Of a stretch of DNA of 64,000 bases, positions 1 to 64,000 are shown in pieces. Below the pieces are notes generated by a model, which was not told the DNA's origin, did no database searches, and was given only the letters and a program-made list of their open reading frames with translations. The stretch's first letter is position 1. Each line of letters begins with the position of its first letter. Both the position numbers and the translations under genes were made by a program. This DNA comes from Lepidostoma basale (Eukaryota; Arthropoda; Insecta; Trichoptera; Lepidostomatidae). The stretch spans positions 496,001 to 560,000 of the forward strand of contig JAHDVF020001365.1 of the NCBI GenBank assembly GCA_022606425.2, in the 5' to 3' direction.

Positions 1-101
1 ACTTATGTTACAAAACTGTCATTTGCTTTTACCTTTCAAAAGCAATCACCTTTGACATTCCGACATTCATCATTATTAAACGTTTCACTTGCATACCTCA
101 T
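1..101 (-). mobile_element. LINE-T fragment, left half of a split copy
   Basis: On the minus strand this matches the region just downstream of the RT YADD box of LINE-T (compare 12355-12420 and 23340-23460). The copy resumes at 634, so the two pieces were contiguous before a jockey-like LINE inserted. It runs off the window edge. Confidence 0.75.
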
Positions 102-633
102 TCTTCGAAATATTCCGTTATGTTGGAGAGAGTTCAGAAAAAAAATTTGAGGAGCTCTACATGAGGGAGTATGGTAGTTACGGCATTTCTTTTGGGAATG
201 CTCGGAACCAATTCTTTACAGCTTCGAAGAAATGGGCATCTCATTACCATTTCTTTAAATTAATAAGGGGATATTTCGAGAACTCGGCCGTGCTAGAGGG
301 TGTTGGTCTTTTTGTCTCTGATAGATTTCTCCGACAGCGACAACACAGATTGTTTTACCTACCGGCCACCAGAACCAATCTGCCTCTTGTGACACCGGTG
401 GGAAGAGCAATTAGTCTGCTCAAACGATCGACGTCTTTCATATTAGTGAAGGTACGTTCAGGAGACAAGACACAGACTTTAGAAAGTATCTTGTCTTCCT
501 AATGTCGAACCATCTCTAATGCGTTCCTGGTATTATGTTGTATTTTTATAATATTTTACCTGTACTCAATAGATTGCCTTAAATATTTTGCGGTTTGTAA
601 TGTCTTTTGAGCTAATAAACTGATTTGATTTGA
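102..633 (+). mobile_element. CR1/jockey-like LINE (LINE-J) 3' end inserted in LINE-T
   Basis: The translated part (about 110-500) is the C-terminal tail of a non-LTR retrotransposon RT, with the family signatures YMREYGSY, GYFENS, LFYLPATRTNLPLV and VGRAI, ending in LSS-stop. It is followed by a short 3' UTR and a (TTGAT)n tail. Related copies lie at 10090-10765 (minus) and 24719-25450 (plus). The N-terminal RT, endonuclease and ORF1 are absent, which fits 5' truncation during target-primed insertion. Both sides abut LINE-T sequence that is contiguous elsewhere. Confidence 0.8.
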
Positions 634-691
634 TACATTCTCGACACCAAGACTTGTAATTCGTCCACACTATCCGCAACGATCATTTGTG
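634..691 (-). mobile_element. LINE-T fragment, right half of the split copy
   Basis: This continues the LINE-T segment that ends at 101. It encodes (minus strand) the stretch after the YADD box, rich in the ADSADELQVLVSRM signature. Confidence 0.7.
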
Positions 692-769
692 CATCAAAGG
701 TAGGTTCACAACCGAAACATATCTGCAAAAAAAAAATGGATTTTCTGCTTAATGCTTCCCAATCTTAAT

Positions 770-1030
770 AAATGACGCTAGTGTAGAGTGAACTTAAATA
801 TGTAAAGATAAACGCGGGATTCTAGCATATATACAAGTTCCAAAAATTGGCAGATGTGGTGGTCATAAGAAGGGCGGAATGGGGAATGTTGTTAAACATA
901 AAGCGATCGCTCAACCCAACCAATGACAGGTCATGAGTCCTGTAAGCGCCTCGGCCACCACATTCTGTTCCCAGAAAAACAATTTACATTTTCGTCTCTA
1001 TTGAGATACAATTGATCCTTATAAAAAATT
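770..1030 (-). repeat. Dispersed inverted-repeat element (MITE-P family), one arm
   Basis: This matches, in reverse, the arm of the element at 56912-57283 and the copies at 57490-57703 and 63570-63860. Shared words include the CTCTATTGAGATACAATT end and the CCAACCAATGACAGGTCA core. No coding potential is seen. Confidence 0.7.
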
Positions 1031-1554
1031 AAAAAATGGAGTTAGAATGTTGGTTTATTCAAATGAACGCCTAAAGTCTAAGGGTGGGAAAATCGATGTG
1101 CCATATGTGCATGAAATAAAGTGTGGATGTTGTTAAGGTTATATAAATAGATTTTCTTTCTGTCTAACCCATCTGGGAATGGGGTATGCTTGATAAAAAA
1201 AAACTTCGTAGTTAATAAATAATTTTCAATTATTTGAAGAGGTAAAGAATCACAGCTGAGACCACTTTTTATGACTATCACGTAGAATGAATCCACAGGT
1301 CCTAAATCGTTACTTAGAAGAATGATTGTTCAGACAAAGGAGGAGCAATCCATTTCCGAGTCCCCAGGGATCGTACCGTGGACCAATAATTGAAATAGAC
1401 TGCGGGTAAGATAAAAGAAAGTACTCAGAGCTGTAGTACGAGCTAAGAAGTAAAGCATATTTCAGTGAAGTTCCAATTTGTTAATAATTATTCTATTTAA
1501 TTACTATCAAAATTTCATAACGTTTATTTGATTTTAATTGATTTCATTTGGTAA
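1031..1554. other. No recognisable feature
   Basis: AT-rich sequence with only short, unconvincing open frames. I see no repeat that recurs elsewhere in the window. Confidence 0.5.
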
Positions 1555-2078
1555 TTTATAACTAACTAACTAACTAACCATCACACCGTCTCTCCGAAGG
1601 GGAAGGCAGAAAGAATGGACTGCCACACTTTTCTTTCCTGGCATATTTCTCTCGCTTCCTCAACATTCATACATCGTGTCATGCACGCGCGTCGATTTCT
1701 TTGACTCCTCACATGGCCGACATTCAATATTTGATTTATCTGATCGTTCCACGTTTTCCTCGGTATTCCTCTATTTCTGGTTCCATTTACATCGTTAACA
1801 TATATTTTTTTACTATTCTTTCTTCATTCATTCTTTCCATATGTCCAAACCATCTTAATGATCCTTTCATTATTTTGTTCATAACACCATCATTCACACC
1901 GCATTCACATCTTATATTTTCATTCGACACTCTATCGTACACAATCGTCTAAGATATCTCATTTCTACTGCATTTATTCTTCTTTCATCTTTATTTTGCC
2001 AGTTCCATGCTTCGCTTCCATACATAAGGGTGGGTAGAAGAACACCATTGTGCACTGCCATTCTAGCTTTTTTGGTTG
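1555..2078 (-). mobile_element. LINE-T 3' end with (GTTA)n tail
   Basis: Reading minus, the segment carries the decayed C-terminal RT region (YGSEAW-, LRRMCGR- and RWFGHMER-like pieces), then the conserved 3' end (CTCCCCGAAGGGG-type hairpin and GGCGTGATGG) and a (GTTA)n tail at 1558-1578. Frames are broken. Confidence 0.85.
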
Positions 2079-2209
2079 GGTAATTTATCAATTCATTACA
2101 ATACTTTTAGCAATATTCATTAGGTAAATTAATATGCATCATTATATGAACAGTGGTTTTACTTCGTTAATACTTTTTACAATAATTAAATACCTAGTAA
2201 TAATTGTGA

Positions 2210-2518
2210 ATCAGAAACGATACGGTGAGAGAAAAAACAAAGGTCATTATCTACCGGGTGGCGACTCTAAAATGGCAGTGGGCAGGTCACGTAGCCAGAA
2301 GCTCAGATGAAAAATGGACAAGAAGACTGCTGACTTGGAGACCGTGGACATCAAAGAGAAGTGCAGGGCGACCGCAACTTCAGTAGAAGGATGATCTGAA
2401 CAGACACGTTGAAATAACCTGGATGCAGTCTGCGCAAGACAGAGTGACATGGAAGCGAATGGGGGAGGCCTTTGTTCAGGAGTTGACGGGAATAGCGTGA
2501 GGAAGATGAAGAAGAATT
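2210..2518 (+). mobile_element. RTE-A LINE 3' end
   Basis: This is homologous to the last 300 bases of 5098-5775. It has the VASLKWQWAGHVARSS, KWTRRLLTWRPW and TWMQSAQDRVTWKRM signatures, with a premature stop, and ends in a GAAGATGAAGAAG tail. Confidence 0.85.
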
Positions 2519-2559
2519 GTGAATAATTAAAACGTATGTTTTCTGTAAGTTTTATTATA

Positions 2560-2676
2560 TTTCCACATGTTTTATAAATTAGTACCTTTCTGTCAATACG
2601 CATGTGCTTGTTCTTCAAGACCAGATTCTTCAGGCATCCTGACATGGCAGAGACTTTATTGATTTGTTTAAACATA
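2560..2676 (-). mobile_element. RTE-G LINE internal fragment
   Basis: Translates (minus) to INKVSAMSGCLKNLV followed by NKHMRIDRKVLIYKTC, matching the middle of the copy at 46470-47125. It abuts RTE-A in opposite orientation. Confidence 0.75.
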
Positions 2677-3232
2677 ATAATTTCAAAATATATTACTTTA
2701 TATGTAGTTTTTTATTAATGCTTCGTCTAAAGTGAGAGATTTAGCGTTTAAGAATAAAAATGAGATATACAGTAAACGCACAGATCATATGGCAACAATT
2801 TAAAACTTAAATCCAAATCTGTAATATCCACTAACCGTTACGGTGTAAATTATCTACTTTCAGCTTTAAATTACAGAGTTATAACGGTTTCCCTTGAACT
2901 AAGTTATTAGATTATTATTTGCCAATCTATAGCGCCCTCCCCTAGTTCGCCCCTGCCTGGAGCTCGCGTTCTGCCCTGCTTTCGGCCCCTCGGGAGTCCA
3001 GAACCGCACTCAAAAGCACCGTAACTTTGATTGCACAAAAATTGAAATGAATTGGAAAAATTTTAAGTGATTTATGGGATTTTAATATGGTTTATGGTTT
3101 TTTCGTTATTGGAGAATATTTACGAGTCTAGTTACGAAAATTAGGCCTGCGTTTATAAGTTCGTTGCGTTATTAAAGTAATAGTTATAAAAATAACTTCA
3201 AATTATTTAAAAAAAAAAGGGAAATCTGTAAT
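2677..3232. other. Unclassified, with a short GC-rich island
   Basis: Mostly AT-rich. Bases 2930-3010 are markedly more GC-rich than the surroundings, but I recognise no gene or repeat there. Confidence 0.4.
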
Positions 3233-3344
3233 TATATGACCGATTTCCTTATACATTTAATCAAGGGTATGCGTATGATAAACCTTCTGTTGGCTACATT
3301 TCCGTATAGCCTGACCCTTCTCCTCCGCAATGATATTGGTTCGA

Positions 3345-3720
3345 GGTCAGTACGTTGAGAAGTGTCGACGCGACAATACATTTCGTGAAATATGTCAATC
3401 CAATCTCCCGCCAAGTGCGAAATACGCGGCGCCGGGCAAGAGTTTTTTGAGGCGCTGCCAACTCCATGGAGATGAATTTTCCCGCTTCATCGTTACTGGA
3501 GATGAAACTTGGGTTGCTCACTACACGCCTAAAAACAATATGCAGTCTCAACAGTCGCGTCACACCTCTTCACCCTCCGCCAAAAAGTTCAAAACCGCAA
3601 TTTCAGACAAGAAAATCATGGCATCCGTGTTTTGGGACTGTCAAGGTATAATTTTAATTGAATATATGTCTCAAGGGGAGACCATCAACTATTATTCGTA
3701 TACTTACATTATTCGTTAGA
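3345..3720 (+). pseudogene. Mariner transposase remnant, central part
   Basis: The translated frame (3330-3719) contains mariner-family transposase signatures in order: LRRCQLHG, VTGDETWVAHYTP, RHTSSPSAKKFK, IMASVFWD and SQGETIN. The first catalytic aspartate (in TGDETW) is present. The second (HDNARP box) and third (PSDYHLF box) are missing because the frame ends shortly after GETIN. The N-terminal helix-turn-helix part is degraded and no terminal inverted repeats were found. A second, complementary relic lies at 28200-28743. It cannot encode an active transposase. Confidence 0.85.
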
Positions 3721-3960
3721 GGCATCTATAACGATCTTTGTAGCAGAGTGGCACAGCTACGACTGCCACACCGAAGGTCCCGAGATCGATTCCCGGCGAT
3801 GACAATTTGATTGTTACAATGTCTTTGGTCTGGTGTATAATTTCCGTAATAATGAAATGTCAAAAGATAAGCTATCTTTCACAAGTCATGAAAATCAATA
3901 TTATAGCTTTGCATCAATTTAGCTCGCGCTGTGTTGATACAAAAAGCTATTCAACAAAAA
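3721..3960 (+). mobile_element. tRNA-derived SINE (SINE-t), degraded copy
   Basis: This starts with a tRNA-like head (GTAGCAGAGTGGCAC as A box, GAGATCGATTCCC as B box), followed by the body GGTCTGGTGTA and a 3' region with a short hairpin. Copies lie at 31855-32035 and 59123-59385. The sequence does not fold as an intact tRNA gene. Confidence 0.8.
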
Positions 3961-4224
3961 TGTGGATGTAATTTTTCGGAATTTGGAATAGACCACAGAA
4001 GACGGAAACGTATTTACTCCCTACCACACTTAATTCACTAAATTAAGAATATGAATAAAGGAAGAGTTGCAACCCGTGAATAAATCACAAAAGTAAAGAT
4101 TTTCCACCCTTGAAAATGTACAAACTTAATCAGTGATAAGTTTTAACTTTTCATGTAAATTTTTCACAAATCAAAAATTTCACAATTAAAAACATCAAAT
4201 TGTTCACCTTATGTATTCTACTAT

Positions 4225-4612
4225 CTTATTCTTCTTCTTCTTCCTTAGCCTATTCCCATCCACTCCTGGACAAAAGCCTTCTCTATTCGCCTCCATGTCA
4301 CTCTGTCTTGTGCAGACTGGATCCAGGTTATTCCGACGTGTCTGTTCAGATCATCCTTCCACCGTCCATTTCTGGCTACGTGACCTGCCCATTGCCATTT
4401 TAGAGTCGCCACCCGTTGGATGATGTCAGAGACCTTTGCTTTTCTCTCACCGTATCGTTTCTGACTCTGTCTCTTAGGCTTATTACTTACATGGCTCTTT
4501 CCATGTCTTTTTGGGTCACTCGTAGTTTCTCGACACTTTGTTTGGACAATGTTACAGTTTCAAGACCAAAATTTCCAACTGGCAGAACACAGGCTTCATA
4601 AATTTATCGTTT
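4225..4612 (-). mobile_element. RTE-A LINE 3' end with (GAA)n tail
   Basis: Reading minus: degraded copy of the 5340-5775 region. It keeps the AMERAM..- and VASLKWQWAGHV-like words and the WKRMEEAF-like 3' end, then GAAGAAGAAGAA at the left edge. Confidence 0.8.
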
Positions 4613-4654
4613 CAGGTTAATCGGTATTTTCCGGTTTCTACTTTACTGCTATGC

Positions 4655-4835
4655 AACAATAATCAGAGCAAATATCAAAATAATCCAGACACGTTCATGG
4701 GCATGCGCATTGTGTACATTTCGTATTACTTTTGTGGGAATCGAAGTATTCTCTCGCTCTCTTGTATATAAAATATTCTCGTACTTTTTCTTGACTTATC
4801 CGGATTTTTGTCTATTTTTATATGATTATTAGTTT
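4655..4835 (+). repeat. Unclassified direct repeat, copy 1
   Basis: This resembles 5840-6012 along most of its length: AATCAGA, AAATAAT-CAGA, ACGTTC..GG, TTCTCTCGCTCTCTTG and the TATTCTCGTACT stretch recur in the same order. No coding sense is visible. Confidence 0.6.
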
Positions 4836-4929
4836 TCTTCGAAATCTCAATACATTAAATTTAACATTTTATCGAAAACGTTTTATTAAATAAATAAAAT
4901 AAAAGCTGGAAATTTAAATTAAAGAGAAT

Positions 4930-5097
4930 ATTAATCATCTTATTCTCGGAGCTACATTACGGCGTGGTATTTGTCCTTCTCAACAGCCCTTCACTGACAC
5001 CAAGAATCGTCCATCCCTCCCCATTTCCAGGTCTTCCCAGTTTCCTCATTCATCTTCGACGCAGTCCGCTTATCGGCATGTTTCGGCTTGTTGAGGT
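4930..5097. other. Unclassified GC-richer segment
   Basis: Less AT-rich than its neighbours and abuts the 5' break of an RTE-A copy. I do not recognise it. Confidence 0.35.
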
Positions 5098-5775
5098 TTT
5101 ATGTCAGATGCAAAATATCCAAAATGGCTTGAAATCAACGTGGATGGCAACAGAATAGAGAATGTCCAAGAATATACGTACCTGGGACACAATATTCGAT
5201 TGGGACAAGATAACCAAACCGCATGGCTCAAGAGAAGAATTGGACTAAGCCGGGCAGCTTTCGGAAACATGGGATACATCCTTAAAAACCGGAAAATACC
5301 GATCAACCTGAAACGAAAAGTCTATGAAGCCTGTATTCTGCCAGTTGGTACTTATGGTCTTGAAACTGTAACATTATCCAAACAATGTGCCGAGAAACTA
5401 CGAGTGACCCAAAGAGCCATGGAAAGAGCAATGTTAGGAATAAGCCTAAGTGACAGAGTCAGAAACGACACGGTGAGAGAAAAACAAAGGTCACTGATAT
5501 CATCAACCAGGTGGCGACTTTAAAATGGTAATGGGCAGGTCATGTAGCCAGAAACTTAGAGGAAAAATGGACAAGAAGACTGCTGACTTGGAGACCGTGG
5601 ACGGCTAAGAGAAGTGCAGGGCGACCGCAACTACGGTGGAAGGATGATCTGAACAGACACGTCGGAATAATCTGGATACAGTCTGCACAAGACAGAGTGA
5701 CATGGAAGCGAATGGAGGAGGCCTTTGTCCAGGTGTGGACGGGAACAGGCTGAGGAAGAAGAAGAAGAAGAATAT
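5098..5775 (+). mobile_element. RTE-A LINE 3' portion, best copy
   Basis: This is the C-terminal third of an endonuclease-reverse transcriptase of the type often annotated in insect genomes as 'endonuclease-reverse transcriptase' or craniofacial-development-protein-2-like. The order is EYTYLGHNIR (after the RT palm), LKRRIGLSRAAFG, YEACILPVGTYGLETVTL, RVTQRAMERAMLGISL, then after a frame break the LTWRPW, GRPQLRW and WKRMEEAFVQ tail. It ends in (GAA)n, the short microsatellite tail usual for RTE elements. The palm with the catalytic aspartates and the endonuclease are missing (5' truncated). The longest open frame is 5101-5523. It is not functional. Confidence 0.9.
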
Positions 5776-5839
5776 CCAAAATATTTTGTCATTATCAAAT
5801 GTATAGACAATAAGTTTTTATTATTATTTAAATTGAATA

Positions 5840-6012
5840 TTACATAATCAGAACAAAATTCAAAATAATATAGAAACGTTCTTAGGCGTGCGCATCCCGT
5901 GCATTTCGAATTAATTTCGGAGAGAATTGAAATATTTCTCTTGCTCTCTTGAATTCAAAATATTCTCGTACTCTTTCTTTACGACAGTCGGGTTTTTGCC
6001 TATTAATTTTAC
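5840..6012 (+). repeat. Unclassified direct repeat, copy 2
   Basis: Diverged partner of 4655-4835, same orientation, about 1.2 kb away. Each copy directly follows an RTE-A fragment. Confidence 0.6.
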
Positions 6013-6435
6013 GTATCAGACTGTAGGCACGCCTGAATGCAAGATTTAGCAAGTTTTTTTTATATATATATATCAAAAATCCATTTAAGTTTCCGATTCT
6101 CGGCAAGTCGAAAATCAAAGAATTATGAAAGATAATAAACTTCAGAGAACATAGCGATTTCACTCCAGTTATCTTTGAATCTTTCGCCCCCCGGGTAGGT
6201 ACCCAAAAAGTTTAAACTTTTTAATTCTGTGAAAACAAACTTAACTTTGCAATCAATATTCTATGGAATTCGACAGAATGGCTTGGACTTAATGAGGGGT
6301 GTAATCAAGTTATCTTGAAATCAAAACGATTGTTAGTAAAAACGAAAAAATAATCTTAATTAACTTAACAATTGTTTAATTGCCTTCTCAAATACAATTT
6401 ATGAATACTTATAAAATTACTAATAAAACGAAGTG
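6013..6435. other. No recognisable feature
   Basis: AT-rich, including a short (TA)n run near 6060. Confidence 0.5.
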
Positions 6436-6439
6436 CTTA

Positions 6440-7055
6440 ACGATATCAAAAGAGCCGCTCAGATGTTAACTGATCATCGATAACACACCTATTGAGCAAG
6501 TCATGCGATTCACTTACCTATGCATAGAGAACGGTAGCTACAGTGACCTATATGACGAGGTGCGAGCACAAACCAGCAAAGCGACAGCCGCGGCTGGCTG
6601 CTTGTGCGACACCATATGAAGGAACAAATACATGCTTACCGAAAGTAAAGTCAAGATATACAAGGCATGCGTTCGCCCTATCATGACGTAAGGAATAGGT
6701 CAGAGCTAATACCAATAGAACTAAGAATCTTCTTAGAGTAGCAGAAATGCGAAGCCTACGCTTAATCGTAGTCAAAATCCTAAGAGATCGGATCAGAAAT
6801 GAAACGATAAGGTCTGTCTATGGTGTTGAGGACGTACTGAGATGGGGAAGAAGCAGAAGGCGCTTTTAGAGAGACCACGTGGACCGCATGGAGAATACAA
6901 TAATTGTTAAAGATGAAAACCCAAGCAGCAAGAGATTACCAGGAAGGCCGCCAAAGAGATGGAGAGATGGTTGGACATCATCATTCCAGGACAGCCCACC
7001 GTCACAAACAGGTCATACGACCTAAACTAAGAGGAAGAAGAAGAAGAAGAAATAA
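6440..7055 (+). mobile_element. RTE-G LINE 3' portion with (GAA)n tail
   Basis: A decayed copy of the RTE-G C-terminal region: EPLRC, IDNTPIEQVMRF, YLC-E, YKACVRPIMT, KILRDRI and GRPPKRWRDGW are recognisable across several frames. It is closest to 47625-48410. Ends in (GAA)n at 7030-7048. Confidence 0.85.
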
Positions 7056-7074
7056 TTAAACATTTATTATAAAA

Positions 7075-7370
7075 CTTAAGGACGATTTCCACTTTTGAAT
7101 TATTATAACAGAGGGTTGCTCCTCCTGTGAGGTGGATTCACAACTGCCCTTCCATCTTTTAAGAGGTCTTCCGCAAGGACGAGTCCAGTAAGCCGGTTTA
7201 TGTAGTGCAATAAACATGAGTCTGGTGTGTCCATTCTTTGGACATGACTGTACTAGTCCCTTCTTCACTGTCTACTACATCTTATATCTTTAATATAACA
7301 TATTTCTCTTATTCTGGTGTTCCTCGCGCAATCTCTCTCGACTCTTTCAATGGTGCAAATTTATACTAAT
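7075..7370 (-). mobile_element. RTE-G LINE 3' end, inverted next to the previous copy
   Basis: Reading minus: KKGLVQSCPKNGHTR, then WTRPCGRPLKRWKGSCESTSQEEQ in register with 61968-62300. It sits tail-to-tail with 6440-7055. Confidence 0.8.
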
Positions 7371-7382
7371 CTAAAATTCGCG

Positions 7383-7480
7383 GTGGAAGAACACCATTGT
7401 GCACTGCCATTCTAGCTTTTTTGGATTGTTTTTTGTTTGCGATGACAACTTTAAAGGCACGATGACAACTTTAAATTAAA
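7383..7480 (-). mobile_element. LINE-T small fragment
   Basis: Matches the AVHNGVLxPT and IANKNLS coding region of 42150-42240 (minus), with a small internal duplication of the GATGACAACTTTAAA word. Confidence 0.75.
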
Positions 7481-7669
7481 TATATATTTTTTAAATTCAA
7501 AACATAGGTATATATTTATACATAGGTGCACAAAATGAACAAAACCATTAAAACATGATTTTCACATAAAAATAAAAACATAATAACGAATATCTAATGC
7601 AAATCAGCGTAACTTCTGCTGTTGCCTTTCAGAGACCAGTTCAGAAATGCGCGGCTTTACCCTGGCAAG

Positions 7670-8095
7670 TGCCACTCTTCTTCTTCTTCTTCTTCTTCTT
7701 CAGCCTGTATTGACCGTCCGCTCCTGGACGTAGGTTTCCTCTCGCATTTTCCATTCTCTTCTATCCTGAGCGATCCGCATCCAGGCACTTCCCGCACTTC
7801 TACGGACATCGTCGCGCCAACGCAACTATGGGCGCTCAACTCCATGCTTTGCCGTCCTTGGCCACCAGCACAGCAGTCGCCTTGTCCACTTTTCATCTGG
7901 TTCGTGAGCGACTTGAGGGTTGCGGCCATCTTGATAATATCGGAAACCTTTGTCCTGACTCTTATGTCCTCATTTCTGAGTCTGTCCCGTAAACTGATAC
8001 CCAACATGGCTCTCTCCATTGCTCTCTGAGTGACTCTTAGCTTGTTGGCATTTTTTGTGACATTGTGACTGTCTCAATACCACTCTCATGTCATT
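7670..8095 (-). mobile_element. RTE-C LINE 3' end with (GAA)n tail
   Basis: The longest frame (7657-8019 minus) begins MERAMLGISLRDRLRNEDIR and then leaves the coding frame. The 3' end is (GAA)n at 7678-7702. It is related to RTE-A but diverged, with V(R)TKVSDIIK and RSG-type 3' words. Confidence 0.85.
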
Positions 8096-8559
8096 AACTA
8101 AGTAACTAACTAACTAACTGTTAGTAAGTTAGTTAGTTATATATTTTTTTCCAATTGTGGGTTCGGTGAACGCGCAAATAAAACTGGTGGGGTTCAGTAT
8201 ATGCAGCAAGGTTTATAACCACTGTGTTAGAAGATATAATTCCACTAAGCCTGTCCTGCGATGCTGAAGACACGATCTGCAAAATTTAAAGCTCTTGGTC
8301 ACCGTGGGATATAAACTTTATCAACAGATTAATCTCTCGTAGATCGTAGCGCCGACTGGGGGAGGAGTTGTCCTAATGAGATTGCACAGTTCTATTTGGT
8401 GTGAGTATCTCATAACTGTCTTCACATGTTTGTGTATAGATATACACATTCGTTCATCACAAGAATGTATTGGTGTTGCGCTGTATCGAAATAAAATTAA
8501 TTCTAGAGGCGATTTTTTTTATAAATTTCAACACTTTGCAATATAACTAATTAACTACA
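8096..8559. other. No recognisable feature
   Basis: Includes a short (AACT)n/(GTTA)n inverted microsatellite at 8099-8138, probably the remains of a LINE-T tail pair. The rest is unclassified. Confidence 0.45.
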
Positions 8560-9035
8560 ATTAGGCAGAAACATGGAACTGGCAAAAGAAGGATGAAAGT
8601 AGAATAAATGCAGTAGAAATGAGATCTCTTAGACGAATGTGTGGATGCTCTGTGTATGATAGAGTGTCGAATGAAAATATACGAAGTGAATGCGGTGCGA
8701 ATGATGGTGTCATGAACAAAATAATGAAAGGATCATTAAGATGGTTTGGACATATGGAAAGAATGAATGAAGAAAGAATGTTAAAAAAATCATATGTTAA
8801 TGATATTTAAATGGAACCAGAAATAGAGGAAGACCGAGGAAAACGTGGCACGATCAAATAAATCAAATATTGAATTTCGGCCATGTGAGGAGTCAGAGAA
8901 ATCGAAGCGCGTGCATGACACGATGTATGAATGTTGAGGAAGCGAGAGAAATATGTCAGGAAAGAAAAGTGTGGCAGTCCATTCTTTCTGCCTACCCCAT
9001 CGGGGAGACGGCGTGATGATTAGTTGGTTAGGTAG
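8560..9035 (+). mobile_element. LINE-T 3' end
   Basis: The order is NWQKKDESRINAVEMRSLRR, MCG-, NKIMKGSLRWFGHMERM, then RGRPRKTWHDQI-like pieces, the CMNVEEAREICQ-like region, and the conserved end with GGGGAGACGGCGTGATG and a degraded GTTA tail. Confidence 0.85.
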
Positions 9036-9084
9036 AAACAATTTCGAGAAAGAAGCCGACCGAAGAATTCAGTTGGGTTGTTCG

Positions 9085-9232
9085 GCCTTTGCAAAATAAC
9101 GTCATGTTCTCACCTCTAAAATACCACAATGCCTCAAGACTAAAGTCTTCAACCAGCGCATCTTGCCAGTCACGACGTACGGAGCCGAGACGTGGACACT
9201 GATAAAACGCCATGGAAAGAGCCATGCTTGGA
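9085..9232 (+). mobile_element. RTE fragment fused to a LINE-T tail
   Basis: Encodes an LKVFNQRILPVTTYGAETWT-like stretch, then AMERAMLG. It stops abruptly and passes into the LINE-T 3' end at 9236, a chimeric junction. Confidence 0.7.
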
Positions 9233-9235
9233 AGC

Positions 9236-9303
9236 CAGTCCATTATTTCTGCCTACCTCTTCGGGGAGACGGCGTGATGGTTAGTTAGTTAGTTAGTTTG
9301 TTT
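9236..9303 (+). mobile_element. LINE-T 3' tail only
   Basis: The last 50 bases of LINE-T plus (GTTA)n, directly joined to an unrelated RTE fragment. Confidence 0.8.
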
Positions 9304-9469
9304 GTTTACAACACTAACATTTAAAAAAAAATTACGTATAATATAATTGTTTCTTATTTTTATACTATTTTAATATTTTTAGAGAATCTGATACTGTTTA
9401 TAAGTTAAATTTAGGGTTAGTAAAATAATAATACACTTTAAGTAATTTGTATAAAAAAACACTTTATTT

Positions 9470-9516
9470 GGTAACACTAACCGGTTTCGCTCCCGCCGGA
9501 GCTTCGTCAGGGTGAG
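9470..9516 (-). ncRNA. Hammerhead-like motif, family hhA (left arm)
   Basis: Minus strand: CTGACGA (9504-9510), one extra A, stem II GCTCC/GGAGC, GAAA with A15.1 followed by CCGGT, a palindromic minimal stem III, and a GTT-type triplet. All conserved core positions of a hammerhead are present. It forms a fold-back with 9546-9584. Confidence 0.65.
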
Positions 9517-9545
9517 AAAGTAAATAGTTTACCCTCTCACCCTCA

Positions 9546-9584
9546 CACTTGAGCTCTGACGGTAGCGAAACCGGTTGGTGTTTC
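9546..9584 (+). ncRNA. Hammerhead-like motif, family hhA (right arm, decayed)
   Basis: Partner arm: GAAACCGGTTGG at 9567-9578 is intact, but the CTGACGA box is damaged by a small deletion. Flanks (AACACTTTATTTGGT and its inverse) pair with the left arm. Confidence 0.5.
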
Positions 9585-9599
9585 CAAATAAAATGGTGT

Positions 9600-9879
9600 T
9601 AATACAAATTACCAAAAGTGTTTTATTATTTTATTTAATAATGTCACACCACAAATTAAGTGCTTCATACGAAAGTTTAAATTAAGGGTAATGAAATGAA
9701 GTTGATTGCATCACATTCCGAGATACTTTGTATAACGAGCCTCACTCGTTGGAACGAGGCGCCATCTAATGCCAAATTCAGACATTACTCCACTTAGTCT
9801 AATTGTTCTAATGTTTCTTAATGTAACAAGGACTTTATCTTACGAGTATTTTAATTTTATTATACTTTCCAGTTCTGAT
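9600..9879. other. No recognisable feature
   Basis: Unclassified AT-rich sequence between the fold-back and a decayed LINE-T. Confidence 0.4.
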
Positions 9880-10080
9880 TCATTTGTGAATCAAGTGAAT
9901 GCAGTGATAATGAATGTGTCGAGAGTAAAATAATAAATGGTTCATTGCAATAGACCGAACATAGATATAATGAAAGAAGAAAAATGATTATGGAAAGAAA
10001 TCTAGCAATGTGAATGGGGCAAGTTATAAAGGAAAACGTAGCACGTTCAAATCAATCAAAAATTTTATGTCCAATCGGTC
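9880..10080 (+). mobile_element. LINE-T, strongly decayed
   Basis: Only scattered similarity to the NKIMKGSLRWFGHMER through KTWHDQINQI region remains. Confidence 0.55.
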
Positions 10081-10089
10081 GATCCTGAC

Positions 10090-10765
10090 ACATTTATCAA
10101 ATCAAATCAACTTATTTACTCAAAAGACATTACAAACAGCATACATGTTTAAGGAATCTATTGAGTACAGGTAAAATATTACATACATTCAACATAATAC
10201 CAAGAACCCATTAGAGATGGTTCGACATTAGGAAGACAAGATGGTAACTAAAGTCGAGAGTATTTGTCCTCTGATCGTACTTTCACTAAAAAGAAAGACG
10301 TCGATCTCCAAGGAGACCGCGTTCAGCAGACAAATTGCTCTTCCCAACAGTTTCACCAGAAGCAGGTTGGTTCTGGCGGCCGGTAGGTAAAACAATTTGT
10401 GCTGTCGCTGTCGGAGATATCTATCGGGGACAAAAATATCAACATCCCCCAGCACGTCCGAGTTCTCGAAATATCCTCTGATTAATCTAAAGAAATGGGT
10501 AATGAGATGCCCATCTCTTCGAAGCTTTAAAAAATTGGTTCCGTGCATTCCCAAAAAAATGCCATAGGAAAGAGCCACGGATAACTACCATACTCCGTCA
10601 TGTAGAGATACCTCAGAAATTTTTCTGAACACACTCCAGCATAACGGAATATCTCACCTCGTGAGGACTCCATATCACAGAACCACTTTCGAGTCTGCTC
10701 CGAACCAAAGCGTTGTATAGGACTCTGAGCACATTGAGATCTCTGAAAACTCTTCCGATCTCTGA
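10090..10765 (-). mobile_element. LINE-J (CR1/jockey-like) 3' portion
   Basis: Reading minus: LRVLYNALVRSRLE and SVIWSPHEVRYSVMLE (the RT thumb region typical of CR1/jockey elements), then GHLITHFFRLIRGYFENS, LFYLPAARTNLLLV and ILSS-stop. The 3' UTR ends in the (ATCAA)n complement of the TTGAT tail at 10095-10112. An open frame covers 10228-10578. Catalytic RT motifs are missing. Confidence 0.85.
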
Positions 10766-10767
10766 AA

Positions 10768-11088
10768 ACTTATCAAGCTTCCTCCGCATTCATACAGCGA
10801 GTCATACGCGCATGTCGATTCTTCCGGCTTCTAACATAACATCCTACTTTTAAAATGTGATTAATTGATCATGCCAAGTTTTCCTCGGTCTCCCACGACT
10901 CCATACTCCATTCACATAGTTAACGTATACTTTCTTAAGCATTATTTCTTTAACCGTACATTTCATATGTCTAAGCGAATGCCGTGCTCCTTTCGTAATT
11001 TTATTCATAATTTTTTCTTCTGTTCTACATTCCTTTCTTATTTTGTCGTACAATGTTTTACTACACATACGTCTAAGGGATCTTATGT
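10768..11088 (-). mobile_element. LINE-T fragment without 3' tail
   Basis: Frame 10850-11068 reads CSKTLYDKIRKECRTEE, NKITKGA, then WSRGRPRKTWHDQ. The 3' end stops before the hairpin end, at the boundary with LINE-J. Confidence 0.8.
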
Positions 11089-11470
11089 CTTCTCCTTTGG
11101 AACGAGGTGGTATTTTTCGCCCCTTAGCGCATGGCCCAAATATGAGACCTTTTTAATTTTCACACTCGACAACAGCTCTCTATTGGCTCTGGCTATCTGT
11201 AGTACGTCTGCATTACTGACCCTATCGGCCCAAGGTATACGGAGCATTCTGCGGTATATCCACATCTCGAACGCTTCCAACCGGTTCATTACATTCACGT
11301 TCAGAGTCCAGGTTTCGCAGCCACATAGTAGAACAGATAGTAGTAGTTCCCCATAGTTATAGCAGAGCAAGGGGGCATATATTATTTTATGCCCTAAATT
11401 GCCGCACGAAGGCCCTTTGAAGTTCTCCTGTATTGAAAGCGATTCGTCTTTTAAATGAGGTTGCAAAAGA
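11089..11470 (-). mobile_element. RTE-H LINE fragment
   Basis: Frame 11083-11466 reads LLCGCETWTLNVNVMNRLEA, FEMWIYRRMLRIPW, ADVLQ, ELLSSVK and VSYLGHALRGEKY. It is a relative of 38635-39307. It joins LINE-T at its 3' side without a tail. Confidence 0.85.
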
Positions 11471-11846
11471 GATAGACCTCTTTGGATGCAATTATGGCGA
11501 ATTCGTGAATACCCTTACGATAAGGGCAGCAAGGAAATAACTGGAATTTATTTATTTATTTATTCAGTAAGGGCAGCATACAGCGATATCAATATATTAA
11601 TTAAGAAACATTCAGAAAAATAATAAATAAAGCCAATTACATGCTACCACAAACACAATTAACAACAACAACAACAACAACAAACCATCACGCCGTTTCC
11701 CCGCAGGGGTAGGCAGAGAGAATGGACCGCCACACTACTCTATCCTGGCAAACCTCTCTAGCTCCCTCCACATTCATACAACGAGTCATACACGCACGTC
11801 GATTCCTACGAATTCTAACATGACCAACCTTTAAAATTTGATTAAT

Positions 11847-12317
11847 TTAGTCATGCCATGTTTTCCTCCGTCTGCCTCGACTTCGTACCCCATTTACATC
11901 ATTAACGTATACTTTATTAACCATTCTTTCTCCATCCATGCGTTCCATATGTCCGAACCAACGCAGCGATCCTTTCATAATTTTGTTCATTATACCTTCT
12001 TCCGCTCTACATTCCTTTCTTATATCAGCATTTGAGATTCTGTCGTATATCGTTCTACCACACATACGTCTTAGGGACCTCATCTCTACCGCATTTATTT
12101 TACTCTCATCCTTCTTCTGCCAGTTCCATGCTTCGCTTCCATACATTAGGGTTGGGACCAGAACTCCATTGTGAACGGCCGTTTTCGCTTTTATTGATAA
12201 ATTCTTGTTTCCAATAACTATTTTTAAAGCTCCATTCACTTTGTTACCCGCACCAACCCTTCTTTCGACGTCACTATCCGTTCGGGCATCTGCTGTGAAC
12301 ATGCTACCTAAATACAC
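11847..12317 (-). pseudogene. LINE-T C-terminal domain
   Basis: Open frame beginning MYLGSMFTADARTDSDVERR. Conserved blocks follow: VPTLMYGSEAWNWQKKDE, MRSLRRMCGRTIYDRIS, LRWFGHMERM and RSRGRRRKTWHD. This is the post-RT region found in RTE-like elements. The reading frame is offset from the RT part because of a deletion at about 12360. Confidence 0.85.
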
Positions 12318-12359
12318 AAATTCCTCACCTGTTCCAAGTTCTCTTCGTTCACACTTATA

Positions 12360-12731
12360 TTACAAACTGTCATTTGCTCTTCCCTTTCGAAAACCATCAC
12401 CTTTGACTTGACATACCTCATACATTCTCGACACCAAGACTTGTAATTCGTCCGCACTATCCGCAACGAGAACGGCATCGTCCGCGTAAAGCAGACAGTT
12501 TACAGACAGATCACTCATCTTAGCACCAGCATTTATACCTTTAAGTTCTTTCATACACTTGTCCATATACAGATTGAACAACCATGGAGACATCACGCAG
12601 CCCTGCTTAACACCCTTCGTGATATCAAACCAAGGCGTGATGTCTCCATTTACCCTAACACTGGCAGTGCTCCCTTCGTAGAGAGAAGCAACCGCCCGTA
12701 TCAGTTTTGTGCTCACTCCGTATTCGGACAA
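12360..12731 (-). pseudogene. LINE-T RT palm with YADD box
   Basis: Contains RT motif B (KGVKQGCVMSPWLFNLYMD) and motif C (LLYADDAVLVAD), so two catalytic aspartates are intact. Upstream it is separated from motif A by a single in-frame TAG where a tryptophan codon is expected. Downstream it shifts frame because about 40 bases present at 23370-23410 are missing. Confidence 0.9.
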
Positions 12732-12737
12732 GATTGA

Positions 12738-13604
12738 CTACAGTTTATCTCTGTTCACTCGATCATAGGCTTTTTGCAAATCGACAAACGCACAGAAAAG
12801 CTTACGGTTTTTGGCCATAAACTTCTCCGCAAGCGTTCGAAGTGCAAAAATCTGATCCATACATCCTTTTCCGGTCATAAAAGCGCCTTGAACATCCCAT
12901 ACTCTTTCAGTCGTCGTCTTTTTTACTCTTTCTATTAAAATTCGACCGTAGAGTTTACCAACGGCGCTTAACAGACTTATTGCCCGGTGATTTCCGCAGT
13001 CCATACGAGACCCCTTTCCCTTATATAGAGGCATGATAACAGCCCTCCTCCAGTCGAGCGGCGTATATCCTTCCTCTAAACACTGGTTAAAGAGTCTGTA
13101 TAACCACGCTGCAACAACCGGCCCACCGTTTTTAATAAACTCCAAAGCGACACAATCATAACCAACAGTTTTTCCACCTTTCATACAGCTTACAGATTTT
13201 ACTATTTCGTTCAAACTTATTTCTGTCATATCTCTTTCGCTATTCGTGCAACTCACATTTGTAACGCTCCTTCTCATTGAACTCTCAGTCATTTCACTGC
13301 CATATACATCTTTAAAGTATTCCATCCATCTTCCTTGTATACTGTCAAAATCAGTAATCATTCTTCCCTCACAACTCAAAATTGCTTTCGCACAACCATT
13401 TTCGGGAGGATTCCGGGCTTTTTTGACTTCCTTCCAGAACATTTTTATGTTGCTCTGAAAGTGACTCGTCATCTTGAGACCGTCTTTTTCCTTCAGTTTA
13501 TCCTTTTTCTCTCTCACTTTCAACTTGACATTCATCTTACAAACTTTGTATGCTTCTTTTGCTCTTTTATATTTCTCGCAATCTCTTTTATCCACAGATA
13601 TCAT
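12738..13604 (-). pseudogene. LINE-T RT fingers and motif A
   Basis: An open frame of 288 codons. The first about 70 residues are lysine-rich linker. Then come the RT0-RT1 region (DWRRAVIMPLYKGKGSRMD), NHRAISLLS (RT2) and FVDLQKAYDRVN (motif A, catalytic D). It ends at the TAG before SILSEYG. This is the longest open frame in the window outside satellites, but it is not a host gene. Confidence 0.9.
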
Positions 13605-13667
13605 ATTTAACCATGCATCCTTCTTTTCTTTGACCAGAATTTTTACACAGTCATTCCACCAAGCATC

Positions 13668-14306
13668 TCAATTTCTTCTTCCTTGCACACATGTACCACA
13701 TACCTCTTTCGCTGTTTCACATAGACTTTCTTCCAATTTGTTCCAGATCTCGTCTATACTTATAAATTCAGATTCTCGACCACTCAGCCTCTCATTCACT
13801 TTCGTCATATAACTCTCTTTTACGTCATCGATTTGGAGTTTTCCTATTTGAACTCTAGACGGCGCGGTCACTGTTTTGTTCTTCTTGGTGCGCCAACCTC
13901 GGAACAGGTTTATCTTTGTCACCACCATAAAATGGTCAGTTCCGAGTTCGGCCCCTCTGAACACTCTGGTATCTACAGTGTCCGTCCGTAATCTAGAGTC
14001 AACGATGACGTAATCGATAGTCGTCCTTTCATTCCCTCTCTCCCATGTATACTCCCATGTATACTGATGGATCCTCCTATGATCAAACATCGTGTTTGAC
14101 ACAAAGAGGCTCCACTCCAGGCATACACCAAGCACTCTCCTTCCATTATCGTTCGTCCTACTATCACCATACTTACCGAGACATTCTTCATAACCAGTCC
14201 TTTGAATTCCTACCCATCCATTCAAATCTCCTGCTAAAATAATTCTTTCGTTCACGTTCTTACTCGCTGCTATCTCGTTTACACTATCCCAGAACTCATC
14301 TTTCAC
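13668..14306 (-). pseudogene. LINE-T endonuclease domain, N-terminus missing
   Basis: An open frame of 212 codons. Apurinic-endonuclease motifs visible: ILAGDLNGWVG, TIDYVIVDSR and GTDHFMVV (the catalytic D/H pair near the end of the domain). The N-terminal part with the first metal-binding residues is absent. The frame is followed by stop codons in the linker to the RT. Confidence 0.88.
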
Positions 14307-14324
14307 AGCTTCATCTTCGCTATT

Positions 14325-14470
14325 AACACAATTAACAGTTAATTGATCAACATTAACTGTTAATTGTGTTAATTAACAGTTAATTGTTAATTGTTAATTA
14401 ACAGTTAATTGTTACTTAACAGTTAAAAATCCTAACACAATTAACAGTTAATTGAATTTAAGCTAAGGCA
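14325..14470. repeat. Tandem self-complementary AACAGTTAATTG block
   Basis: Several copies of ATTAACAGTTAATTG and its reverse complement are packed together at the truncated 5' end of the LINE-T copy, so the block can fold in many registers. Confidence 0.8.
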
Positions 14471-14479
14471 AAATACGGT

Positions 14480-14840
14480 CAAACAAAATGATTGAGAGTT
14501 AAACATAATAATAGTAGTAGAAATAAGAACAAAATTAAAAGTATAAATAAAAGTAAAAATAAAAGTAACATTTTATAATATCATGTAACATTACGTCCTC
14601 ATCTCATCCACGCCGAAAGGTTGCTCTTATCGCTTTTTTAAAGTTTCGTTCGTTCAAGTGGAAAAAACGATGTCACCAAAATACTTGTGGTAGTTGTCAC
14701 AAATCCTGTACATTGCTGCGCTTTGAGCGTAGTTGGTGCGATAAACAGGGAGATGGAAAACTTGGCTTGCGGTGTGTCTTGAGTGTCAATTTGCAATATT
14801 CCTATTTATAAGGTTCTAGGTATATTTCCTTTGATATTCT
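14480..14840. other. No recognisable feature
   Basis: AT-rich; nothing recurring seen. Confidence 0.4.
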
Positions 14841-14841
14841 T

Positions 14842-14908
14842 TTTTTTCACCCTTTACATCGATTTGGCTCGCGCTGTAATGATGTAAGGAGTTTTTACAA
14901 CAAATACA
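14842..14908 (+). mobile_element. SINE-t 3' end only
   Basis: Matches the 3' part of the tRNA SINE (CCCTTTACATCGATTTGGCT, then a GATGTAA inverse), as at 59308-59350. The tRNA-like head is missing. Confidence 0.75.
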
Positions 14909-14954
14909 TAACATTTAATCATTCTTATGTCTACATAATATTATTCTGGTATTA

Positions 14955-15008
14955 TCCTTTTTCTGGCAGTTCCATACTTCACTTCCATACATCAGTGTTG
15001 GTATATGA
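14955..15008 (-). mobile_element. LINE-T very short fragment
   Basis: Matches the TLMYGSEVWNWQK coding word only. Confidence 0.65.
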
Positions 15009-15029
15009 AAATTAATCAATTCTAAAACA

Positions 15030-15535
15030 CGTATTTGAAAACAAGGAAACTCCAGTATGTCTGAAGAGAAAACTTTATGATTCATGCATACTGCCGGTGA
15101 TGACGTACGAGTATGGGATGGAAACTGTGACCCTCGCCAAGAGAAATGTTGAAAGATTGAGAGTCACGCAGCGTTCCATGGAAAGACATATGCTCGGCGT
15201 CAGTCTCCGAGATAGAATCAGAAATGAGGAGATTAGACGCCGAACAAAAATAACGGACATCATGGAACGACTAGCGAGACTGAAGTGGCAATGGGCGGAT
15301 CATGTGGCGAGACAGAGTGAGGATAGATGGACCCAGAAAATAATGAGGTGGAGACCATGGGAGAATAGGAGAAACGTCGGCAGGCCGCAAAAAAAGTGGG
15401 CCGATGACATTGCTGCCGTGGGGGGGAAAATGTGGCTATGGCTGGCAGGAGATAAAGACGAGTGGAAGGGAAGGGAGGAGGCCTATGTCCAGCAGTGGAC
15501 CGATAAGGGCTGACGAAGAAGAAGAAGAAGAAAAA
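15030..15535 (+). mobile_element. RTE-D LINE 3' portion with (GAA)n tail
   Basis: Frame 15097-15513 is open: MTYEYGMETVTLAKR, RVTQRSMERHMLGVSLRDRI, RNEEIRRRTKITDIM, LKWQWADHVARQ, MRWRPWENRRNVGRPQKKW and WKGREEAYVQQWTDKG-stop, then (GAA)n. It is the youngest-looking RTE tail here: the terminal 138 codons are undisturbed. Only the 3' end of the element is present. A relative lies at 42638-43292. Confidence 0.9.
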
Positions 15536-15539
15536 AGGT

Positions 15540-16075
15540 ACAAGTTATCGGCCAAATAAGTAAGGGAGTTATACAATTGCAATGATAGTATAACCTAGCT
15601 GAAGTAAATCTCAACTAAGTCCTTAACTTAGTTAACAGTTAAAATTACCTTGTTTTTAGCGTTCTGCAAATGGTGGAATGCGCCATGCTAGAATCAAGTT
15701 TCTCCCGTATTTTTACGACCCCGTCTTAGGCGGTGTCGTTAAATTACAAAAATGTTAGTTTAAAGAGCATTTTACAGCGCTCGAGAGTTAAAATCTTGAA
15801 AAGTTATGTCTAATATGTAGCTGTAAAACACGTTGGGGTAGTAAACAGGAGTTAGGAAGTAAGAAAGGGTTTAACAAGTCTCCCTAGGGGTTGCAAAAGT
15901 TGCTGTATATCGCGCGTTAGCAGTAAGGAGACGCATGCAAAAGGAAAGCTTTCGGGAAAGTTAGCACGTGATCATGTGACAGGATATTGCAATGGATTAT
16001 AAATGCAATAATTAATTCTTTAAGTGGTAAAAATAAAATAGTCTTTCTTCTATATTTACCATACTTTGTGTTGTT
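15540..16075. other. No recognisable feature
   Basis: No repeat or open frame of note. Confidence 0.4.
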
Positions 16076-16141
16076 ATGATGTTCTATTTCTCTTCTTCTT
16101 TTTAAATACTTTGTATATACAACACTTTTATTAAAAAATCA

Positions 16142-16190
16142 AATTACATAGACATGTTTCGTTCAACCAGTCCTTCTTCAGTTATACATA
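16142..16190 (-). ncRNA. Hammerhead-like motif, family hhC (left arm)
   Basis: Minus: CTGAAGA (16175-16181), extra A, stem II GGAC..GAAC, GAAAC (16156-16160), ATGTC. Stem II is partly mispaired. Confidence 0.65.
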
Positions 16191-16322
16191 TTATAAAGAT
16201 AAATTTAAAAAATATTATAAAATTGTTTACATGATCCGACAGATGTTATAAAGATTTAATATATAATATCATCTGTCAGATCATGTAAACAATTTTATAA
16301 TATTTTTGAATGTATCTTTATA

Positions 16323-16372
16323 ATATGTATCACTGAAGAAGGACTGGTTGTCCGAAACATCTCTATGTAATT
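16323..16372 (+). ncRNA. Hammerhead-like motif, family hhC (right arm)
   Basis: Plus: CTGAAGA (16333-16339), extra A, stem II GGAC/GTCC, GAAAC (16354-16358). The triplet is mutated from GTC to CTC. Confidence 0.6.
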
Positions 16373-16494
16373 GTATTATTTTATATAAGTGTTGTACGAG
16401 TATGTACAGAGTATATAAAAAAACAAGAAGAGAAATAAAGATATAATGTAATTAAGTAAGTAAATAATATGAATGAAATTTGTTTATAATAATT

Positions 16495-16575
16495 TCTGTA
16501 ACTGAAATATTTCGCCTGTCTAAGGCATAATCATATACATTTATTCCTAGACAGGCGAAATATGTCATTCACATA
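16495..16575. repeat. Fold-back element, family hhG
   Basis: Arms GAAATATTTCGCCTGTCTA and its inverse. Each arm has stem II GCCT/AGGC followed by GAAA and ATGTC on the right arm. The CTGANGA box is TTGATAA-like in this family and is degraded here. Confidence 0.7.
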
Positions 16576-17169
16576 AATTACGAATGTTATAAAACATAAG
16601 ATTTCATTCATATTAGTTATTTAATACGAAGATTTACCTCATTGTTTTAGAAACCATTATGTCGGTGATTTTTTTTAATTGATTTAATAAATTTTTATAA
16701 ATAATATAATAAAATAATAATACACTTTTAGTATTTATATATAAACCACTTTATTTGGTGAGGGTGAGAGAGTAAACTGATATACATTTTTATCATTTTA
16801 AACCAGTTTTCCGATAATCAAATTGCCGTTGTTGTATGTATGACGATGACTAACACCCATTTAAATAATTGGGTCAAAAAGTTCATCGGAACTTGTAAGT
16901 TTTGTAACCGGAATGATTATCCACCCTACCCGTATACGTACGGAGGGGTGATTTCCTGCTACCGCATCAAATATTTATCTCTGCATCTGTCGGCATCGTT
17001 TGAACTTTGCTTGTACATATCTAACTAACTGTTAATTATTCTCTCAACAAGGCGGAGAACGGAATAATGTATACACCCTGATACACACTAAACCATATTG
17101 GAGATAGCTGACAACATTGAACAAATTGAAACATATCATTAATTTTTATGATTATGTTTTTTGATATTA

Positions 17170-17405
17170 AAACAGGTCAGACTAAATAGACTGAGATGGA
17201 CCGGTCACGTGCAGAGGATGCCGTCATCGCGAACGCCAAAAAGATTGCTGGAGTAGCACCCAGGTGGTAGAAGACCAATTGGACGACCAAGGCTGCGATG
17301 TGAGGATGGAGTTGGGAGAGATGGGGCAAGATTGTTACGAGTGTCAGAGTGGAGGGTCGAAGCGGAGGACAGGAGGAGTAGGGCGATCGAAGAAGAAGAA
17401 GAAAG
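17170..17405 (+). mobile_element. RTE-K LINE 3' end with (GAA)n tail
   Basis: The decayed frame gives VRLNRLRWTGHVQRMPSSRT, PKRLLE, then GRRPIGRPRLRCEDGVGRD, typical of the last 70 residues of another RTE family; tail GAAGAAGAAGAAGAAA. Confidence 0.8.
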
Positions 17406-17559
17406 ATATTAAAACAACTAAAGTTTACGAAAAATACAGTTTGGGATAATCGTGATAACCTGGTTTGAGATAATTTGTTAAATCGTATCTTGTGTGATAT
17501 GTAGTTTGCTATTATCTAGGCGCAGTGGGCGTTCAAAGCACTTCTTCAGGAGCTAACTA

Positions 17560-17815
17560 AACTAACTAACCATCAAGCCGTCTCGCCGAAGGGATAGGCA
17601 GAACGAATGGACTACCACACTTTTCTTTCCTGACGTATTTCTCTCGCTTCCTCAACGTTCATACATCGTGTCATGCACGCGCGTCGATTTCTCTGACTCC
17701 TCTCATGGCCGACATTCAATATTTGATTTATTTGATCGTGCCACGTTTTCCTCGGTATTCCTCTACTTCTGGTTCCATTAACGTGATGGTTAGTTATTTA
17801 GTTTAGTTTAATTCA
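17560..17815. repeat. LINE-T tail-to-tail unit
   Basis: The left part (17560-17782) is a minus-strand LINE-T 3' end. It passes directly into a plus-strand ACGTGATGGTTAGTT tail (17783-17815). The outer ends are therefore inverted repeats of the LINE-T tail. Confidence 0.75.
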
Positions 17816-17874
17816 TAAAAATTCATATAATTCAAATTTAAAAGGTTCGCTATGAAATGCAAAAGAATCGATAT

Positions 17875-17995
17875 ACGTGTAAGATTCGTTGTATAAATGT
17901 GAAAATATCTACAGATGTATGTCAGGATAGAAAATGTAGAGGTCCATTCTCTCTTCCTACCGGGGACACGGTGTGATGGTTTGTTTATTTGTTTA
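17875..17995 (+). mobile_element. LINE-T 3' end, decayed
   Basis: ATGTCAGGATAGA..GGTCCATTCTCTC and GACACGGTGTGATGGTTTG with a GTTT-rich tail. Confidence 0.7.
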
Positions 17996-18214
17996 TCTAT
18001 GGCTTCAGCTAGCTCATATGGTTTATAGTGATGCTATAAACGTACTGCCAAGTATTAAAATTTCATATGAAAACAACAGAATTCTTCACAACGACACCAA
18101 ACTACTTTAAGTTTTCCGCTGGTGTAAAATTATTCCTTGCACTCGCTGAATGAATACACACAGGCGAACTGAAACCAAAAATAAACGAAATAATTTAACA
18201 AATAAATATTCCAC

Positions 18215-18625
18215 TGTTTTGGCCGAAACACTTCCTAATTACTTCAAAATTATTAACTGTTAAATTATAAAAAAAACTGTTTTGGGTAACAACATTTTTA
18301 TTTTAAAATTTTTATTGTCAACTGTGATGATACTTTTTAATTTGTATGACCTATAAGTGTCTTTTTTATTCACAGTTCTTTCTCATCTTATCATATATAT
18401 TTGTTTGTAGAATTGTCAACAGATTTCTCATACTTAATTACAACTATGACTAATGACAATCACGAGTTTTTTGCTCTATGAATAGTAACCAAACGTTCTT
18501 TTAATTAACTGTAATTAGGTACCTAACTCAACTCTAGCAGGAACTTTAAAATACTATCAAAAAAATTATTCATATTGACATTGGAACAAATACACATCAT
18601 TAACGAAACAGCTGTCGCGAATTTT
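18215..18625. repeat. hhD family relic
   Basis: Contains the GTTTTGGCCGAAACACT arm (18218-18236) and ACGAAACAGCTGTCGCG (18609-18625), the 3' half of the hhD hammerhead motif. The CTGATGA half is missing. The sequence between them is AT-rich. Confidence 0.55.
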
Positions 18626-18689
18626 TTTTTCAGATGTGAAACCAGAAACAGCGTTTTTAATTAAATAGTAAATAAATATTATTTGCATT

Positions 18690-18830
18690 CGACGTGCGTG
18701 CAGGACACGATGAATAAATGTTTAGTATTATAGAGAAGTAAGTCAGGAAAAAACAGTGTTATCATTTATTCCTGCCTACCCCTCGGAGAGACGGAGTGGT
18801 GGTTAGTTATATAGTTAGTTCATTACTAAA
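18690..18830 (+). mobile_element. LINE-T 3' end, decayed
   Basis: GACGTGCGTGCAGGACACGA, then the GGAGAGACGGAGTGGTGG end and GTTA tail. Confidence 0.7.
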
Positions 18831-18837
18831 TGATTTA

Positions 18838-18912
18838 TCCTTCTTTTTCACCAGTTCCATGCTTCACTTCCATACATAAGATTCGGCACAAGAACACTAT
18901 TGTGCACTGACT
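18838..18912 (-). mobile_element. LINE-T small fragment
   Basis: Inverse of the YGSEAW-coding stretch; lies just after the tail of the previous copy in opposite orientation. Confidence 0.65.
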
Positions 18913-18919
18913 AATTATG

Positions 18920-20235
18920 AGGTTAGAGTAAAGATTACACTAGTTAAAAAAACTATTTTAATTTTCATTACAAGTTTGAATTTATTAAATTTATTACTGT
19001 TACCAAAATCGAGACTCATTTCAATTTGAATCATTTCCACTAAACATTTCATTCATTCGTTACATAGGACAACATGCATTTCGCGAGAAAAATCGTTTTT
19101 GATATTTTCCATCTGTCTCCTCGGAAAATTCATTTTCTGCTCTGTTCGAGAAAATATAAACAACAAAAGATTTTATTCCCGAACGGGCACGCGGGGAAAT
19201 ACGTTGCATGTGATTGCTTTTTTACGCTCGTGAGAAAATTATGAAAATTATGAATTCAAACTTTTTTCGTTTTTGCACGCGTGGATACTGTGTAATCATA
19301 CATATTTCATAGATTATAATTGAAAACTTATAGATATAATTGAGCAAAATAATCTAAATTGCTGTCCGTGAAGAAACCTGGTTTTAAATCGGTTGGAAGG
19401 TTTTAAAACGCCCTACCTTTGGATTATTTTCAGAGAAACGTGCAAAAAAAGCAGGTTTTTTATTAATGAAATTTAATAATTTATTTATTTTATTTTTTTG
19501 AATTACGAAACATCAAATACTCGGCCGCACACTTCGCCTGCACCTTGTATAACTATCATATTTATGAAGACTTGTACTCGAGTGTTGTTGGCACACGCGC
19601 GTACCCCTAACAGTTTGTACATTTTAGGTACAGTCACAGTGAACGTAGCACTTACGTTCAAATACGTAGGGTGGTTAAAGCTTCGAGTAGAGAAGTTATT
19701 TATTATGTATTTAATAAATTTGTGTTTTTTTTTAGAGGCTACAAATTCAAAATGGAAAAAAAAATACATTAAAATAATGTTAATGTCTATGATATTGGCT
19801 TTATTTAATAGATAATTTTATGCCACTTTTGTTTAAAAAAGGTTTTCAGGCATATGAGCGCCATGGCTAGCTCGAATGAAGCGCAATCGTGAAGTCCAAT
19901 TTTCGACAACTTTATTGAGCAATTGAGTAAAATGGCAAAACGTATTGACTACAAATCAACTGTCAATTATCTAATTGACAGTCTGTTGAAACAATGCTGC
20001 CAGTTTAAAAAACAAACTTCTAAAAAAACACCTTTTACGAGTATATAGGATCCTCTTCCTCCCTTTAGGACTCAATGCGTCAACATTTTTCGTGTTGAAT
20101 ATAAAAAAAGGCTGTCTTCCCCTCTATTTGTTGTGATGTTTGCATAAGTATCCATTCATACCTAATACACCTAATTAAATGAATTTGCATTTCCTAGAAA
20201 TTAGCTATTTAATTTTATTCGCTTTTCCCTTTCTT
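18920..20235. other. Longest stretch without a recognised element
   Basis: About 1.3 kb with no repeat shared with the rest of the window. Frames at 19498-19815 exist on both strands but show no family signature. Candidate unique sequence. Confidence 0.4.
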
Positions 20236-20239
20236 TTAT

Positions 20240-20320
20240 CTAGATTCTCTTCATTCACCGGGCCATGTACATACGTCTATTTCTCCGACTCCTCCTTTGG
20301 CCGACATTGAATATAAATTT
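20240..20320 (-). mobile_element. LINE-T small fragment
   Basis: Matches the ACGTCTATTTCTCCGACTCC and GGCCGACATTGAATAT words of the LINE-T 3' region. Confidence 0.7.
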
Positions 20321-20334
20321 GTAAATCCCATGGT

Positions 20335-20640
20335 CATTTTGTTCCTGATAATTATCTGCCACAGCGCTGTCATCAATTGTTCTTTGCTCCGTCACGCAGA
20401 ACCAACTTCCGTTTGATGATGCCAGTAGGAAGAGCAATTCAGACGTTGAATCTAATCGTCTCGGATTTGGACATTTTCAGTGTCAGCGAGGCAGCGTTCA
20501 TAAAAAAATATTTTACGAATTCTGGAAAGAGTACTGTCTCACTGACGTCGACTTATATTTGGGTTCCTTCTGATATGTATGATTATTAGGTTTCATATCG
20601 TTGTTTTATCTTTATTACACCGTTTTGTATCAAAATGAGT
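20335..20640 (+). mobile_element. LINE-J2 (second CR1/jockey-like family) 3' end
   Basis: Encodes LFFAPSRRTNFRLMMPVGRA, then IQTLNLIVSDLDIFSVSEA, the C-terminus of a non-LTR RT distinct from LINE-J but with the same layout. The second copy is 22605-23199. Confidence 0.8.
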
Positions 20641-21690
20641 CGCCTAAATGTTTTCCGTTTGTTATGTCTCATTTGTGTTTTATATACTATATAACCAAAT
20701 GAATAAATTTAAATAAATTTCATTAATATAAACATTCGAATATGATTTACTCTGGAATAAGTCAAGATAATATTCTCGGAAGTGGAAAAACAGGCTTGAG
20801 CTTTTCTCATGGTTATTATAAATGGAAGAACCAAGCTTATTCATATACTTGAAATTTACCCACGTGTATGCAAACATTCGAAAATAATTCTTACGTAACA
20901 ACAATATTTGGAAACAGAGGAGTAAGTCAGAAACCACATTTGCTTGCCTGTGCGAACAAGCTCTGCCTGCGAACTTAACGCGACCACATGTTTGTGTAAC
21001 TCGTACCCATATAATTACTGCGGATAATAAGCGTATATTTAAGTAACTCACGCATTGAAAGTCAGAATTGAGAAACAGACTTATTCCAATAATAATTAAA
21101 ACACCAATGCAATCAACCATTATTTCGTAATCAAGTATATATTGGTCATTATTTTTTTAATTTAAGTTTCAACCTTCTAAAAGTTAGGACAATTGGAAAC
21201 CCACCTCACAGGACGATCACCTCTTTGAAGAACACACCACATAGGTTTACAGCAGAGAAAAATTAGAAGAATAAGACACACACAACAAGATTTTTTTTAC
21301 AATCTTTATATCATTTGGAAACCAAATGTGTAGATTTCATTTAAAAAAATGTTAATGAATCTAATGATTTTACTGAAATCTCTTGATGGAAGTTCATTTT
21401 AAATAATAATTAATATGTTTTAAAAATTTGTTATAAATTCTATATTATGTTATAAATTCAGTAATAATAATAACAAAAGTACCATTTTTTCAAACGTTAT
21501 ACTAGATAAATTATGTCAGCTATAATAAAATTTTAAATCCATTGTATTGAATATGAATCTTCTTGAATACCTGTAATAACAATATTTAAATTTAGTATTT
21601 TACATAAATATTTGAAGATTATTTTTGTATAGAATCATGTTTACCATCCCTGATTTGTATATACGAGTATATAAAGGACTCGGTTTACAA
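20641..21690. other. No recognisable feature
   Basis: AT-rich; the frame at 20680-21120 (minus) has no family signature and no codon bias I can argue for. Confidence 0.4.
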
Positions 21691-21695
21691 TAGTA

Positions 21696-21745
21696 TCACC
21701 AGTCTGTCGATACCAGGGAGCCTTTCGAAACCGGTCGCTGTCGAA
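21696..21745 (+). ncRNA. Hammerhead-like motif, family hhB
   Basis: CTGTCGA (21704-21710; core A6 replaced by T), extra T, stem II ACCAGG../..CCTTTC, GAAAC (21727-21731), stem III ACCGGT and triplet GTC (21734-21736). Stem I pairs CAGT with GCTG (one wobble). The same CTGTCGA variant occurs at 22450-22497. Confidence 0.6.
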
Positions 21746-21904
21746 ATAAAGACAAAAGTAGATGTACTCGTAGTTAAAAAACATTGTTTTATTTAGTTTT
21801 TAGTAAATGAAACTTGTATTTTTGGAGAGTCCCAACCTGTTTTGGCAGTGTAATTTTTTTAACCTAAAGCTTTTTAATATAAAGTTTTCCATTAGGAACG
21901 CAAT

Positions 21905-22100
21905 GGGCAAAATACTTTTTCATCAACAGCCTGTAAACATTCACTGCTGGATGTACGTCTCTCAACCTCCAAGCCATCCCTCTCGGTCTCTCGCCACTCC
22001 AGACCCTTCTGGTGGGCTGTCTTCCTACACTTCTCCGGCCCAATCTCGGCCTCCATTCATGAATCCACTGGCTCCATCTTCCATTATCCCAAAGTCACCA
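21905..22100 (-). mobile_element. RTE-L LINE 3' end
   Basis: Minus strand ends with ETYIQQ.MFTGC, the usual final residues of RTE-type ORFs, then a GATGAAAAAG tail. Upstream residues are broken by stops. The overlapping plus-strand frame 21807-22166 is a shadow. Confidence 0.65.
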
Positions 22101-22294
22101 ATTTTTAGAGGCACTCGGTTCCCAGGAACTCTATATTACTCAAATGATTTAACTGAAATCTCTTAATGGAAGTTCATTTTAAACAATAATTAAATTAAAC
22201 GATTTATTAATTCTTGACCAATGATGTAAAACTCCATATTAAATAATTAATACGAATGAAAACGTCAGTTTTCTAGAAGTTTTATTAAATTTTA

Positions 22295-22385
22295 TGCGAA
22301 TGACATGTTACGCCCTTCTGAGGCATTATCAAATGTCTGTCACATTTGATAATGCCTTAGAAGGGCGAAATATGTCAATCCCATA
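22295..22385. repeat. Fold-back element, family hhG, nearly perfect hairpin
   Basis: Arms of about 38 bases (22302-22337 and 22342-22382). Each reads TTGATAA, extra T, stem II GCC..GGC, GTAAC or GAAAT, then ATGTC. Flanked by CATAAAATATAATAAAAC and its inverse. Confidence 0.8.
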
Positions 22386-22449
22386 AAATATAATAAAACT
22401 TCTAAAAAAGATGTTTCTTTTAATAACTTCTTCCACATTTGTCTTTATT

Positions 22450-22497
22450 TCGACAGCAACCGGTTTCACCAGACTCGCTGGCATCGACAGACTGGTC
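22450..22497 (-). ncRNA. Hammerhead-like motif, family hhB (left arm)
   Basis: Minus: CTGTCGA (22484-22490), extra T, stem II GCCAG/CTGGT, GAAAC (22463-22467), ACCGGTT, then GCTG, which pairs with CAGT before the core (stem I). Confidence 0.65.
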
Positions 22498-22535
22498 TGA
22501 ACACCAGCGAGACTGGCGAAACCGGTAAATACAAA
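22494..22535 (+). ncRNA. Hammerhead-like motif, family hhB (right arm)
   Basis: CTGAACA, stem II CCAG/CTGG, CGAAACCGGTAAA. The core has two changes. It forms a compact inverted pair with the previous entry. Confidence 0.5.
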
Positions 22536-22604
22536 TGTGGAAGCAGTTATAAAAATGAACAACGTTTTATTTAATTATTATCTATTTAACTTTTTAGTCA
22601 GAAT

Positions 22605-23199
22605 CAGGCTCGAAGGAGGTGGTGTGATATAGAGTCCTCTGATGAGGCTCAGTATTCTCTCATGTTGGAGAGGGTTCAAAATAAATTCTTGAAAACCCTC
22701 TACCTGAGAGAGTACGGAGTATATCCATCGGCATTTTTCTAAGGTATGCTAGAGTTTAACTCCCTTGACCTGTGGATCGAAGGATTTCAGCGATGCATTT
22801 TTTCAAGTTGATTTGGGGCTCTACTGATAACCCCTATGCTTTGAAACAAATATGTATTTTGTTCCAGAAGTTTACACACAACACAGCCGACATAAATTAT
22901 TCTTTGCTCTATCACTCAGAACCAACCTGCCTTTGGTGATGCCAGCAGGAAGAGAAATTCAGACGTTGAATTTAATCGTCTCTGATTTGGACATTTTAAG
23001 TATTAGTGTGACAGTATTCAAAATATATATTATCAATTCTCTAAAAAAGTACTGCCTCACTCACGTTGACATATTTGGGATCTTTCTGAGATACTCGTTT
23101 GTTACCTCTTACACATAGTTTCATATCGAAATTGTATTTTTGTTAGCCTTAATGTTTTTTGTTTGTTACCCTTTATATAATAAATAAATAAATAAACAT
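22605..23199 (+). mobile_element. LINE-J2 3' portion with (AATA)n tail
   Basis: Several frames join to MLERVQNKFLKTLYLREYGV, YPSAFF, LFFALSLRTNLPLVMPAGRE and LNLIVSDLDILSIS. Tail AATAAATAAATAAATAAA at 23178-23197. 5' truncated and frameshifted. Confidence 0.82.
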
Positions 23200-23289
23200 C
23201 CCGTCAGCACACATGTCCACTTCATCTTCGTAATGCTCACCCCTATATCAGTGAGTCTGGTGCGTAAATACTTATATAACACCAACAAA

Positions 23290-24150
23290 TACATTTTCAC
23301 GCGGACGATGCCGTTCTCGTTGCGGATAGTGCGGACGAATTACAAGTCTTGGTGTCGAGAATGTATGAGGTATGCAAGTCGAACGATTAAATGATGAATG
23401 TCGGAAAGTCAAAGGTGTTAGTTTTTGAAAGGGAAGAGCAAATGACAGTTTGTAATATAAGTGTAAATTAAGAGAACTTGGAACAGGTGAGGGAATTTGT
23501 GTATTTAGGTAGCATGTTCACAGCGGATGGCCGAACGGACAGTGATGTTGAAAGAAGGGTTGGTGCGGGTAACAAAGTGAATGGAGCTTTAAAAGTAGTT
23601 TTTGGAAACAAGAATTTATCAATGAAAGCGAAAACAGCCTTCACAATGGAGTTCTGGTCCCAATCTATATGTATGGAACCGAAGCATAAAACTGGCAGAA
23701 GAAAGATGAGAGCATAATAAATGCGGTAGAGGTGAGGTCCCTAAGACGTATGTGTGGTAGAACGATGAACGACAGAATCTCAAATGCTGATATTAGGAAG
23801 GAATGTAGAGCGAAAGAAGGTATTATGAACAAAATTATGAAAGGTTCGTTGCGTTGGTTCGGACACATGGAGCGCATGGGTGAAGAAAGAATGGTTAAAA
23901 AGTATACGTTAACGATATAAATGGAGTAAGGAGTCGAGGTAGATCGAGGAAAACATGGCATGACCAAATTAATCAAATATTAAAGGTTGTTCATGTCAGA
24001 AGCCGGAAGAATCGAAGTGCGTGTATGACTCGATGTATGAATGTAGAGGAAGCTAGAGACGTGTACCATGATAGAGTAGTGTGGCGGTCCATTCTCTCTG
24101 CCTACCCCTGCGGGGAAACGGCGTGATGGTTTGTTGTTGTTGTTTTGACA
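23290..24150 (+). mobile_element. LINE-T 3' third with (GTT)n tail
   Basis: Begins inside the YADD box (ADDAVLVADSADELQVLVSRM), then VREFVYLGSMFTADGRTDSD, RRVGAGNKVNGALKV, IMNKIMKGSLRWFGHMER and the 3' hairpin, ending GGTTTGTTGTTGTTGTTTT. It contains the stretch deleted from 11655-14306. Several frame breaks. Confidence 0.88.
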
Positions 24151-24505
24151 TTTCATATATTTTGTTTGATACGATTTTTATTTTCAAATAAGCAATATCG
24201 AAGAGTAGTTTTCCTATATTTATAAAACTTGTTCCAAGCTAGAAAGTAAAAGCTTTTAAATATACAATATATTATATATGTCCAATGTAAATACCCAAAT
24301 AAATTTGACATTACGTTATATACGAAGGTATATAATGAACCGACCTCAGACTGAACATTATAATATGCGTTTACATTATAGTAATACAGTGTGTGCTCAA
24401 AATAATAGCTCTTGATGGAAAAAAAAAATACGAGAATATTTAAAATTAATAAATACGAATAAAAAAGGTTGTTTTCTAGAAGTTTTATCATAATAAATGT
24501 GATAT
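24151..24505. other. No recognisable feature
   Basis: AT-rich; the minus frame 24153-24491 is low-complexity and not convincing. Confidence 0.4.
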
Positions 24506-24509
24506 ATTT

Positions 24510-24611
24510 ATTATATTTTACCTATTATCAATAGATGCCATTAACTACATTTGTTCTTAGTAATATATTTTGAGTAAATAAACTGATTTGATTGATTTGA
24601 TTTGATTTGAT
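24510..24611 (+). mobile_element. LINE-J 3' UTR and (TTGAT)n tail only
   Basis: TATTTTGAGTAAATAAACTG followed by repeated GATTTGATTT. Confidence 0.75.
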
Positions 24612-24718
24612 TCTTTATTCAGTCACGTAGTGTCTTGATAAATTTGTTCCTGAGTGTTTTCATTTCTGATACTCTTAGCGCATTTTTGTAATTTGGTGTC
24701 CGCCCTTCATTCTATCAG
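24612..24718 (-). mobile_element. RTE-G small fragment
   Basis: Minus: RVSEMKTLRNKFIKTLRD, the same stretch as TTEMKTLRAIASKTLRDRV at 34250-34560. Confidence 0.7.
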
Positions 24719-25188
24719 AAAAAAATTCTGATGTATCTCTACATGAGGGAGTATGGTAGCTATCCGTGGCTATATTCTACAGCATTTCTTTTGGGAATGC
24801 TTGGGGCCAACTCTCTGCAGCTTCGAAGAGATGGGCATCTCATAAACCATTTCTTTAGATTACTCGGGGGATATTTCGAGAACTCGGTCGTGCTGCGACA
24901 TATCTTCGACAGCGACAGCATAGATTGTTTTACCTACCGGCCGCCAGAACCAACCTACCTCTGGTGACACCGGTGGGAAAAGCAATTAATCTGCTTAACG
25001 CGGTCTCCTCGGAGATCGACGTCTTTCTTATTAGTGAAAGTACCTTCAGGGGACAAATACCCTCAACTTTAGAAAGCATCTTGTCTTCCTAATGTCTAAT
25101 CATCTCTAATGCGTTTCTGGTATTATGTTGAATGTGTATAATATTTTACCTGATCTTAATAGATGTCTTAAACATTTATGCTTTTTGT
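24719..25188 (+). mobile_element. LINE-J 3' portion, interrupted in its UTR
   Basis: MYLYMREYGSYPWLYSTAFL, LRRDGHLINHFFRLLGGYFE, then LLNAVSSEIDVFLISESTF-like and LES-LSS. The UTR is split at 25188 by RTE-G and resumes at 25402. Confidence 0.85.
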
Positions 25189-25401
25189 AATGTCTTCTTC
25201 TTCTTCTTCTTCCTTATTGTAGACCTGATGTGGTTTGTTCTCCAGAGTGTTGCTCCTCCTGTGAGGTAGATTCCCAGCTGTCCATCCATCTTTTAGAAGG
25301 TTTTCCACGAGGACGAGTCCCATGAGGTTGATTATGCAATGCAATATAGAGAAGTCTGGTGGTGTCCATTCTTTGGACATGACCGTACCAGTCCCTTTTT
25401 C
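25189..25401 (-). mobile_element. RTE-G 3' end inserted in the LINE-J tail
   Basis: Minus: LVENLLKDGWTAGNLPHRR..-strand equivalents and (GAA)n at 25194-25212. GCTTTTTGT occurs on both sides (25180-25188 and 25402-25410), the expected target-site duplication. Confidence 0.8.
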
Positions 25402-25452
25402 GCTTTTTGTTTTAAATGTATTTTGAGTAAATAAACTGATTTGATTTGATAT
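25402..25452 (+). mobile_element. LINE-J 3' tail, right part
   Basis: TGTATTTTGAGTAAATAAAC then TGATTTGATTTGAT completes the copy split at 25188. Confidence 0.8.
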
Positions 25453-25639
25453 CCCGTGTGTCATGATGGATGGTCACAGAATTAATTTATATTTATTTTA
25501 CTGTTCTTTCTTATCTAATGAACCGTTGGTGTTTTTTTTTTATAATGGTTTCTTTCATTCGGCACACATATGACATTTTGTAACGAAATAGATATTTTAT
25601 GTAATGTGAATTAAAACATGCGATTATTTTTATACTACT

Positions 25640-25705
25640 TATTTAAATTTCTGACCGGTCTGATGACTAAACGACGACTGCAAGCTGCCGAAGCCGTCAG
25701 GAACT
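25640..25705 (+). repeat. hhH family arm (weak hammerhead resemblance)
   Basis: Has ACCGGTCTGATGACT and GCAAGCTGCCGAAGCCG as in the hairpin at 45062-45182. Core order is not fully hammerhead-like. Confidence 0.4.
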
Positions 25706-25844
25706 AAAATGATAAAATTTATTTACAATAATTAAGTTTTTATAATAATTTGTTACGACGAACTTTCACAAACAAAAATGTAAAAACAAACTTAAGCTTT
25801 TTGGTATTGTTGTGTATGAAAGCATAAAAAGTGTTGTGTTACTT

Positions 25845-25960
25845 AAAAACTAACTAATTAACCATCACGCCGTTTCCCCGGAGGGGTAGGCAGATAGGAT
25901 GGACTAACATACGGCTGACATACCTCTCAAACTTCCACCCCATTCATAGATCGTAACATT
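25845..25960 (-). mobile_element. LINE-T 3' tail fragment
   Basis: (AACT)n, CATCACGCCGTTTCCCC and the following minus-strand 3' end. Confidence 0.75.
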
Positions 25961-26300
25961 TCCTTGTGATAATGGAATTTCACAGTATGAAGAAAGTTTA
26001 ATGTTTTGAAACGTTTAATAGATGAGAGAAGAATAGTTTATATATTATGCTGTACATATATATGCAATGTGAGTGGAAAGAGAGGCCGTGGAAGACCAAG
26101 GAAAGCATGGTATGGACAAATCAATTAAATACTAAAAGGCGGCCACATTTGATGTTGGAAAAATCGACGAGCATGTATATTAAGATGTATGAATGTAGAG
26201 GAATATCGAGAGTTATGTCAGGAAAGAGTAGTGTGGCGGTCCATTCTCTCTGCCTATCCCTCCAGAGAAACGGTATGATGTTTAGTTAGTAAGATATTTA
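25960..26300 (+). mobile_element. LINE-T 3' end
   Basis: RGRGRPRKAWYGQIN-like, then the CMNVEEYRELCQ-like stretch and AGAGAAACGGTATGATG with GTTAGTTAG. Head-to-head with the previous fragment. Confidence 0.78.
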
Positions 26301-26304
26301 TTAA

Positions 26305-26860
26305 ATAAACAACATCAACGAAAACAACAAACCATCACGCCATTTCTCCGCAGGGGTAGGCAGAGAGAATAAACCGCCATACTACTCCATCCTGACATAC
26401 CTCTCAAGCTTCCTCCACATTCATACAGCGAGTCATACACGCACGTCGATTCTTCCGGCTTCTCACATGACCAACCTTTGAATTTGATTAAATTGATCAT
26501 GCCATGTTTTCCTCGGTCTACCTCGACTCCGTACTCCATTTACATCGATAACGCATGCTTTCTCAACCATTTTTTCTCCATCCATGCGTCCCATACGTCC
26601 GAACCACGCAGCGACCCTTTCATAATTTTGTTCATTATACCTTCTTCCGCTCTACATTCCTTTCTTATATCAGCATTTGAGATTCTGTCGTATATCGTTC
26701 TACCACACAAACGTCTTAAGGACCTCATCTCTACCGTATTTATTCTGCTTTCATCCTTCTTCTGTCAGTTATGTCAGGAAAAAGTAGTATGGCAGTCCAT
26801 TCTCTCTGCCTATACCTCCGGGGAAACGGTACGATATTTAGTTAGTTAGATAGTTATAAA
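26305..26860. repeat. LINE-T tail-to-tail unit
   Basis: Minus-strand LINE-T 3' end at 26305-26765 (frame 26540-26728 has MRSLRRLCGRTIYDRISNAD), joined to a plus-strand 3' end at 26766-26860 with GTTA tail. Both outer ends are LINE-T tails in inverse orientation. Confidence 0.8.
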
Positions 26861-26939
26861 ATAACAATGTTGAAAATTCTCTTTCCATATTCAAATTATA
26901 TTTTTTATGGCATATTGTAAATAGTTCTCATAATTTACT

Positions 26940-27180
26940 CATGGACTGCACGACGTTATATATCGCCTACAAACACACGAGCATCTTTAGGCTAAAAACC
27001 GCCGCCAATTTGCGAACGGGTTCAGTCAGGCCCGGGAGGGTGATCGCCCCCACTCGGCGCCCCTCAACCCTTAGCCGCTCAGGGTTGTACTGTAGGCTGT
27101 ATCGCAGTTCCCCCTTTACGGTACCCCAGTCGCCTGGATAATGCGGGATAGCTGATGGGGTTATGATTAAATGTAATTTC
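26940..27180. repeat. Unclassified GC-rich segment
   Basis: Clearly more GC-rich than its surroundings, open on both strands, no family recognised. It could be a LINE 5' region. Confidence 0.35.
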
Positions 27181-27461
27181 AAGGGTTTGTATTTTATGCC
27201 TACTGTTGCTTAAGTGTTGATATTAGGTCTTAATCTATATATACGTGTTCTCAAACGATACATATGTTTCGTAAATATGTTACCATATGCATCTCAAGAG
27301 AGATAGTTATGTTTTAGGTGTTTCGAAAAGTTTGGTTCGTTTTACAACAGAGGGTTCTGGCTGCTTCAAGCCTTCAAATCTAGCGGCCATTATATTAGTA
27401 AGTCTGAGCATCTGTCAATTAATAATAATAATAATAATACTTTAATAATTAATAATAATAA

Positions 27462-27775
27462 TAATAGAGAACAAGTCGCTAGGCGCAAATGGCAGTGGAT
27501 CGGTCACACTCTGAGACGGAACCCAGCCTGCATCGCTCAGGGCGTACTAGACTGGTCCCCTATGGGGGGAAAGAGAAAGCGAGGCAGACCTAGAGCCACC
27601 TGGAGAAGAACCCTGCAGGACGAGGTTAAGGCAGCAGGTCTCACTTGGGACGATGTTAAGCATCAGGCATGCGATAGAGTCGGGTGGAGAAGATTCCTTG
27701 AGGCCCTATACACCACGGAGGTGTGACAGGACAAAAAGAATAATAATAATAAAAATAATAATAATATTCATAAAA
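27462..27775 (+). mobile_element. RTE-E LINE 3' end with (AAT)n tail
   Basis: VARRKWQWIGHTLRRNPACI, GGKRKRGRPRATWRRTLQDE, VKAAGLTWDDVKHQACD and RRFLEALYTTEV-stop, then (AAT)n. Preceded by an (AAT)n run at 27421-27470. Other copies are at 36135-36688 and 50880-51150. Confidence 0.88.
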
Positions 27776-27839
27776 TTCTAACTTTTAAAGTGCCGTTTTT
27801 GTGATGTAATCACCTCAAGGGCGCAATAAGAATAGTGTT

Positions 27840-28154
27840 TTAAATCGAAATGTGAACGCTGCATCTGATTGATATTCGCGATCGATTCGAAAGTATAATA
27901 TAACAAAATAAGCAGGTTTCAAACTGGGTATGAAATTTGAAAAATATGGGTTTTAGCTTGGATCCGAAGTCTGTCGGATCATTTATGCATCTGAGGTGTG
28001 AAGAAAGATTGTTCCAAGCTGATGGACCGGCTACCGCAAACGCTCGATTACCGAAATTTGTACTAGGGCAACGCTTTGGCTCAACTAATCTTCCTATTGC
28101 TGAGGAGTTTGACAAGCAAAGTGTGAATTTCCTTGTATTCAGTTCAGTTCGCAA
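27840..28154 (-). pseudogene. L2/CR1-like LINE C-terminal fragment
   Basis: An open frame of 104 codons with FGNRAFAVAGPSAWNNLSSH followed by LRCINDPTDFGSKLK, the recurring C-terminal signature of L2/CR1-type RT proteins. No other copy in the window. It abuts a mariner relic. Confidence 0.75.
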
Positions 28155-28199
28155 ATGTTTGTCATTCTCACAACAACATTTGTTTTATCGCTCCTTTAA

Positions 28200-28743
28200 A
28201 TGTCAAATTTCGTGGTCAATAAAAAGCACTTGCGAGAAGTTCTGTTTTAATTGGAAGAAGAGTAAATCTGTTGTGGATAAAATGATTGTGGAAATTTATG
28301 GCGATCCTACCTCTTGGGTTAAATCAGGTAGAGAATGTTTTAATCGATTCAAAGCTGGTGATTGTAATTGAAAAAGTTTGACCGAAAAATGAACTCTTCA
28401 AAACGGATGGAACGGAATCAGGCAACAAGCACAGCAAGCAGATTTTTTAACATGACATCGCTCGACCTTACATCGCAATCGCGGTCAAAAACTACATACA
28501 TAATGTGGGTTGGGAGATTATACCGCACCCGCCTTATTTACCAGACGTGGCACCATCGGATTACCACTTGTTCAGATCCATGACGTATGCCTTAGAAGAG
28601 CAGCAATTCCATTCATATGCAGTCAAGAGTTGTGTCAATGCCTGGATTACCTCAGAATACGCGGCGTTTTTTCGACGGTGGATTCATCTTTTGCCAGAAA
28701 CTTGGGAAAAGTAGTGGCTAACGTTGTAAAAAAATATGATTGA
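28200..28743 (+). pseudogene. Mariner transposase relic with internal deletion
   Basis: Starts MSNFVVNKKHLREVL (28200), continues after a frame change as VEIYGDPTS and FNRFKAGD (the helix-turn-helix half), then jumps to HDIARP (second catalytic D, 28454) and PHPPYLPDVAPSDYHLF (third catalytic D). The two aspartates are separated by 34 residues, the mariner D34D spacing. The segment between, with the first catalytic D, is deleted. It ends LLPETWEKVVANVVKKYD-stop. Not functional. Complementary to 3345-3720, but too short an overlap to call them one family. Confidence 0.88.
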
Positions 28744-28744
28744 A

Positions 28745-29790
28745 GAAGGATTTAATTTCCTTACTTGAGTTCGAACCGTCAATTTTCCACCATTTTTATA
28801 AATATTTAAGACCAACAATATTCAGTCAGATTTAATTGACGTGTCTGATTCCGAAAGGGATAAAAATTATAATAGATATATTTTCTATACACCTTAATTT
28901 TCATTTCGTTTTCCTTCTATCCTAATAAAACAATGGACTAAGCTTTACAAAGCATAATAACACTTCAACGCAATAGTAGACCAAGCCACAAAAAAGATGT
29001 ATTTATTATTTTTTCGGCCAAAAACGGATCTACAAATTAACTTATCTTTTTTACCAAGAATCTTTCTATACAATTAGTATTTGTTGCAAAGTTACCGTAA
29101 CACAAAGAGATTCAATTTGATAATTTCTAAAATGCGCCATTACTCAAATCTATGGTGGATAGGGTTAGTCCACTTTTTCTTTGACTGCCTCAAATAATAA
29201 TAAAATATCTAGAAAACAGAACTTTCATAAAAATTCAATGTAAAAAAACATCCGCACTGAAACATTTTTAATTTATGAATTATATACAAACAGACTATAT
29301 ACTAGAGGGAAGATTGAATTTTTACGAAATGTTTAAATACAATTATATTATGAAGCCTATATTTATTTTATTCAAGAGTTTTATATACATTTTTATCTTG
29401 TAAAAGTATTCAGTTTCTAAAGTAATTACGTAAAAAAAAACATTCATTTTTTTTTTAAAATAGAACCGCTATCGAATTACTAATGTAATTTGTATTCGTG
29501 GAGATTATGTTTCTGTTTCTAAGGCCATTAGTCGAAAGTCACGAAAATTCATTTAAAACGTGCGATCTAAAAAATATACCAAAAATGTTTTTTGTATGAA
29601 ACTATTACCGTATTACTTGTAGATACATAGATTTTTATGATCATTCACATCCCGTGATTATAAGTGGTTTATGTCAAACCCAAGGGGTCGATTTCAACTT
29701 GCAAGGGGTCAACGAAAACTTCCAGAAAGCAGTGAAACAAATCCGTGATGACGAATCTTTTTATGAAATTAAACACTGTTTATTCCACTT
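28745..29790. other. No recognisable feature
   Basis: AT-rich 1-kb stretch. The short frame 29654-29851 has no known signature. Confidence 0.45.
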
Positions 29791-29794
29791 TAGA

Positions 29795-29840
29795 ATTAAT
29801 TTTTCTCGACATGTTTCAAAGGTTTTACATCACCCCATGG
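29795..29840 (-). ncRNA. Hammerhead-like motif, family hhF (decayed)
   Basis: Minus: GGTGATGTAAAACC, TTTGAAACATGTCGAGAAAAA. GAAAC, ATGTC and GAGAA match the arms at 38281-38378. Confidence 0.45.
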
Positions 29841-29975
29841 TAAATGTATAAAATTTTCAAAAAAGATTGAGGAAAATAATCTCTTTTGTGAAAAAAACAG
29901 TGTTTTAGTTCATAAAAAATATATATTAATAGATAAAATAAAAATATTTTCTAAAATATTTATTATATTGATGGG

Positions 29976-30055
29976 AATAACAAGTTTCGTCTAACTAAGG
30001 CATTATCAAATCTTGATATTTGATAATGCCCCAGAATAAACATGTCATTTCTTTT
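29976..30055. repeat. Fold-back element, family hhG
   Basis: TTTGATAATGCC on each arm, with GACGAAACTTGTTATTCC (left, minus) and a decayed AAACATGTCATTTC (right). Confidence 0.65.
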
Positions 30056-30159
30056 AATATAATAAATTCTACATAGTAGATATTTTCATTCGTATTAATT
30101 ATTAAAGTTTAACATCTTATTCAAGAAATAAACAATAAATTTATATTGCAAATTTAAGT

Positions 30160-30440
30160 GTCATTAACAAAATAAAGAAAGGATCATTAAGATTGTTTGC
30201 ATACATGGAAATATTGAATGATGAAAGAATGGTAAGTAATGTACTGTAAACGACGTAAATAAAACTATAAATATAGAAAGAGAGAGAATCGAACTTGCGA
30301 GAAGCCGGATAAATTGACGTGCGCGCATGACACGGCGTATGAATGTTGGGGAAGCGTAAGAAGTATCAGGAAATCTTAGTGGGGCGATCCATTACTTCTG
30401 TCTACGTCATCGAAGAAACGGCCTCAATATTTGTAATTTA
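30160..30440 (+). mobile_element. LINE-T, decayed
   Basis: Recognisable NKIKKGSLR-FAYMEILNDERM and the GACGTGCGCGCATGACACGG stretch; the 3' end is damaged. Confidence 0.65.
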
Positions 30441-30537
30441 AAACAGAATTTCATATCAACATGATTGTTAAAAAACTATAAATTAATTTCTTCTAGATTT
30501 GCTTTTATGTGTTATGGATTCATATTTTAATAAATAT

Positions 30538-30645
30538 AATAATACTTTGTATTACAACACTTTTTATTTTCACTTCACATAGACACGTTTCGGTTACAAG
30601 TACAAGTATCAATCAAATGAAACAGAGTGGTCGCTTATACACAAA
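30538..30645 (-). repeat. hhC-type arm, single
   Basis: Outer sequence ATACTTTGTATTACAACAC as in 16080-16440. On the minus strand TTGATTGATAC.. is followed by CCGAAACGTGTC, with minimal stem III ACGTGT and GTC. The opposite arm is missing. Confidence 0.5.
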
Positions 30646-31210
30646 AAGGGGGTGGAGTTGGGTATAAAAGCAGAGTAGGTATAATTATGATTGAGGAGAG
30701 GGGAGTTGTAACGGGAACATTTGAAACATGGGAATTGAATTCAAATGAAACTGTTTGTTTTTTTTATTTTTAATATTATTTGTCTGCGTAATTATATTTA
30801 TTGAAACAATAAATTAAATTGATATTATTCTCGTTAGCTTATTCTAGTTCCTTGTTCAATAGAGGTTCTCAGCTTCCGCGAGCGTAACAAAATGGACCAA
30901 TAAATCCATCGCCTGTGTTACTGCTTCAAAGTGCATTCCAGCAACACGGGCCATTCAATTTAGCACTTAATGCATATAATTTGCACTCTGATATTCCGCT
31001 CAGACCTTCGGGCTCCTGCCCCGCTGGCTGCCGGCCAATTTCCTGCAGCGAGAAAGCTCTGATGAAAGAAGCTTCTGAAAGCCCCGACTGCTTGTTTGGA
31101 TTCGCTTTCTATTAAAGAGCGCGCTATTGGATTTCCTGAACTAATCTCAGCTTTAGAGATGTGTAAACACTAGTTTTACAGCTTTTTTCCTGTCGGAGTA
31201 TACGTGACTT
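30645..31210. other. Unclassified, partly GC-richer
   Basis: Bases 30900-31130 are less AT-rich and show no similarity to any repeat here. Candidate single-copy sequence. Confidence 0.35.
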
Positions 31211-31211
31211 T

Positions 31212-31515
31212 TATATTTATTTTAATTATCACGCCGTCTCCCCGAAGGGATACGCAGAAATACTGCCACACATTTCATTCCCGACATGCTTTTCCCACTT
31301 TCTCCAGATTCATACATGGCGTCATGCACGCACTTCGATTTCTCCGACTCTTCACGTGACCGACATTTAATATTTCATGTATTTGAGCGTGCCACGTTTA
31401 ACTCGATCTGCTTCTAGTTCTTGTACCATTTACATCTTTAACATGTATATGTGGCAGTCCATTCTTTCTGCCTACCCCTTCAGGGAGACGGCGTGATGGT
31501 TAGTTAGTTAGTTTT
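31212..31515. repeat. LINE-T tail-to-tail unit (about 300 bases)
   Basis: The left 240 bases are a minus LINE-T 3' end starting at its CACGCCGTCTCCCCGAAGG end. The right 65 bases are a plus LINE-T 3' end with GTTAGTTAGTTAG. No coding remains between. Confidence 0.8.
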
Positions 31516-31584
31516 ATAAAATGTAAAAGTAAAATAAATAAAAATTAAAAATATGCACCGCATTCACTTCTCATTTCATTATTC

Positions 31585-31765
31585 GACACTCACAAAAATT
31601 TTCCGTACATTACTCTAAGAGATCTCATTTCTACCGCATTTATTATACGTTCATCATTCTTTTGCCAGTTCCATGCTTCGCTTTCATACATAAGTGTCGG
31701 TACAAGAACACCATTGTGCACTGCTATTTTAGCTTTTTTGGAGATAGTATCAAAGTTAATTAATC
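31585..31765 (-). mobile_element. LINE-T internal fragment
   Basis: Inverse of AVHNGVLVPTLMYESEAWNW through MRSLRVMYG. Confidence 0.75.
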
Positions 31766-31854
31766 AATCGGCGTACATGCATGACACAAATTATTAACGA
31801 ATCTGTAATACTTTACTTATTACTATTATAATTGCTATTTCATGAAATGACAAA

Positions 31855-32035
31855 GACCTTCGTAGCAGAGTGACAAGAGCTCTGACTGCCATACCGAAGG
31901 TTCCGGGTTCGATTCCCTGTGCTTGCAGTGTGATTTTTACCCTGTCTTTGGTCTGGTGTAGAATTCACGTGACAATAAAATTGCGATAAATATTCTACAT
32001 ATCACATGACCTGTTGCATAAAAAAAACATTGGTT
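31855..32035 (+). mobile_element. tRNA-derived SINE (SINE-t)
   Basis: A box TAGCAGAGTGACAAGA and B box GGGTTCGATTCCC, then GTCTTTGGTCTGGTGTAGAA and CACGTGACAATAAAAT. Best-preserved B box of the family. Confidence 0.85.
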
Positions 32036-32054
32036 CCATTATATTTTTGTAATA

Positions 32055-32312
32055 AAATCTTTTAGATGAATGTGTGATAAATCTGTATATGATCGAGTAC
32101 AAATATAAGAAGCGAATACAGTGCGAATAAAAGTGTCAATGACAAAATTACGAATGGGTCTTTAAATGATTTGGACAAAATGAAAGAATAGAAAAGAAAG
32201 CATTTGTTACAAAAATATATTTAAAAAATAAAGAATGACCGAGGAAAACGTGGTACGATCAAATGATAAGAGTGCATGACACGATGTTTGAATGTCGAGA
32301 TTAAAATATTAA
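32055..32312 (+). mobile_element. LINE-T, decayed
   Basis: Scattered LRRMCGKSVYDRV-like and CGAGGAAAACGTGGTACGA words. Confidence 0.6.
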
Positions 32313-32419
32313 CCCATTTTGCTCTAGTTATGATATATAATGTCCCTTTTGTTTTATGTTTTGTGTTCACTTGTCAAATCTTTGGTTCCAGGTATATATT
32401 CTGTCGCACTCCATGTAGC

Positions 32420-32745
32420 TGAGGGTCGTGTCTATCCAGTAGGCCATCACCAGTCAGTCTTCAGGCTGCAGCTATTGATTTGATCGAACCAGCAGCTTGG
32501 TGGATGCTTTCTCTCTACTCTGACAATTATTGGTTCTGGTATTTTACTCATTTTTATGTCTACTAAGTTGTTTTGTGCTTGCACTTCACCATATAGGTCA
32601 CTGTAGCTACAAATCTCTACACCTAAGTAAGAGAATCGCATGATTTTATCCATATGTATATTATCGATGATCAGTTTACATCTGAGTGGCTCTTTTGATG
32701 ATGATAAATGAAAACCAGTGTAATATGCAATTTTAAAAATCATTA
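32420..32745 (-). mobile_element. RTE-G internal fragment
   Basis: Frame 32447-32743: SSSKEPLRCKLIIDNIHMDK, MRFSYLGVEICSYSDLYGEV. The 3' end leaves the family. Confidence 0.8.
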
Positions 32746-33235
32746 CTTAATGGATTTATAACACACAAAAAAATCTTAGTTTATCATGTTGAAAGTTCGC
32801 CACTCGACAGAATTAAAACAGCGATTCCATATCAAAAATAAAATAGATTATTTTTACTTAAAACAAACTCTAGCGTTTCCAATTCTCTAAGGACGTCTAT
32901 AGAAATTCGCAAAGTCCTTATTAAAAAACGTATTTTTTATCTTTCCTTTCAATAGAACGAATAAATACCGTCGTTAGCGCGCGAAAAACGATTTTCAATT
33001 CGAAAACGGAATCCGCCTTCTTCTTTTATTTTTTAAATTGAAACAGTTCGCCATTTCCGCTTATTCCGCCAATAGGAGGTGAATGTAAGACTTGTATTAA
33101 TAAACTATTAAAAATTATAATATTCTTTCAGAAGAGCACTTCGTTTATTTAAATTAGAGTTTTAATTAAGAAACAATTGACTTAAGAGGATTTCAAAATA
33201 AATTAAAAACGAAATAGGGAGGACAATATTAATAT
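32746..33235. other. No recognisable feature
   Basis: AT-rich sequence without a repeat match. Confidence 0.4.
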
Positions 33236-33244
33236 TAATAAATT

Positions 33245-33575
33245 CAACAAAAAAAGGATGAAAGTTGGATAAATGCCACAGAAATGATATCACTGAGAAG
33301 AATGTGCTGGAAACGGTATCTGATAGAATACGAACGACGAAATATGGAAGAAATGTAAGGCAGATGATTACATCATATGCAAAATTAAATAATGATCTCT
33401 CGGATGGTTTGGACATAAGAAACGAATGGACGAGAAAATAATGGTTAAAATTTTGTATACACGCAGTGTGAGTGGAAAAATAAGTCGTGGAAGAAATAAC
33501 AGTATGGCGGTCCATCCAATCCACCTACCCCTCCCGGGAAACGGCGTGATGGTTAATTAGTTAGTTAGGCAGGAC
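33245..33575 (+). mobile_element. LINE-T 3' end, decayed
   Basis: MISLRRMCWKRYLIE-like, WFGHKKRMDEK-like, then GGGAAACGGCGTGATGG and GTTA tail. Confidence 0.75.
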
Positions 33576-33624
33576 TCTACACGACAGAAAAAGTAACACC
33601 ACGGTTACAGAAATCAGTGTAACA

Positions 33625-33665
33625 TTTGACATGTTCGTCTTTCTAGGGCTTTATCAAACATTGAT
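33625..33665 (-). ncRNA. hhG arm, decayed
   Basis: Minus: TTTGATAAAGCCCTAGAAAG, ACGAACATGTC. One base is lost from GAAAC. Confidence 0.45.
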
Positions 33666-34095
33666 ATGTCAACGTAATTAATTGGAAAATTTACTGTAAC
33701 AAAAAAACTTCATAACTGCGTCAGTTGCGGGCACACACTATCGAAGAACAACCTCGTAACTGACACATTGCAATATCCAAATATTATAGGCTAATAAATA
33801 GTGTTTTCACACGCTTAGGCGTAAATCAAATGGGCTTAAAATCGTCGTAAAATATTTTGGGAACAGTTGTACGTCGGGAATTATTTGAATGCTTATAAAT
33901 TTTTTATGAGTTTAGACGTTTTTATTATTTCCACAAAATATTTATGCGTCTTGTTGGGCGATAAAATTCACAATGGCGCTTTTATCTCGGCATTTAATTG
34001 TTTTCTTTATAATCGGGAAACACAAGATTAAACAAAAAGTTATGAAGCAACAAATGAAGACGAGTGACGTAAAACCTCAAGTTGTTTTATCAAAG
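33666..34095. other. No recognisable feature
   Basis: Nothing recurring. Confidence 0.4.
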
Positions 34096-34097
34096 AA

Positions 34098-34560
34098 ATT
34101 CTTCTTCTTCTTCTTCACTTTTGATAGACTCAGGAGTCTGTTATTTCAGGCGGGTCCTCTTGAAACGCTGAACTCCAGCTTTCTCTCCACCATTTCGGGG
34201 GTCTTCCTGGTCAGCGTTGTCCGTTTGGCGTTCCATCTATGTATGATATCCTATTTGAGCTCATTCTTTCTACATTTTGATGCCAGTATCACCGTCTTTG
34301 ACGTCCCCATCTGACCACATCTTTGACCTCGCAGATTTCTCGGATTGCTGATTACTCGGTCACGTAGGGTTTTGCTAGCTATAGCGCGGAGTGTTTTCAT
34401 CTCGGTTGTCCTGAGTATGCACTTTGTCTTGACAGTGTCTGCCCTCGTTTCAATGCAATATGTGAGGATTGGTCGCACACAGGTCTTATAAATGCGTACC
34501 TTGCTGTCAGTCCTCGTGTCCTTGTTTCTCCATATGACATATTTAATCCTTAAATGCATG
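34098..34560 (-). mobile_element. RTE-G 3' portion with (GAA)n tail
   Basis: Frame 34251-34559: DSKVRIYKTCVRPILTYCIE, TTEMKTLRAIASKTLRDRV. The 3' end has GAAGAAGAAGAAT at 34098-34112. Confidence 0.85.
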
Positions 34561-35600
34561 ATTTTCCAAATTCAAAAGTAAAAAAAATTTATACTAAAAT
34601 TTGGTTGAAAAGGACGGGAAAAAAATTAAAAAAATATGTAAGTTTATTTGTAGATTTTATTCATAAAAATGGCTTGTTGCAGATATGATTTATTACAAAA
34701 AATATATATCAGATATGCAATTATTACAAAAAATATAAATCAAAAATTAATAAACAATGGTAGATTCTCCTTTATGGAGTAAATAAATTATAAATTATTT
34801 CGTTTCATATCCAGTAGCACCAATGAATATAAATATTGAAACTCTCAGAAATGTGACACATCTGCACCCAACGTTTTTTATTTTATTAAAATGTCAATTT
34901 CTTGCTTACAGAGACATCTACTCAAATAATTTAAAAACCCAAAGGGCGCCGCTACGCCCTATAACAGCCTCGGGTATGTGGCGGGAACTTCTATGGTCCT
35001 TTAAAAAAAAAAAAAAGATATAATACAGAATGCATTTAAGGGTTAAGGCAGCCTGCAACCGCTGCAGTCTTATCTACCTGTGACCTTACTTCTCTGGGGA
35101 GGTCATTAGAGCTGGTTACTTTGCTTCCGAGATTATTTGATTATTTTAATTAATAAAATATTTTTGTAGCAGTTCAACTAGATTTCTTTAAGCACGAACA
35201 AAAGATTAAGCGAAAAGAAGGAATGATTTGGAGTTTTCCGTACAGCGCTAGATTTCCTTGGAAAAATCCTATTAGCGCATTAATGACTTCCCGGGACGTC
35301 ATTATGACCTCGATTAATCGCCACTCTGTGTGCTCCTTCCAGTCAGATCCTTAATTTGAATTATGCGCTGTTGTAGCACCCGAGAAATCAAACAATAAAA
35401 ACAAATTTCTTGGCAAATGCCACAAAAACGAATTCGCAAGTTTTAATGACACGCTTTGAATGAAGTGAAATGTAATAAAATGAAAGAAAGTTTTTTTTTG
35501 GTATTCTCTAATTCAATTTAGAAAAATAATGAAAACTTTAAAATAAACGGAGATTATTTTATCGTACTGAGACAATTTTTATCGTACCGAATAACAAAAT
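34561..35600. other. Non-repeat stretch with a possible regulatory core
   Basis: About 1 kb with no transposon match. Bases 35225-35375 are less AT-rich and hold several TAAT-type sites (CGCATTAATG, CGATTAATCG) around GACGTCATTATGACC. I can only say that it differs from the surrounding repeats. Confidence 0.35.
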
Positions 35601-35602
35601 GA

Positions 35603-35885
35603 TTTTTTCAGTCTTCTTCTTTCTTTAACAGCCGTTGTCGTCCACTGCTGGGCATAGACCTCCCCCATACTTCTCCATGTATGACATGTCATACGGGGGG
35701 TGGTTGGCATTACAACACCACGCTTGTCAAACGGGTTGGCGAGGTGTCCTTCCACGTTAGCCTATGCATCAATATTTTCCACCGAGGTTATTCACACTCG
35801 ATCTCTAACATTTCGCATAGTTTCCAGGGGAGACCAAAGTCGAGGAGGTGTGGATAGGTACTTGGGATCAGATCAATCCTCCAGG
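35603..35885 (-). mobile_element. RTE-I LINE 3' end
   Basis: Minus strand ends GGGGGAGGTCTATGCCCAGC, then AGTGGACGACAACGGCTG and a GAAAGAAGAAGA tail, a 3' end that recurs in many insect genomes. Body frames are broken. Confidence 0.8.
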
Positions 35886-35888
35886 GTA

Positions 35889-35918
35889 GCATGGCCATCA
35901 CCACGGTGATGGCCATGC
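35889..35918. repeat. Perfect 14-bp hairpin
   Basis: GCATGGCCATCACC, two-base loop, then its exact reverse complement. Confidence 0.9.
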
Positions 35919-36079
35919 ACCGCTCGAAGAGTCAATAGGATTCCCCTTACTTTTCAGTCATGAAATTAATATTAAATTAAATATTAATAATTATAATTAA
36001 TAATTAAGAATATTTTAATACGCGAAAGTTAATTTTAACAGTCGTCAAAACTCTCCACATAAACGAAAAAAAAAAGTTG

Positions 36080-36126
36080 TTTCACCCGATGATGCTGACA
36101 TCAGTTGGCGAAACAGCTGTCGCCAA
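36080..36126 (+). ncRNA. Hammerhead-like motif, family hhD
   Basis: CCGATGA (36086-36092), extra T, stem II GCTGAC/GTTGGC, GAAAC (36110-36114), stem III ACAGCTGT, triplet GTC (36119-36121). Followed by AATTGATACCAT, as at the copy 36686-36732. Confidence 0.65.
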
Positions 36127-36134
36127 AAAAAATT

Positions 36135-36688
36135 GATACCATCTTCTTCTTTCTTATTTTTGTCCTGTCACACCTCCGTGGTGCATAGGGCCTCAAGGAA
36201 CCTTCTCCTCTATCGCATGCCTGATGCCTAACATCATCCCAAGTGAGGAGGCCTGCTGCCTTAACCTCGTCCTGCAGGGTTTTTCTCCAGGTGGCTCTAG
36301 GTCTGCCGCGCTTTCTCTTTCCCCCCATAGTGGACCAGTCTAGTGCGCCCTGAGCGATGCAGGCTGGGTTCCGTCTCAGAGGGTGACCGATCCACTGCTA
36401 TTTGCGTCTAGCGACTTTTTCTCTTATTGGCTTTTCGCCTGTCATGGTCCAGAGAACCGCATTTGACACTGTTTGGGGCCAATAGATTTTGAATATTGAG
36501 CGAAGGCACCTATTTATAAACACCTGGAGTTTACCAATAACGTCCGCGGTAGATTTCCAAGTCTCACATCCGTACAGCAGTACGCTTTTAACTGCTGAAT
36601 ATTTTGAACTTGAGCTTTCTCGAAATGATACTGGAACGCCATACAGAGCGAAGCATAGCGAAAGCTCCCCTTGTCTTGCTGAGTCTGA
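36135..36688 (-). mobile_element. RTE-E LINE 3' portion between two hhD copies
   Basis: Minus: LLYGCETWKSTADVIGKLQV, FINRCLRSIF, IREKVARRK, then GGKRKRGRPRATWRKTLQDE, VKAAGL. Ends with a GAAAGAAGAAGA tail. Both flanks are the same about 57-bp hhD sequence in direct orientation. Confidence 0.88.
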
Positions 36689-36732
36689 CATCTGATGATG
36701 CTGACATCAGTTGACGAAACAGTTGTCGCGAA
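36686..36732 (+). ncRNA. Hammerhead-like motif, family hhD, canonical core
   Basis: CTGATGA (36692-36698), extra T, stem II with GTTGAC, GAAAC (36716-36720), AGTTGTC, GCG. All invariant core bases of the hammerhead are present. Confidence 0.7.
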
Positions 36733-36782
36733 AAAAAAATTGATACCATAATAGCGTTTAACTTTTAACAGATAATAAAATT

Positions 36783-37158
36783 CGAGCTATCATGATGTAC
36801 GCTGTAGAGACGCGGGCTGACACTGTGTGAACCAAGGGACTACTAAGAACATCGGAGACGAAGGTCCTAAGATCAATTACTGGAAAAACCCTCCGAGATC
36901 GTATCCGCAACGTAGACATAAGAAAAACTTGCGAAATAGAGGATATCGTTCAGTGGAGTAGATCCAGAAGAAGATACTGGAGGGACCATGTAGCCCCAAT
37001 GGATGGTGACAGACTTGCATATACAGCCGCTTATGAAATCCCCTCCGGACACCGCCCACCTAGAATGGAGGGACAGCTGGATCTCATCATCCGACGAGAT
37101 ATGATTTCTGTGTCACAGATCGTCAGATCTATTAAAAGAAGAAGAAGAAAAAGAATAA
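36783..37158 (+). mobile_element. RTE-G 3' portion with (GAA)n tail
   Basis: Pieces IMMYAVETRADTV, MEMKVLRSITGKTLRDRIRN-like, KTCEIEDIVQWSRSRRRYWR. Closest to 46470-47125. Tail GAAGAAGAAGAAAAAG. Confidence 0.85.
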
Positions 37159-37298
37159 AATTTTGTTGTTAACGCTATCTGGAATAGAGCCAAAACTGAT
37201 ATTTTTTAATTCGTTTATTGATGTTTTAATTGCAGATACTAAATTATATTAGCTGAAAACATTGAAAACGATTAGAAGGTCTTAGTAATTATTAGAAG

Positions 37299-37535
37299 AT
37301 GTCATTAGCTGAGACCACCAATGATGATAGTTCGATTATGATTGAATCACAAGCTACCGCTCTTATTCTGGAGAGGGGCCAAGTGTTCCATGGTTTCTCC
37401 ATCGACTCCACCACTGACCGTATCAACACACCGAGATCACGCAGCATCTCTAGGAATAGATCCAGCAGCTGTCAGCCGTCAGAGCCGCGAGTACTCGACA
37501 GTGAATCATCTCTCATCGTTCATGCACTCACTTGA
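37299..37535 (+). CDS. Short serine-rich open frame, doubtful
   Basis: A 78-codon frame starting MSLAETTNDDSSIMIESQAT and ending LIVHALT-stop. It contains an RSRSISRNRSSS stretch. It is not part of any repeat I could recognise. It may be a chance frame, an exon remnant or an ORF1 relic of a retroelement. Confidence 0.25.
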   Translation: MSLAETTNDDSSIMIESQATALILERGQVFHGFSIDSTTDRINTPRSRSISRNRSSSCQPSEPRVLDSESSLIVHALT

Positions 37536-37649
37536 ATGAACTATCCAGCGATCCTCAACAATTTAGGATATTCATTTTAGATAAAATTAAGGCGTTAACA
37601 CTATCTAAGTTATTGAACGTTAAGGCATTAACACTGTGAAATTCCATAG

Positions 37650-37930
37650 TTACAAAACTAACTAACCATCACGCCGTTTCTCCGAAAGGGTAGGCAGAAA
37701 GAATGGACTGCCACACTTTAACCGATGCGGCACTCCATCCTTCTCTTTTCGCCCCGCGGGAGACGCGGTGTGATGGGTTGCGAACCTCATAGCCACCAAT
37801 AGGCATCTCCCGCGCACACTTCGATCGTACAACATCCACAAAATAAATCTAAAACAAATAAAATAAATTACATTGATATAAAATGAAATAACCAAATAAT
37901 AATAATTTAACATAAAATGTTCTTTTTAGA
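37650..37930 (-). mobile_element. LINE-T-tailed non-autonomous element (nT)
   Basis: Minus strand: body GATGCCTATTGGTGGC.. and GGTTCGCAACCCATCACACC, then the LINE-T 3' end and GTTA tail. It matches the 3' 280 bases of 57714-58473. Confidence 0.85.
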
Positions 37931-38019
37931 TGTTGCACATTATTGTTACATACATACTTACATACTTAGGAAATTAAAAATCGCTTTGTTTAATCCACCA
38001 TTTATTAAAAAATATTAAA

Positions 38020-38062
38020 AAACATGACATATTTTGGAGGATACCTCCATCTTCAGGAGTAA
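38020..38062 (-). ncRNA. Hammerhead-like motif, family hhE (left arm)
   Basis: Minus: CTGAAGA (38050-38056), extra T, stem II GGAGG/CCTCC, then AAAAT instead of GAAAC, ATGTC. Confidence 0.5.
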
Positions 38063-38118
38063 AAATATAAAAAAAAAATTGAATTATTGCATTGTTTTTA
38101 TTAGTTTTTATTATATTA

Positions 38119-38160
38119 TTACACCTGAAGATGGTGGTATCCTCCGAAACATGTTTTTTT
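38119..38160 (+). ncRNA. Hammerhead-like motif, family hhE (right arm)
   Basis: CTGAAGA (38125-38131), extra T, stem II GGTGG/CCTCC with one mismatch, GAAAC (38146-38150), ATGTT. Together the two arms define an intact ancestral core. Confidence 0.65.
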
Positions 38161-38280
38161 TTCTTCATTATAAATAGTGGATCAAACAAAGTTATTTTCA
38201 ATTTTCTAGGTATATTACTATGGAATTCCATGACGAAACATTTATGAATGAAAACACTTTTTTTCCGCTTTTGGGTATAT

Positions 38281-38326
38281 TTTTCTCGACATGTTTCGAA
38301 GGCATTACACCTTCATCGGAGTTTTT
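38281..38326 (-). ncRNA. Hammerhead-like motif, family hhF (left arm)
   Basis: Minus: CCGATGA (38313-38319), stem II AGG..CCT (three bases lost relative to the right arm), GAAAC (38293-38297), ATGTC, GAGAA. Confidence 0.55.
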
Positions 38327-38329
38327 TAT

Positions 38330-38378
38330 CGTTCTCCCGATGATGAAGGTGTTTAGCTTTCGTAACATGTCTAGAAAA
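38330..38378 (+). ncRNA. Hammerhead-like motif, family hhF (right arm)
   Basis: CCGATGA (38337-38343), extra T, stem II GAAGG/CTTTC, GTAAC, ATGTC (triplet GTC 38369-38371). TTCTC before the core pairs with GAGAA after the left arm's triplet, giving the ancestral stem I. Confidence 0.55.
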
Positions 38379-38634
38379 ATAAACTCAAAAGTGAAAAAAA
38401 ATAGTGTTTTTTATTCTTAAAAAAATTGCCATTGAGGATATTGAATTATGGTTTATCATACAAAGTTATGGCTTCTTAAAAAATGATATAAAACCCCATA
38501 TTTAATAATGTAGGTATATGAATTAAAACGTCTGTTTTATTTAAGTTTTATTATATTTATTATAGATGCCTTATCATTTACATAAAATATTTTTAAAATC
38601 TTGTAGGAAAAAAATATATACGAGAATTAAAGGT

Positions 38635-39070
38635 TAAATGTTATACGAGTATACTATGGTCTGTTCTACTATATGGCTGTGAAACTTGGACTCTGAAAGT
38701 GAATGTAATGAACCGTTTGGAGGCGTTTGAGATGTGGATATACCGCAGAATGCTACGTATACCGTGGACCGATAGAAATAGTAATGCAGACGTACTGCAG
38801 AGAGCCAGAGCCAATAGAGAGATGTTGTCGAGTGTGAAAGTTAGAAGTGTCTCATATTTGGGTCATGTGCTAAGGGGAGAAAAATATCTCCTTCGACTGA
38901 TATTAATGGGTAAAATAGAGGGACGTCGGGGAGTTGGTAGAAGGCAGTTGTCCTGGCTGTGAAACATAAAATATTGGACAGGAATGACCAGAGTCCTGAA
39001 CCTGTTACAAGTGGCGCAGGACAGAGATGCCTTTGCTGCAGTGATCGCTAACGTTGGGGGACGCCAGCGT
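38635..39070 (+). mobile_element. RTE-H LINE 3' portion
   Basis: VNVMNRLEAFEMWIYRRMLR, IPWTDRNSNADVLQRARANR, VSYLGHVLRGEKYLLRLILM, GKIEGRRGVGRRQLSWL, then after a stop VAQDRDAFAAVIANVGG. No tail visible. Confidence 0.88.
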
Positions 39071-39307
39071 ATTTTTCTCCCCTTAGCACATAACCCAAAT
39101 ATGAGACCTTTCTAATTTTCACACTCGACAACAGTTCTCTATTAGCTCTGGCTCTCTGTACTATGTCTGCATTGTTGACCCTATCGGTCCAGGGTATACG
39201 GTGCATTCTGCGGTATATCCACATCTCAAACGCTTCCAACCGGTTCATTACATTCACTTTCAGAGTCCAGGTTTTGCAGCCATACAGTAGAACAGACCAT
39301 ATAGAGC
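39071..39307 (-). mobile_element. RTE-H fragment, inverted partner
   Basis: Frame 39048-39257: NVMNRLEAFEMWIYRRMHRI through KVSYLGYVLRGEKY. It repeats the left part of 38635-38890 in reverse, making a 240-bp imperfect palindrome with a 180-bp spacer. Confidence 0.85.
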
Positions 39308-39315
39308 ATGCACAT
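39308..39315. repeat. Target-site duplication, left
   Basis: ATGCACAT, identical to 41289-41296. Confidence 0.9.
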
Positions 39316-41288
39316 TAGGGTGTCCCTTATATGGGCAAAAAATTTTTTTTTTGGATTATTGAAACGCATACCCCCTAATTATGTTAAATAGTCTACTAGT
39401 TACCCAAATACAGAATTTCAGCTTCCTACGTTAATTCTAACCCGTGCCGACTTGCCCTCAAAGCTTTAGAAAATAGCCGCTTTAAGTGTCTCTTAAATAT
39501 AGTTATAGGTGATCACTTAAAACCATTTTGAAACATAAATATTGATGAAAACATGTATTTATATAATGTTTTTCTTATAATTATCAAAAAAGATCGAAAT
39601 TTATATTTATTTACTTGGATATTTCCTCTTTAAAGTCTCTTTTTTTACAGTCTGGGTAAATTTTTCTATGTTCTGGCACACAACACAATATGAACTGCTT
39701 ATGTTCTTCATCTGCGGTAGTCAAACCATGAATGTCTGTCATAAGATTAACAGCTCTTTTAGCTGTGTCATTAATTGCTTTTAAGCTATTAACCTTCTTT
39801 TTAGCTTCCACAAACTTCGCGCTATCTTTCTATGATGATACAATTTCTTGAAGGAAAATACAATCAAGTTTCAGTCGTGAAAATAAATCTTTACTCTTGA
39901 CAGAAACAAAATCTGTCAAAGATTATCATAAAACAAGATAACATATACTTGTAGTATCTATAAAAAAAAAAAAGTGCTAATTTAAATACCAGATTAAACA
40001 CTACTTACGTACCATATAGAGAGACAGACATATGTTCCTTTGATGGAACATATATCTTTCTCGAATCACCAAAACTTTCTTTTTGTAAGTTTTCTATAAT
40101 GTTTCCTTTGGTTTGCTCATCAACGTTGTCATCAAACATTAAAAGGGCAGCTATTTCCTCTGATAAGTACCACAAATGTTGACTGAACTTGTGTAAAACC
40201 GCTTTGAAAATTGTCAACTTCTTCGTAATCTTTTAAGGTCTTTAAAAAACAAAAATCTTGATTCGGAGCTTTTATCGCCAAACTACGTTCAAGCCAAGGC
40301 TTTACATAAACTGCCACAATAAATAAACAGACATCTCGTACAGCTTGTTTGTCCTTAGCGCACATTTTAAACTGGGACTGCAGCAAACGTATTTTTAGGG
40401 AGTAAATAGATCATGCCATCCATCGTGCTTGATGCATTGGGCCAGCAGGTCTGATTTTTATTTTATTTTCATTGCCTCCACCCAGAAAAACAATAGCAAG
40501 CTCAATGAATTCGCTATAATCATCTCTTACAATCGATTTTGCGATTCAAACGCACTTTTGAGCATCAGTTCATATATATGATGGTGGCAAGCAAAGAGTA
40601 ACAAATCTCTTTCTAGTTTTTGCACATAAGCTCCGTTCAAGCATTCTGTATAAGATGCTGTCGTATCACAGCACATTCAAGAGCATTGGTTTGTGCGATA
40701 TCGAATAAATTAGCTAATTCAAGTTGAAAGTTCCCTTCGCGGCGCCTATGTAAGTCCTGAATCTTCTTGCTATTTTTTGCAGTTCTCGTCAGACCTGATA
40801 AAGATCTACTAACTTCTTAACATAATTAAGAACAGCTCTGGTAGGTATTCAAGCCTTTTTTCAGAATATATTGCACTCCAGAATGACAAGATTTGGGCTT
40901 TCATTAACAGTCAAATTAACTTCACGTATGTTAAAAAATAGAACTGCGAGAACTTGACGATTAGATGGTAGTTTACACCTGTTATTTGGTGATTTACTTT
41001 ACCAACCAAGAAAATACTGTTTTAATTGCTTCTTAGTTCCATTGACATCTTCGAAATATAAAACAATCCGTGCTACTACCCGACAAGCCTAGACTAAACG
41101 ATAATAACAACGACAGCGCGCCGCTCCTGTGACGCAATTTGTATGGGACATCTTTGCGCGCAAGTCGGCACGGGTTGCACTGTTCCGAATAATGAAAAAA
41201 ATTGTTTTCGGATGTTTTAGCCCCAAATGAATAAAATAATAGCCTATGCACTGTAAAATTAAAACTTTGAAAAATAAGGGACACCCTA
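39316..41288 (-). mobile_element. hAT-like DNA transposon, complete termini
   Basis: Terminal inverted repeats TAGGGTGTCCCTTAT (39316-39330) and its exact inverse (41274-41288). Flanked by the 8-bp duplication ATGCACAT, which fits the hAT target pattern nTnnnnAn. TAGGG fits the hAT end pattern YARNG. Subterminal inverted CCCGTGCCGACTTG copies lie at 39443-39456 and 41163-41176. Inside, the minus strand holds a degraded protein gene (next entry). About 1,973 bases long. Confidence 0.85.
39600..40990 (-). pseudogene. Degraded transposase-like protein of the hAT-like element
   Basis: Minus-strand pieces in order: NGAYVQKLERDLLLFACHHH (about 40560-40645), DDYSEFIELAIVFLGGG, IRPAGPMHQARWMA, LLQSQFKMCAKDKQAVRDVC (frame 40132-40386), WLERSLAIKAPNQDF, FSQHLWYLSEEIAALLMFDD (frame 40005-40217), and INDTAKRAVNLMTD with EEHKQFILCCVPEHRKIYP (frame 39611-39811). 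This arrangement recalls a recurrent uncharacterised protein family of insect and cnidarian genomes. The CHHH stretch could be the CxxH motif of hAT transposases. Several stops and frame shifts make it non-functional. Confidence 0.65.
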
Positions 41289-41296
41289 ATGCACAT
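41289..41296. repeat. Target-site duplication, right
   Basis: ATGCACAT, identical to 39308-39315. Confidence 0.9.
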
Positions 41297-41690
41297 ACAT
41301 TCTTTTTAGCCGTATATTTTAGAAAATAATCGCGAAACACATTTTTACAATCCGCGAATCACAATGCATCGCGGAACACAGTTTGGGGAACTCCGAAATC
41401 ATCAAAGAGACGGACAAGAAGCGTATAAATAGGACCATCCGTAAGACGGCGTACAGTGACACAGTCAACTCTGGAATAAGTGATCCTCTGTACCAACTTG
41501 ATCTCAGTAGGCCAAGAAGAACGATCAGATTTAAACTAATTTAAAAAAGGAACATTCAGAAATTCCGTTATGGACTGGGTGGAAAAACATAAAATATCGG
41601 TTTTATATGAGCATCAACTCTTAATTTAAAATAAAAAAAGCTTTTAAAATTCCTTTTTGAAATTTTGTAAAATCTATCTGTAGGTAGAAT
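41297..41690. other. No recognisable feature
   Basis: Unclassified sequence to the right of the hAT-like element. Confidence 0.35.
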
Positions 41691-41694
41691 ATAC

Positions 41695-42330
41695 TAACTA
41701 ACTAACTAACCATCACGCCGTCTCCCCGAAGGGGTAGGCAGAAATAATGGACTGACACACTTTTCTATCCTGACGTATTTCTCTCGATTCCTCAACATAC
41801 ATACATCGTGTCATGCACGCGCGTCGATTTCTCTGACTCCTTTGAATTTCTCTGAATATTTTATTTATTCGATCGTGCCACGTTTTCCTCGGTCTTCCTC
41901 TATTCTGGTTCCATTTACATCGTTTACATATAATTTTTTTAACATTCTTTCTTCATTCATTCATCTTAATGATCCTTTCATTATTTTGTTCATAACACCA
42001 TCATTCGCACCTCATTCACTTCTTATAAATTATCATTCGACACTCTATCATACACAGAGTATTCACACAATCATCTAAGAGATCTCATTTCTACTGTATT
42101 TATTATATTTTCATCCTTCTTTTGCCAGTTCCATGCTTCGCTTCCATACATAAGGGTCGGTAGGAAAACCCCATTGTGCACTGCCATTCTAGCTTTATTG
42201 GATAGGTTTTTGTTTGCGATGACAACTTTAAGTGCACCATTCACTTTGTTGCCTGCCCCAACCCTTCTTTCAATATGCCTCTCCACTCGCCCATCTTTTG
42301 TAAACATACTACCTTAATACACGAACACAT
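41695..42330 (-). mobile_element. LINE-T 3' portion with (GTTA)n tail
   Basis: Frame 42071-42307 reads MFTKDGRVERHIERRVGAGN, KVNGALKVVIANKNLS, LPTLMYGSEAWNWQKKDEN. The rest is frameshifted, with the full hairpin end and (AACT)n at 41693-41710. Confidence 0.87.
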
Positions 42331-42469
42331 CTACTTGCTCCAAATTTTCAAAATTCAAGCAAAGGAAAGATTGGACTTGACGTTAAATTTATTTGATTAT
42401 TTACATTATAATATTTTCTTTATTTTAAATGGCTTTTTAAATTTCTGAAATAATTTTTTTTTTTAATAT

Positions 42470-42525
42470 GTTAGTTTTGTATATACAAAGTGTTAAAAAG
42501 AAAAAGACAAATAAATATTAATTAA
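42470..42525 (+). repeat. hhC terminal arm, solo
   Basis: TTTTGTATATACAAAGTGTT followed by AAAAAGAAAAAGACAAATAAA, the outer end of the hhC fold-backs. Confidence 0.6.
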
Positions 42526-42572
42526 CTGTTAAATTATAAAACGCCGTCACTTTTTAAATTATTATTTTTAGT

Positions 42573-42620
42573 TTCGCGACAGCTGTTTCGTCAACCTATG
42601 TTAATATCATCAGATGTTAC
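42573..42620 (-). ncRNA. Hammerhead-like motif, family hhD, canonical core (left arm)
   Basis: Minus: CTGATGA (42607-42613), extra T, stem II ATTAAC/GTTGAC, GAAAC (42585-42589), stem III ACAGCTGT, triplet GTC, GCG. Confidence 0.7.
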
Positions 42621-43312
42621 ATATAGGTTGACGAAACTTCTTCTTCTTCTTCTTTGCTAGCCTTCTTCCCTCCACTGCTGGATATAGGCCTCTTCCAATT
42701 TCTTCCACTCGTCTCTATCGTGCCCCCTCTGTATCCAAGATTTTCCAACCCTTTTGATAATATTATCGGTCCATCTCATTGGTGGCCTTCCGACACTTCG
42801 CCTATTTTCCCATGGTCTCCAACTGAGTATCCTGGGTGCCCATCTGTTGCCACCCTGTCTAGCCAATCTAGCGTGTCCAGCCCATTGCCATTTCAATTTT
42901 GACACTCGGTCCATGACGTAAGCAACCCTGGTGCGGCGTCTGATTTCTTCGTTCCTTATGCGGTCTCGCAAGCTCACACCAAGTATCTGTCTTTCCATGG
43001 ACCTCTGTGTACACTTGAGCCTGTGGACACTTTTTGCTGTAAGAGTTGTCGTCTCTAGTCCGTATGTCATCATGGGCAGTATACACATATCGTAGACCTT
43101 TCTTTTGAGACAAACCGGTATTTCAACATTTTAAAAGACATGTCTCAGTTTACCAAAGGCAGCCCAACCCAGTCCAACTCTTCGAGGTAGCTCTACAGTT
43201 TGATTCTCTTTTCCGTGTCTGATTTTATGACCGAGATACACATACTCTTTCACACTTTCTATCTTATTTTCCTCTATAGTAATTTTTTTTATTTGACGAA
43301 ACAGCGGTTGCA
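42621..43312 (+). repeat. hhD right arm, split by an RTE
   Basis: ATATAGGTTGACGAAAC ends at 42637 and resumes as TTGACGAAACAGCGGTTGC at 43293. The break lies inside stem III. Confidence 0.8.
42638..43292 (-). mobile_element. RTE-D LINE 3' portion inserted in a ribozyme arm
   Basis: Minus: frame 43131-43343 has ENKIESVKEYVYLGHKIRHG. Frame 42657-43088 has MTYGLETTTLTAKSVHR, QRSMERQILGVSLRDRIRNE, LKWQWAGH, WRPWENRRSVGRPPMRW, LEEAYIQQWREEG-stop. (GAA)n tail at 42638-42652. The 10-bp target duplication TTGACGAAAC is at 42628-42637 and 43293-43302. Confidence 0.92.
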
Positions 43313-43429
43313 AAATATAAATTAACAAAAATTTTGATACCACAAAAACGGCGTTTTATAATTTAACAGTTAATAATGTTGAAGTATCATAGTGTTTCGG
43401 CCAAAACAATCAACCAAATATGAATTAAA

Positions 43430-43705
43430 TCGTGAGTTCAAAACATTTACTAAGCAGCTTGAAATGTGGTATTTTCGGTTATTTACATCAATGGATTGCG
43501 AAAGGACCTTCGAACACTAAAAATAGGTATCTTCAAATATTATTTCTAAAAGTTATTTATAGCATTTAAAGCATTTCTATAATTAGTTTCGTCGTAAAAG
43601 TATAAACAATTTAATACTTAAAGTATATATAATATATAATTAGTCTGTTTTTGATAGCTTAATTAAAAGCTGATTTCCTCGTGTAATATTTATTTCAAAT
43701 TAATC
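43430..43705. other. No recognisable feature
   Basis: Follows the GTGTTTCGGCCAAAACA outer arm of the hhD element (43398-43414). Confidence 0.4.
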
Positions 43706-43710
43706 ATTTT

Positions 43711-43752
43711 CATTTGATAATGCCTAACAAAAGCGAAATATTTATTTCCCAT
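43711..43752 (+). ncRNA. hhG arm, decayed
   Basis: TTTGATAATGCCTAACAAAA, GCGAAATATTTATTTCCCAT. Confidence 0.45.
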
Positions 43753-44009
43753 AAACAATAAGAACCGAAGAGATGGACATCTCTAGCCTTGAAAAAAAAA
43801 TTCTCTTATAAAAAAAATAGAAATTCATTGACACAGATATTTTCATTTATATTTTATACTTAAAAAATACATAAGATTTTTAATATATTTTCTTACCTGT
43901 TGCTTTGAGGTAACTGAGGCAAATTAAACTTAATTTTGGGTGTGACAGCTTACCTGAAAATAAAGAGAAAAATACTTGTTAATAAAAGAGAAAATAAAAG
44001 AAAACACAC

Positions 44010-44205
44010 AAATAAACTAACTAACTAACTAACTAACTAACCATCACGCCGTCTCCCGAAAGGGTAGGCAGAAATAATGGACTGCCATACTTTAACCGAT
44101 GTGGCACTCCATCCTTCTCTTTTCGATCCTGCGGGAGATGCAGTGTAATGGGTTGCGAACCTCATCGCCACCAATAGGCATCTCCCGAAATGCGAATAAA
44201 CACCA
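44010..44205 (-). mobile_element. nT element 3' fragment
   Basis: (AACT)n, LINE-T 3' end, then the nT body up to GGCATCTCCCG; compare 37650-37930 and 58300-58470. Confidence 0.82.
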
Positions 44206-44345
44206 TGTTATTTCCTGGCAAACTAAATCCTCTCCTCAACAATTACAAATATGTTTCGGGACAGAAAGGGCCTCCATCAGTTTAGTTAAAAATATAGGTA
44301 ATTAACACACTTGTAAATTTGTATTTGTACCACTTAATTCTTTTC

Positions 44346-44390
44346 ATCAACCAACCGGTTTCACTGTCGTCGGAGCTTCGTCAGTTACAA
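44346..44390 (-). ncRNA. Hammerhead-like motif, family hhA (left arm)
   Basis: Minus: CTGACGA (44378-44384), extra A, GCTCC.., GAAAC, CCGGTTGG. The 3' strand of stem II is mutated. Confidence 0.55.
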
Positions 44391-44394
44391 AAGA

Positions 44395-44830
44395 CTCTGA
44401 AACAATAATAAGACACAAAACACACAAAAGATACAAAATACACCAAAGTAACAAAAGACACAAAAGACATAAATACACAAAAACACAAAAGACACAAAAG
44501 ACACAAAAGACACAAAAGACACAAAAGACACAAAAGACACAAAATACACAAAATACACAAAAGACACAAAAGACACAAAATACACAAAATACACAAAAGC
44601 ACAAAATACACAAAAGACACAAAAGAGACAAAATACACAAAAGACACAAAAGACACAAAAGACACAAAAGACACAAAAGACACAAAAGACACAAAAGACA
44701 CAAAAGACACAAAAGACACAAAAGACACAAAAGACACAAAAGACACAAAAGACACAAAAGACACAAAAGACACAAAAGACACAAAAGACACTAAAGACAC
44801 AAAATACACAAAAGACACAAAAGACACTGA
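44395..44830. repeat. 9-bp satellite ACACAAAAG
   Basis: About 48 units of ACACAAAAG with a few ACACAAAAT and one ACTAAAG variants. Since 9 is a multiple of 3, long frames of LCLLC- and SFVSFV-type appear on the minus strand; they are artefacts. The array fills the loop between the two hhA arms. Confidence 0.95.
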
Positions 44831-44867
44831 AAGAATAAAAAGAGGTAAAAGTTACAGCCTTTTGTAA

Positions 44868-44912
44868 ACCAAATGAAGCTCCGGCGGGAGCGAAACCGGT
44901 TGGTTGTTGAAA
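44868..44912 (+). ncRNA. Hammerhead-like motif, family hhA (right arm)
   Basis: ATGAAGCTCC/GGGAGC, GAAACCGGTTGG (44892-44903). Stem II is intact, but the CTGACGA box is lost to AAATGA. Confidence 0.55.
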
Positions 44913-45061
44913 AGTATAAAATGGTGTAAATACAAATTGACAATTGTATTAATTATTATATTTACTAATGCCACACCACAAAATAAGTGCTTACGAAAGT
45001 ATGCCAAATTATGAAAACAAAAATATCTGATATAATTTTTTATATATATAGTGTGGTTCCA

Positions 45062-45182
45062 CTTGTGTTAAACGTCGACCAGTTTCGGCAGCTTGCTGAC
45101 ATCTTATGGTATCTCACAGAAAGCTGTCGAAGCCGGCCGACGTAAAACACAAGTGGAAGCACACTAAATATGTTTTAATTCT
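45062..45182. repeat. Fold-back element, family hhH
   Basis: Arms TTCCACTTGTGTTAAACGTCG and inverse, with GCTGCCGAAACTGGTC (minus, left) and GCTGTCGAAGCCGGCC (plus, right). The left arm has C..AAGA, T, GTCAGC/GCTGCC and GAAAC in hammerhead order; weak. Confidence 0.55.
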
Positions 45183-45215
45183 AAAAAAATCGTAATAATA
45201 ATAATAATAAAATTA

Positions 45216-45262
45216 AAACACCTGATTATGTCAACATAGGTTGACGAAACAGCTGTCGCGAA
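45216..45262 (+). ncRNA. Hammerhead-like motif, family hhD
   Basis: CTGATTA (45222-45228; one core change), extra T, stem II GTCAAC/GTTGAC perfect, GAAAC (45246-45250), ACAGCTGT, GTC, GCG. Preceded by (AAT)n. Confidence 0.65.
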
Positions 45263-45299
45263 AAATAAAAATAAAATTGTGATACATAAAAACAGAGAT

Positions 45300-45635
45300 T
45301 TATAATTTTACAGTTTGTAACTATATTTAGATAAAATTGTGGTAAGTAATAATTTTTCCGGAGAACGGTCTTCAAAGCGAAACTTTTTCGTGAAATGTCT
45401 GCCATGTGTTTAAAAGGGAATTATTATAATCCTCCTGGGCCATTCCTTGTCTACTGATACATTTAAACTTTTTGATAAATTTTCGTGAATAACCAAAATA
45501 AGAAATTTTTGGGATCTTGGGCATGTCAATATCTCATGTTGTCCGTTTTAACCAACGCAACGTCTCGTATCGTCCGAATTGCTCTTTCTACTGGCATCAT
45601 CAAAAGCAGGTTGATTCTCACAATAATCTTGTTCA
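45300..45635. other. No recognisable feature
   Basis: No repeat match seen. Confidence 0.35.
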
Positions 45636-45639
45636 TTTA

Positions 45640-45750
45640 AACTAACTAACTAACCATCACGCAATTTCCCCGGAGGGGTAGGCAGAGAGGACGGATCGCC
45701 ACAATGCTCTGTCCTGGCATACCTCTCGGGATTCCTCTACATTCATACAT
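45640..45750 (-). mobile_element. LINE-T 3' tail fragment
   Basis: (AACT)n, CATCACGCAATTTCCCC and 3' region; ends at a small satellite. Confidence 0.75.
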
Positions 45751-45751
45751 G

Positions 45752-45860
45752 TCAATACACAAAAGACAATACACAAAATACACAAAAGTCAATACACGAA
45801 GATTGGATACACAAATTGATTGAATTGAATACACAAAAGTCAATACACGAAGATTGGATC
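45752..45860. repeat. Short array related to the 9-bp satellite
   Basis: CAATACACAAAAGACAATAC..-type units plus a 24-bp ACACGAAGATTGGAT repeat, sharing the ACACAAAAG word with 44395-44830. Confidence 0.75.
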
Positions 45861-46200
45861 TGGCAGAAGAATAATAAGAGAGAAGAATTATAATAAATGC
45901 GTATGGTAGAAGGATGTATGACAGAATTTCAAATACTGATATAAAAAATTAATGCAGAGTGTGAGAAATTATTATGAACAAAATTATGAAAGTATCTATG
46001 AATTACGTGAAAAAGGATAAAAAAATAATCATTAAGAATGTATTCGTTCACGATATGAATGGAGTTCGAAGTCGAGGAAGATCGAAGAAAATATGACACG
46101 ATCAAATCAATCAAATATTAAAGGTCGGCCTGCTAGAAGTCGGAGAATAGACGTGCGTGTATGATTCGATGAATGAGTGTGGAAGAAGCAGAAGATTTCG
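45860..46200 (+). mobile_element. LINE-T internal fragment, decayed
   Basis: TGGCAGAAGAATAATAAGAG, NKIMKVSMN-like, KNVFVHDMNGVRSRGRSKK-like, then GACGTGCGTGTATGA. Confidence 0.72.
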
Positions 46201-46469
46201 TTTTTTGAACTGACTACACAGATAAATCGGGCACGTCTCCAATTAAGTTTGATCTAATGACACTCTTTAACACATATGCTATTGCAAAGACATTTTGAAA
46301 TCACGTCTAAGACAAATATTTGAAAATTCTAGAAAATCAATGCCAAAATCAACACGTGATCACAAACGGTGCGTCTGTGATCATTTGTTTTGACACAAAA
46401 AATATGTTTAACCCTTTTTCGCATGGTGTAAGCAAATTTGCTACAAATCGAAAAATCTACTAATGTATC

Positions 46470-47125
46470 TTCTTCTTCTTCTTTTAATAGATCTGACGAT
46501 CTATAACACAGAAATCATGTCTCGTCGGATGATGAGATCCAGCTGTCCTTCCATCTCTTAAATGGTCTTCCAGGTGGGCGGTGTCCGGAGGTGATTTCAT
46601 AAGTGACTGTGTATGCAAGTCTGTCACCATCCATTCGGGCTACATGGTCCCTCCAGTATCTTCTTCTGGATCTACTCCACTGAACAATATCCTCTATTTC
46701 GCAAGTTTTTCGTATGTCTACGTTGCGGACACGATCTCGGAGAGTTTTTCCAATAATTGATCTTAGGACCTTCATCTCCAATGTTCTTAGTAGTCCCTTG
46801 GTTCTCACAGTGTCGACCCGCATCTCTACAGCGTACGTCATGATAGGTCGCACGCATGTTTTATAAATTCTGATCTTGCTGTCGATACGCATGTGCTTGT
46901 TCTTCCCGATCAGATTCTTCAGGCATCCTGACACGGCAGAGGCTTTACTGACTTGGTCTCGTACTTCGGTATAAAGGTCATTTTGGCTGCAGATCTCTAC
47001 TCCCAAATATCTGAAAGTCATAACTTGCTCCACAGATATATCATCAACAGTCAGCTTGTAGGTGATCCACATAAGTGGACTTCGACGCTGAACCAGCATA
47101 TTCAATGATGAAATATAGTACACAA
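46470..47125 (-). mobile_element. RTE-G LINE 3' portion, best copy
   Basis: A 202-codon open frame (46515-47123): YKLTVDDISVEQVMTFRYLG, VEICSQNDLYTEVRDQVSKA, SAVSGCLKNLIGKNKHMRID, SKIRIYKTCVRPIMTYAVEM, MKVLRSIIGKTLRDRVRNVD, IRKTCEIEDIVQWSRSRRRY, GHRPPGRPFKRWKDSWISSS, stop, then (GAA)n at 46470-46482. This is the region after the RT palm; palm and endonuclease are missing. It is the least damaged RTE-G fragment here. Confidence 0.92.
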
Positions 47126-47135
47126 AAACCGAAGC

Positions 47136-47569
47136 TGACTAGGTCGGGGCCCAGATCTATTCAGTTTGGTCACTAGGTCACTAGAGCAGGGCATCTGTAC
47201 AAAGGCAAGCAAAGCATATAAAACGGTACTTCTGAACACCCAAGAGGTCAGTCAGTATTGCGGCTTCTAATCGACACGAGTCTACGCTACCAAGTCTACG
47301 TACGAGAAACCTCCGACCTTCCTACCGAGCTACACAACTGCCTACACCGCTACGCCACGAAACCTTCGACGAATCTTCGCTTCAGTCGACCGACGCTACT
47401 GCCCAGCGGCCATCATCCTCTACTGTCCACCCCCGGACTCCGCCCCGCTGCTATCGACATCCAGCCACGATCCCTCACGAGTATATAATACTGTTTACGT
47501 ATGATTACTTGTGATCTGTAATAAACGCTGAAACCTCCACCGTCTTTCAACTCTCACCACAAACCCCCA
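47136..47569 (+). mobile_element. Solo LTR candidate
   Basis: Begins TGACTAGGTCGGGG and ends CCCCCA (TG..CA). A TATA-like CATATAAAACGG lies at 47216-47227 with a TCAGTCAG initiator-like site downstream, and AATAAA at 47520-47525. Flanks are GAAGC (47131-47135) and AAAGC (47570-47574), a 5-bp duplication with one mismatch. GC-richer than neighbours. No internal retrovirus-like genes. Confidence 0.6.
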
Positions 47570-47624
47570 AAAGCTGTAATGTATGTAAACATATAATATT
47601 TTAATTCTATACAATTTTTTATTG

Positions 47625-48410
47625 TACGCTACATTCTACATTCTCATCTACCGCCGACAATGATGCAATACTAGCAGAGAATGAAGGTGTCCTTCAGAGA
47701 ATGTTCCACAAATTCCACCTTGCATCTAATAAATATAACATGACGATTTCTTCTAGTAAAACGAAGTGCCTAACGATATCAAAAGAGCCGTTCAGATGTG
47801 AACTGATCATCGATAACACACATATTGAGCAAGTCATGCGATTAACCTACCTAGGTGTAGAGATCTGTAGCTACAGTGACCAATATGATGAAGTGCGAGC
47901 ACAAACCAACAAAGCGACTGACAGCCTTGGCTGGCTGCTTGCGCGACACCATATGGAGGAACAAATACATGCTAACCGAAAGTAAAGTTAAGATATACAA
48001 GGCATGCCTCCGCCCCTATCACGACATATGGAAAATAAGTCAGAGCCAATATCAATAGGACTAAGAACCTTCTTAGACTAACAGAAATGCGAACCCTACG
48101 CGTCAACGCAGGCAAAGCCCGAGACCAAGAGATCGGATCAGAAACGATAACAATAAGGTATGTCCGAGGTTTTAAGGATAAATTAAGATGGGGAAGAAGC
48201 AGAAGGCGCTTTTAGAGAGACCACATGGACCGCATGACGAATACAAGAATTGCAAAAATTGTTAAAATTGAAAACCCCAGCAGTAAGAGATTACCAGGAA
48301 TACCGCCAAAATTATGGAGAGATGACGGGACATCATCATCCCAGGACAGCCCACCGTCATAAACAGGTCAGACGACCTAAACTAAAAGGAAGAAAAAGAA
48401 AATAATTTGC
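47625..48410 (+). mobile_element. RTE-G LINE 3' portion
   Basis: Begins further upstream than other copies: SSTADNDAILAENEGVLQRM, FHKFHLASNKYNMTISSSKT, KCLTISKEPFRCELIIDNTH, IEQVMRLTYLGVEIC. Then frame breaks, GRPPKLWRDD-like and a degraded GAAGAAAAAGAAA tail. Confidence 0.88.
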
Positions 48411-48424
48411 AATAGATAACTAAA

Positions 48425-48765
48425 AAACGAGTGACCCAAAGAGCCATGGAAAGAGCTATGTTAGGAATAACTCTAAGATACAGAGTCAGAAACGATACAG
48501 TGATAGAAAAAACAAAGGTCACTGACATCATCCACCGGGTAGCAGAAGCTCAGAAAAATGTAGAAGAAGACTGCTGATTTGGAGACCGAGGATAGCAAAG
48601 AGAAGTGCAGGGCGAACGCAACTACGGTGGAAGGATGACCTGAACAGACACGTCGGAATAACTTTGATGCAGTCTGCACAAGACAGGGTGACATGGAAGC
48701 GAATGGAGGAGGCCTTTGTCCAGGAATGGATAGGATTAGGATGAGGAAGAAGAAGAAATAAATTA
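48425..48765 (+). mobile_element. RTE-A LINE 3' end with (GAA)n tail
   Basis: RVTQRAMERAMLGITLRYRV, RNDTVIEKTKVTDIIHRV, then WRPRIAKRSAGRTQLRWKDD and MEEAFVQEWIGLG, stop. Confidence 0.88.
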
Positions 48766-48769
48766 AAAA

Positions 48770-49080
48770 TATCATTATGATTGAAATTAATAAAAAAATT
48801 ATGAATAGAAGGGTTAAGTATTTAAAAATTAGTGATCATTCACCATCTTATTAAATCCAAGGTCGGCATATTGTATCAGTTGACAAAGGAGTATTCCTGG
48901 CAGGATACTTAAGTTTTTTCTCCTATTTCATCCATTGGATCAAAAGAAAATTTGTCAAGTCTTTCGAAGCGAGCAGATTTTTTTTCAGTGATGAAAGAAA
49001 ATTTAAGAATTGTCTCATATTATATGTGTCAAGCGAAATAAACACTAAGATTAGAAAATTTCTAAAAACTAACTAAATAA
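48770..49080. other. No recognisable feature
   Basis: AT-rich. Confidence 0.4.
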
Positions 49081-49084
49081 CCGT

Positions 49085-49345
49085 GACACGTGCGTGCATG
49101 GTTATTTAGTGCGTCATGACACAATGTATGAATGTTGAGGAAGTGAGAGAAGTATGTGAGGAAAGAAAAGTAAGGCAGTCCATTCTTTCTAGGTTGTGAT
49201 AGTTAGTTAGTAACATCACGCCGTTTCGATTTCCAATGGACCACCACACTGTTCTATCCTGAAACGCCTCTTCCACATTCACACATCGTGACGTGCACGC
49301 TCGTCGATTGTTGCTACTTCGAACATGGACGCCTTTCATTAATTA
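49085..49345. repeat. Two LINE-T 3' fragments in opposite orientation
   Basis: Plus fragment 49085-49215 (CGTGCATG.., ATGTATGAATGTTGAGGAAG, GTTAGTTAG) joined to a minus fragment 49216-49345 (ATCACGCCGTTTCG, TTCTATCCTGAAACGCCTC). Here tails face each other. Confidence 0.7.
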
Positions 49346-49386
49346 ATTTACAATTCCATATAGTGCTATTTTGTTTTATTTTATAC

Positions 49387-49955
49387 TAGCGGACCCGACA
49401 GACGTTGTCCTGCCCGAACGTTGGCTTTCTTGCTATTAGCTGGTTCAGCAAACGTTTTTACGATATTCGTATTTTTGATAAATTATATACTAAATTATAT
49501 ATACTTTATACACACGCAAAGTGGCAATGGGCTGGCCATATCTGTCAGAGAACCGACGGCCGATGGGGAAGACGATTCTGAAGTGGAGACCAAGCACAGG
49601 ATTCCGCAGAGTTGGACGTCCCCCTGCCCGCTGGACCGACGATCTGAAGAGGATTGCTAGACCTGGATGGATGGGAGCGGCAATGGATAGGGGGCGGTGG
49701 CGTGCTTTGGGAGAGGCCTACATTTAGAAGTGGATGACAGACGGCTGATGATGATGACACGCAAATGTGATACGTGTCATACATGGAAGGAACTTCCCAG
49801 ATGGTTTTAATAGTTACCTGTCGGATCCAATTGTGAATCTAAACCATCCACCAGCCCACTCAAACACACACAAACAATTTCGTCAAAATTGGTCCAGCCG
49901 TTTAGGAAGAGTTGAACATCATACGCCCGCACGGAAGAAATATATTTTAAACTGT
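49387..49955 (+). repeat. ACTAGCGGACCCG repeat, interrupted
   Basis: Starts ACTAGCGGACCCGACAGACG and ends with a stretch containing AATTGGTCCAGCCGTTTAGG. Interrupted by RTE-F at 49521-49756. A second copy lies inverted at 63300-63532. This repeat type is widespread in insect genomes; its mobilisation class is not clear to me. Confidence 0.75.
49521..49756 (+). mobile_element. RTE-F LINE 3' end with (TGA)n tail
   Basis: VAMGWPYLSENRRPMGKTIL, KWRPSTGFRRVGRPPARWTD, DLKRIARPGWMGAAMDRGRW, RALGEAYI, stop, then TGATGATGATG. The 9-bp target duplication ACACGCAAA is at 49512-49520 and 49757-49765. Confidence 0.92.
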
Positions 49956-50106
49956 TAATGAAAAAACTTTATTTTTTGTATCACAATTGTATTTTATTTT
50001 ATATATATTTAATTATATCAAATAAATTATTCAAATTGACACAGGAACAAAAAATACACATAAATATTCCAAAAATCACGAATATTTTACATTTGATATA
50101 TTATTG

Positions 50107-50153
50107 TAACACCTGATGATGTCAACATTGGTTGAAGAAACAGCTGTCGCGTA
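50107..50153 (+). ncRNA. Hammerhead-like motif, family hhD, canonical core
   Basis: CTGATGA (50113-50119), extra T, stem II GTCAAC/GTTGAA, GAAAC (50137-50141), ACAGCTGT, GTC (50146-50148), GCG. ACAC before the core pairs with GCGT after the triplet except one A-C mismatch. Confidence 0.7.
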
Positions 50154-50394
50154 AAATAAAATAAATTGTGAAATATAAAACCAAGTTATTTAATTAAATA
50201 GTTTAAAATGTTAAGGTATCATAGTGTTTCGGCCAAAACAATGGACTATTTAAAGTAATAATTTAAAATGTCTCATCAGTGAATGAAGTGAGTGCTTCAT
50301 GTTAAAAAAAAAAATTTTAATGTCAATATATAATTCATACCGGAACAATGAAAAAAATCATATCAAAACATACAATACAAGAATTATCTAACCA

Positions 50395-50440
50395 CCACAC
50401 TGTTCTATCCTGACATAACTTCTGCACCTCTTCATTTCAT
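50395..50440 (-). mobile_element. LINE-T short fragment
   Basis: CACACTGTTCTATCCTGACA word only. Confidence 0.5.
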
Positions 50441-50584
50441 TTTCATTTATTTATTTTGATTTTCATTTATTTTGATAAAAATCACAAACATTACAGACAT
50501 ACAATTCCAGATCGTTTGCAATTACATTATAAAAAGAGAAGCATTAAAAAAAATAAGATTAAGAACTTATTCTTAATCTTATTT

Positions 50585-50880
50585 TTTTTCGGCCGCCAAT
50601 CAGCTGAAAGAAGTGAACTCCCAAGTGAATATTCCTCCTTCTCTCCAAAGATTGGTAGCTTACCATACCGAGCAAGAATTCAGTCGGACAGAGCCACGGG
50701 TAATAACCGCGCTCCCCGAGGTAAAGAAAGCGCAGAATTTTTTTCTGCACTCGCTCCACCATCAGAGAATATCGGATCCCAGGCTGTGACCAAATAACGG
50801 AATTATATTCCAGCCGACTTCTTACCAGGGAATTATACAACACCCGAAAATATCTTGGCATTCCTAAAAACAAATCCAAG
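50585..50880 (-). mobile_element. LINE-J-like RT C-terminal fragment
   Basis: Frame 50559-50879: FRVLYNSLVRSRLEYNSVIW, SLMVERVQKKILRFLYLGER, YYPWLCPTEFLLGMVSYQSL. Joined head-to-head to RTE-E. Confidence 0.83.
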
Positions 50881-51150
50881 CATAAATGGATGTGGATCGG
50901 TCACACCCTGAGACAGAACCCAGCCTGTATCGCTCAGGGCGCACAAGACTGGTCCCTTATGGGGGGAAAGAGGAAGCGAGGCAGACCTAGAGCCATCTGG
51001 AGAAGAGCCATGCAGGACGAGGTTAAAGCAGCAGGCTTCACTTTTGATGATATTAGGCATCAGGCATGCGATATAGTCGAATGGAAAAGGTTCCTTGAGG
51101 CCCTACGCACCACGGAGGTGTGACAGAACAAGAAGAGAAGGTGAAGAAAA
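50880..51150 (+). mobile_element. RTE-E LINE 3' end
   Basis: MWIGHTLRQNPACIAQGAQD, LMGGKRKRGRPRAIWRRAMQ, DEVKAAGFTFDDIRHQACDI, FLEALRTTEV-stop, then an AAGAAGAGAAGG tail. Undisturbed frame 50890-51123. Confidence 0.9.
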
Positions 51151-51515
51151 ATTCTTAAAAATCGAATGCATATCCCGATATTAATCTTTCCTCAGAGCTA
51201 CTATTTAGAACGAGTATGAAACCGACCGTTTTTGAGACAAAAACTGCGTGTCCAAATGTCGTCTCGTATTCTAAAAACGTCCGAGATTAAAGGAGAATAT
51301 GATTTATTAGGTTTTTGACTCTCAAATTTATGAATGCCAGTAATATTGTAGAATTGAAAAATTATGAAATTTAGTATGTGCGAACATAAAATTATTATTT
51401 GCTTCTGGGAACTTATATATTTATTCGAATTTATGTCACAATGTTGTTGAAAAGATATCGCACGTGCCTCTTTTTTTTTTTTTTTTTAATTCACTGGAAT
51501 TTAATTCCATAATAA
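51151..51515. other. No recognisable feature
   Basis: Includes a poly-T run at 51472-51487. Confidence 0.4.
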
Positions 51516-51524
51516 ATATTCATC

Positions 51525-51905
51525 AGAATAAATATACAATTAAGCAAGTTAGCGAATTTGGTTATCTGGGAAGCATGTTTATAAGAGATGGAAGAATGAA
51601 GAATGATATCGGAAGAAGGGTTGGGGCTGGAAACAAAATAAATGGTTCACTCGAAGTCATTACCGCAAATAGAAATACAGGTATATCGACTGAAGCAAAG
51701 ATGGCAGTGCACAATGGACTTCTAGTTCCGACCCTTATGTATGGAAGTGAAGCTTGGAGTTGGCAGAAGAAGGATGAATGTAGGATAAATTCCGTAGAAA
51801 TGAGGTCACTAAGAAGAATGTGCGGTAAAACAATGTTTGATAGAATATCTAATGATGAAAGTAAGAAAGATGAGGGAAGAATGGTTAAAAATATATATAC
51901 AAGTC
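51525..51905 (+). mobile_element. LINE-T internal fragment
   Basis: Open frame: EFGYLGSMFIRDGRMKNDIG, RRVGAGNKINGSLEVITANR, VPTLMYGSEAWSWQKKDECR, MRSLRRMCGKTMFDRIS, then an internal deletion to GRMVKNIYT. No 3' end. Confidence 0.85.
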
Positions 51906-52057
51906 CATCATCAAAATAATGATAATTAATAATTATATGTTAAATAATAATGAAATAAAACGATGTTTTTGAACCATTATTGAATATGAATTTCCATCAA
52001 GAGATTTCTGTTAAATCATTAGATTATTATTATATGTTATTTTATGGTAAGCACCAT

Positions 52058-52691
52058 TCTGATTTCGAATATTTGGTTTGGTTCATGTGGTGCTCCCGTA
52101 AATTTGGAAATAGTTCGTGTATAAGTGAATTGTTTTGGCCAATTTGATTGTTGCCGCACTTTATAACAGTTATACGTTTTTACTGTTTTGATGTAAAAAT
52201 TATACAAGTTTTTTCGTTTTTTATAAATAATTTTGACAGGTGTAAAAATATATTTTTCATTTGTTCCAATGACAATTTGAATAATTTCTTCAATAATATT
52301 TTTAAATTATTGCTTATTATTAGATTTTTTTTAGTGCCTAATTACAGTAAATTAAAAATAAAAATAGTGGATACGTGGTATTTAAATTAAATAAACACAA
52401 AAGTCTGGATCGTCCAGCTGACAAAATGTGCACCATCTAAAAGAACATTGTGTTAAATTATTTTTATTGTATTTGAAATTATCTGTTATAGATTTATTAT
52501 GTGAATGTTGTACGATCGAAGTATGCGCGGGAGATGCCTATTGGTGGCGATGAGGTTCGTATCCCATCACACCGCGTCTCTCACGGGTGCGAAAAGAGAC
52601 GGATGGAGTGCCGCATCGGTTAAAATGTGGCAGTCCATTCTTTCTGCCTACCCTTTCGGGGAGACGGCGTGATGGTTAGTTAGTTAGCTAG
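52058..52691 (+). mobile_element. nT element, full-length copy with target duplication
   Basis: A 634-bp non-coding element: AT-rich body starting TCTGATTTCGAA, a GC-rich part (GCGGGAGATGCC.., CATCACACCGCGTCTC), then the LINE-T 3' end and GTTA tail. TTATGGTAAGCACCAT (52042-52057) and TTATGGTAAACACCAT (52692-52707) flank it. It probably uses LINE-T proteins, since it shares only the 3' end with LINE-T. Confidence 0.88.
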
Positions 52692-52707
52692 TTATGGTAA
52701 ACACCAT

Positions 52708-53085
52708 ACACGAATAGTCAGTTATTTTTACCTTCAAATTATATTTCAAAATCATTATTTACGCTCATTCCAAAGTCCAACCAGGAAGCTGCGTATAACG
52801 TTACAGACGATATGATCTCTCATCTCTTGGAGCCACACACGAGCATTCGTACCGCCACCAGAAGCCAGAGAGCGTGGTCCATCGCCGAGATATGGCAGTC
52901 TGCCAATTCTGGACCGTAATCTCCACGAGTATGAGTTATTGAGCCAAAATTGCCGTTCATTTTGGCTCTAATGTGCCGGTATCAAGTTAAAAACAATATT
53001 ATATGTTTGTTCGTGCTTTTAAGTGTTCAATTTGATTGATTTATACCAGAATTATTATTCTGTTTTCGTGTTTGTTAACCGTTAA
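52708..53085. other. No recognisable feature
   Basis: Unclassified; slightly less AT-rich near 52780-52960. Confidence 0.35.
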
Positions 53086-53090
53086 ATACT

Positions 53091-53170
53091 AAGGCTTTAT
53101 CAAATGACATTTGAAATATGACATTTCGGCAAAACAAGTCATTCCCATAAAATATAATAAAACTTCTAGA
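53091..53170. repeat. hhG relic
   Basis: AAGGCTTTATCAAATGACA.. and GGCAAAACAAGTCATTCCC followed by CATAAAATATAATAAAACTT, matching the hhG flanks. Confidence 0.55.
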
Positions 53171-53284
53171 AATCTGACGTTTTAATTTGTATTAATTACT
53201 AGTTCCTTGTGTTATCACATTCATCCGATGAACAAGAGATAACCCTTTTACTTCAATGCAAAAGATCTTGCAAATATTGATAAG

Positions 53285-53845
53285 ATTTTTTGAAAGATCA
53301 TTTATAAGATCTCTTGAAAAGTCTCTTGAAAAATCTCTTGAGAGATCTCTTGAAAGATCTCATGACAGGTCTCTTGAAAGATCTCTTAAAAGATCTCTTG
53401 AAAGATTTCTTGAAAGATCTATCGAAAGATCTCTTTAAAGATTTCTTGAAAGATTGATTAAAAGATCTTTTGAAAGATTTCTTGAAAGATCTCTTGAAAG
53501 ATCTCTTGAAAGATCTCTTGAAAGATCTCTTGAAGGATCTCTTGATAGATCTCTTGAAAGATCTCTTAAAAGATCTCTTAAAAGATCTCTTGGAAGATCT
53601 CTTGAAAGATCGCTTGAAAGATCTCTTGAAAGATCTCTTGAAAGATCTCTTGAAAGATCTCTTGAAAGATCTCTTGAAAGATCTTTTGAAAGATCTCTTG
53701 AAAGATCTCTTGAAAGATCTCTTGAAAGATCTCTTGAAAGATCTCTTGAAAGATCTCTTGAAAGATCTCTTGAAAGATCTCTTGAAAGATCTCTTGAAAG
53801 ATCTCTTGAAAGATCTCTTGAAAGATCTCTTGAAAGAACTCTTGA
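53285..53845. repeat. 12-bp satellite AAAGATCTCTTG
   Basis: About 46 units, most identical in the right half and more variable in the left (53285-53600). Because 12 is a multiple of 3, frames on both strands stay open (SLER, DLLK, SFKR and DLSR repeats); none is a gene. Confidence 0.95.
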
Positions 53846-53859
53846 ATCTATACATTGAG

Positions 53860-54465
53860 CTGAGGTAAAATAATCACTACTGTTGGACGGCGGAAACCTG
53901 GTAACCAATATGACAAAGTGCTATTTTAAATCGCCATATTTTTAAATTAAAAAGTCACTTTGATTTATTTTATTGCGGGTTGTGCAAGTCTCCGCGTTGT
54001 GAAGTTGTGTCTGCTGTTAAAACCCGAGATCCATTAATATTCTTGCTTCAAAGAAACTTCACATAAAACGGTCCATTTCAAATTTATTGGCTGGTGATGT
54101 TTTTATAAGTAAAGCTGATCGTTTTTTAACGATTGAACTTTCAATCAAATTGAATTTATTTGTTTTTTGTTTCTTTAATAAACGCTCACTTAAAATTACT
54201 ATTATATATAGATGACATATTTGAAGGTCATTTTACCTGTTTAAAACATAAGTTTATAAAAGATACAGTTATTCGTAAAAAAAATTATAAGAACAATACG
54301 AAAATATAAGTAAAAACTACTGAACAATTAGAGTTTAAGATAAAAAAAAAATACCAATTTAATACATAAGAGATAGACACTTTTTGAAGGTAACCTCACT
54401 ATCGTGAAAAATTTCCGCATCCGAAAAGATGCAGTTGAGAAGGATTATTGCCCTGCCTTAGAACT
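53860..54465. other. No recognisable feature
   Basis: AT-rich. Confidence 0.4.
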
Positions 54466-54471
54466 CTAGTT

Positions 54472-54492
54472 TATTGTAACACCTGATGATGC
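54472..54492 (+). ncRNA. hhD 5' half, truncated
   Basis: TTATTGTAACACCTGATGAT as at 50102-50120, then broken by an RTE fragment. The outer arm resumes near 54935 with GAAGTATCATGGTGTTTC. Confidence 0.6.
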
Positions 54493-54930
54493 CATGGAGT
54501 ATGGAGTATCTTGATGTACGGCTGCGAGACATGGAGCCTATCCGAAAGAGATAAACGGAGACTAGAGGCTTTTGAGATGTGGTCATATAGAAGACTATTA
54601 GAAATTTCCTGGAGAGACCACATTACAAATGAGGAGGTTCTCCAAAGAATCGAAGGAGGCAGGCATCTGCTCAGGACCTTGTCCAAAAGGCGTGCAAGAT
54701 GGATCGGCCATGTTATACGACAGGCCTCTTGCATGTCATAATGAAGGGTATGATCGAGGGGACAAACTCTAGGGGACGCCAACGCCGAGAGTACTTGGAG
54801 GACCTGTTGGTGGACGTGCGCTGCTCATCATATGCAGATTTCAAAAGAGCCGCACAAGACAGGAAGAATGGAAGAGAAGAATAGAGGAAATTGCTACAAA
54901 CCAATCCCAGGATTGAAACCAGAGAGAGAG
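54493..54930 (+). mobile_element. RTE-H-like LINE 3' portion
   Basis: Frame 54511-54741: MMYGCETWSLSERDKRRLEA, FEMWSYRRLLEISWRDHITN, EEVLQRIEG, RRARWIGHVIRQ. Then another frame: MIEGTNSRGRQRREYLEDLL, SSYADFKRAAQDRKNGREE-stop. Confidence 0.88.
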
Positions 54931-55029
54931 AACAGTGATTTAAATTTTAACAGTAATAATATTGAAGTATCATGGTGTTTCAGCCAAAACATTGGACGAT
55001 ATTAATGGAACTAAATAGAAATAGAGTAA

Positions 55030-55170
55030 GACCGAGGAAAAAAAGCCACGATCCAGAGAACTCGACGCGCGTGCATGCCACGATGTATAAATATTGAGGA
55101 ATCGAGAGAAATATATCAGGAAAGAAAAGTGTGGCAGTCCATTCTTTCTGCCTACCTCTTCGTGGAGACG
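55030..55170 (+). mobile_element. LINE-T 3' end, decayed
   Basis: AATAGAGTAAGACCGAGG, GACGCGCGTGCATGCCACGA and CCTACCTCTTCGTGGAGACG; tail lost. Confidence 0.72.
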
Positions 55171-55189
55171 CCTAGCAAATTTGATATTT

Positions 55190-55535
55190 ACTAGGCGAAC
55201 TTGTGGTTACATCGTATTTAATGTGTAAACCATTGTAAGTATATTAATATATACATTCCCGGTGCAAACTTGAATCTGGAAATCTTGGATTCTCTTCAAC
55301 ACATTCCACACTCGAGGATCAGTCCACAGAAACTTGTTTTCAAACAAAACATTTGTTGCGGAGTTGGTAATAACCGCGAGGTTCCAGTATAACACAGAGA
55401 GCATTCCACGCACACCATCTGGGAGACTTTGAAGCCGAAATTTAAAAAAAAATAATCCATTGTTTTCACCGAAACACTGAGATAATTCAAAATTATTGAA
55501 TGTTTAAATTTAAAACATCGTATTCTGTTACCAGA
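55190..55535. other. No recognisable feature
   Basis: Contains a CATTGTTTTCACCGAAACACT hhD outer-arm relic at 55458-55478. Confidence 0.4.
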
Positions 55536-55539
55536 AAAC

Positions 55540-55800
55540 AATTAACATCTTCGTCTCTATTGAGATACCTTATAAAAAAAAATATTCACAATGGGTAAAA
55601 TGGTGATCCAAAATAAAGGCATAAAAATTGGAGAGACATCTCCAGGCGTAATCTAGTACTGTATGATTTGCAGAGCCTTTTACAGTGCATTAATAAAGAT
55701 TTCTGCTTTATGCTTCTCAATTTTAATAGATGTCGCTAGTGAAGAGTGAACTAAAAAATGTGAAGATTGGCGCAACATTATAGCATATATACAACTTCCA
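55540..55800 (-). repeat. MITE-P relic
   Basis: CATCTTCGTCTCTATTGAGA at the left and AGATGTCGCTAGTGAAGAG, CATATATACAACTTCC at the right, as in 770-1030. Confidence 0.65.
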
Positions 55801-55802
55801 AA

Positions 55803-56045
55803 AATTTGAAGAGCAATCAGTCTGCTGAACATGATTACCTCGGAGATCGACGTCTTTCATATTAGTGAAAGTACGTTCAGGAGAAAAATACTCTTGACTT
55901 CAGAGAGTATCTTGTCTTCCTAAAGTTGAACCATCTCTCATACGTTCCTGATTCTTTACCCTTTCTCAAATATATGCCTTAAACTGTAATTATGTTTGTA
56001 ATATCTTTTAAGTGAATAAATAAACTGATAAATAAATAAATTGTG
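55803..56045 (+). mobile_element. LINE-J 3' end
   Basis: AISLLN, SEIDVFHISESTFRRKILLT, LES-LSS; tail AATAAATAAACTGATAAATA. Confidence 0.82.
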
Positions 56046-56214
56046 ATACGTAACATAACAGTGTTTCAAATTTAAATGTTTATTAATTAAATAAGATAAA
56101 TATTAAAGATAAACAAACTCGTAAAATAATAATAATACAATAATATAATAAAATAAAAAGTATTGTGAAAATACCGTGTTTTCAAAAAGTTATTAAAATA
56201 AATCAATGTTTTTT

Positions 56215-56340
56215 ATTGACTTGTTTCACTTGTTGTCTTTATTTTGGCATCGACAAACTGGACTTGCACCAGTCTAGTGATGCCAGCGAGCCTGGCGAAA
56301 CAGAACGCTGTCAAAATAAGAAGAATAAGTGGAAGTTGTG
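56215..56340. repeat. Fold-back element, family hhB
   Basis: TTGTCTTTATTTTGGCATCG on the left, and on the right a motif at 56266-56312 with CTAGTGA, extra T, stem II GCCAG..CTGGC, GAAAC (56297-56301), then CAGAACGCTGTC. The left motif has lost GAAAC. Confidence 0.6.
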
Positions 56341-56404
56341 TAGCCCATTGCCACTTTAATTAAGCTGTAGTGTCGATGATGTCGGCAATTTTATTTTTAT
56401 ATAT

Positions 56405-56907
56405 GTTATAATTTATACCAAACTTTTAATATATAGGACTATCATAAGACCGGTAGTCACCTACGGCTGTGAGACATGGTCTCTAACGCAGACAGAGAGG
56501 AAGGCAGGCTGCCAGTTTTTGAGAGGAAATGAGGAAAATTTTTGGACCCACACAGGAGGATGGGACTTACAGAATTAAAAGAAACGTTGAACTTGAAGTA
56601 CCGATTAACCAGGAAACAGTAGTGAGATTCTGTAAGTTTAACGCCTACGGTGGGCTGGCCATGTGGAAAGAATGCCATAGGGTAGAACACCACAAATTAT
56701 ATCCAGATGGGAGCCCCAAGATAAGAGATCAAGAGGCAGACCGAGGAAAAGATGGGCGGATTGCGTGAAAGAAGATTGGGAGAAAATGGAAGGAGCTGGG
56801 GAATGGAGTGAGATAGCCAGGGACAGAAGAGTGGAGGGCCGTTGTGGAGGAAGCCAAGTCCTACACCGGGATGTAGCGCCGAGAAATGAATGAATGAATG
56901 ATATAAT
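56405..56907 (+). mobile_element. RTE-M LINE 3' portion with (GAAT)n tail
   Basis: YRTIIRPVVTYGCETWSLTQ, LRWAGHVERMP, SRGRPRKRWADCVKEDWEKM, EIARDRRVEGRCGGSQVLHR; ends in GAATGAATGAATGAT. Several stops. Confidence 0.85.
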
Positions 56908-56911
56908 TTAA

Positions 56912-57283
56912 GGATTAATTGTATCTTAATAGAGACGAAGATGCAAATTGGAAACAGAATATGGTGGTCGAGGCGTTTACAGGACTTATGACCTGTCATT
57001 GGTAGGGTTAAGCGCACGCTTTACGTAATACAACATTCCCCATTCCGCTCTTTTTACGACCACCACGTCCGACCATTTTTTGGAAGAATGCTACAATGGT
57101 GGACTACACTTCACATTTTTTTAGTTCAATCTACTGGCGCCATCTATTAAGAATGGGGATGTTGTATTACATAAAGCGTGCGCTTAATCCAACCAATGAT
57201 AGGTCACAAGTCCTGTAAACGCCTCGACCACTATATTATGTTTCCGATTTGCATCTTCGTCTCTATTGATATACAATTAATCC
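56912..57283. mobile_element. MITE-P, TTAA-flanked inverted-repeat element
   Basis: About 140-bp inverted arms beginning GGATTAATTGTATCTTAAT and ending with the inverse, with TTAA on each side (56908-56911 and 57284-57287). No coding. TTAA target use points to piggyBac or Kolobok-type mobilisation, by inference only. Confidence 0.82.
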
Positions 57284-57289
57284 TTAAAA

Positions 57290-57481
57290 TGATAGCCCGC
57301 AATGGTTAAAATCCAGTATTCGTCTACAAGTATTTGTATACAAGTATTTGTATACAAAATGAGATATAATTTAAAACCACTAACCATAAAATGAGTGCTT
57401 TATAAGATTACAATATTTTTTTTGTGAATGTATACTTATACTTGTATACGAATACTGGATTTTCCCACCGTGGGTTATCAA
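57290..57481. repeat. Inverted-repeat element with GTATAC-rich arms
   Basis: Left arm GATAGCCCGCAATGG.. AAATCCAGTATTCG.. ACAAGTATTTGTATAC; right arm is its imperfect inverse. It sits between two MITE-P copies. Confidence 0.75.
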
Positions 57482-57489
57482 TTCATGAT

Positions 57490-57713
57490 TTAATTGTAAC
57501 TCAATAGAGACGAAGATGCAAATTGGAAACTGAATATGGTTGATCAAGGTGTTTACAGGACTTATGACCTGTCATTGGTTGGGTTAAGCGCACGCTTTAT
57601 GTAATTACAACATTCCCCATTCCATCTTTCTTTATGACCATGTATGACAAATTTTTGTAAGTTGTATATATATTAAAGTCCTATGCCAGATTTCACATGT
57701 CAGTTTCAATGTG
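57490..57713 (+). repeat. MITE-P-related repeat, left part
   Basis: Nearly identical to 63570-63793. Interrupted at 57713 by an nT element and continued at 58474-58560. Confidence 0.85.
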
Positions 57714-58473
57714 AAACTGACATGTTTATATTCTGATTTTGAAAATTTGGTTTGGTTCATGTGGTGCTCCTGTCAATTTGGAAATATTTCGCGTATAAGT
57801 GAATTGTTTTGGTCAATTTAACTGTTGCCGCACTTTATAATAGTTAATAGTGACACGTTATACGTTTGTATTGTTTTGCTGTTAAAATTATATTAGTTTT
57901 ATCGTTTTTATAAAGAATTTTGACAGGTGTAAAAATTAAATTTTCATTTGTTCCAATGACAATTTGAATAATTTCTTCAATATTATTTTAAAGTTCTTGC
58001 TGGTTAAGTGCCTAATTACAGCTAATTTAAAAAACGGTGGATACGTGTAACATAAATTAAATAAACAGAAAAGTCCGGATCGTCCATGTCAACATGTGCA
58101 ACATCGAAAAAAAACATTATGTGTTATTACATTATGTGCTAAATTAAAAAGGTGGATTCGTGGAACATAAATTAAATAGACAATTTGTGCACCATCTAAA
58201 AATAACATTTTGTGTTAAATTATTTTTATTTTGTTATTTTATTTTATATCATTGTATTTTATATTATTTGTTTTAGATTTATTTTGTGGGTGTTGGACGA
58301 TCGAAGTGTGCGCGGGAGATGCCTATTGGTGGCGATGAGGTTCGCAACCCATCACACCGCGTCTCCCGCGGAGCGAAAAGAGAAGGATGGAATGCCGCAT
58401 CAGTAAAAGTGTGACAGTCCATTCTTTCTGCCTACCCTTTCGGGGAGACGGCGTGATGGTTAGTTAGTTAGTT
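57714..58473 (+). mobile_element. nT element, second full-length copy
   Basis: A 760-bp copy of 52058-52691, with AGTTTCAATGTG on both sides (57702-57713 and 58474-58485). The 3' end is GGGGAGACGGCGTGATGG and (GTTA)n. Confidence 0.9.
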
Positions 58474-58590
58474 AGTTTCAATGTGCCATCTATGAAGATT
58501 TTGATTATATATGTTAATCTTATTAAGATCACTATATATAATCTACATACTAACCCCATCTATGGAGATAAATATGAGTATATCTAATAA
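58474..58590 (+). repeat. MITE-P-related repeat, right part
   Basis: TGTGCCATCTATGAAGATTT and TATATAATCTACATACTAAC, as at 63790-63870. Confidence 0.8.
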
Positions 58591-59035
58591 AAACGAAATA
58601 TGAGTATCCACATTTTGACTTTGCTTGACTTCAAATATTTTAATTGAGACTCCTTGTAAGTAACCACCCTCTCCAGTTACAACCGTTTCACTTACTGGGA
58701 ACATAGAACACAAACAGAACAGGGAAACAACACGTCCTCCGGGAACAGAAAGTTATTCCTGTTCCAGGCGGCTCAAAATGATAAATTGGGTTTTAAATTC
58801 GGACGGAATAATAGCGGACTGTTAATAAAGTGTAATGAATGAGTCGTGTTGGTAAACTTTACTAATTTTGGTATGAAAATAATTACTATATCCGTTTATT
58901 TTTGTATACGCACAAATCTTCCCTAAAAACGTGTATTTACATCATTCAAGGGACGATTTTCATTTTACTGTAGCACAAATGATATAATGCTAAGCCTTTA
59001 TTTCAAATAAAACATTGTAACACTGTAAAAGCCTA
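58591..59035. other. No recognisable feature
   Basis: Partly GC-richer (58640-58800); no repeat match. Confidence 0.35.
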
Positions 59036-59122
59036 TCCAAAAAAATCTAAAATGGCAGTACACAACAGGGTTCTTGAACCAATCCTATTGAAGGAAAGCA
59101 TGGAACTAGCATAAGAATGACG

Positions 59123-59385
59123 AACGACCTTCGTGGCCGATTGGTAAGTGCGTTGACTGCCACCCCGGAGATTCCGGGTTTGATTCCCGGCGAGGGCGGT
59201 GTGATTATCACACAGTATTTGGTCTGGTGCAGAATTCACGTGACAATAAAATGGCAATAGATTATCTACCTATCACATGTCGCGAGAATCACTATGATAG
59301 CTATAATACCCTTTACATCGATTTGGCTCATGCTGTCATGATGTAAAGAGCGATTCAACATAAAAAAATAAAAATAAAAATGCTG
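59123..59385 (+). mobile_element. tRNA-derived SINE (SINE-t), fullest copy
   Basis: A box TGGCCGATTGG (59134-59144), B box GGTTTGATTCC (59177-59187), body with GGTCTGGTGCAGAATTCACG, 3' hairpin ATCGATTTGGCT..TGATGTAA, A-rich tail. Not an intact tRNA. Confidence 0.87.
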
Positions 59386-59663
59386 TAGAAATAAAATCTC
59401 TTAGATGAATGTGTAGAAAATCTGTATATAATATAGTGTCAAATGTAAGTGTTATAAACATAATAATGAAACAAAGATCATTAAGATGGTTTGAACTCGT
59501 GGAAGGAATGAATGAAGAAGGAATAGTAAAAAAGTATATGTTAACGATGTAAACGGAACCAGAAATAGAGGAAGACTGAGGAATACGTGGCACGATCAAA
59601 TAAATGAAATATAATTTGTCTTTTTATTTTTTATATACTTTGTATATACAACACTATTAAAAT

Positions 59664-59712
59664 TACATATCAGACATGTTTCGGACAACCACTCCTTCTT
59701 CAGTGATACATA
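59664..59712 (-). ncRNA. Hammerhead-like motif, family hhC (left arm), best in window
   Basis: Minus: stem I TATGTATCA (59704-59712), CTGAAGA (59697-59703), extra A, stem II GGA/TCC, GAAAC (59678-59682), stem III ACATGT, GTC (59673-59675), stem I TGATATGTA (59664-59672). The two stem I strands pair over 9 bp including two wobbles. Confidence 0.8.
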
Positions 59713-59786
59713 TTTAAAATATTATAAAATCTTTATAACATCTGTCAAAATTGATCATATTTGTAAACAATTTTATAATAATTAAA

Positions 59787-59835
59787 TATGTATCACTGAA
59801 GAAGGACTGGTTTTCCGAAACTTGTCTGATATGTA
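59787..59835 (+). ncRNA. Hammerhead-like motif, family hhC (right arm)
   Basis: Stem I TATGTATCA (59787-59795), CTGAAGA (59796-59802), extra A, stem II GGA/TCC, GAAAC (59817-59821), ACTTGT, GTC (59824-59826), stem I TGATATGTA (59827-59835). Confidence 0.78.
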
Positions 59836-60261
59836 ATTTTCATATTGTTGTATATACAAAGTATAGAGAAAAATAAAAAGACAAATAAAACATCAATAAC
59901 ACCAAGTATGGCGAACATAGAAGAAATAAAATATTGATTGTCGGCCACGTGAGGAGTCGAAGATATCGACGTGCGTGCATGACACGATGTATGAATGTAA
60001 AGAAATCGAGTAAAGTATGTCGGAATTGTAAACGTCTTAAGCTTCATTACAGCGTATTATTGATTCATAGCATTATTGAAAAAATGCGATTCACCTCTGG
60101 GATAAAGAAAACATTCTCTAGATCCGTTCCCGACTATATTACCAACAGATTTGCACACATTTTGAACATAAAAAAATATGTCATAATTATATATGATGAA
60201 TAATCATGTCAACAAAGCATCCAAACTAATAAAGATCGAAAGAATATAATTATAAACTGTT

Positions 60262-60630
60262 AAATAACAAAGAGCCATAGAAAGAGCCATGTTAGGAATA
60301 ATCCTAAGAGACAGAGTCAGAAACGATACGGTGAGAGAAAGAACAAGGGTCACTGACATCATCCACCGGGTGGCGTCTCTAAAATGGCAATGGGCAGGTC
60401 ACGTAGCCAGAAGCTCGGATGAAAAGTGGACAAGAAGACTGCTGACTTGGAGACCGTGGACGGCAAAGAGAAGTGCAGGGCGACCGCAACTACGGTGGAA
60501 GGATGACCTGAACAGACACGTCGGAATAACCTGGATGCAGTCTGCACAGGACAGAGTGACATGGAAGCGAATGGAGGAGGCCTTTGTCCAGGAGTGGACG
60601 GGAATAGGCTGAGGAAGAAGAAGAAGAATA
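60262..60630 (+). mobile_element. RTE-A LINE 3' end, best-preserved tail
   Basis: Frame 60289-60612 is open: MLGIILRDRVRNDTVRERTR, VTDIIHRVASLKWQWAGHVA, KWTRRLLTWRPWTAKRSAGR, PQLRWKDDLNRHVGITWMQS, WKRMEEAFVQEWTGIG-stop, (GAA)n. It lies inside an hhD outer arm (AACTGTTAAAT..). Confidence 0.92.
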
Positions 60631-60675
60631 ATGAATTCAATAACATTGTTTTATGTATCACAATTGTATTTTATT

Positions 60676-60724
60676 TTACGCGACAGCTGCTTCGTCAACC
60701 TATGTTGACATCATCAGGTGTTAC
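60676..60724 (-). ncRNA. Hammerhead-like motif, family hhD (left arm)
   Basis: Minus: CTGATGA (60711-60717), extra T, stem II GTCAAC/GTTGAC perfect, GAAGC, AGCTGTC (GTC 60682-60684), GCG. Confidence 0.68.
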
Positions 60725-60749
60725 AATAATATATCAAAATTTTAAATAA

Positions 60750-60782
60750 AAACATAGGTTGACGAAACAGCTGTTGCGTAAA
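60750..60782 (+). ncRNA. hhD 3' half (right arm)
   Basis: ACATAGGTTGACGAAACAGC then TGTTGCG; CTGATGA half lost. Confidence 0.5.
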
Positions 60783-60879
60783 ATAAAATTCAATTGTGAT
60801 ACATAAAACAAAGTCATTTAATTTAACAGTTTAAAATGTTAAGGTATTACAGTGTTTCGGCCAAAACAATGGACTATTT

Positions 60880-61130
60880 AATATAATTATAATTTATTCT
60901 ATTTTCAAATCAAGTAAATCATCCTTATTTTTCTGACATTTATGATCTCGGCACAACTATCCCGGTAACACCCATCTCGGCTCTGATCTCAGATGGCCCA
61001 AAGAGATTAGAGAGTTGAAGTGTGTTCCGTTGCCAAGTTTTTCACGCTGACTATAGCGATGGTATTGGTACAAAACGGAGCATATCCAAATTTAGAATTT
61101 ATGGATATAATATCATAATAACTGTCGTAA
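60880..61130. other. No recognisable feature
   Basis: Contains a less AT-rich patch at 60950-61080. Confidence 0.35.
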
Positions 61131-61134
61131 ACAT

Positions 61135-61920
61135 TAATAATTTAATAATATGTATGAAAAAACGATAGTTTTCAAGGAGTTTTATTATAATGTTTATGTA
61201 TGACATGTTTCGTATATGTAGGTTCAGATATTGGAAAGTGTTTCTTGGAACTCGTTAAGAAATATTATGACAATGCTTACATAGTTAGGGAATACTAAAT
61301 GATATTATATAAATCAATTACTGTTAACATTTTCCACGCTTAATAGTAAACTGACCGATTATGGTTAAGGTCATAATTGAGATAATATTAGACAGAGGTT
61401 TGTGTTAACGCTATCCATCTATTTTTCACAATGTTAACGCTATCCATTCGTACGTACAATAATCGTTCACAATGTTAACGCTATCCATTCGTACGTGTTT
61501 TTCGACTGTTTTTGTTAAAACACCAACTCATGTCGGATTGAGCAAAACTTGCTTTTTTGAGTTAAGCCAGTGTTCTATTAAGCGTACGATTTATTGAACT
61601 TATTTATGATTTATATAATATCATTAAGTATTCCCGAACTATGTAAGTATTGTCATAAAATTTCTTAACGAGTTCCAAGAAACACTTTCCAATATTTCTG
61701 GACGTACACAAATAATAATTTGTTAAAAATGTATAAAGTCACTTCAATTTTCGTTAATCACCATATTCTGCTCCATTTGCTAGTGTATATAAACTGCAAC
61801 GAGTTGAAGTTTCGTCACATTTGATAATGCCTTAGAAGGGCGAAACATGTCATACATAAACATTATAATAAAACTCCTTGAAAACTATCGTTTTTTCATA
61901 CATATTAATAATTTAATATG
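61135..61920. repeat. Nested double fold-back element, family hhG
   Basis: Outer arms 61140-61212 and 61842-61915 are near-perfect inverses. Inner arms 61227-61315 and 61608-61700 are a second, unrelated inverse pair. The centre has three direct copies of GTTAACGCTATCCAT (61404, 61433, 61474). A hhG core (TTGATAA, T, GCC..GGC, GAAAC, ATGTC) is at 61818-61855. Confidence 0.85.
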
Positions 61921-61967
61921 GAGTTTTACATCATTGTTCAAGAAACAATAAATTAATAATTTACTTT

Positions 61968-62532
61968 TCTTCTTCCTTGTTGTAGACCTTTGTGGTCTGT
62001 TCTCCAGAGCGTTGCTCCTCCTGTGAGGTGAATTCCCAGCTGTCCTTCCATCTTTTAGGAGGTCTTCCGCGATGACGAGTCCCATGAGGCTTTAGTGTAA
62101 TATAGAGGAGTCTGGTGGTGTCCATTCTTTGGACATGACCGTACCAGTGCCTCCTTTGCTGTCTGTTGCATCTTATAATATCATCAACCTCACATATCTC
62201 TCTGATTCTAGTATTCCTCACGCGATCTATCAGTGTCTTGCCTACTATCATCCTCAGTGTCTCCATCAAGGAAGTCCTCAAAACTTGTTTGATCTTGACC
62301 GTTACCACAACGCCTTATGTTATTATTGGTCTTACGAATGCTTTATTGATTCTTATCTTACTCTTAATATGCATGTCTTTGTTTTTCCATATTGTGAATT
62401 TCAGGGCACCAAAAATTGCAGCTGTCTTGTTGACTTGGGCCTGTTTCCTCCCGCAGATCAGCTCATCCATCTATGCCTAGATACCCGAAGTTTCTAACCT
62501 GTTCTATGGGTTGATTCTTTACAGCCAGGTTA
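61968..62532 (-). mobile_element. RTE-G LINE 3' portion
   Basis: Frame 61961-62308: LRTSLMETLRMIVGKTLIDR, VRNTRIREICEVDDIIRCNR, RRHWYGHVQRMDTTRLLYIT, HRGRPPKRWKDSWEFTSQEE. Upstream codons down to 62530 give IWKNKDMHIKSKIRI and YLGIDELI in another frame. Confidence 0.9.
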
Positions 62533-62577
62533 TCAAATCAAATCAAATCAGTTTATTAACTCAAAAGACTAAATAAA
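62533..62577 (-). mobile_element. LINE-J (TTGAT)n tail only
   Basis: ATCAAATCAAATCAAATCAG then TTTATTAACTCAAAAGAC. Confidence 0.75.
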
Positions 62578-62579
62578 AA

Positions 62580-62905
62580 AATCTGAATAAGAATGTGTCA
62601 GTTTATTGTATTTTCTTTATTCGTTTCAAGTAAGCGAGTAAAAACATGCATTAGTAATAGCTCCGTCACACTCTCTCCTGGGACCACAGGTGGAAGATAA
62701 AAGAGACGGATCTATAGGGTTTAGTTCTCCTTTAAACTGGGCTTTTCAATAATACATGAAGTATTATATACGACCTAATGCACTAAAGAAAGTTAGAAAG
62801 AGGATTAAAGAAGGAGGAAAGAATATTTAAATGCATTAAAGACAAAATCTGAAAACTTACTGTAAAGAATAAATATGTGAAATGGGATTATTGATACATT
62901 AAATT
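62580..62905. other. No recognisable feature
   Basis: No repeat match seen. Confidence 0.35.
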
Positions 62906-62909
62906 ATAT

Positions 62910-63280
62910 AGCGAAGACCAAGGTGATGGGCACGGAAAGGCTTGAAATCAACGTGGACGGCAATAGAATTGAGAATGTCTAAGAATATACATACCTGGGA
63001 CACAATATTAGATTGGGCCGAGATAACCAAACCGCAGAGCTTAACAGAAGAATTGGACTAAGCTGGGCAGCTTTCGGAAACATGAGTTACATACATCCTT
63101 AAAAACCGAAAAATACCGATCAACCTGAAACGAAAAGTCTATGAAGCCTGCGTTCTGCCAGTCGGTACTTATGGTCTTGAAACTGTAACATTGTCCAAGC
63201 AAAGTGCCGAGAAACTGCGTGATCCAAAGAGCCATGGAAATAGCCATGTTAGGAATAAGCCTAAGAGAAAGATTGGTAGT
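62910..63280 (+). mobile_element. RTE-A LINE internal fragment
   Basis: TKVMGTERLEINVDGNRIEN, stop, EYTYLGHNIRLGRDNQTAEL, NRRIGLSWAAFGNM, YEACVLPVGTYGLETVTLSK, then AMEIAMLGISLRER. 3' end lost. Confidence 0.87.
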
Positions 63281-63299
63281 CCAGCATACCCAGGAAGAA

Positions 63300-63532
63300 A
63301 TAAGTTGGGTACAGCCAGGGGTAATAGCCATTTTTATTGACCATAGATGGCGTTGACATCGAATTCTGTGTTTAATAATGCGCATATCACTTTCGTTATA
63401 GGGTAGCGTAGATTTTAAATTCAAACTCGAATATCGAAAATACGATCATCGAAAAAATGTTTGCTGATCCAGCTCATAGCAGGCAATCCAACGTTTGGGC
63501 AGGACATCATCTGTCGGGTCCGCTAGTATTCA
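63300..63532 (-). repeat. ACTAGCGGACCCG repeat, inverted copy
   Basis: Reading minus: ACTAGCGGACCCGACAGATG, CCTGCCCAAACGTTGG, AGCTGGATCAGCAAAC. Matches 49387-49500 for at least 110 bases. The left limit is uncertain. Confidence 0.7.
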
Positions 63533-63569
63533 TACAAATTAAAATGAATTCCCGCAAACGAATTTATAT

Positions 63570-63870
63570 TTAATTGTATCTCAATAGAGACGAAGACGCA
63601 AATTGGAAACTGAATATGGTTGATCAAGGTGTTTACAGGACTTATGACCTGTCATTGGTTGGGTTAAGCGCACGCTTTATGTAATTACAACATTCCCCAT
63701 TCCATCTTTCTTTATGACCATGTCTGACAAATTTTTGGAAGTTGTATATATGTTAAAGTCCTATGCCAGATTTCACATGTCAGTTTCAATGTGCCATCTA
63801 TGAAGATTTTGATTACGTATGTAAATCTTTTAAAGATTACTTTATATATAATCTACATACTAACGCCATC
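63570..63870 (+). repeat. MITE-P-related repeat, uninterrupted copy
   Basis: TTAATTGTATCTCAATAGAG through ATGTGCCATCTATGAAGATT. It preserves the sequence that is split by the nT element at 57713/58474, proving the insertion there. Confidence 0.85.
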
Positions 63871-64000
63871 TTTTTTTATTAAGCATTAAGCAAAACATCT
63901 TTTTAACACAATGTGAAAGGCCACCCCGCCATTAGCGCATTGTTAGAAGCCGCCTGGAGATGTCACTCCTATCTTTATGCCAAACATTAGACCAGATATG

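Follow-up and report, generated by a model that had tools for sequence, protein, structure and literature searches.

Fold-backs with hammerhead-like motifs in Lepidostoma basale as inverted ends of Penelope-like retrotransposons, mostly with one long and one short arm

A 64,000-nucleotide stretch of the Lepidostoma basale genome, referred to here as the window, contains fold-backs whose arms carry a motif resembling the core of the hammerhead ribozyme, which raises the question of what these fold-backs are and how their two arms arise. Between positions 9479 and 61851, 21 full cores spread over seven families were chosen by eye among pattern matches, and the list is biased for that reason. Exactly one base separates the 7-nt CTGANGA-like box from stem II in all 21 cores; this base is T in AGCT, CCGG2, CATG2, CATG3, and CATG4 and A in CCGG1 and CATG1. 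The common order of core elements, the distinct stems of each family, and the extra base before stem II in every family, as given in the preliminary description, are all recovered, with some positions broken. Its figure of about 30 instances, counting halves, is reasonable in view of the 21 full cores and the 49 matches to six family profiles, a number that takes in halves, tails, and a few cases where families overlap; the families that it called unrelated are instead members of one superfamily. In one core the box reads CAAATGA, in some the GAA triplet is replaced by AAA or GTA, and in some the stem III palindrome is broken (ACATCT, ACTTGT).

A strict descriptor (a box with no more than one mismatch, a stem of 4 bp or longer, GAA, and a perfect palindrome of 6-8 nt) finds four cores in the window, each of them with a single extra base; 300 first-order random sequences give an expectation of 0.017 at this offset. 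The CTGANGA-like box alone is weakly enriched (37 vs 26.3 expected, with 2 of 100 shuffles reaching 37). The Rfam hammerhead families give no match in the window at the gathering score, and relaxing the limit to an E of 10 gives 25 Rfam matches, with no hammerhead among them.

The CCGG1 fold-backs lie at 9417..9680, with a full core (9479-9510) in the short minus-strand arm and a half core near 9545-9576 in the long, tailed plus-strand arm, and at 44292..45002, where a tandem repeat lies between the short arm (minus strand, core 44353-44384) and the long arm (plus strand, core 44870-44901); the former is flanked by the degenerate direct repeat TTAAATTTAGGGT / TTAAATTAAGGGT. CCGG2 is represented by a fold-back at 22392..22584 (core 22458-22490 on the minus strand, half core on the plus strand) and a decayed one at 56184..56376, and CCGG3 by a fold-back at 45044..45171 with decayed cores, read by eye as ACTGGT and GCCGGC. 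CATG1 fold-backs are located at 16044..16439 (long minus-strand arm with core 16151-16181, short plus-strand arm with core 16333-16363) and at 59611..59927 (short minus-strand arm with core 59673-59703, long plus-strand arm with core 59796-59826); stem I of the minus-strand copy in the latter comprises, by eye, nine consecutive pairs, two of them G-U. The CATG2 fold-back at 37953..38222 has cores at 38026-38056 (minus strand) and 38125-38155 (plus strand), and CATG3 occurs at 29755..29919, with decayed cores, and at 38235..38423, with a core at 38337-38371 on the plus strand and a shortened core on the minus strand. Four CATG4 fold-backs are found at 16457..16657 (short minus-strand and long plus-strand arm), 22203..22421 (long minus-strand arm with core 22302-22332, short plus-strand arm with core 22346-22376), 29946..30133 (left arm end unclassifiable by profile, long plus-strand arm), and 61135..61952 (short minus-strand arm, long plus-strand arm with core 61821-61851), the last flanked by the 12-nt direct repeat ATTAATAATTTA. 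The AGCT family contributes single plus-strand cores at 36086..36121 and 36692..36727, a short-tail plus-strand core at 45222..45257, and a short-tail minus-strand copy at 42519..42613 (core 42578-42613), which was scored as a pair with the 5'-truncated long-tail plus-strand copy 690 bp away at 43293..43414. It also forms a pair at 49943..50250 (short partial minus-strand arm, long plus-strand arm with core 50113-50148) and a fold-back at 60632..60879 (short minus-strand arm with core 60682-60717, long plus-strand arm 5' truncated in stem II).

The core pattern CTGANGA…GAAACATGTC, which contains the palindrome ACATGTC, is matched 13,847 times in the 769-Mb genome and its reversed control once, a genome-wide excess of the kind that had been suggested as a check. 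Among the 100 matches listed, which are not independent because they comprise 52 distinct inserts, a stem II of at least 4 bp is present at offsets 0, 1, 2, and 3 in 0, 75, 2, and 0 cases, respectively (approximately 3.7 each after shuffling). For a fixed-spacing pattern without the palindrome the count excess is small (106 genome matches vs 88 for the reversed control), and among 100 of its matches listed the corresponding numbers are 0, 19, 2, and 1 (shuffled, approximately 2.1). Additionally, a descriptor allowing offsets of 0-2 or 0-3 was run on the window and 38 genome loci, 28 of which were chosen because they match a core pattern; it yielded 60 cores, 6 from 50 kb of arbitrary positions and the others from the window and the 28 pattern-matched loci. 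The longest stem II lies at one extra base in 60 of 60 cores, two of which score additionally, through a shorter stem, at offset 2, and the classical register, with no base between box and stem II, is best in none. The sampled copies share ancestry, and one pair of loci (L233 and L234) looks like a duplication. The hammerhead core CUGANGA ... GAA A15.1 ... U16.1 H17 is present in the window cores (some positions broken), the sampled cores, and the exact genome-wide pattern matches.

In eight family or subfamily representatives, selected as the best-paired copy of each, 32 of 32 stem II pairs are formed; swapping arms among the representatives gives a mean of 17.5 and never more than 26. Standard pairs occupy 72 of 84 of the first four stem II positions in the 21 window cores, some copies not being intact. 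For 15 AGCT cores not selected for pairing, the stem II covariation score is 0.233 vs 0.153 shuffled (1 of 500); of the five covariation measures, two are not above shuffles in this set, namely how many pairs have changed on both sides and how many pair types occur. Pairing in stem I, pooled over 36 cores, averages 4.56 of 8 positions vs 3.26 shuffled (maximum 3.83 of 500), and it is weak in several families, AGCT pairing at 3-5 of 8 positions. The stem covariation that the preliminary description had proposed to examine thus holds for stem II, and for stem I the signal is weak and was measured as a pooled pairing excess. The palindromic mini stem III that it ascribed to the cores is a perfect terminal palindrome in 36 of the 60 sampled cores and not a perfect one in the other 24; this stem gives little covariation in the AGCT alignment because the palindrome hardly varies there. 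As judged from sequence, the intact arms may form a variant of the minimal type-I hammerhead in which one additional base follows A9 before stem II begins and the palindromic stem III is predicted to pair only between two RNAs.

The origin of these arms is indicated by a locus elsewhere in the genome, L257, which contains a 758-codon open frame (stop to stop, apparently 5'-truncated) with RVT_1 (1.4e-13) and GIY-YIG (6.6e-5) domains. The CCGG2 core of the window occurs on either side of this frame, in inverted orientation, within 456-nt arms that are 99% complementary; a Penelope reverse transcriptase (RT) carrying the same cores at its termini, for which a search had been suggested, was thus found. 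The 3' end of this element is 81% identical (375-nt alignment) to positions 21442..21811 of the window (plus strand), a 5'-truncated Penelope-like 3' end with a CCGG2 core at 21704-21736. Homologs of the frame number 1,343 among 7,995 scored candidates, with the conserved motifs present; among the 120 listed, most have PF00078 with PF26215 and some PF01541, and the 11 rows that name an organism (hand count) are all insects. A further locus, L258, consists of two truncated Penelope-like element (PLE) copies arranged head-to-head with 805-nt arms. Ten further GIY-YIG loci, out of 62, were examined; three, by eye, are not PLEs and seven are of Penelope type. A core lies downstream in the sense orientation in 7 of 7 of the latter: CATG1 in L261 (by profile only), CCGG2 in L263, CATG2 in L265-L267 and, decayed, in L264 (family by eye in these four), and in L262 an AGCT pair approximately 1 kb away, possibly a separate insertion. 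The families linked among these loci to an RT or endonuclease frame by their own core are CCGG2, CATG1, CATG2, and, less surely, AGCT; no such frame was seen beside a CATG3, CATG4, or CCGG1 core. These sequences indicate, by homology and motifs, that the fold-backs are the inverted ends (pseudo-LTRs, pLTRs) of Penelope-like retrotransposons, as demonstrated for several families, and the fold-back is a known form of Penelope insertion rather than an element type of its own. The earlier proposal that one lineage of ribozyme-bearing mobile elements diversified in this genome is supported by stem II covariation, the genome-wide excess, and L257.

The arms are mostly head-to-head: same-family neighbours within 700 bp are minus-plus in 65 cases, plus-minus in 13, minus-minus in 9, and plus-plus in 4. 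Nine minus-plus pairs and one plus-minus pair occur among 100 genome matches listed, and the five nearby GIY-YIG pairs are, by eye, all minus-plus. Two end classes approximately 35-45 nt apart, with some intermediate ends, are observed in AGCT, CCGG1, CATG1, and CATG4, and the CCGG2 and CATG3 profiles show one class only. With class thresholds fixed after inspection of the histograms, one arm has a tail of approximately 40 nt and the other has none in 35 of the 42 pairs that could be scored, where 21 would be expected (P 7e-6); six additional pairs were not scorable. The idea was formed inside the window, and outside it the arrangement holds in 23 of 30 pairs (binomial approximately 0.003, hand calculation), as it does in L257. 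The seven exceptions are long-long or short-short, and one long-long pair, L221, looks misaligned by eye. Across 22 loci, arm identity is 0.81-0.87 within a locus vs 0.66-0.76 between loci, and the between-locus values are alike for long-long (0.70-0.76), short-short (0.66-0.74), and long-short comparisons (0.69-0.75); an arm's own partner is its best match in only 18 of 44 cases. Long arms and short arms do not form distinct lineages. Flanking direct repeats with a score of at least 9 are present in 13 of 41 cases, compared with 7.6% of mismatched flanks, and are clear in about a third. Only 5 of 244 copies begin at the predicted ribozyme cut site. Many fold-back centres are near-palindromic with small loops, and one locus, L228, has three same-strand cores 90-140 bp apart.

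The reading that we favour, with a probability of roughly 80%, is that every fold-back represents a single insertion of a PLE with a GIY-YIG domain, reduced to two inverted pLTRs and made by two-sided priming with two start sites. Two copies of the element RNA would be reverse transcribed, each primed by one of the 3' ends of a staggered cut; one cDNA would begin at the proximal site and the other approximately 40 nt further in. Each cDNA would be extended up to, or part of the way to, the 5' end of its RNA, where the two would be joined. Every insertion would generate a new head-to-head pair whose tails point outward, one being long and the other short. We infer two-sided target-primed reverse transcription, the choice of start site, and new formation at each locus, and the lopsided ends suggest that both sides of the chromosome cut are filled at once. 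Independent support comes from the excerpted text of a study of an Anolis PLE, whose purified protein acts on both DNA strands, cleaving and extending each, with initiation at two internal RNA sites that bound the "tail"; no start-site difference between strands is described there, and that work therefore does not predict the long/short bias (PMC11167929). Rotifer Penelope inserts, which also lend independent support, are described, again in excerpt, as having inverted pLTRs, mostly head-to-head, one of them tailed and often with 8-10 bp TSDs (PMC3846280).

An unlikely, though conceivable, alternative starts from a palindrome close to the 5' end of the pLTR: one cDNA, or one made on an antisense template, would fold there and serve as primer for its own second strand, yielding the inverted repeat. 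Palindromes at the junctions of head-to-head copies led to a proposal of such snap-back priming in rotifer Penelope (PMC3846280, in excerpt), and the near-palindromic centres observed here agree with it. By our own reasoning, however, both arms should then have an identical outer end and flank, yet the ends differ in most scorable pairs; the direct flank repeats are enriched, and the two copies of L257 differ approximately six-fold in length in addition to end class. Copying of the whole fold-back as a heritable, non-autonomous unit, transcribed through both arms and copied from the long-tail end, would account for the constant layout and the flanking direct repeats, but it is improbable, as long arms are no closer to the long arms of other loci than to short arms, and the higher identity of same-locus arms, which gene conversion between arms could mimic, also argues against it. 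Retrozymes, short non-autonomous type I hammerhead elements spreading as small circular RNAs, resemble the present copies as short ribozyme-bearing repeats in an animal genome, and the three same-strand cores of L228 would suit them; they are a very improbable source, since the excerpted text describes them as short repeats in tandem that carry canonical type I motifs (PMC7229834), whereas same-strand neighbours here are just 13 of 91 and the cores adjoin RT and GIY-YIG frames. Ordinary DNA fold-backs or MITEs, with a hammerhead likeness by chance or shared ancestry and no ribozyme constraint, would fit the many inverted repeats of the window, some broken cores, and the two covariation measures not above shuffles, but can hardly be credited when stem II differs by family yet pairs in each, pairing is found at exactly one offset, and the cores are linked to RT and GIY-YIG frames.

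Minimal type I hammerheads of PLEs, the subject of Cervera and De la Pena 2014 and Lunse et al. 2017, reportedly cleave as dimers. The cores described here share with them the type I order, a reduced or missing helix III, the association with PLE pLTRs, and compatibility with dimers (PMC7761336, PMC6155905, in excerpt), and may be set apart by the one base between box and stem II in all sampled cores; according to excerpted text elsewhere, hammerhead stem II adjoins the box with an interval of one or two bases at the most (PMC10085705). Where the palindrome is intact, the cores share a self-complementary stem or loop III with the hammerheads of Aedes aegypti and others with a palindromic loop III, which were proposed to dimerise, but unlike the Aedes aegypti type as excerpted (PMC3088659), the palindrome here makes up all of stem III, is mostly 6-8 nt long and loopless, and occurs in several families. 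Metazoan retrozymes likewise carry type I hammerheads in short genomic repeats, whereas the copies here are head-to-head pairs instead of tandems and are tied to an RT and endonuclease frame (PMC7229834, in excerpt). With rotifer Penelope and the Anolis Poseidon element PAc, as excerpted (PMC3846280, PMC11167929), these elements share RT and GIY-YIG in one frame and inverted pLTRs, mostly head-to-head, one with a 30-40 nt tail, and, in a minority of cases, candidate short TSDs; a hammerhead motif at the pLTR-ORF junction is a further likeness to PAc (PMC11167929). Unlike those elements, the copies here are mostly short pLTR-only pairs, and the tail, which is optional and uncounted in the excerpted descriptions, is here counted as long/short across pairs whose long and short arms form no separate lineages.

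A further, rather improbable reading is that a dimeric hammerhead pairs two template RNAs through the palindromic stem III, that the paired RNP loads one RNA per side of the cut, and that the forced asymmetry of the RNA-protein dimer sets the proximal versus the distal start. If so, the ribozyme fold would be kept for pairing templates, and cleavage would be secondary or later.

What is new here is that the head-to-head predominance and the rule of one tailed and one untailed arm are counted across pairs. In the excerpts of the cited reports, PLE mobility is described as little known (PMC11167929), the role of PLE hammerheads is called a mystery (PMC7761336), and the explanation of the inverted ends is only proposed (PMC3846280). 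A genome with this many matches to one core pattern is a very large set of insertion footprints, and the one-long-one-short rule, under which long and short arms show no sign of being separate lineages, constrains the models quantitatively and helps to tell two-sided priming from snap-back or unit copying. The same rule makes a role for the dimeric ribozyme testable with purified PLE protein.

When scored by itself, the hammerhead box is only weakly enriched in the window (37 occurrences, compared with 26.3 expected). A strict descriptor of the whole core, in which a CTGANGA-like box is followed by one extra base, the stem II hairpin, GAA(A) and a palindromic stem III, retrieves four cores, all at offset 1 (a single base separating the box from stem II), where 0.017 are expected, and the combination noticed in the preliminary description is thus beyond chance. 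Copies read around GAAAC-palindrome matches amount to 21 full cores, some with broken positions, from seven families (AGCT 6, CCGG1 3, CCGG2 2, CATG1 4, CATG2 2, CATG3 1 and CATG4 3), and six family profiles give 49 matches, a count that takes in halves, tails and a few overlaps. In the Rfam search of the window, no hammerhead family is matched at the gathering score or at E values up to 10. A long imperfect hairpin at 26217-26396 reaches 43.8 bits against the miRNA family MIR162_2 (gathering score 103) and probably reflects no more than an inverted repeat within repeated DNA. At 53259-53846 lies a repeat array with a period of ~12 bp that is ~67% self-complementary and leaves several frames open.

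Viral contigs were considered as a source of relatives and serve instead as a background control: one exact core pattern has 0 matches there, and the 220 placements of box, GAA and palindrome found with three looser patterns, at no fewer than 218 loci, look like chance. The best stem reaches at least 5 bp in 4 of these 220 placements, two of the four being the same sequence and none lying at offset 1. A search of the viral contigs for the protein of Penelope-like elements (PLEs) found none.

The extra base, which had been proposed for every family, is borne out in the genome. A fixed-spacing pattern (box, 18 free bases and GAAACC) has 106 matches compared with 88 for its reversal, so by count most are chance; among the 100 matches listed, however, stems of at least 4 bp occur at offsets 0, 1, 2 and 3 in 0, 19, 2 and 1 cases, with ~2.1 expected from shuffles. 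A palindrome pattern (box, 12-24 free bases and GAAACATGTC) has 13,847 matches in the 769-Mb genome and 1 when reversed, and the first 100 matches listed (52 distinct inserts) place the stem at these offsets in 0, 75, 2 and 0 cases, with ~3.7 expected. When several offsets are allowed, a descriptor applied to the window plus 38 genome loci collects 60 cores, of which 54 come from the window and the 28 loci fetched as matches and 6 from 50 kb at arbitrary positions; the longest stem II follows one extra base in all 60, which are kin to one another, so that the offset counts are not independent events. An offset of 2 is reported for the decayed core of one further locus (L264). The extra base is T in 39 cores, A in 20 and G in 1, and together with A9 and the first base of stem II it reads ATG in 38 of the 60 and AAG in 18. 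The possibility that A9-T-G serves as the start codon of the element, as reported for the Anolis element PAc, is weakened because the frame after this ATG soon closes in most families (by eye) and because, in the AGCT, CCGG1 and CATG4 consensus and in the open-frame element L257, another ATG occurs early in the long tail. The extra base may already have been described by Lunse et al. 2017, and the part of PMC10085705 consulted allows one or two nucleotides between box and stem II.

In the best-paired copy of each of eight families or subfamilies, 32 of 32 stem II positions are paired, compared with a mean of 17.5 and a maximum of 26 for swapped arms; the 21 cores of the window together keep 72 of 84 pairs. 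In 15 distinct AGCT cores selected without requiring stem pairing, 94.7% of stem II cells are paired (15-48% when slid), and the covariation score is reached in 1 of 500 shuffles. U-A, C-G and G-C are all found at one place in this stem. In the same cores, neither double-sided changes of a pair (2 vs 1.5) nor further pair types (8 vs 7.5) outnumber those in shuffles. For stem I, a mean of 4.56 of the first eight positions are paired in 36 cores, compared with 3.26 with shuffled partners (maximum 3.83); this stem pairs well in certain CATG3 and CATG1 copies and poorly in AGCT. The expected covariation is seen in stem II, apart from the two AGCT counts, and stem I offers a pooled excess of pairing. 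By eye, a few AGCT copies suggest a displaced stem I ~20 nt downstream of the cut; others do not share it, and the idea was rejected. The stem III sequences ACCGGT, ACATGT and ACAGCTGT are self-complementary and loop-free, from which we infer that pairing must be between two RNAs; the perfect palindrome is kept in 36 of the 60 cores. A ribozyme family not encountered in the window is represented at two genome loci (L219 at 2783 and L248 at 2055), where the stem II region spans 19 nt, the palindrome is the 4-nt ACGT and a possible reading frame comes after the core.

Regular expressions for PLE reverse transcriptase (RT) and endonuclease motifs found none in the first 335 kb, and no PLE frame was recognised by eye in the ORFs upstream of cores. 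A GIY-YIG search of the same genome gives at least 62 matches, with 150 of 542 candidates scored; by eye, the matches listed include five pairs of close neighbours on opposite strands, each with the minus copy on the left and the plus copy on the right. A Penelope RT with the same cores at its termini, as the preliminary description had envisaged, is present in the 3.6-kb locus L257, where a stop-to-stop frame of 758 codons, encoding RVT_1 and GIY-YIG domains, is flanked by inverted CCGG2 cores within 456-nt arms that are 99% complementary. TA microsatellite lies on both sides of this element (1-195 and 3400-3601). Its protein has 1,343 homologs among 7,995 candidates scored, and the organism-named entries among the 120 listed (11 by count) are insects: Phthorimaea, Euphydryas, Schistocerca and Diabrotica. 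The window is 81% identical at 21442-21811 to the 3' end of L257, which places its CCGG2 copies in this element family. Another locus (L258) consists of two 5'-truncated copies in head-to-head arrangement, the arms being 805 nt long.

Downstream sequence was fetched for ten further GIY-YIG loci picked from the 62. By eye, three are not PLEs (two UvrC-like and one SLX1-like); the best GIY-YIG match, L259 (C102), and a 621-codon one, L260 (C729), look like bacterial UvrC, and their contigs may be bacterial, from a symbiont or contaminant. All seven PLE-type loci have a sense-orientation core downstream: CATG1 in L261 (from the profile only), CCGG2 in L263, CATG2 in L265, L266 and L267 (by eye), a decayed CATG2 core in L264, and in L262 an AGCT pair at a distance of ~1 kb, which may have inserted separately. 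An antisense offset-0 match from a relaxed scan of L266 was taken as chance. One of the seven endonuclease regions shares 96% identity with its L257 counterpart, and the other six share 40-47%. No CATG3, CATG4 or CCGG1 core was seen beside an RT/GIY-YIG frame in the loci examined. The single ribozyme-bearing lineage suggested from the window corresponds to the GIY-YIG clade of PLEs; this is shown directly in three families and is likely in the others.

Neighbouring matches of one family, no more than 700 bp apart in the sample, are arranged minus-plus in 65 cases, plus-minus in 13 and on the same strand in 9 and 4, and neighbouring core pairs among 100 genome matches listed are minus-plus in 9 cases and plus-minus in 1, which indicates that the 5' ends usually meet centrally with the tails outward. 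Three same-strand cores 90-140 bp apart in L228 (4855-5130) depart from the prevailing head-to-head arrangement and make up a small tandem array, and the centre of a CCGG1 fold-back (the inverted pair of pLTR arms) in the window is filled by a long ACACAAAAG-type tandem repeat (44385-44869). For AGCT, CCGG1, CATG1 and CATG4 there are two classes of arm end, separated by ~35-45 nt and with some intermediate ends; a single class is seen in the profiles of CCGG2 and CATG3. The consensus extension of the former four families contains an ATG, as does the L257 extension; by eye, this ATG lies close to where the extension begins in all but CATG1, in keeping with the published reach of pLTR and tail into the reading frame (PMC3846280, in the part consulted). 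A different terminal sequence, ~GTCGTCTCCC..GGGTAGGCAGAAA, seems by eye to follow some AGCT arms at the right ends of copies in L238 and L228 and is perhaps an alternative tail.

The two classes are combined within pairs. Among 48 distinct divergent pairs lying clear of sequence ends, of which 6 were unscorable, one long and one short arm are found in 35 of the 42 scored, with 4 long-long and 3 short-short, whereas independence predicts 21 (P 7e-6; the thresholds were set after the histograms had been seen). The arrangement holds in 28 of 33 pairs at most 160 bp apart, in 20 of 24 with both arms near full length, and in 12 of 12 within the window and 23 of 30 outside it (P about 0.003). L257 is likewise bare on the left and carries a ~44-nt extension on the right.

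In the shared part of the arms at 22 long/short loci (AGCT 3, CCGG1 6, CATG1 6 and CATG4 7), identity within a locus is 0.873, 0.815, 0.827 and 0.809, respectively, and between loci 0.66-0.76, where long-long, short-short and long-short comparisons show no clear difference. The partner is the best match of 18 of 44 arms, which is above chance and not a clean pairing. This likeness within loci, with no long/short distinction between them, is most simply explained if the difference arises at insertion and is not inherited, unless gene conversion keeps the arms alike. Flanking direct repeats score at least 9 in 13 of 41 cases and at least 10 in 8 of 41, compared with 7.6% and 2.8% of mismatched flanks, and support insertion of the fold-back as a unit.

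Rotifer Penelope inserts resemble these fold-backs in that inverted pLTRs lie most often head-to-head with a 31-bp tail on one pLTR, an inversion ascribed to self-priming in the part of PMC3846280 consulted. In the consulted part of PMC11167929, the Anolis PLE protein cuts and extends both target strands, and reverse transcription begins at internal RNA sites bounding the tail. The long/short counts, set beside these data, suggest two-sided target-primed reverse transcription as the simplest reading: two RNA templates would be primed from both sides of the target, each with its own start site, and the cDNA ends would be joined at the RNA 5' ends. Many fold-back centres are near-palindromic. 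The Anolis data report no strand difference in start site, at least in that part, and so do not explain the differing starts in these fold-backs; either dimerisation of the protein or a dimeric RNA, the latter being the novel suggestion made here, could impose the difference. Ribozyme-cleaved templates are disfavoured, since only 5 of the 244 hits begin no more than 3 nt from the cut site (122 reach the profile start), which implies that most copied templates were uncleaved. This agrees with the Anolis PLE, whose hammerhead, in the same part of PMC11167929, does not cleave without protein and can be mutated with in vitro insertion unchanged. In the parts of a few papers covered by the literature search, no count of a one-long-one-short rule was found, which does not establish its absence in print. 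PLEs are known, and so are their inverted ends and tail and the presence in them of minimal dimer-type hammerheads (PMC7761336 and PMC6155905, as far as consulted); the one-long-one-short rule would be a new quantitative regularity of elements that are themselves of a known kind.
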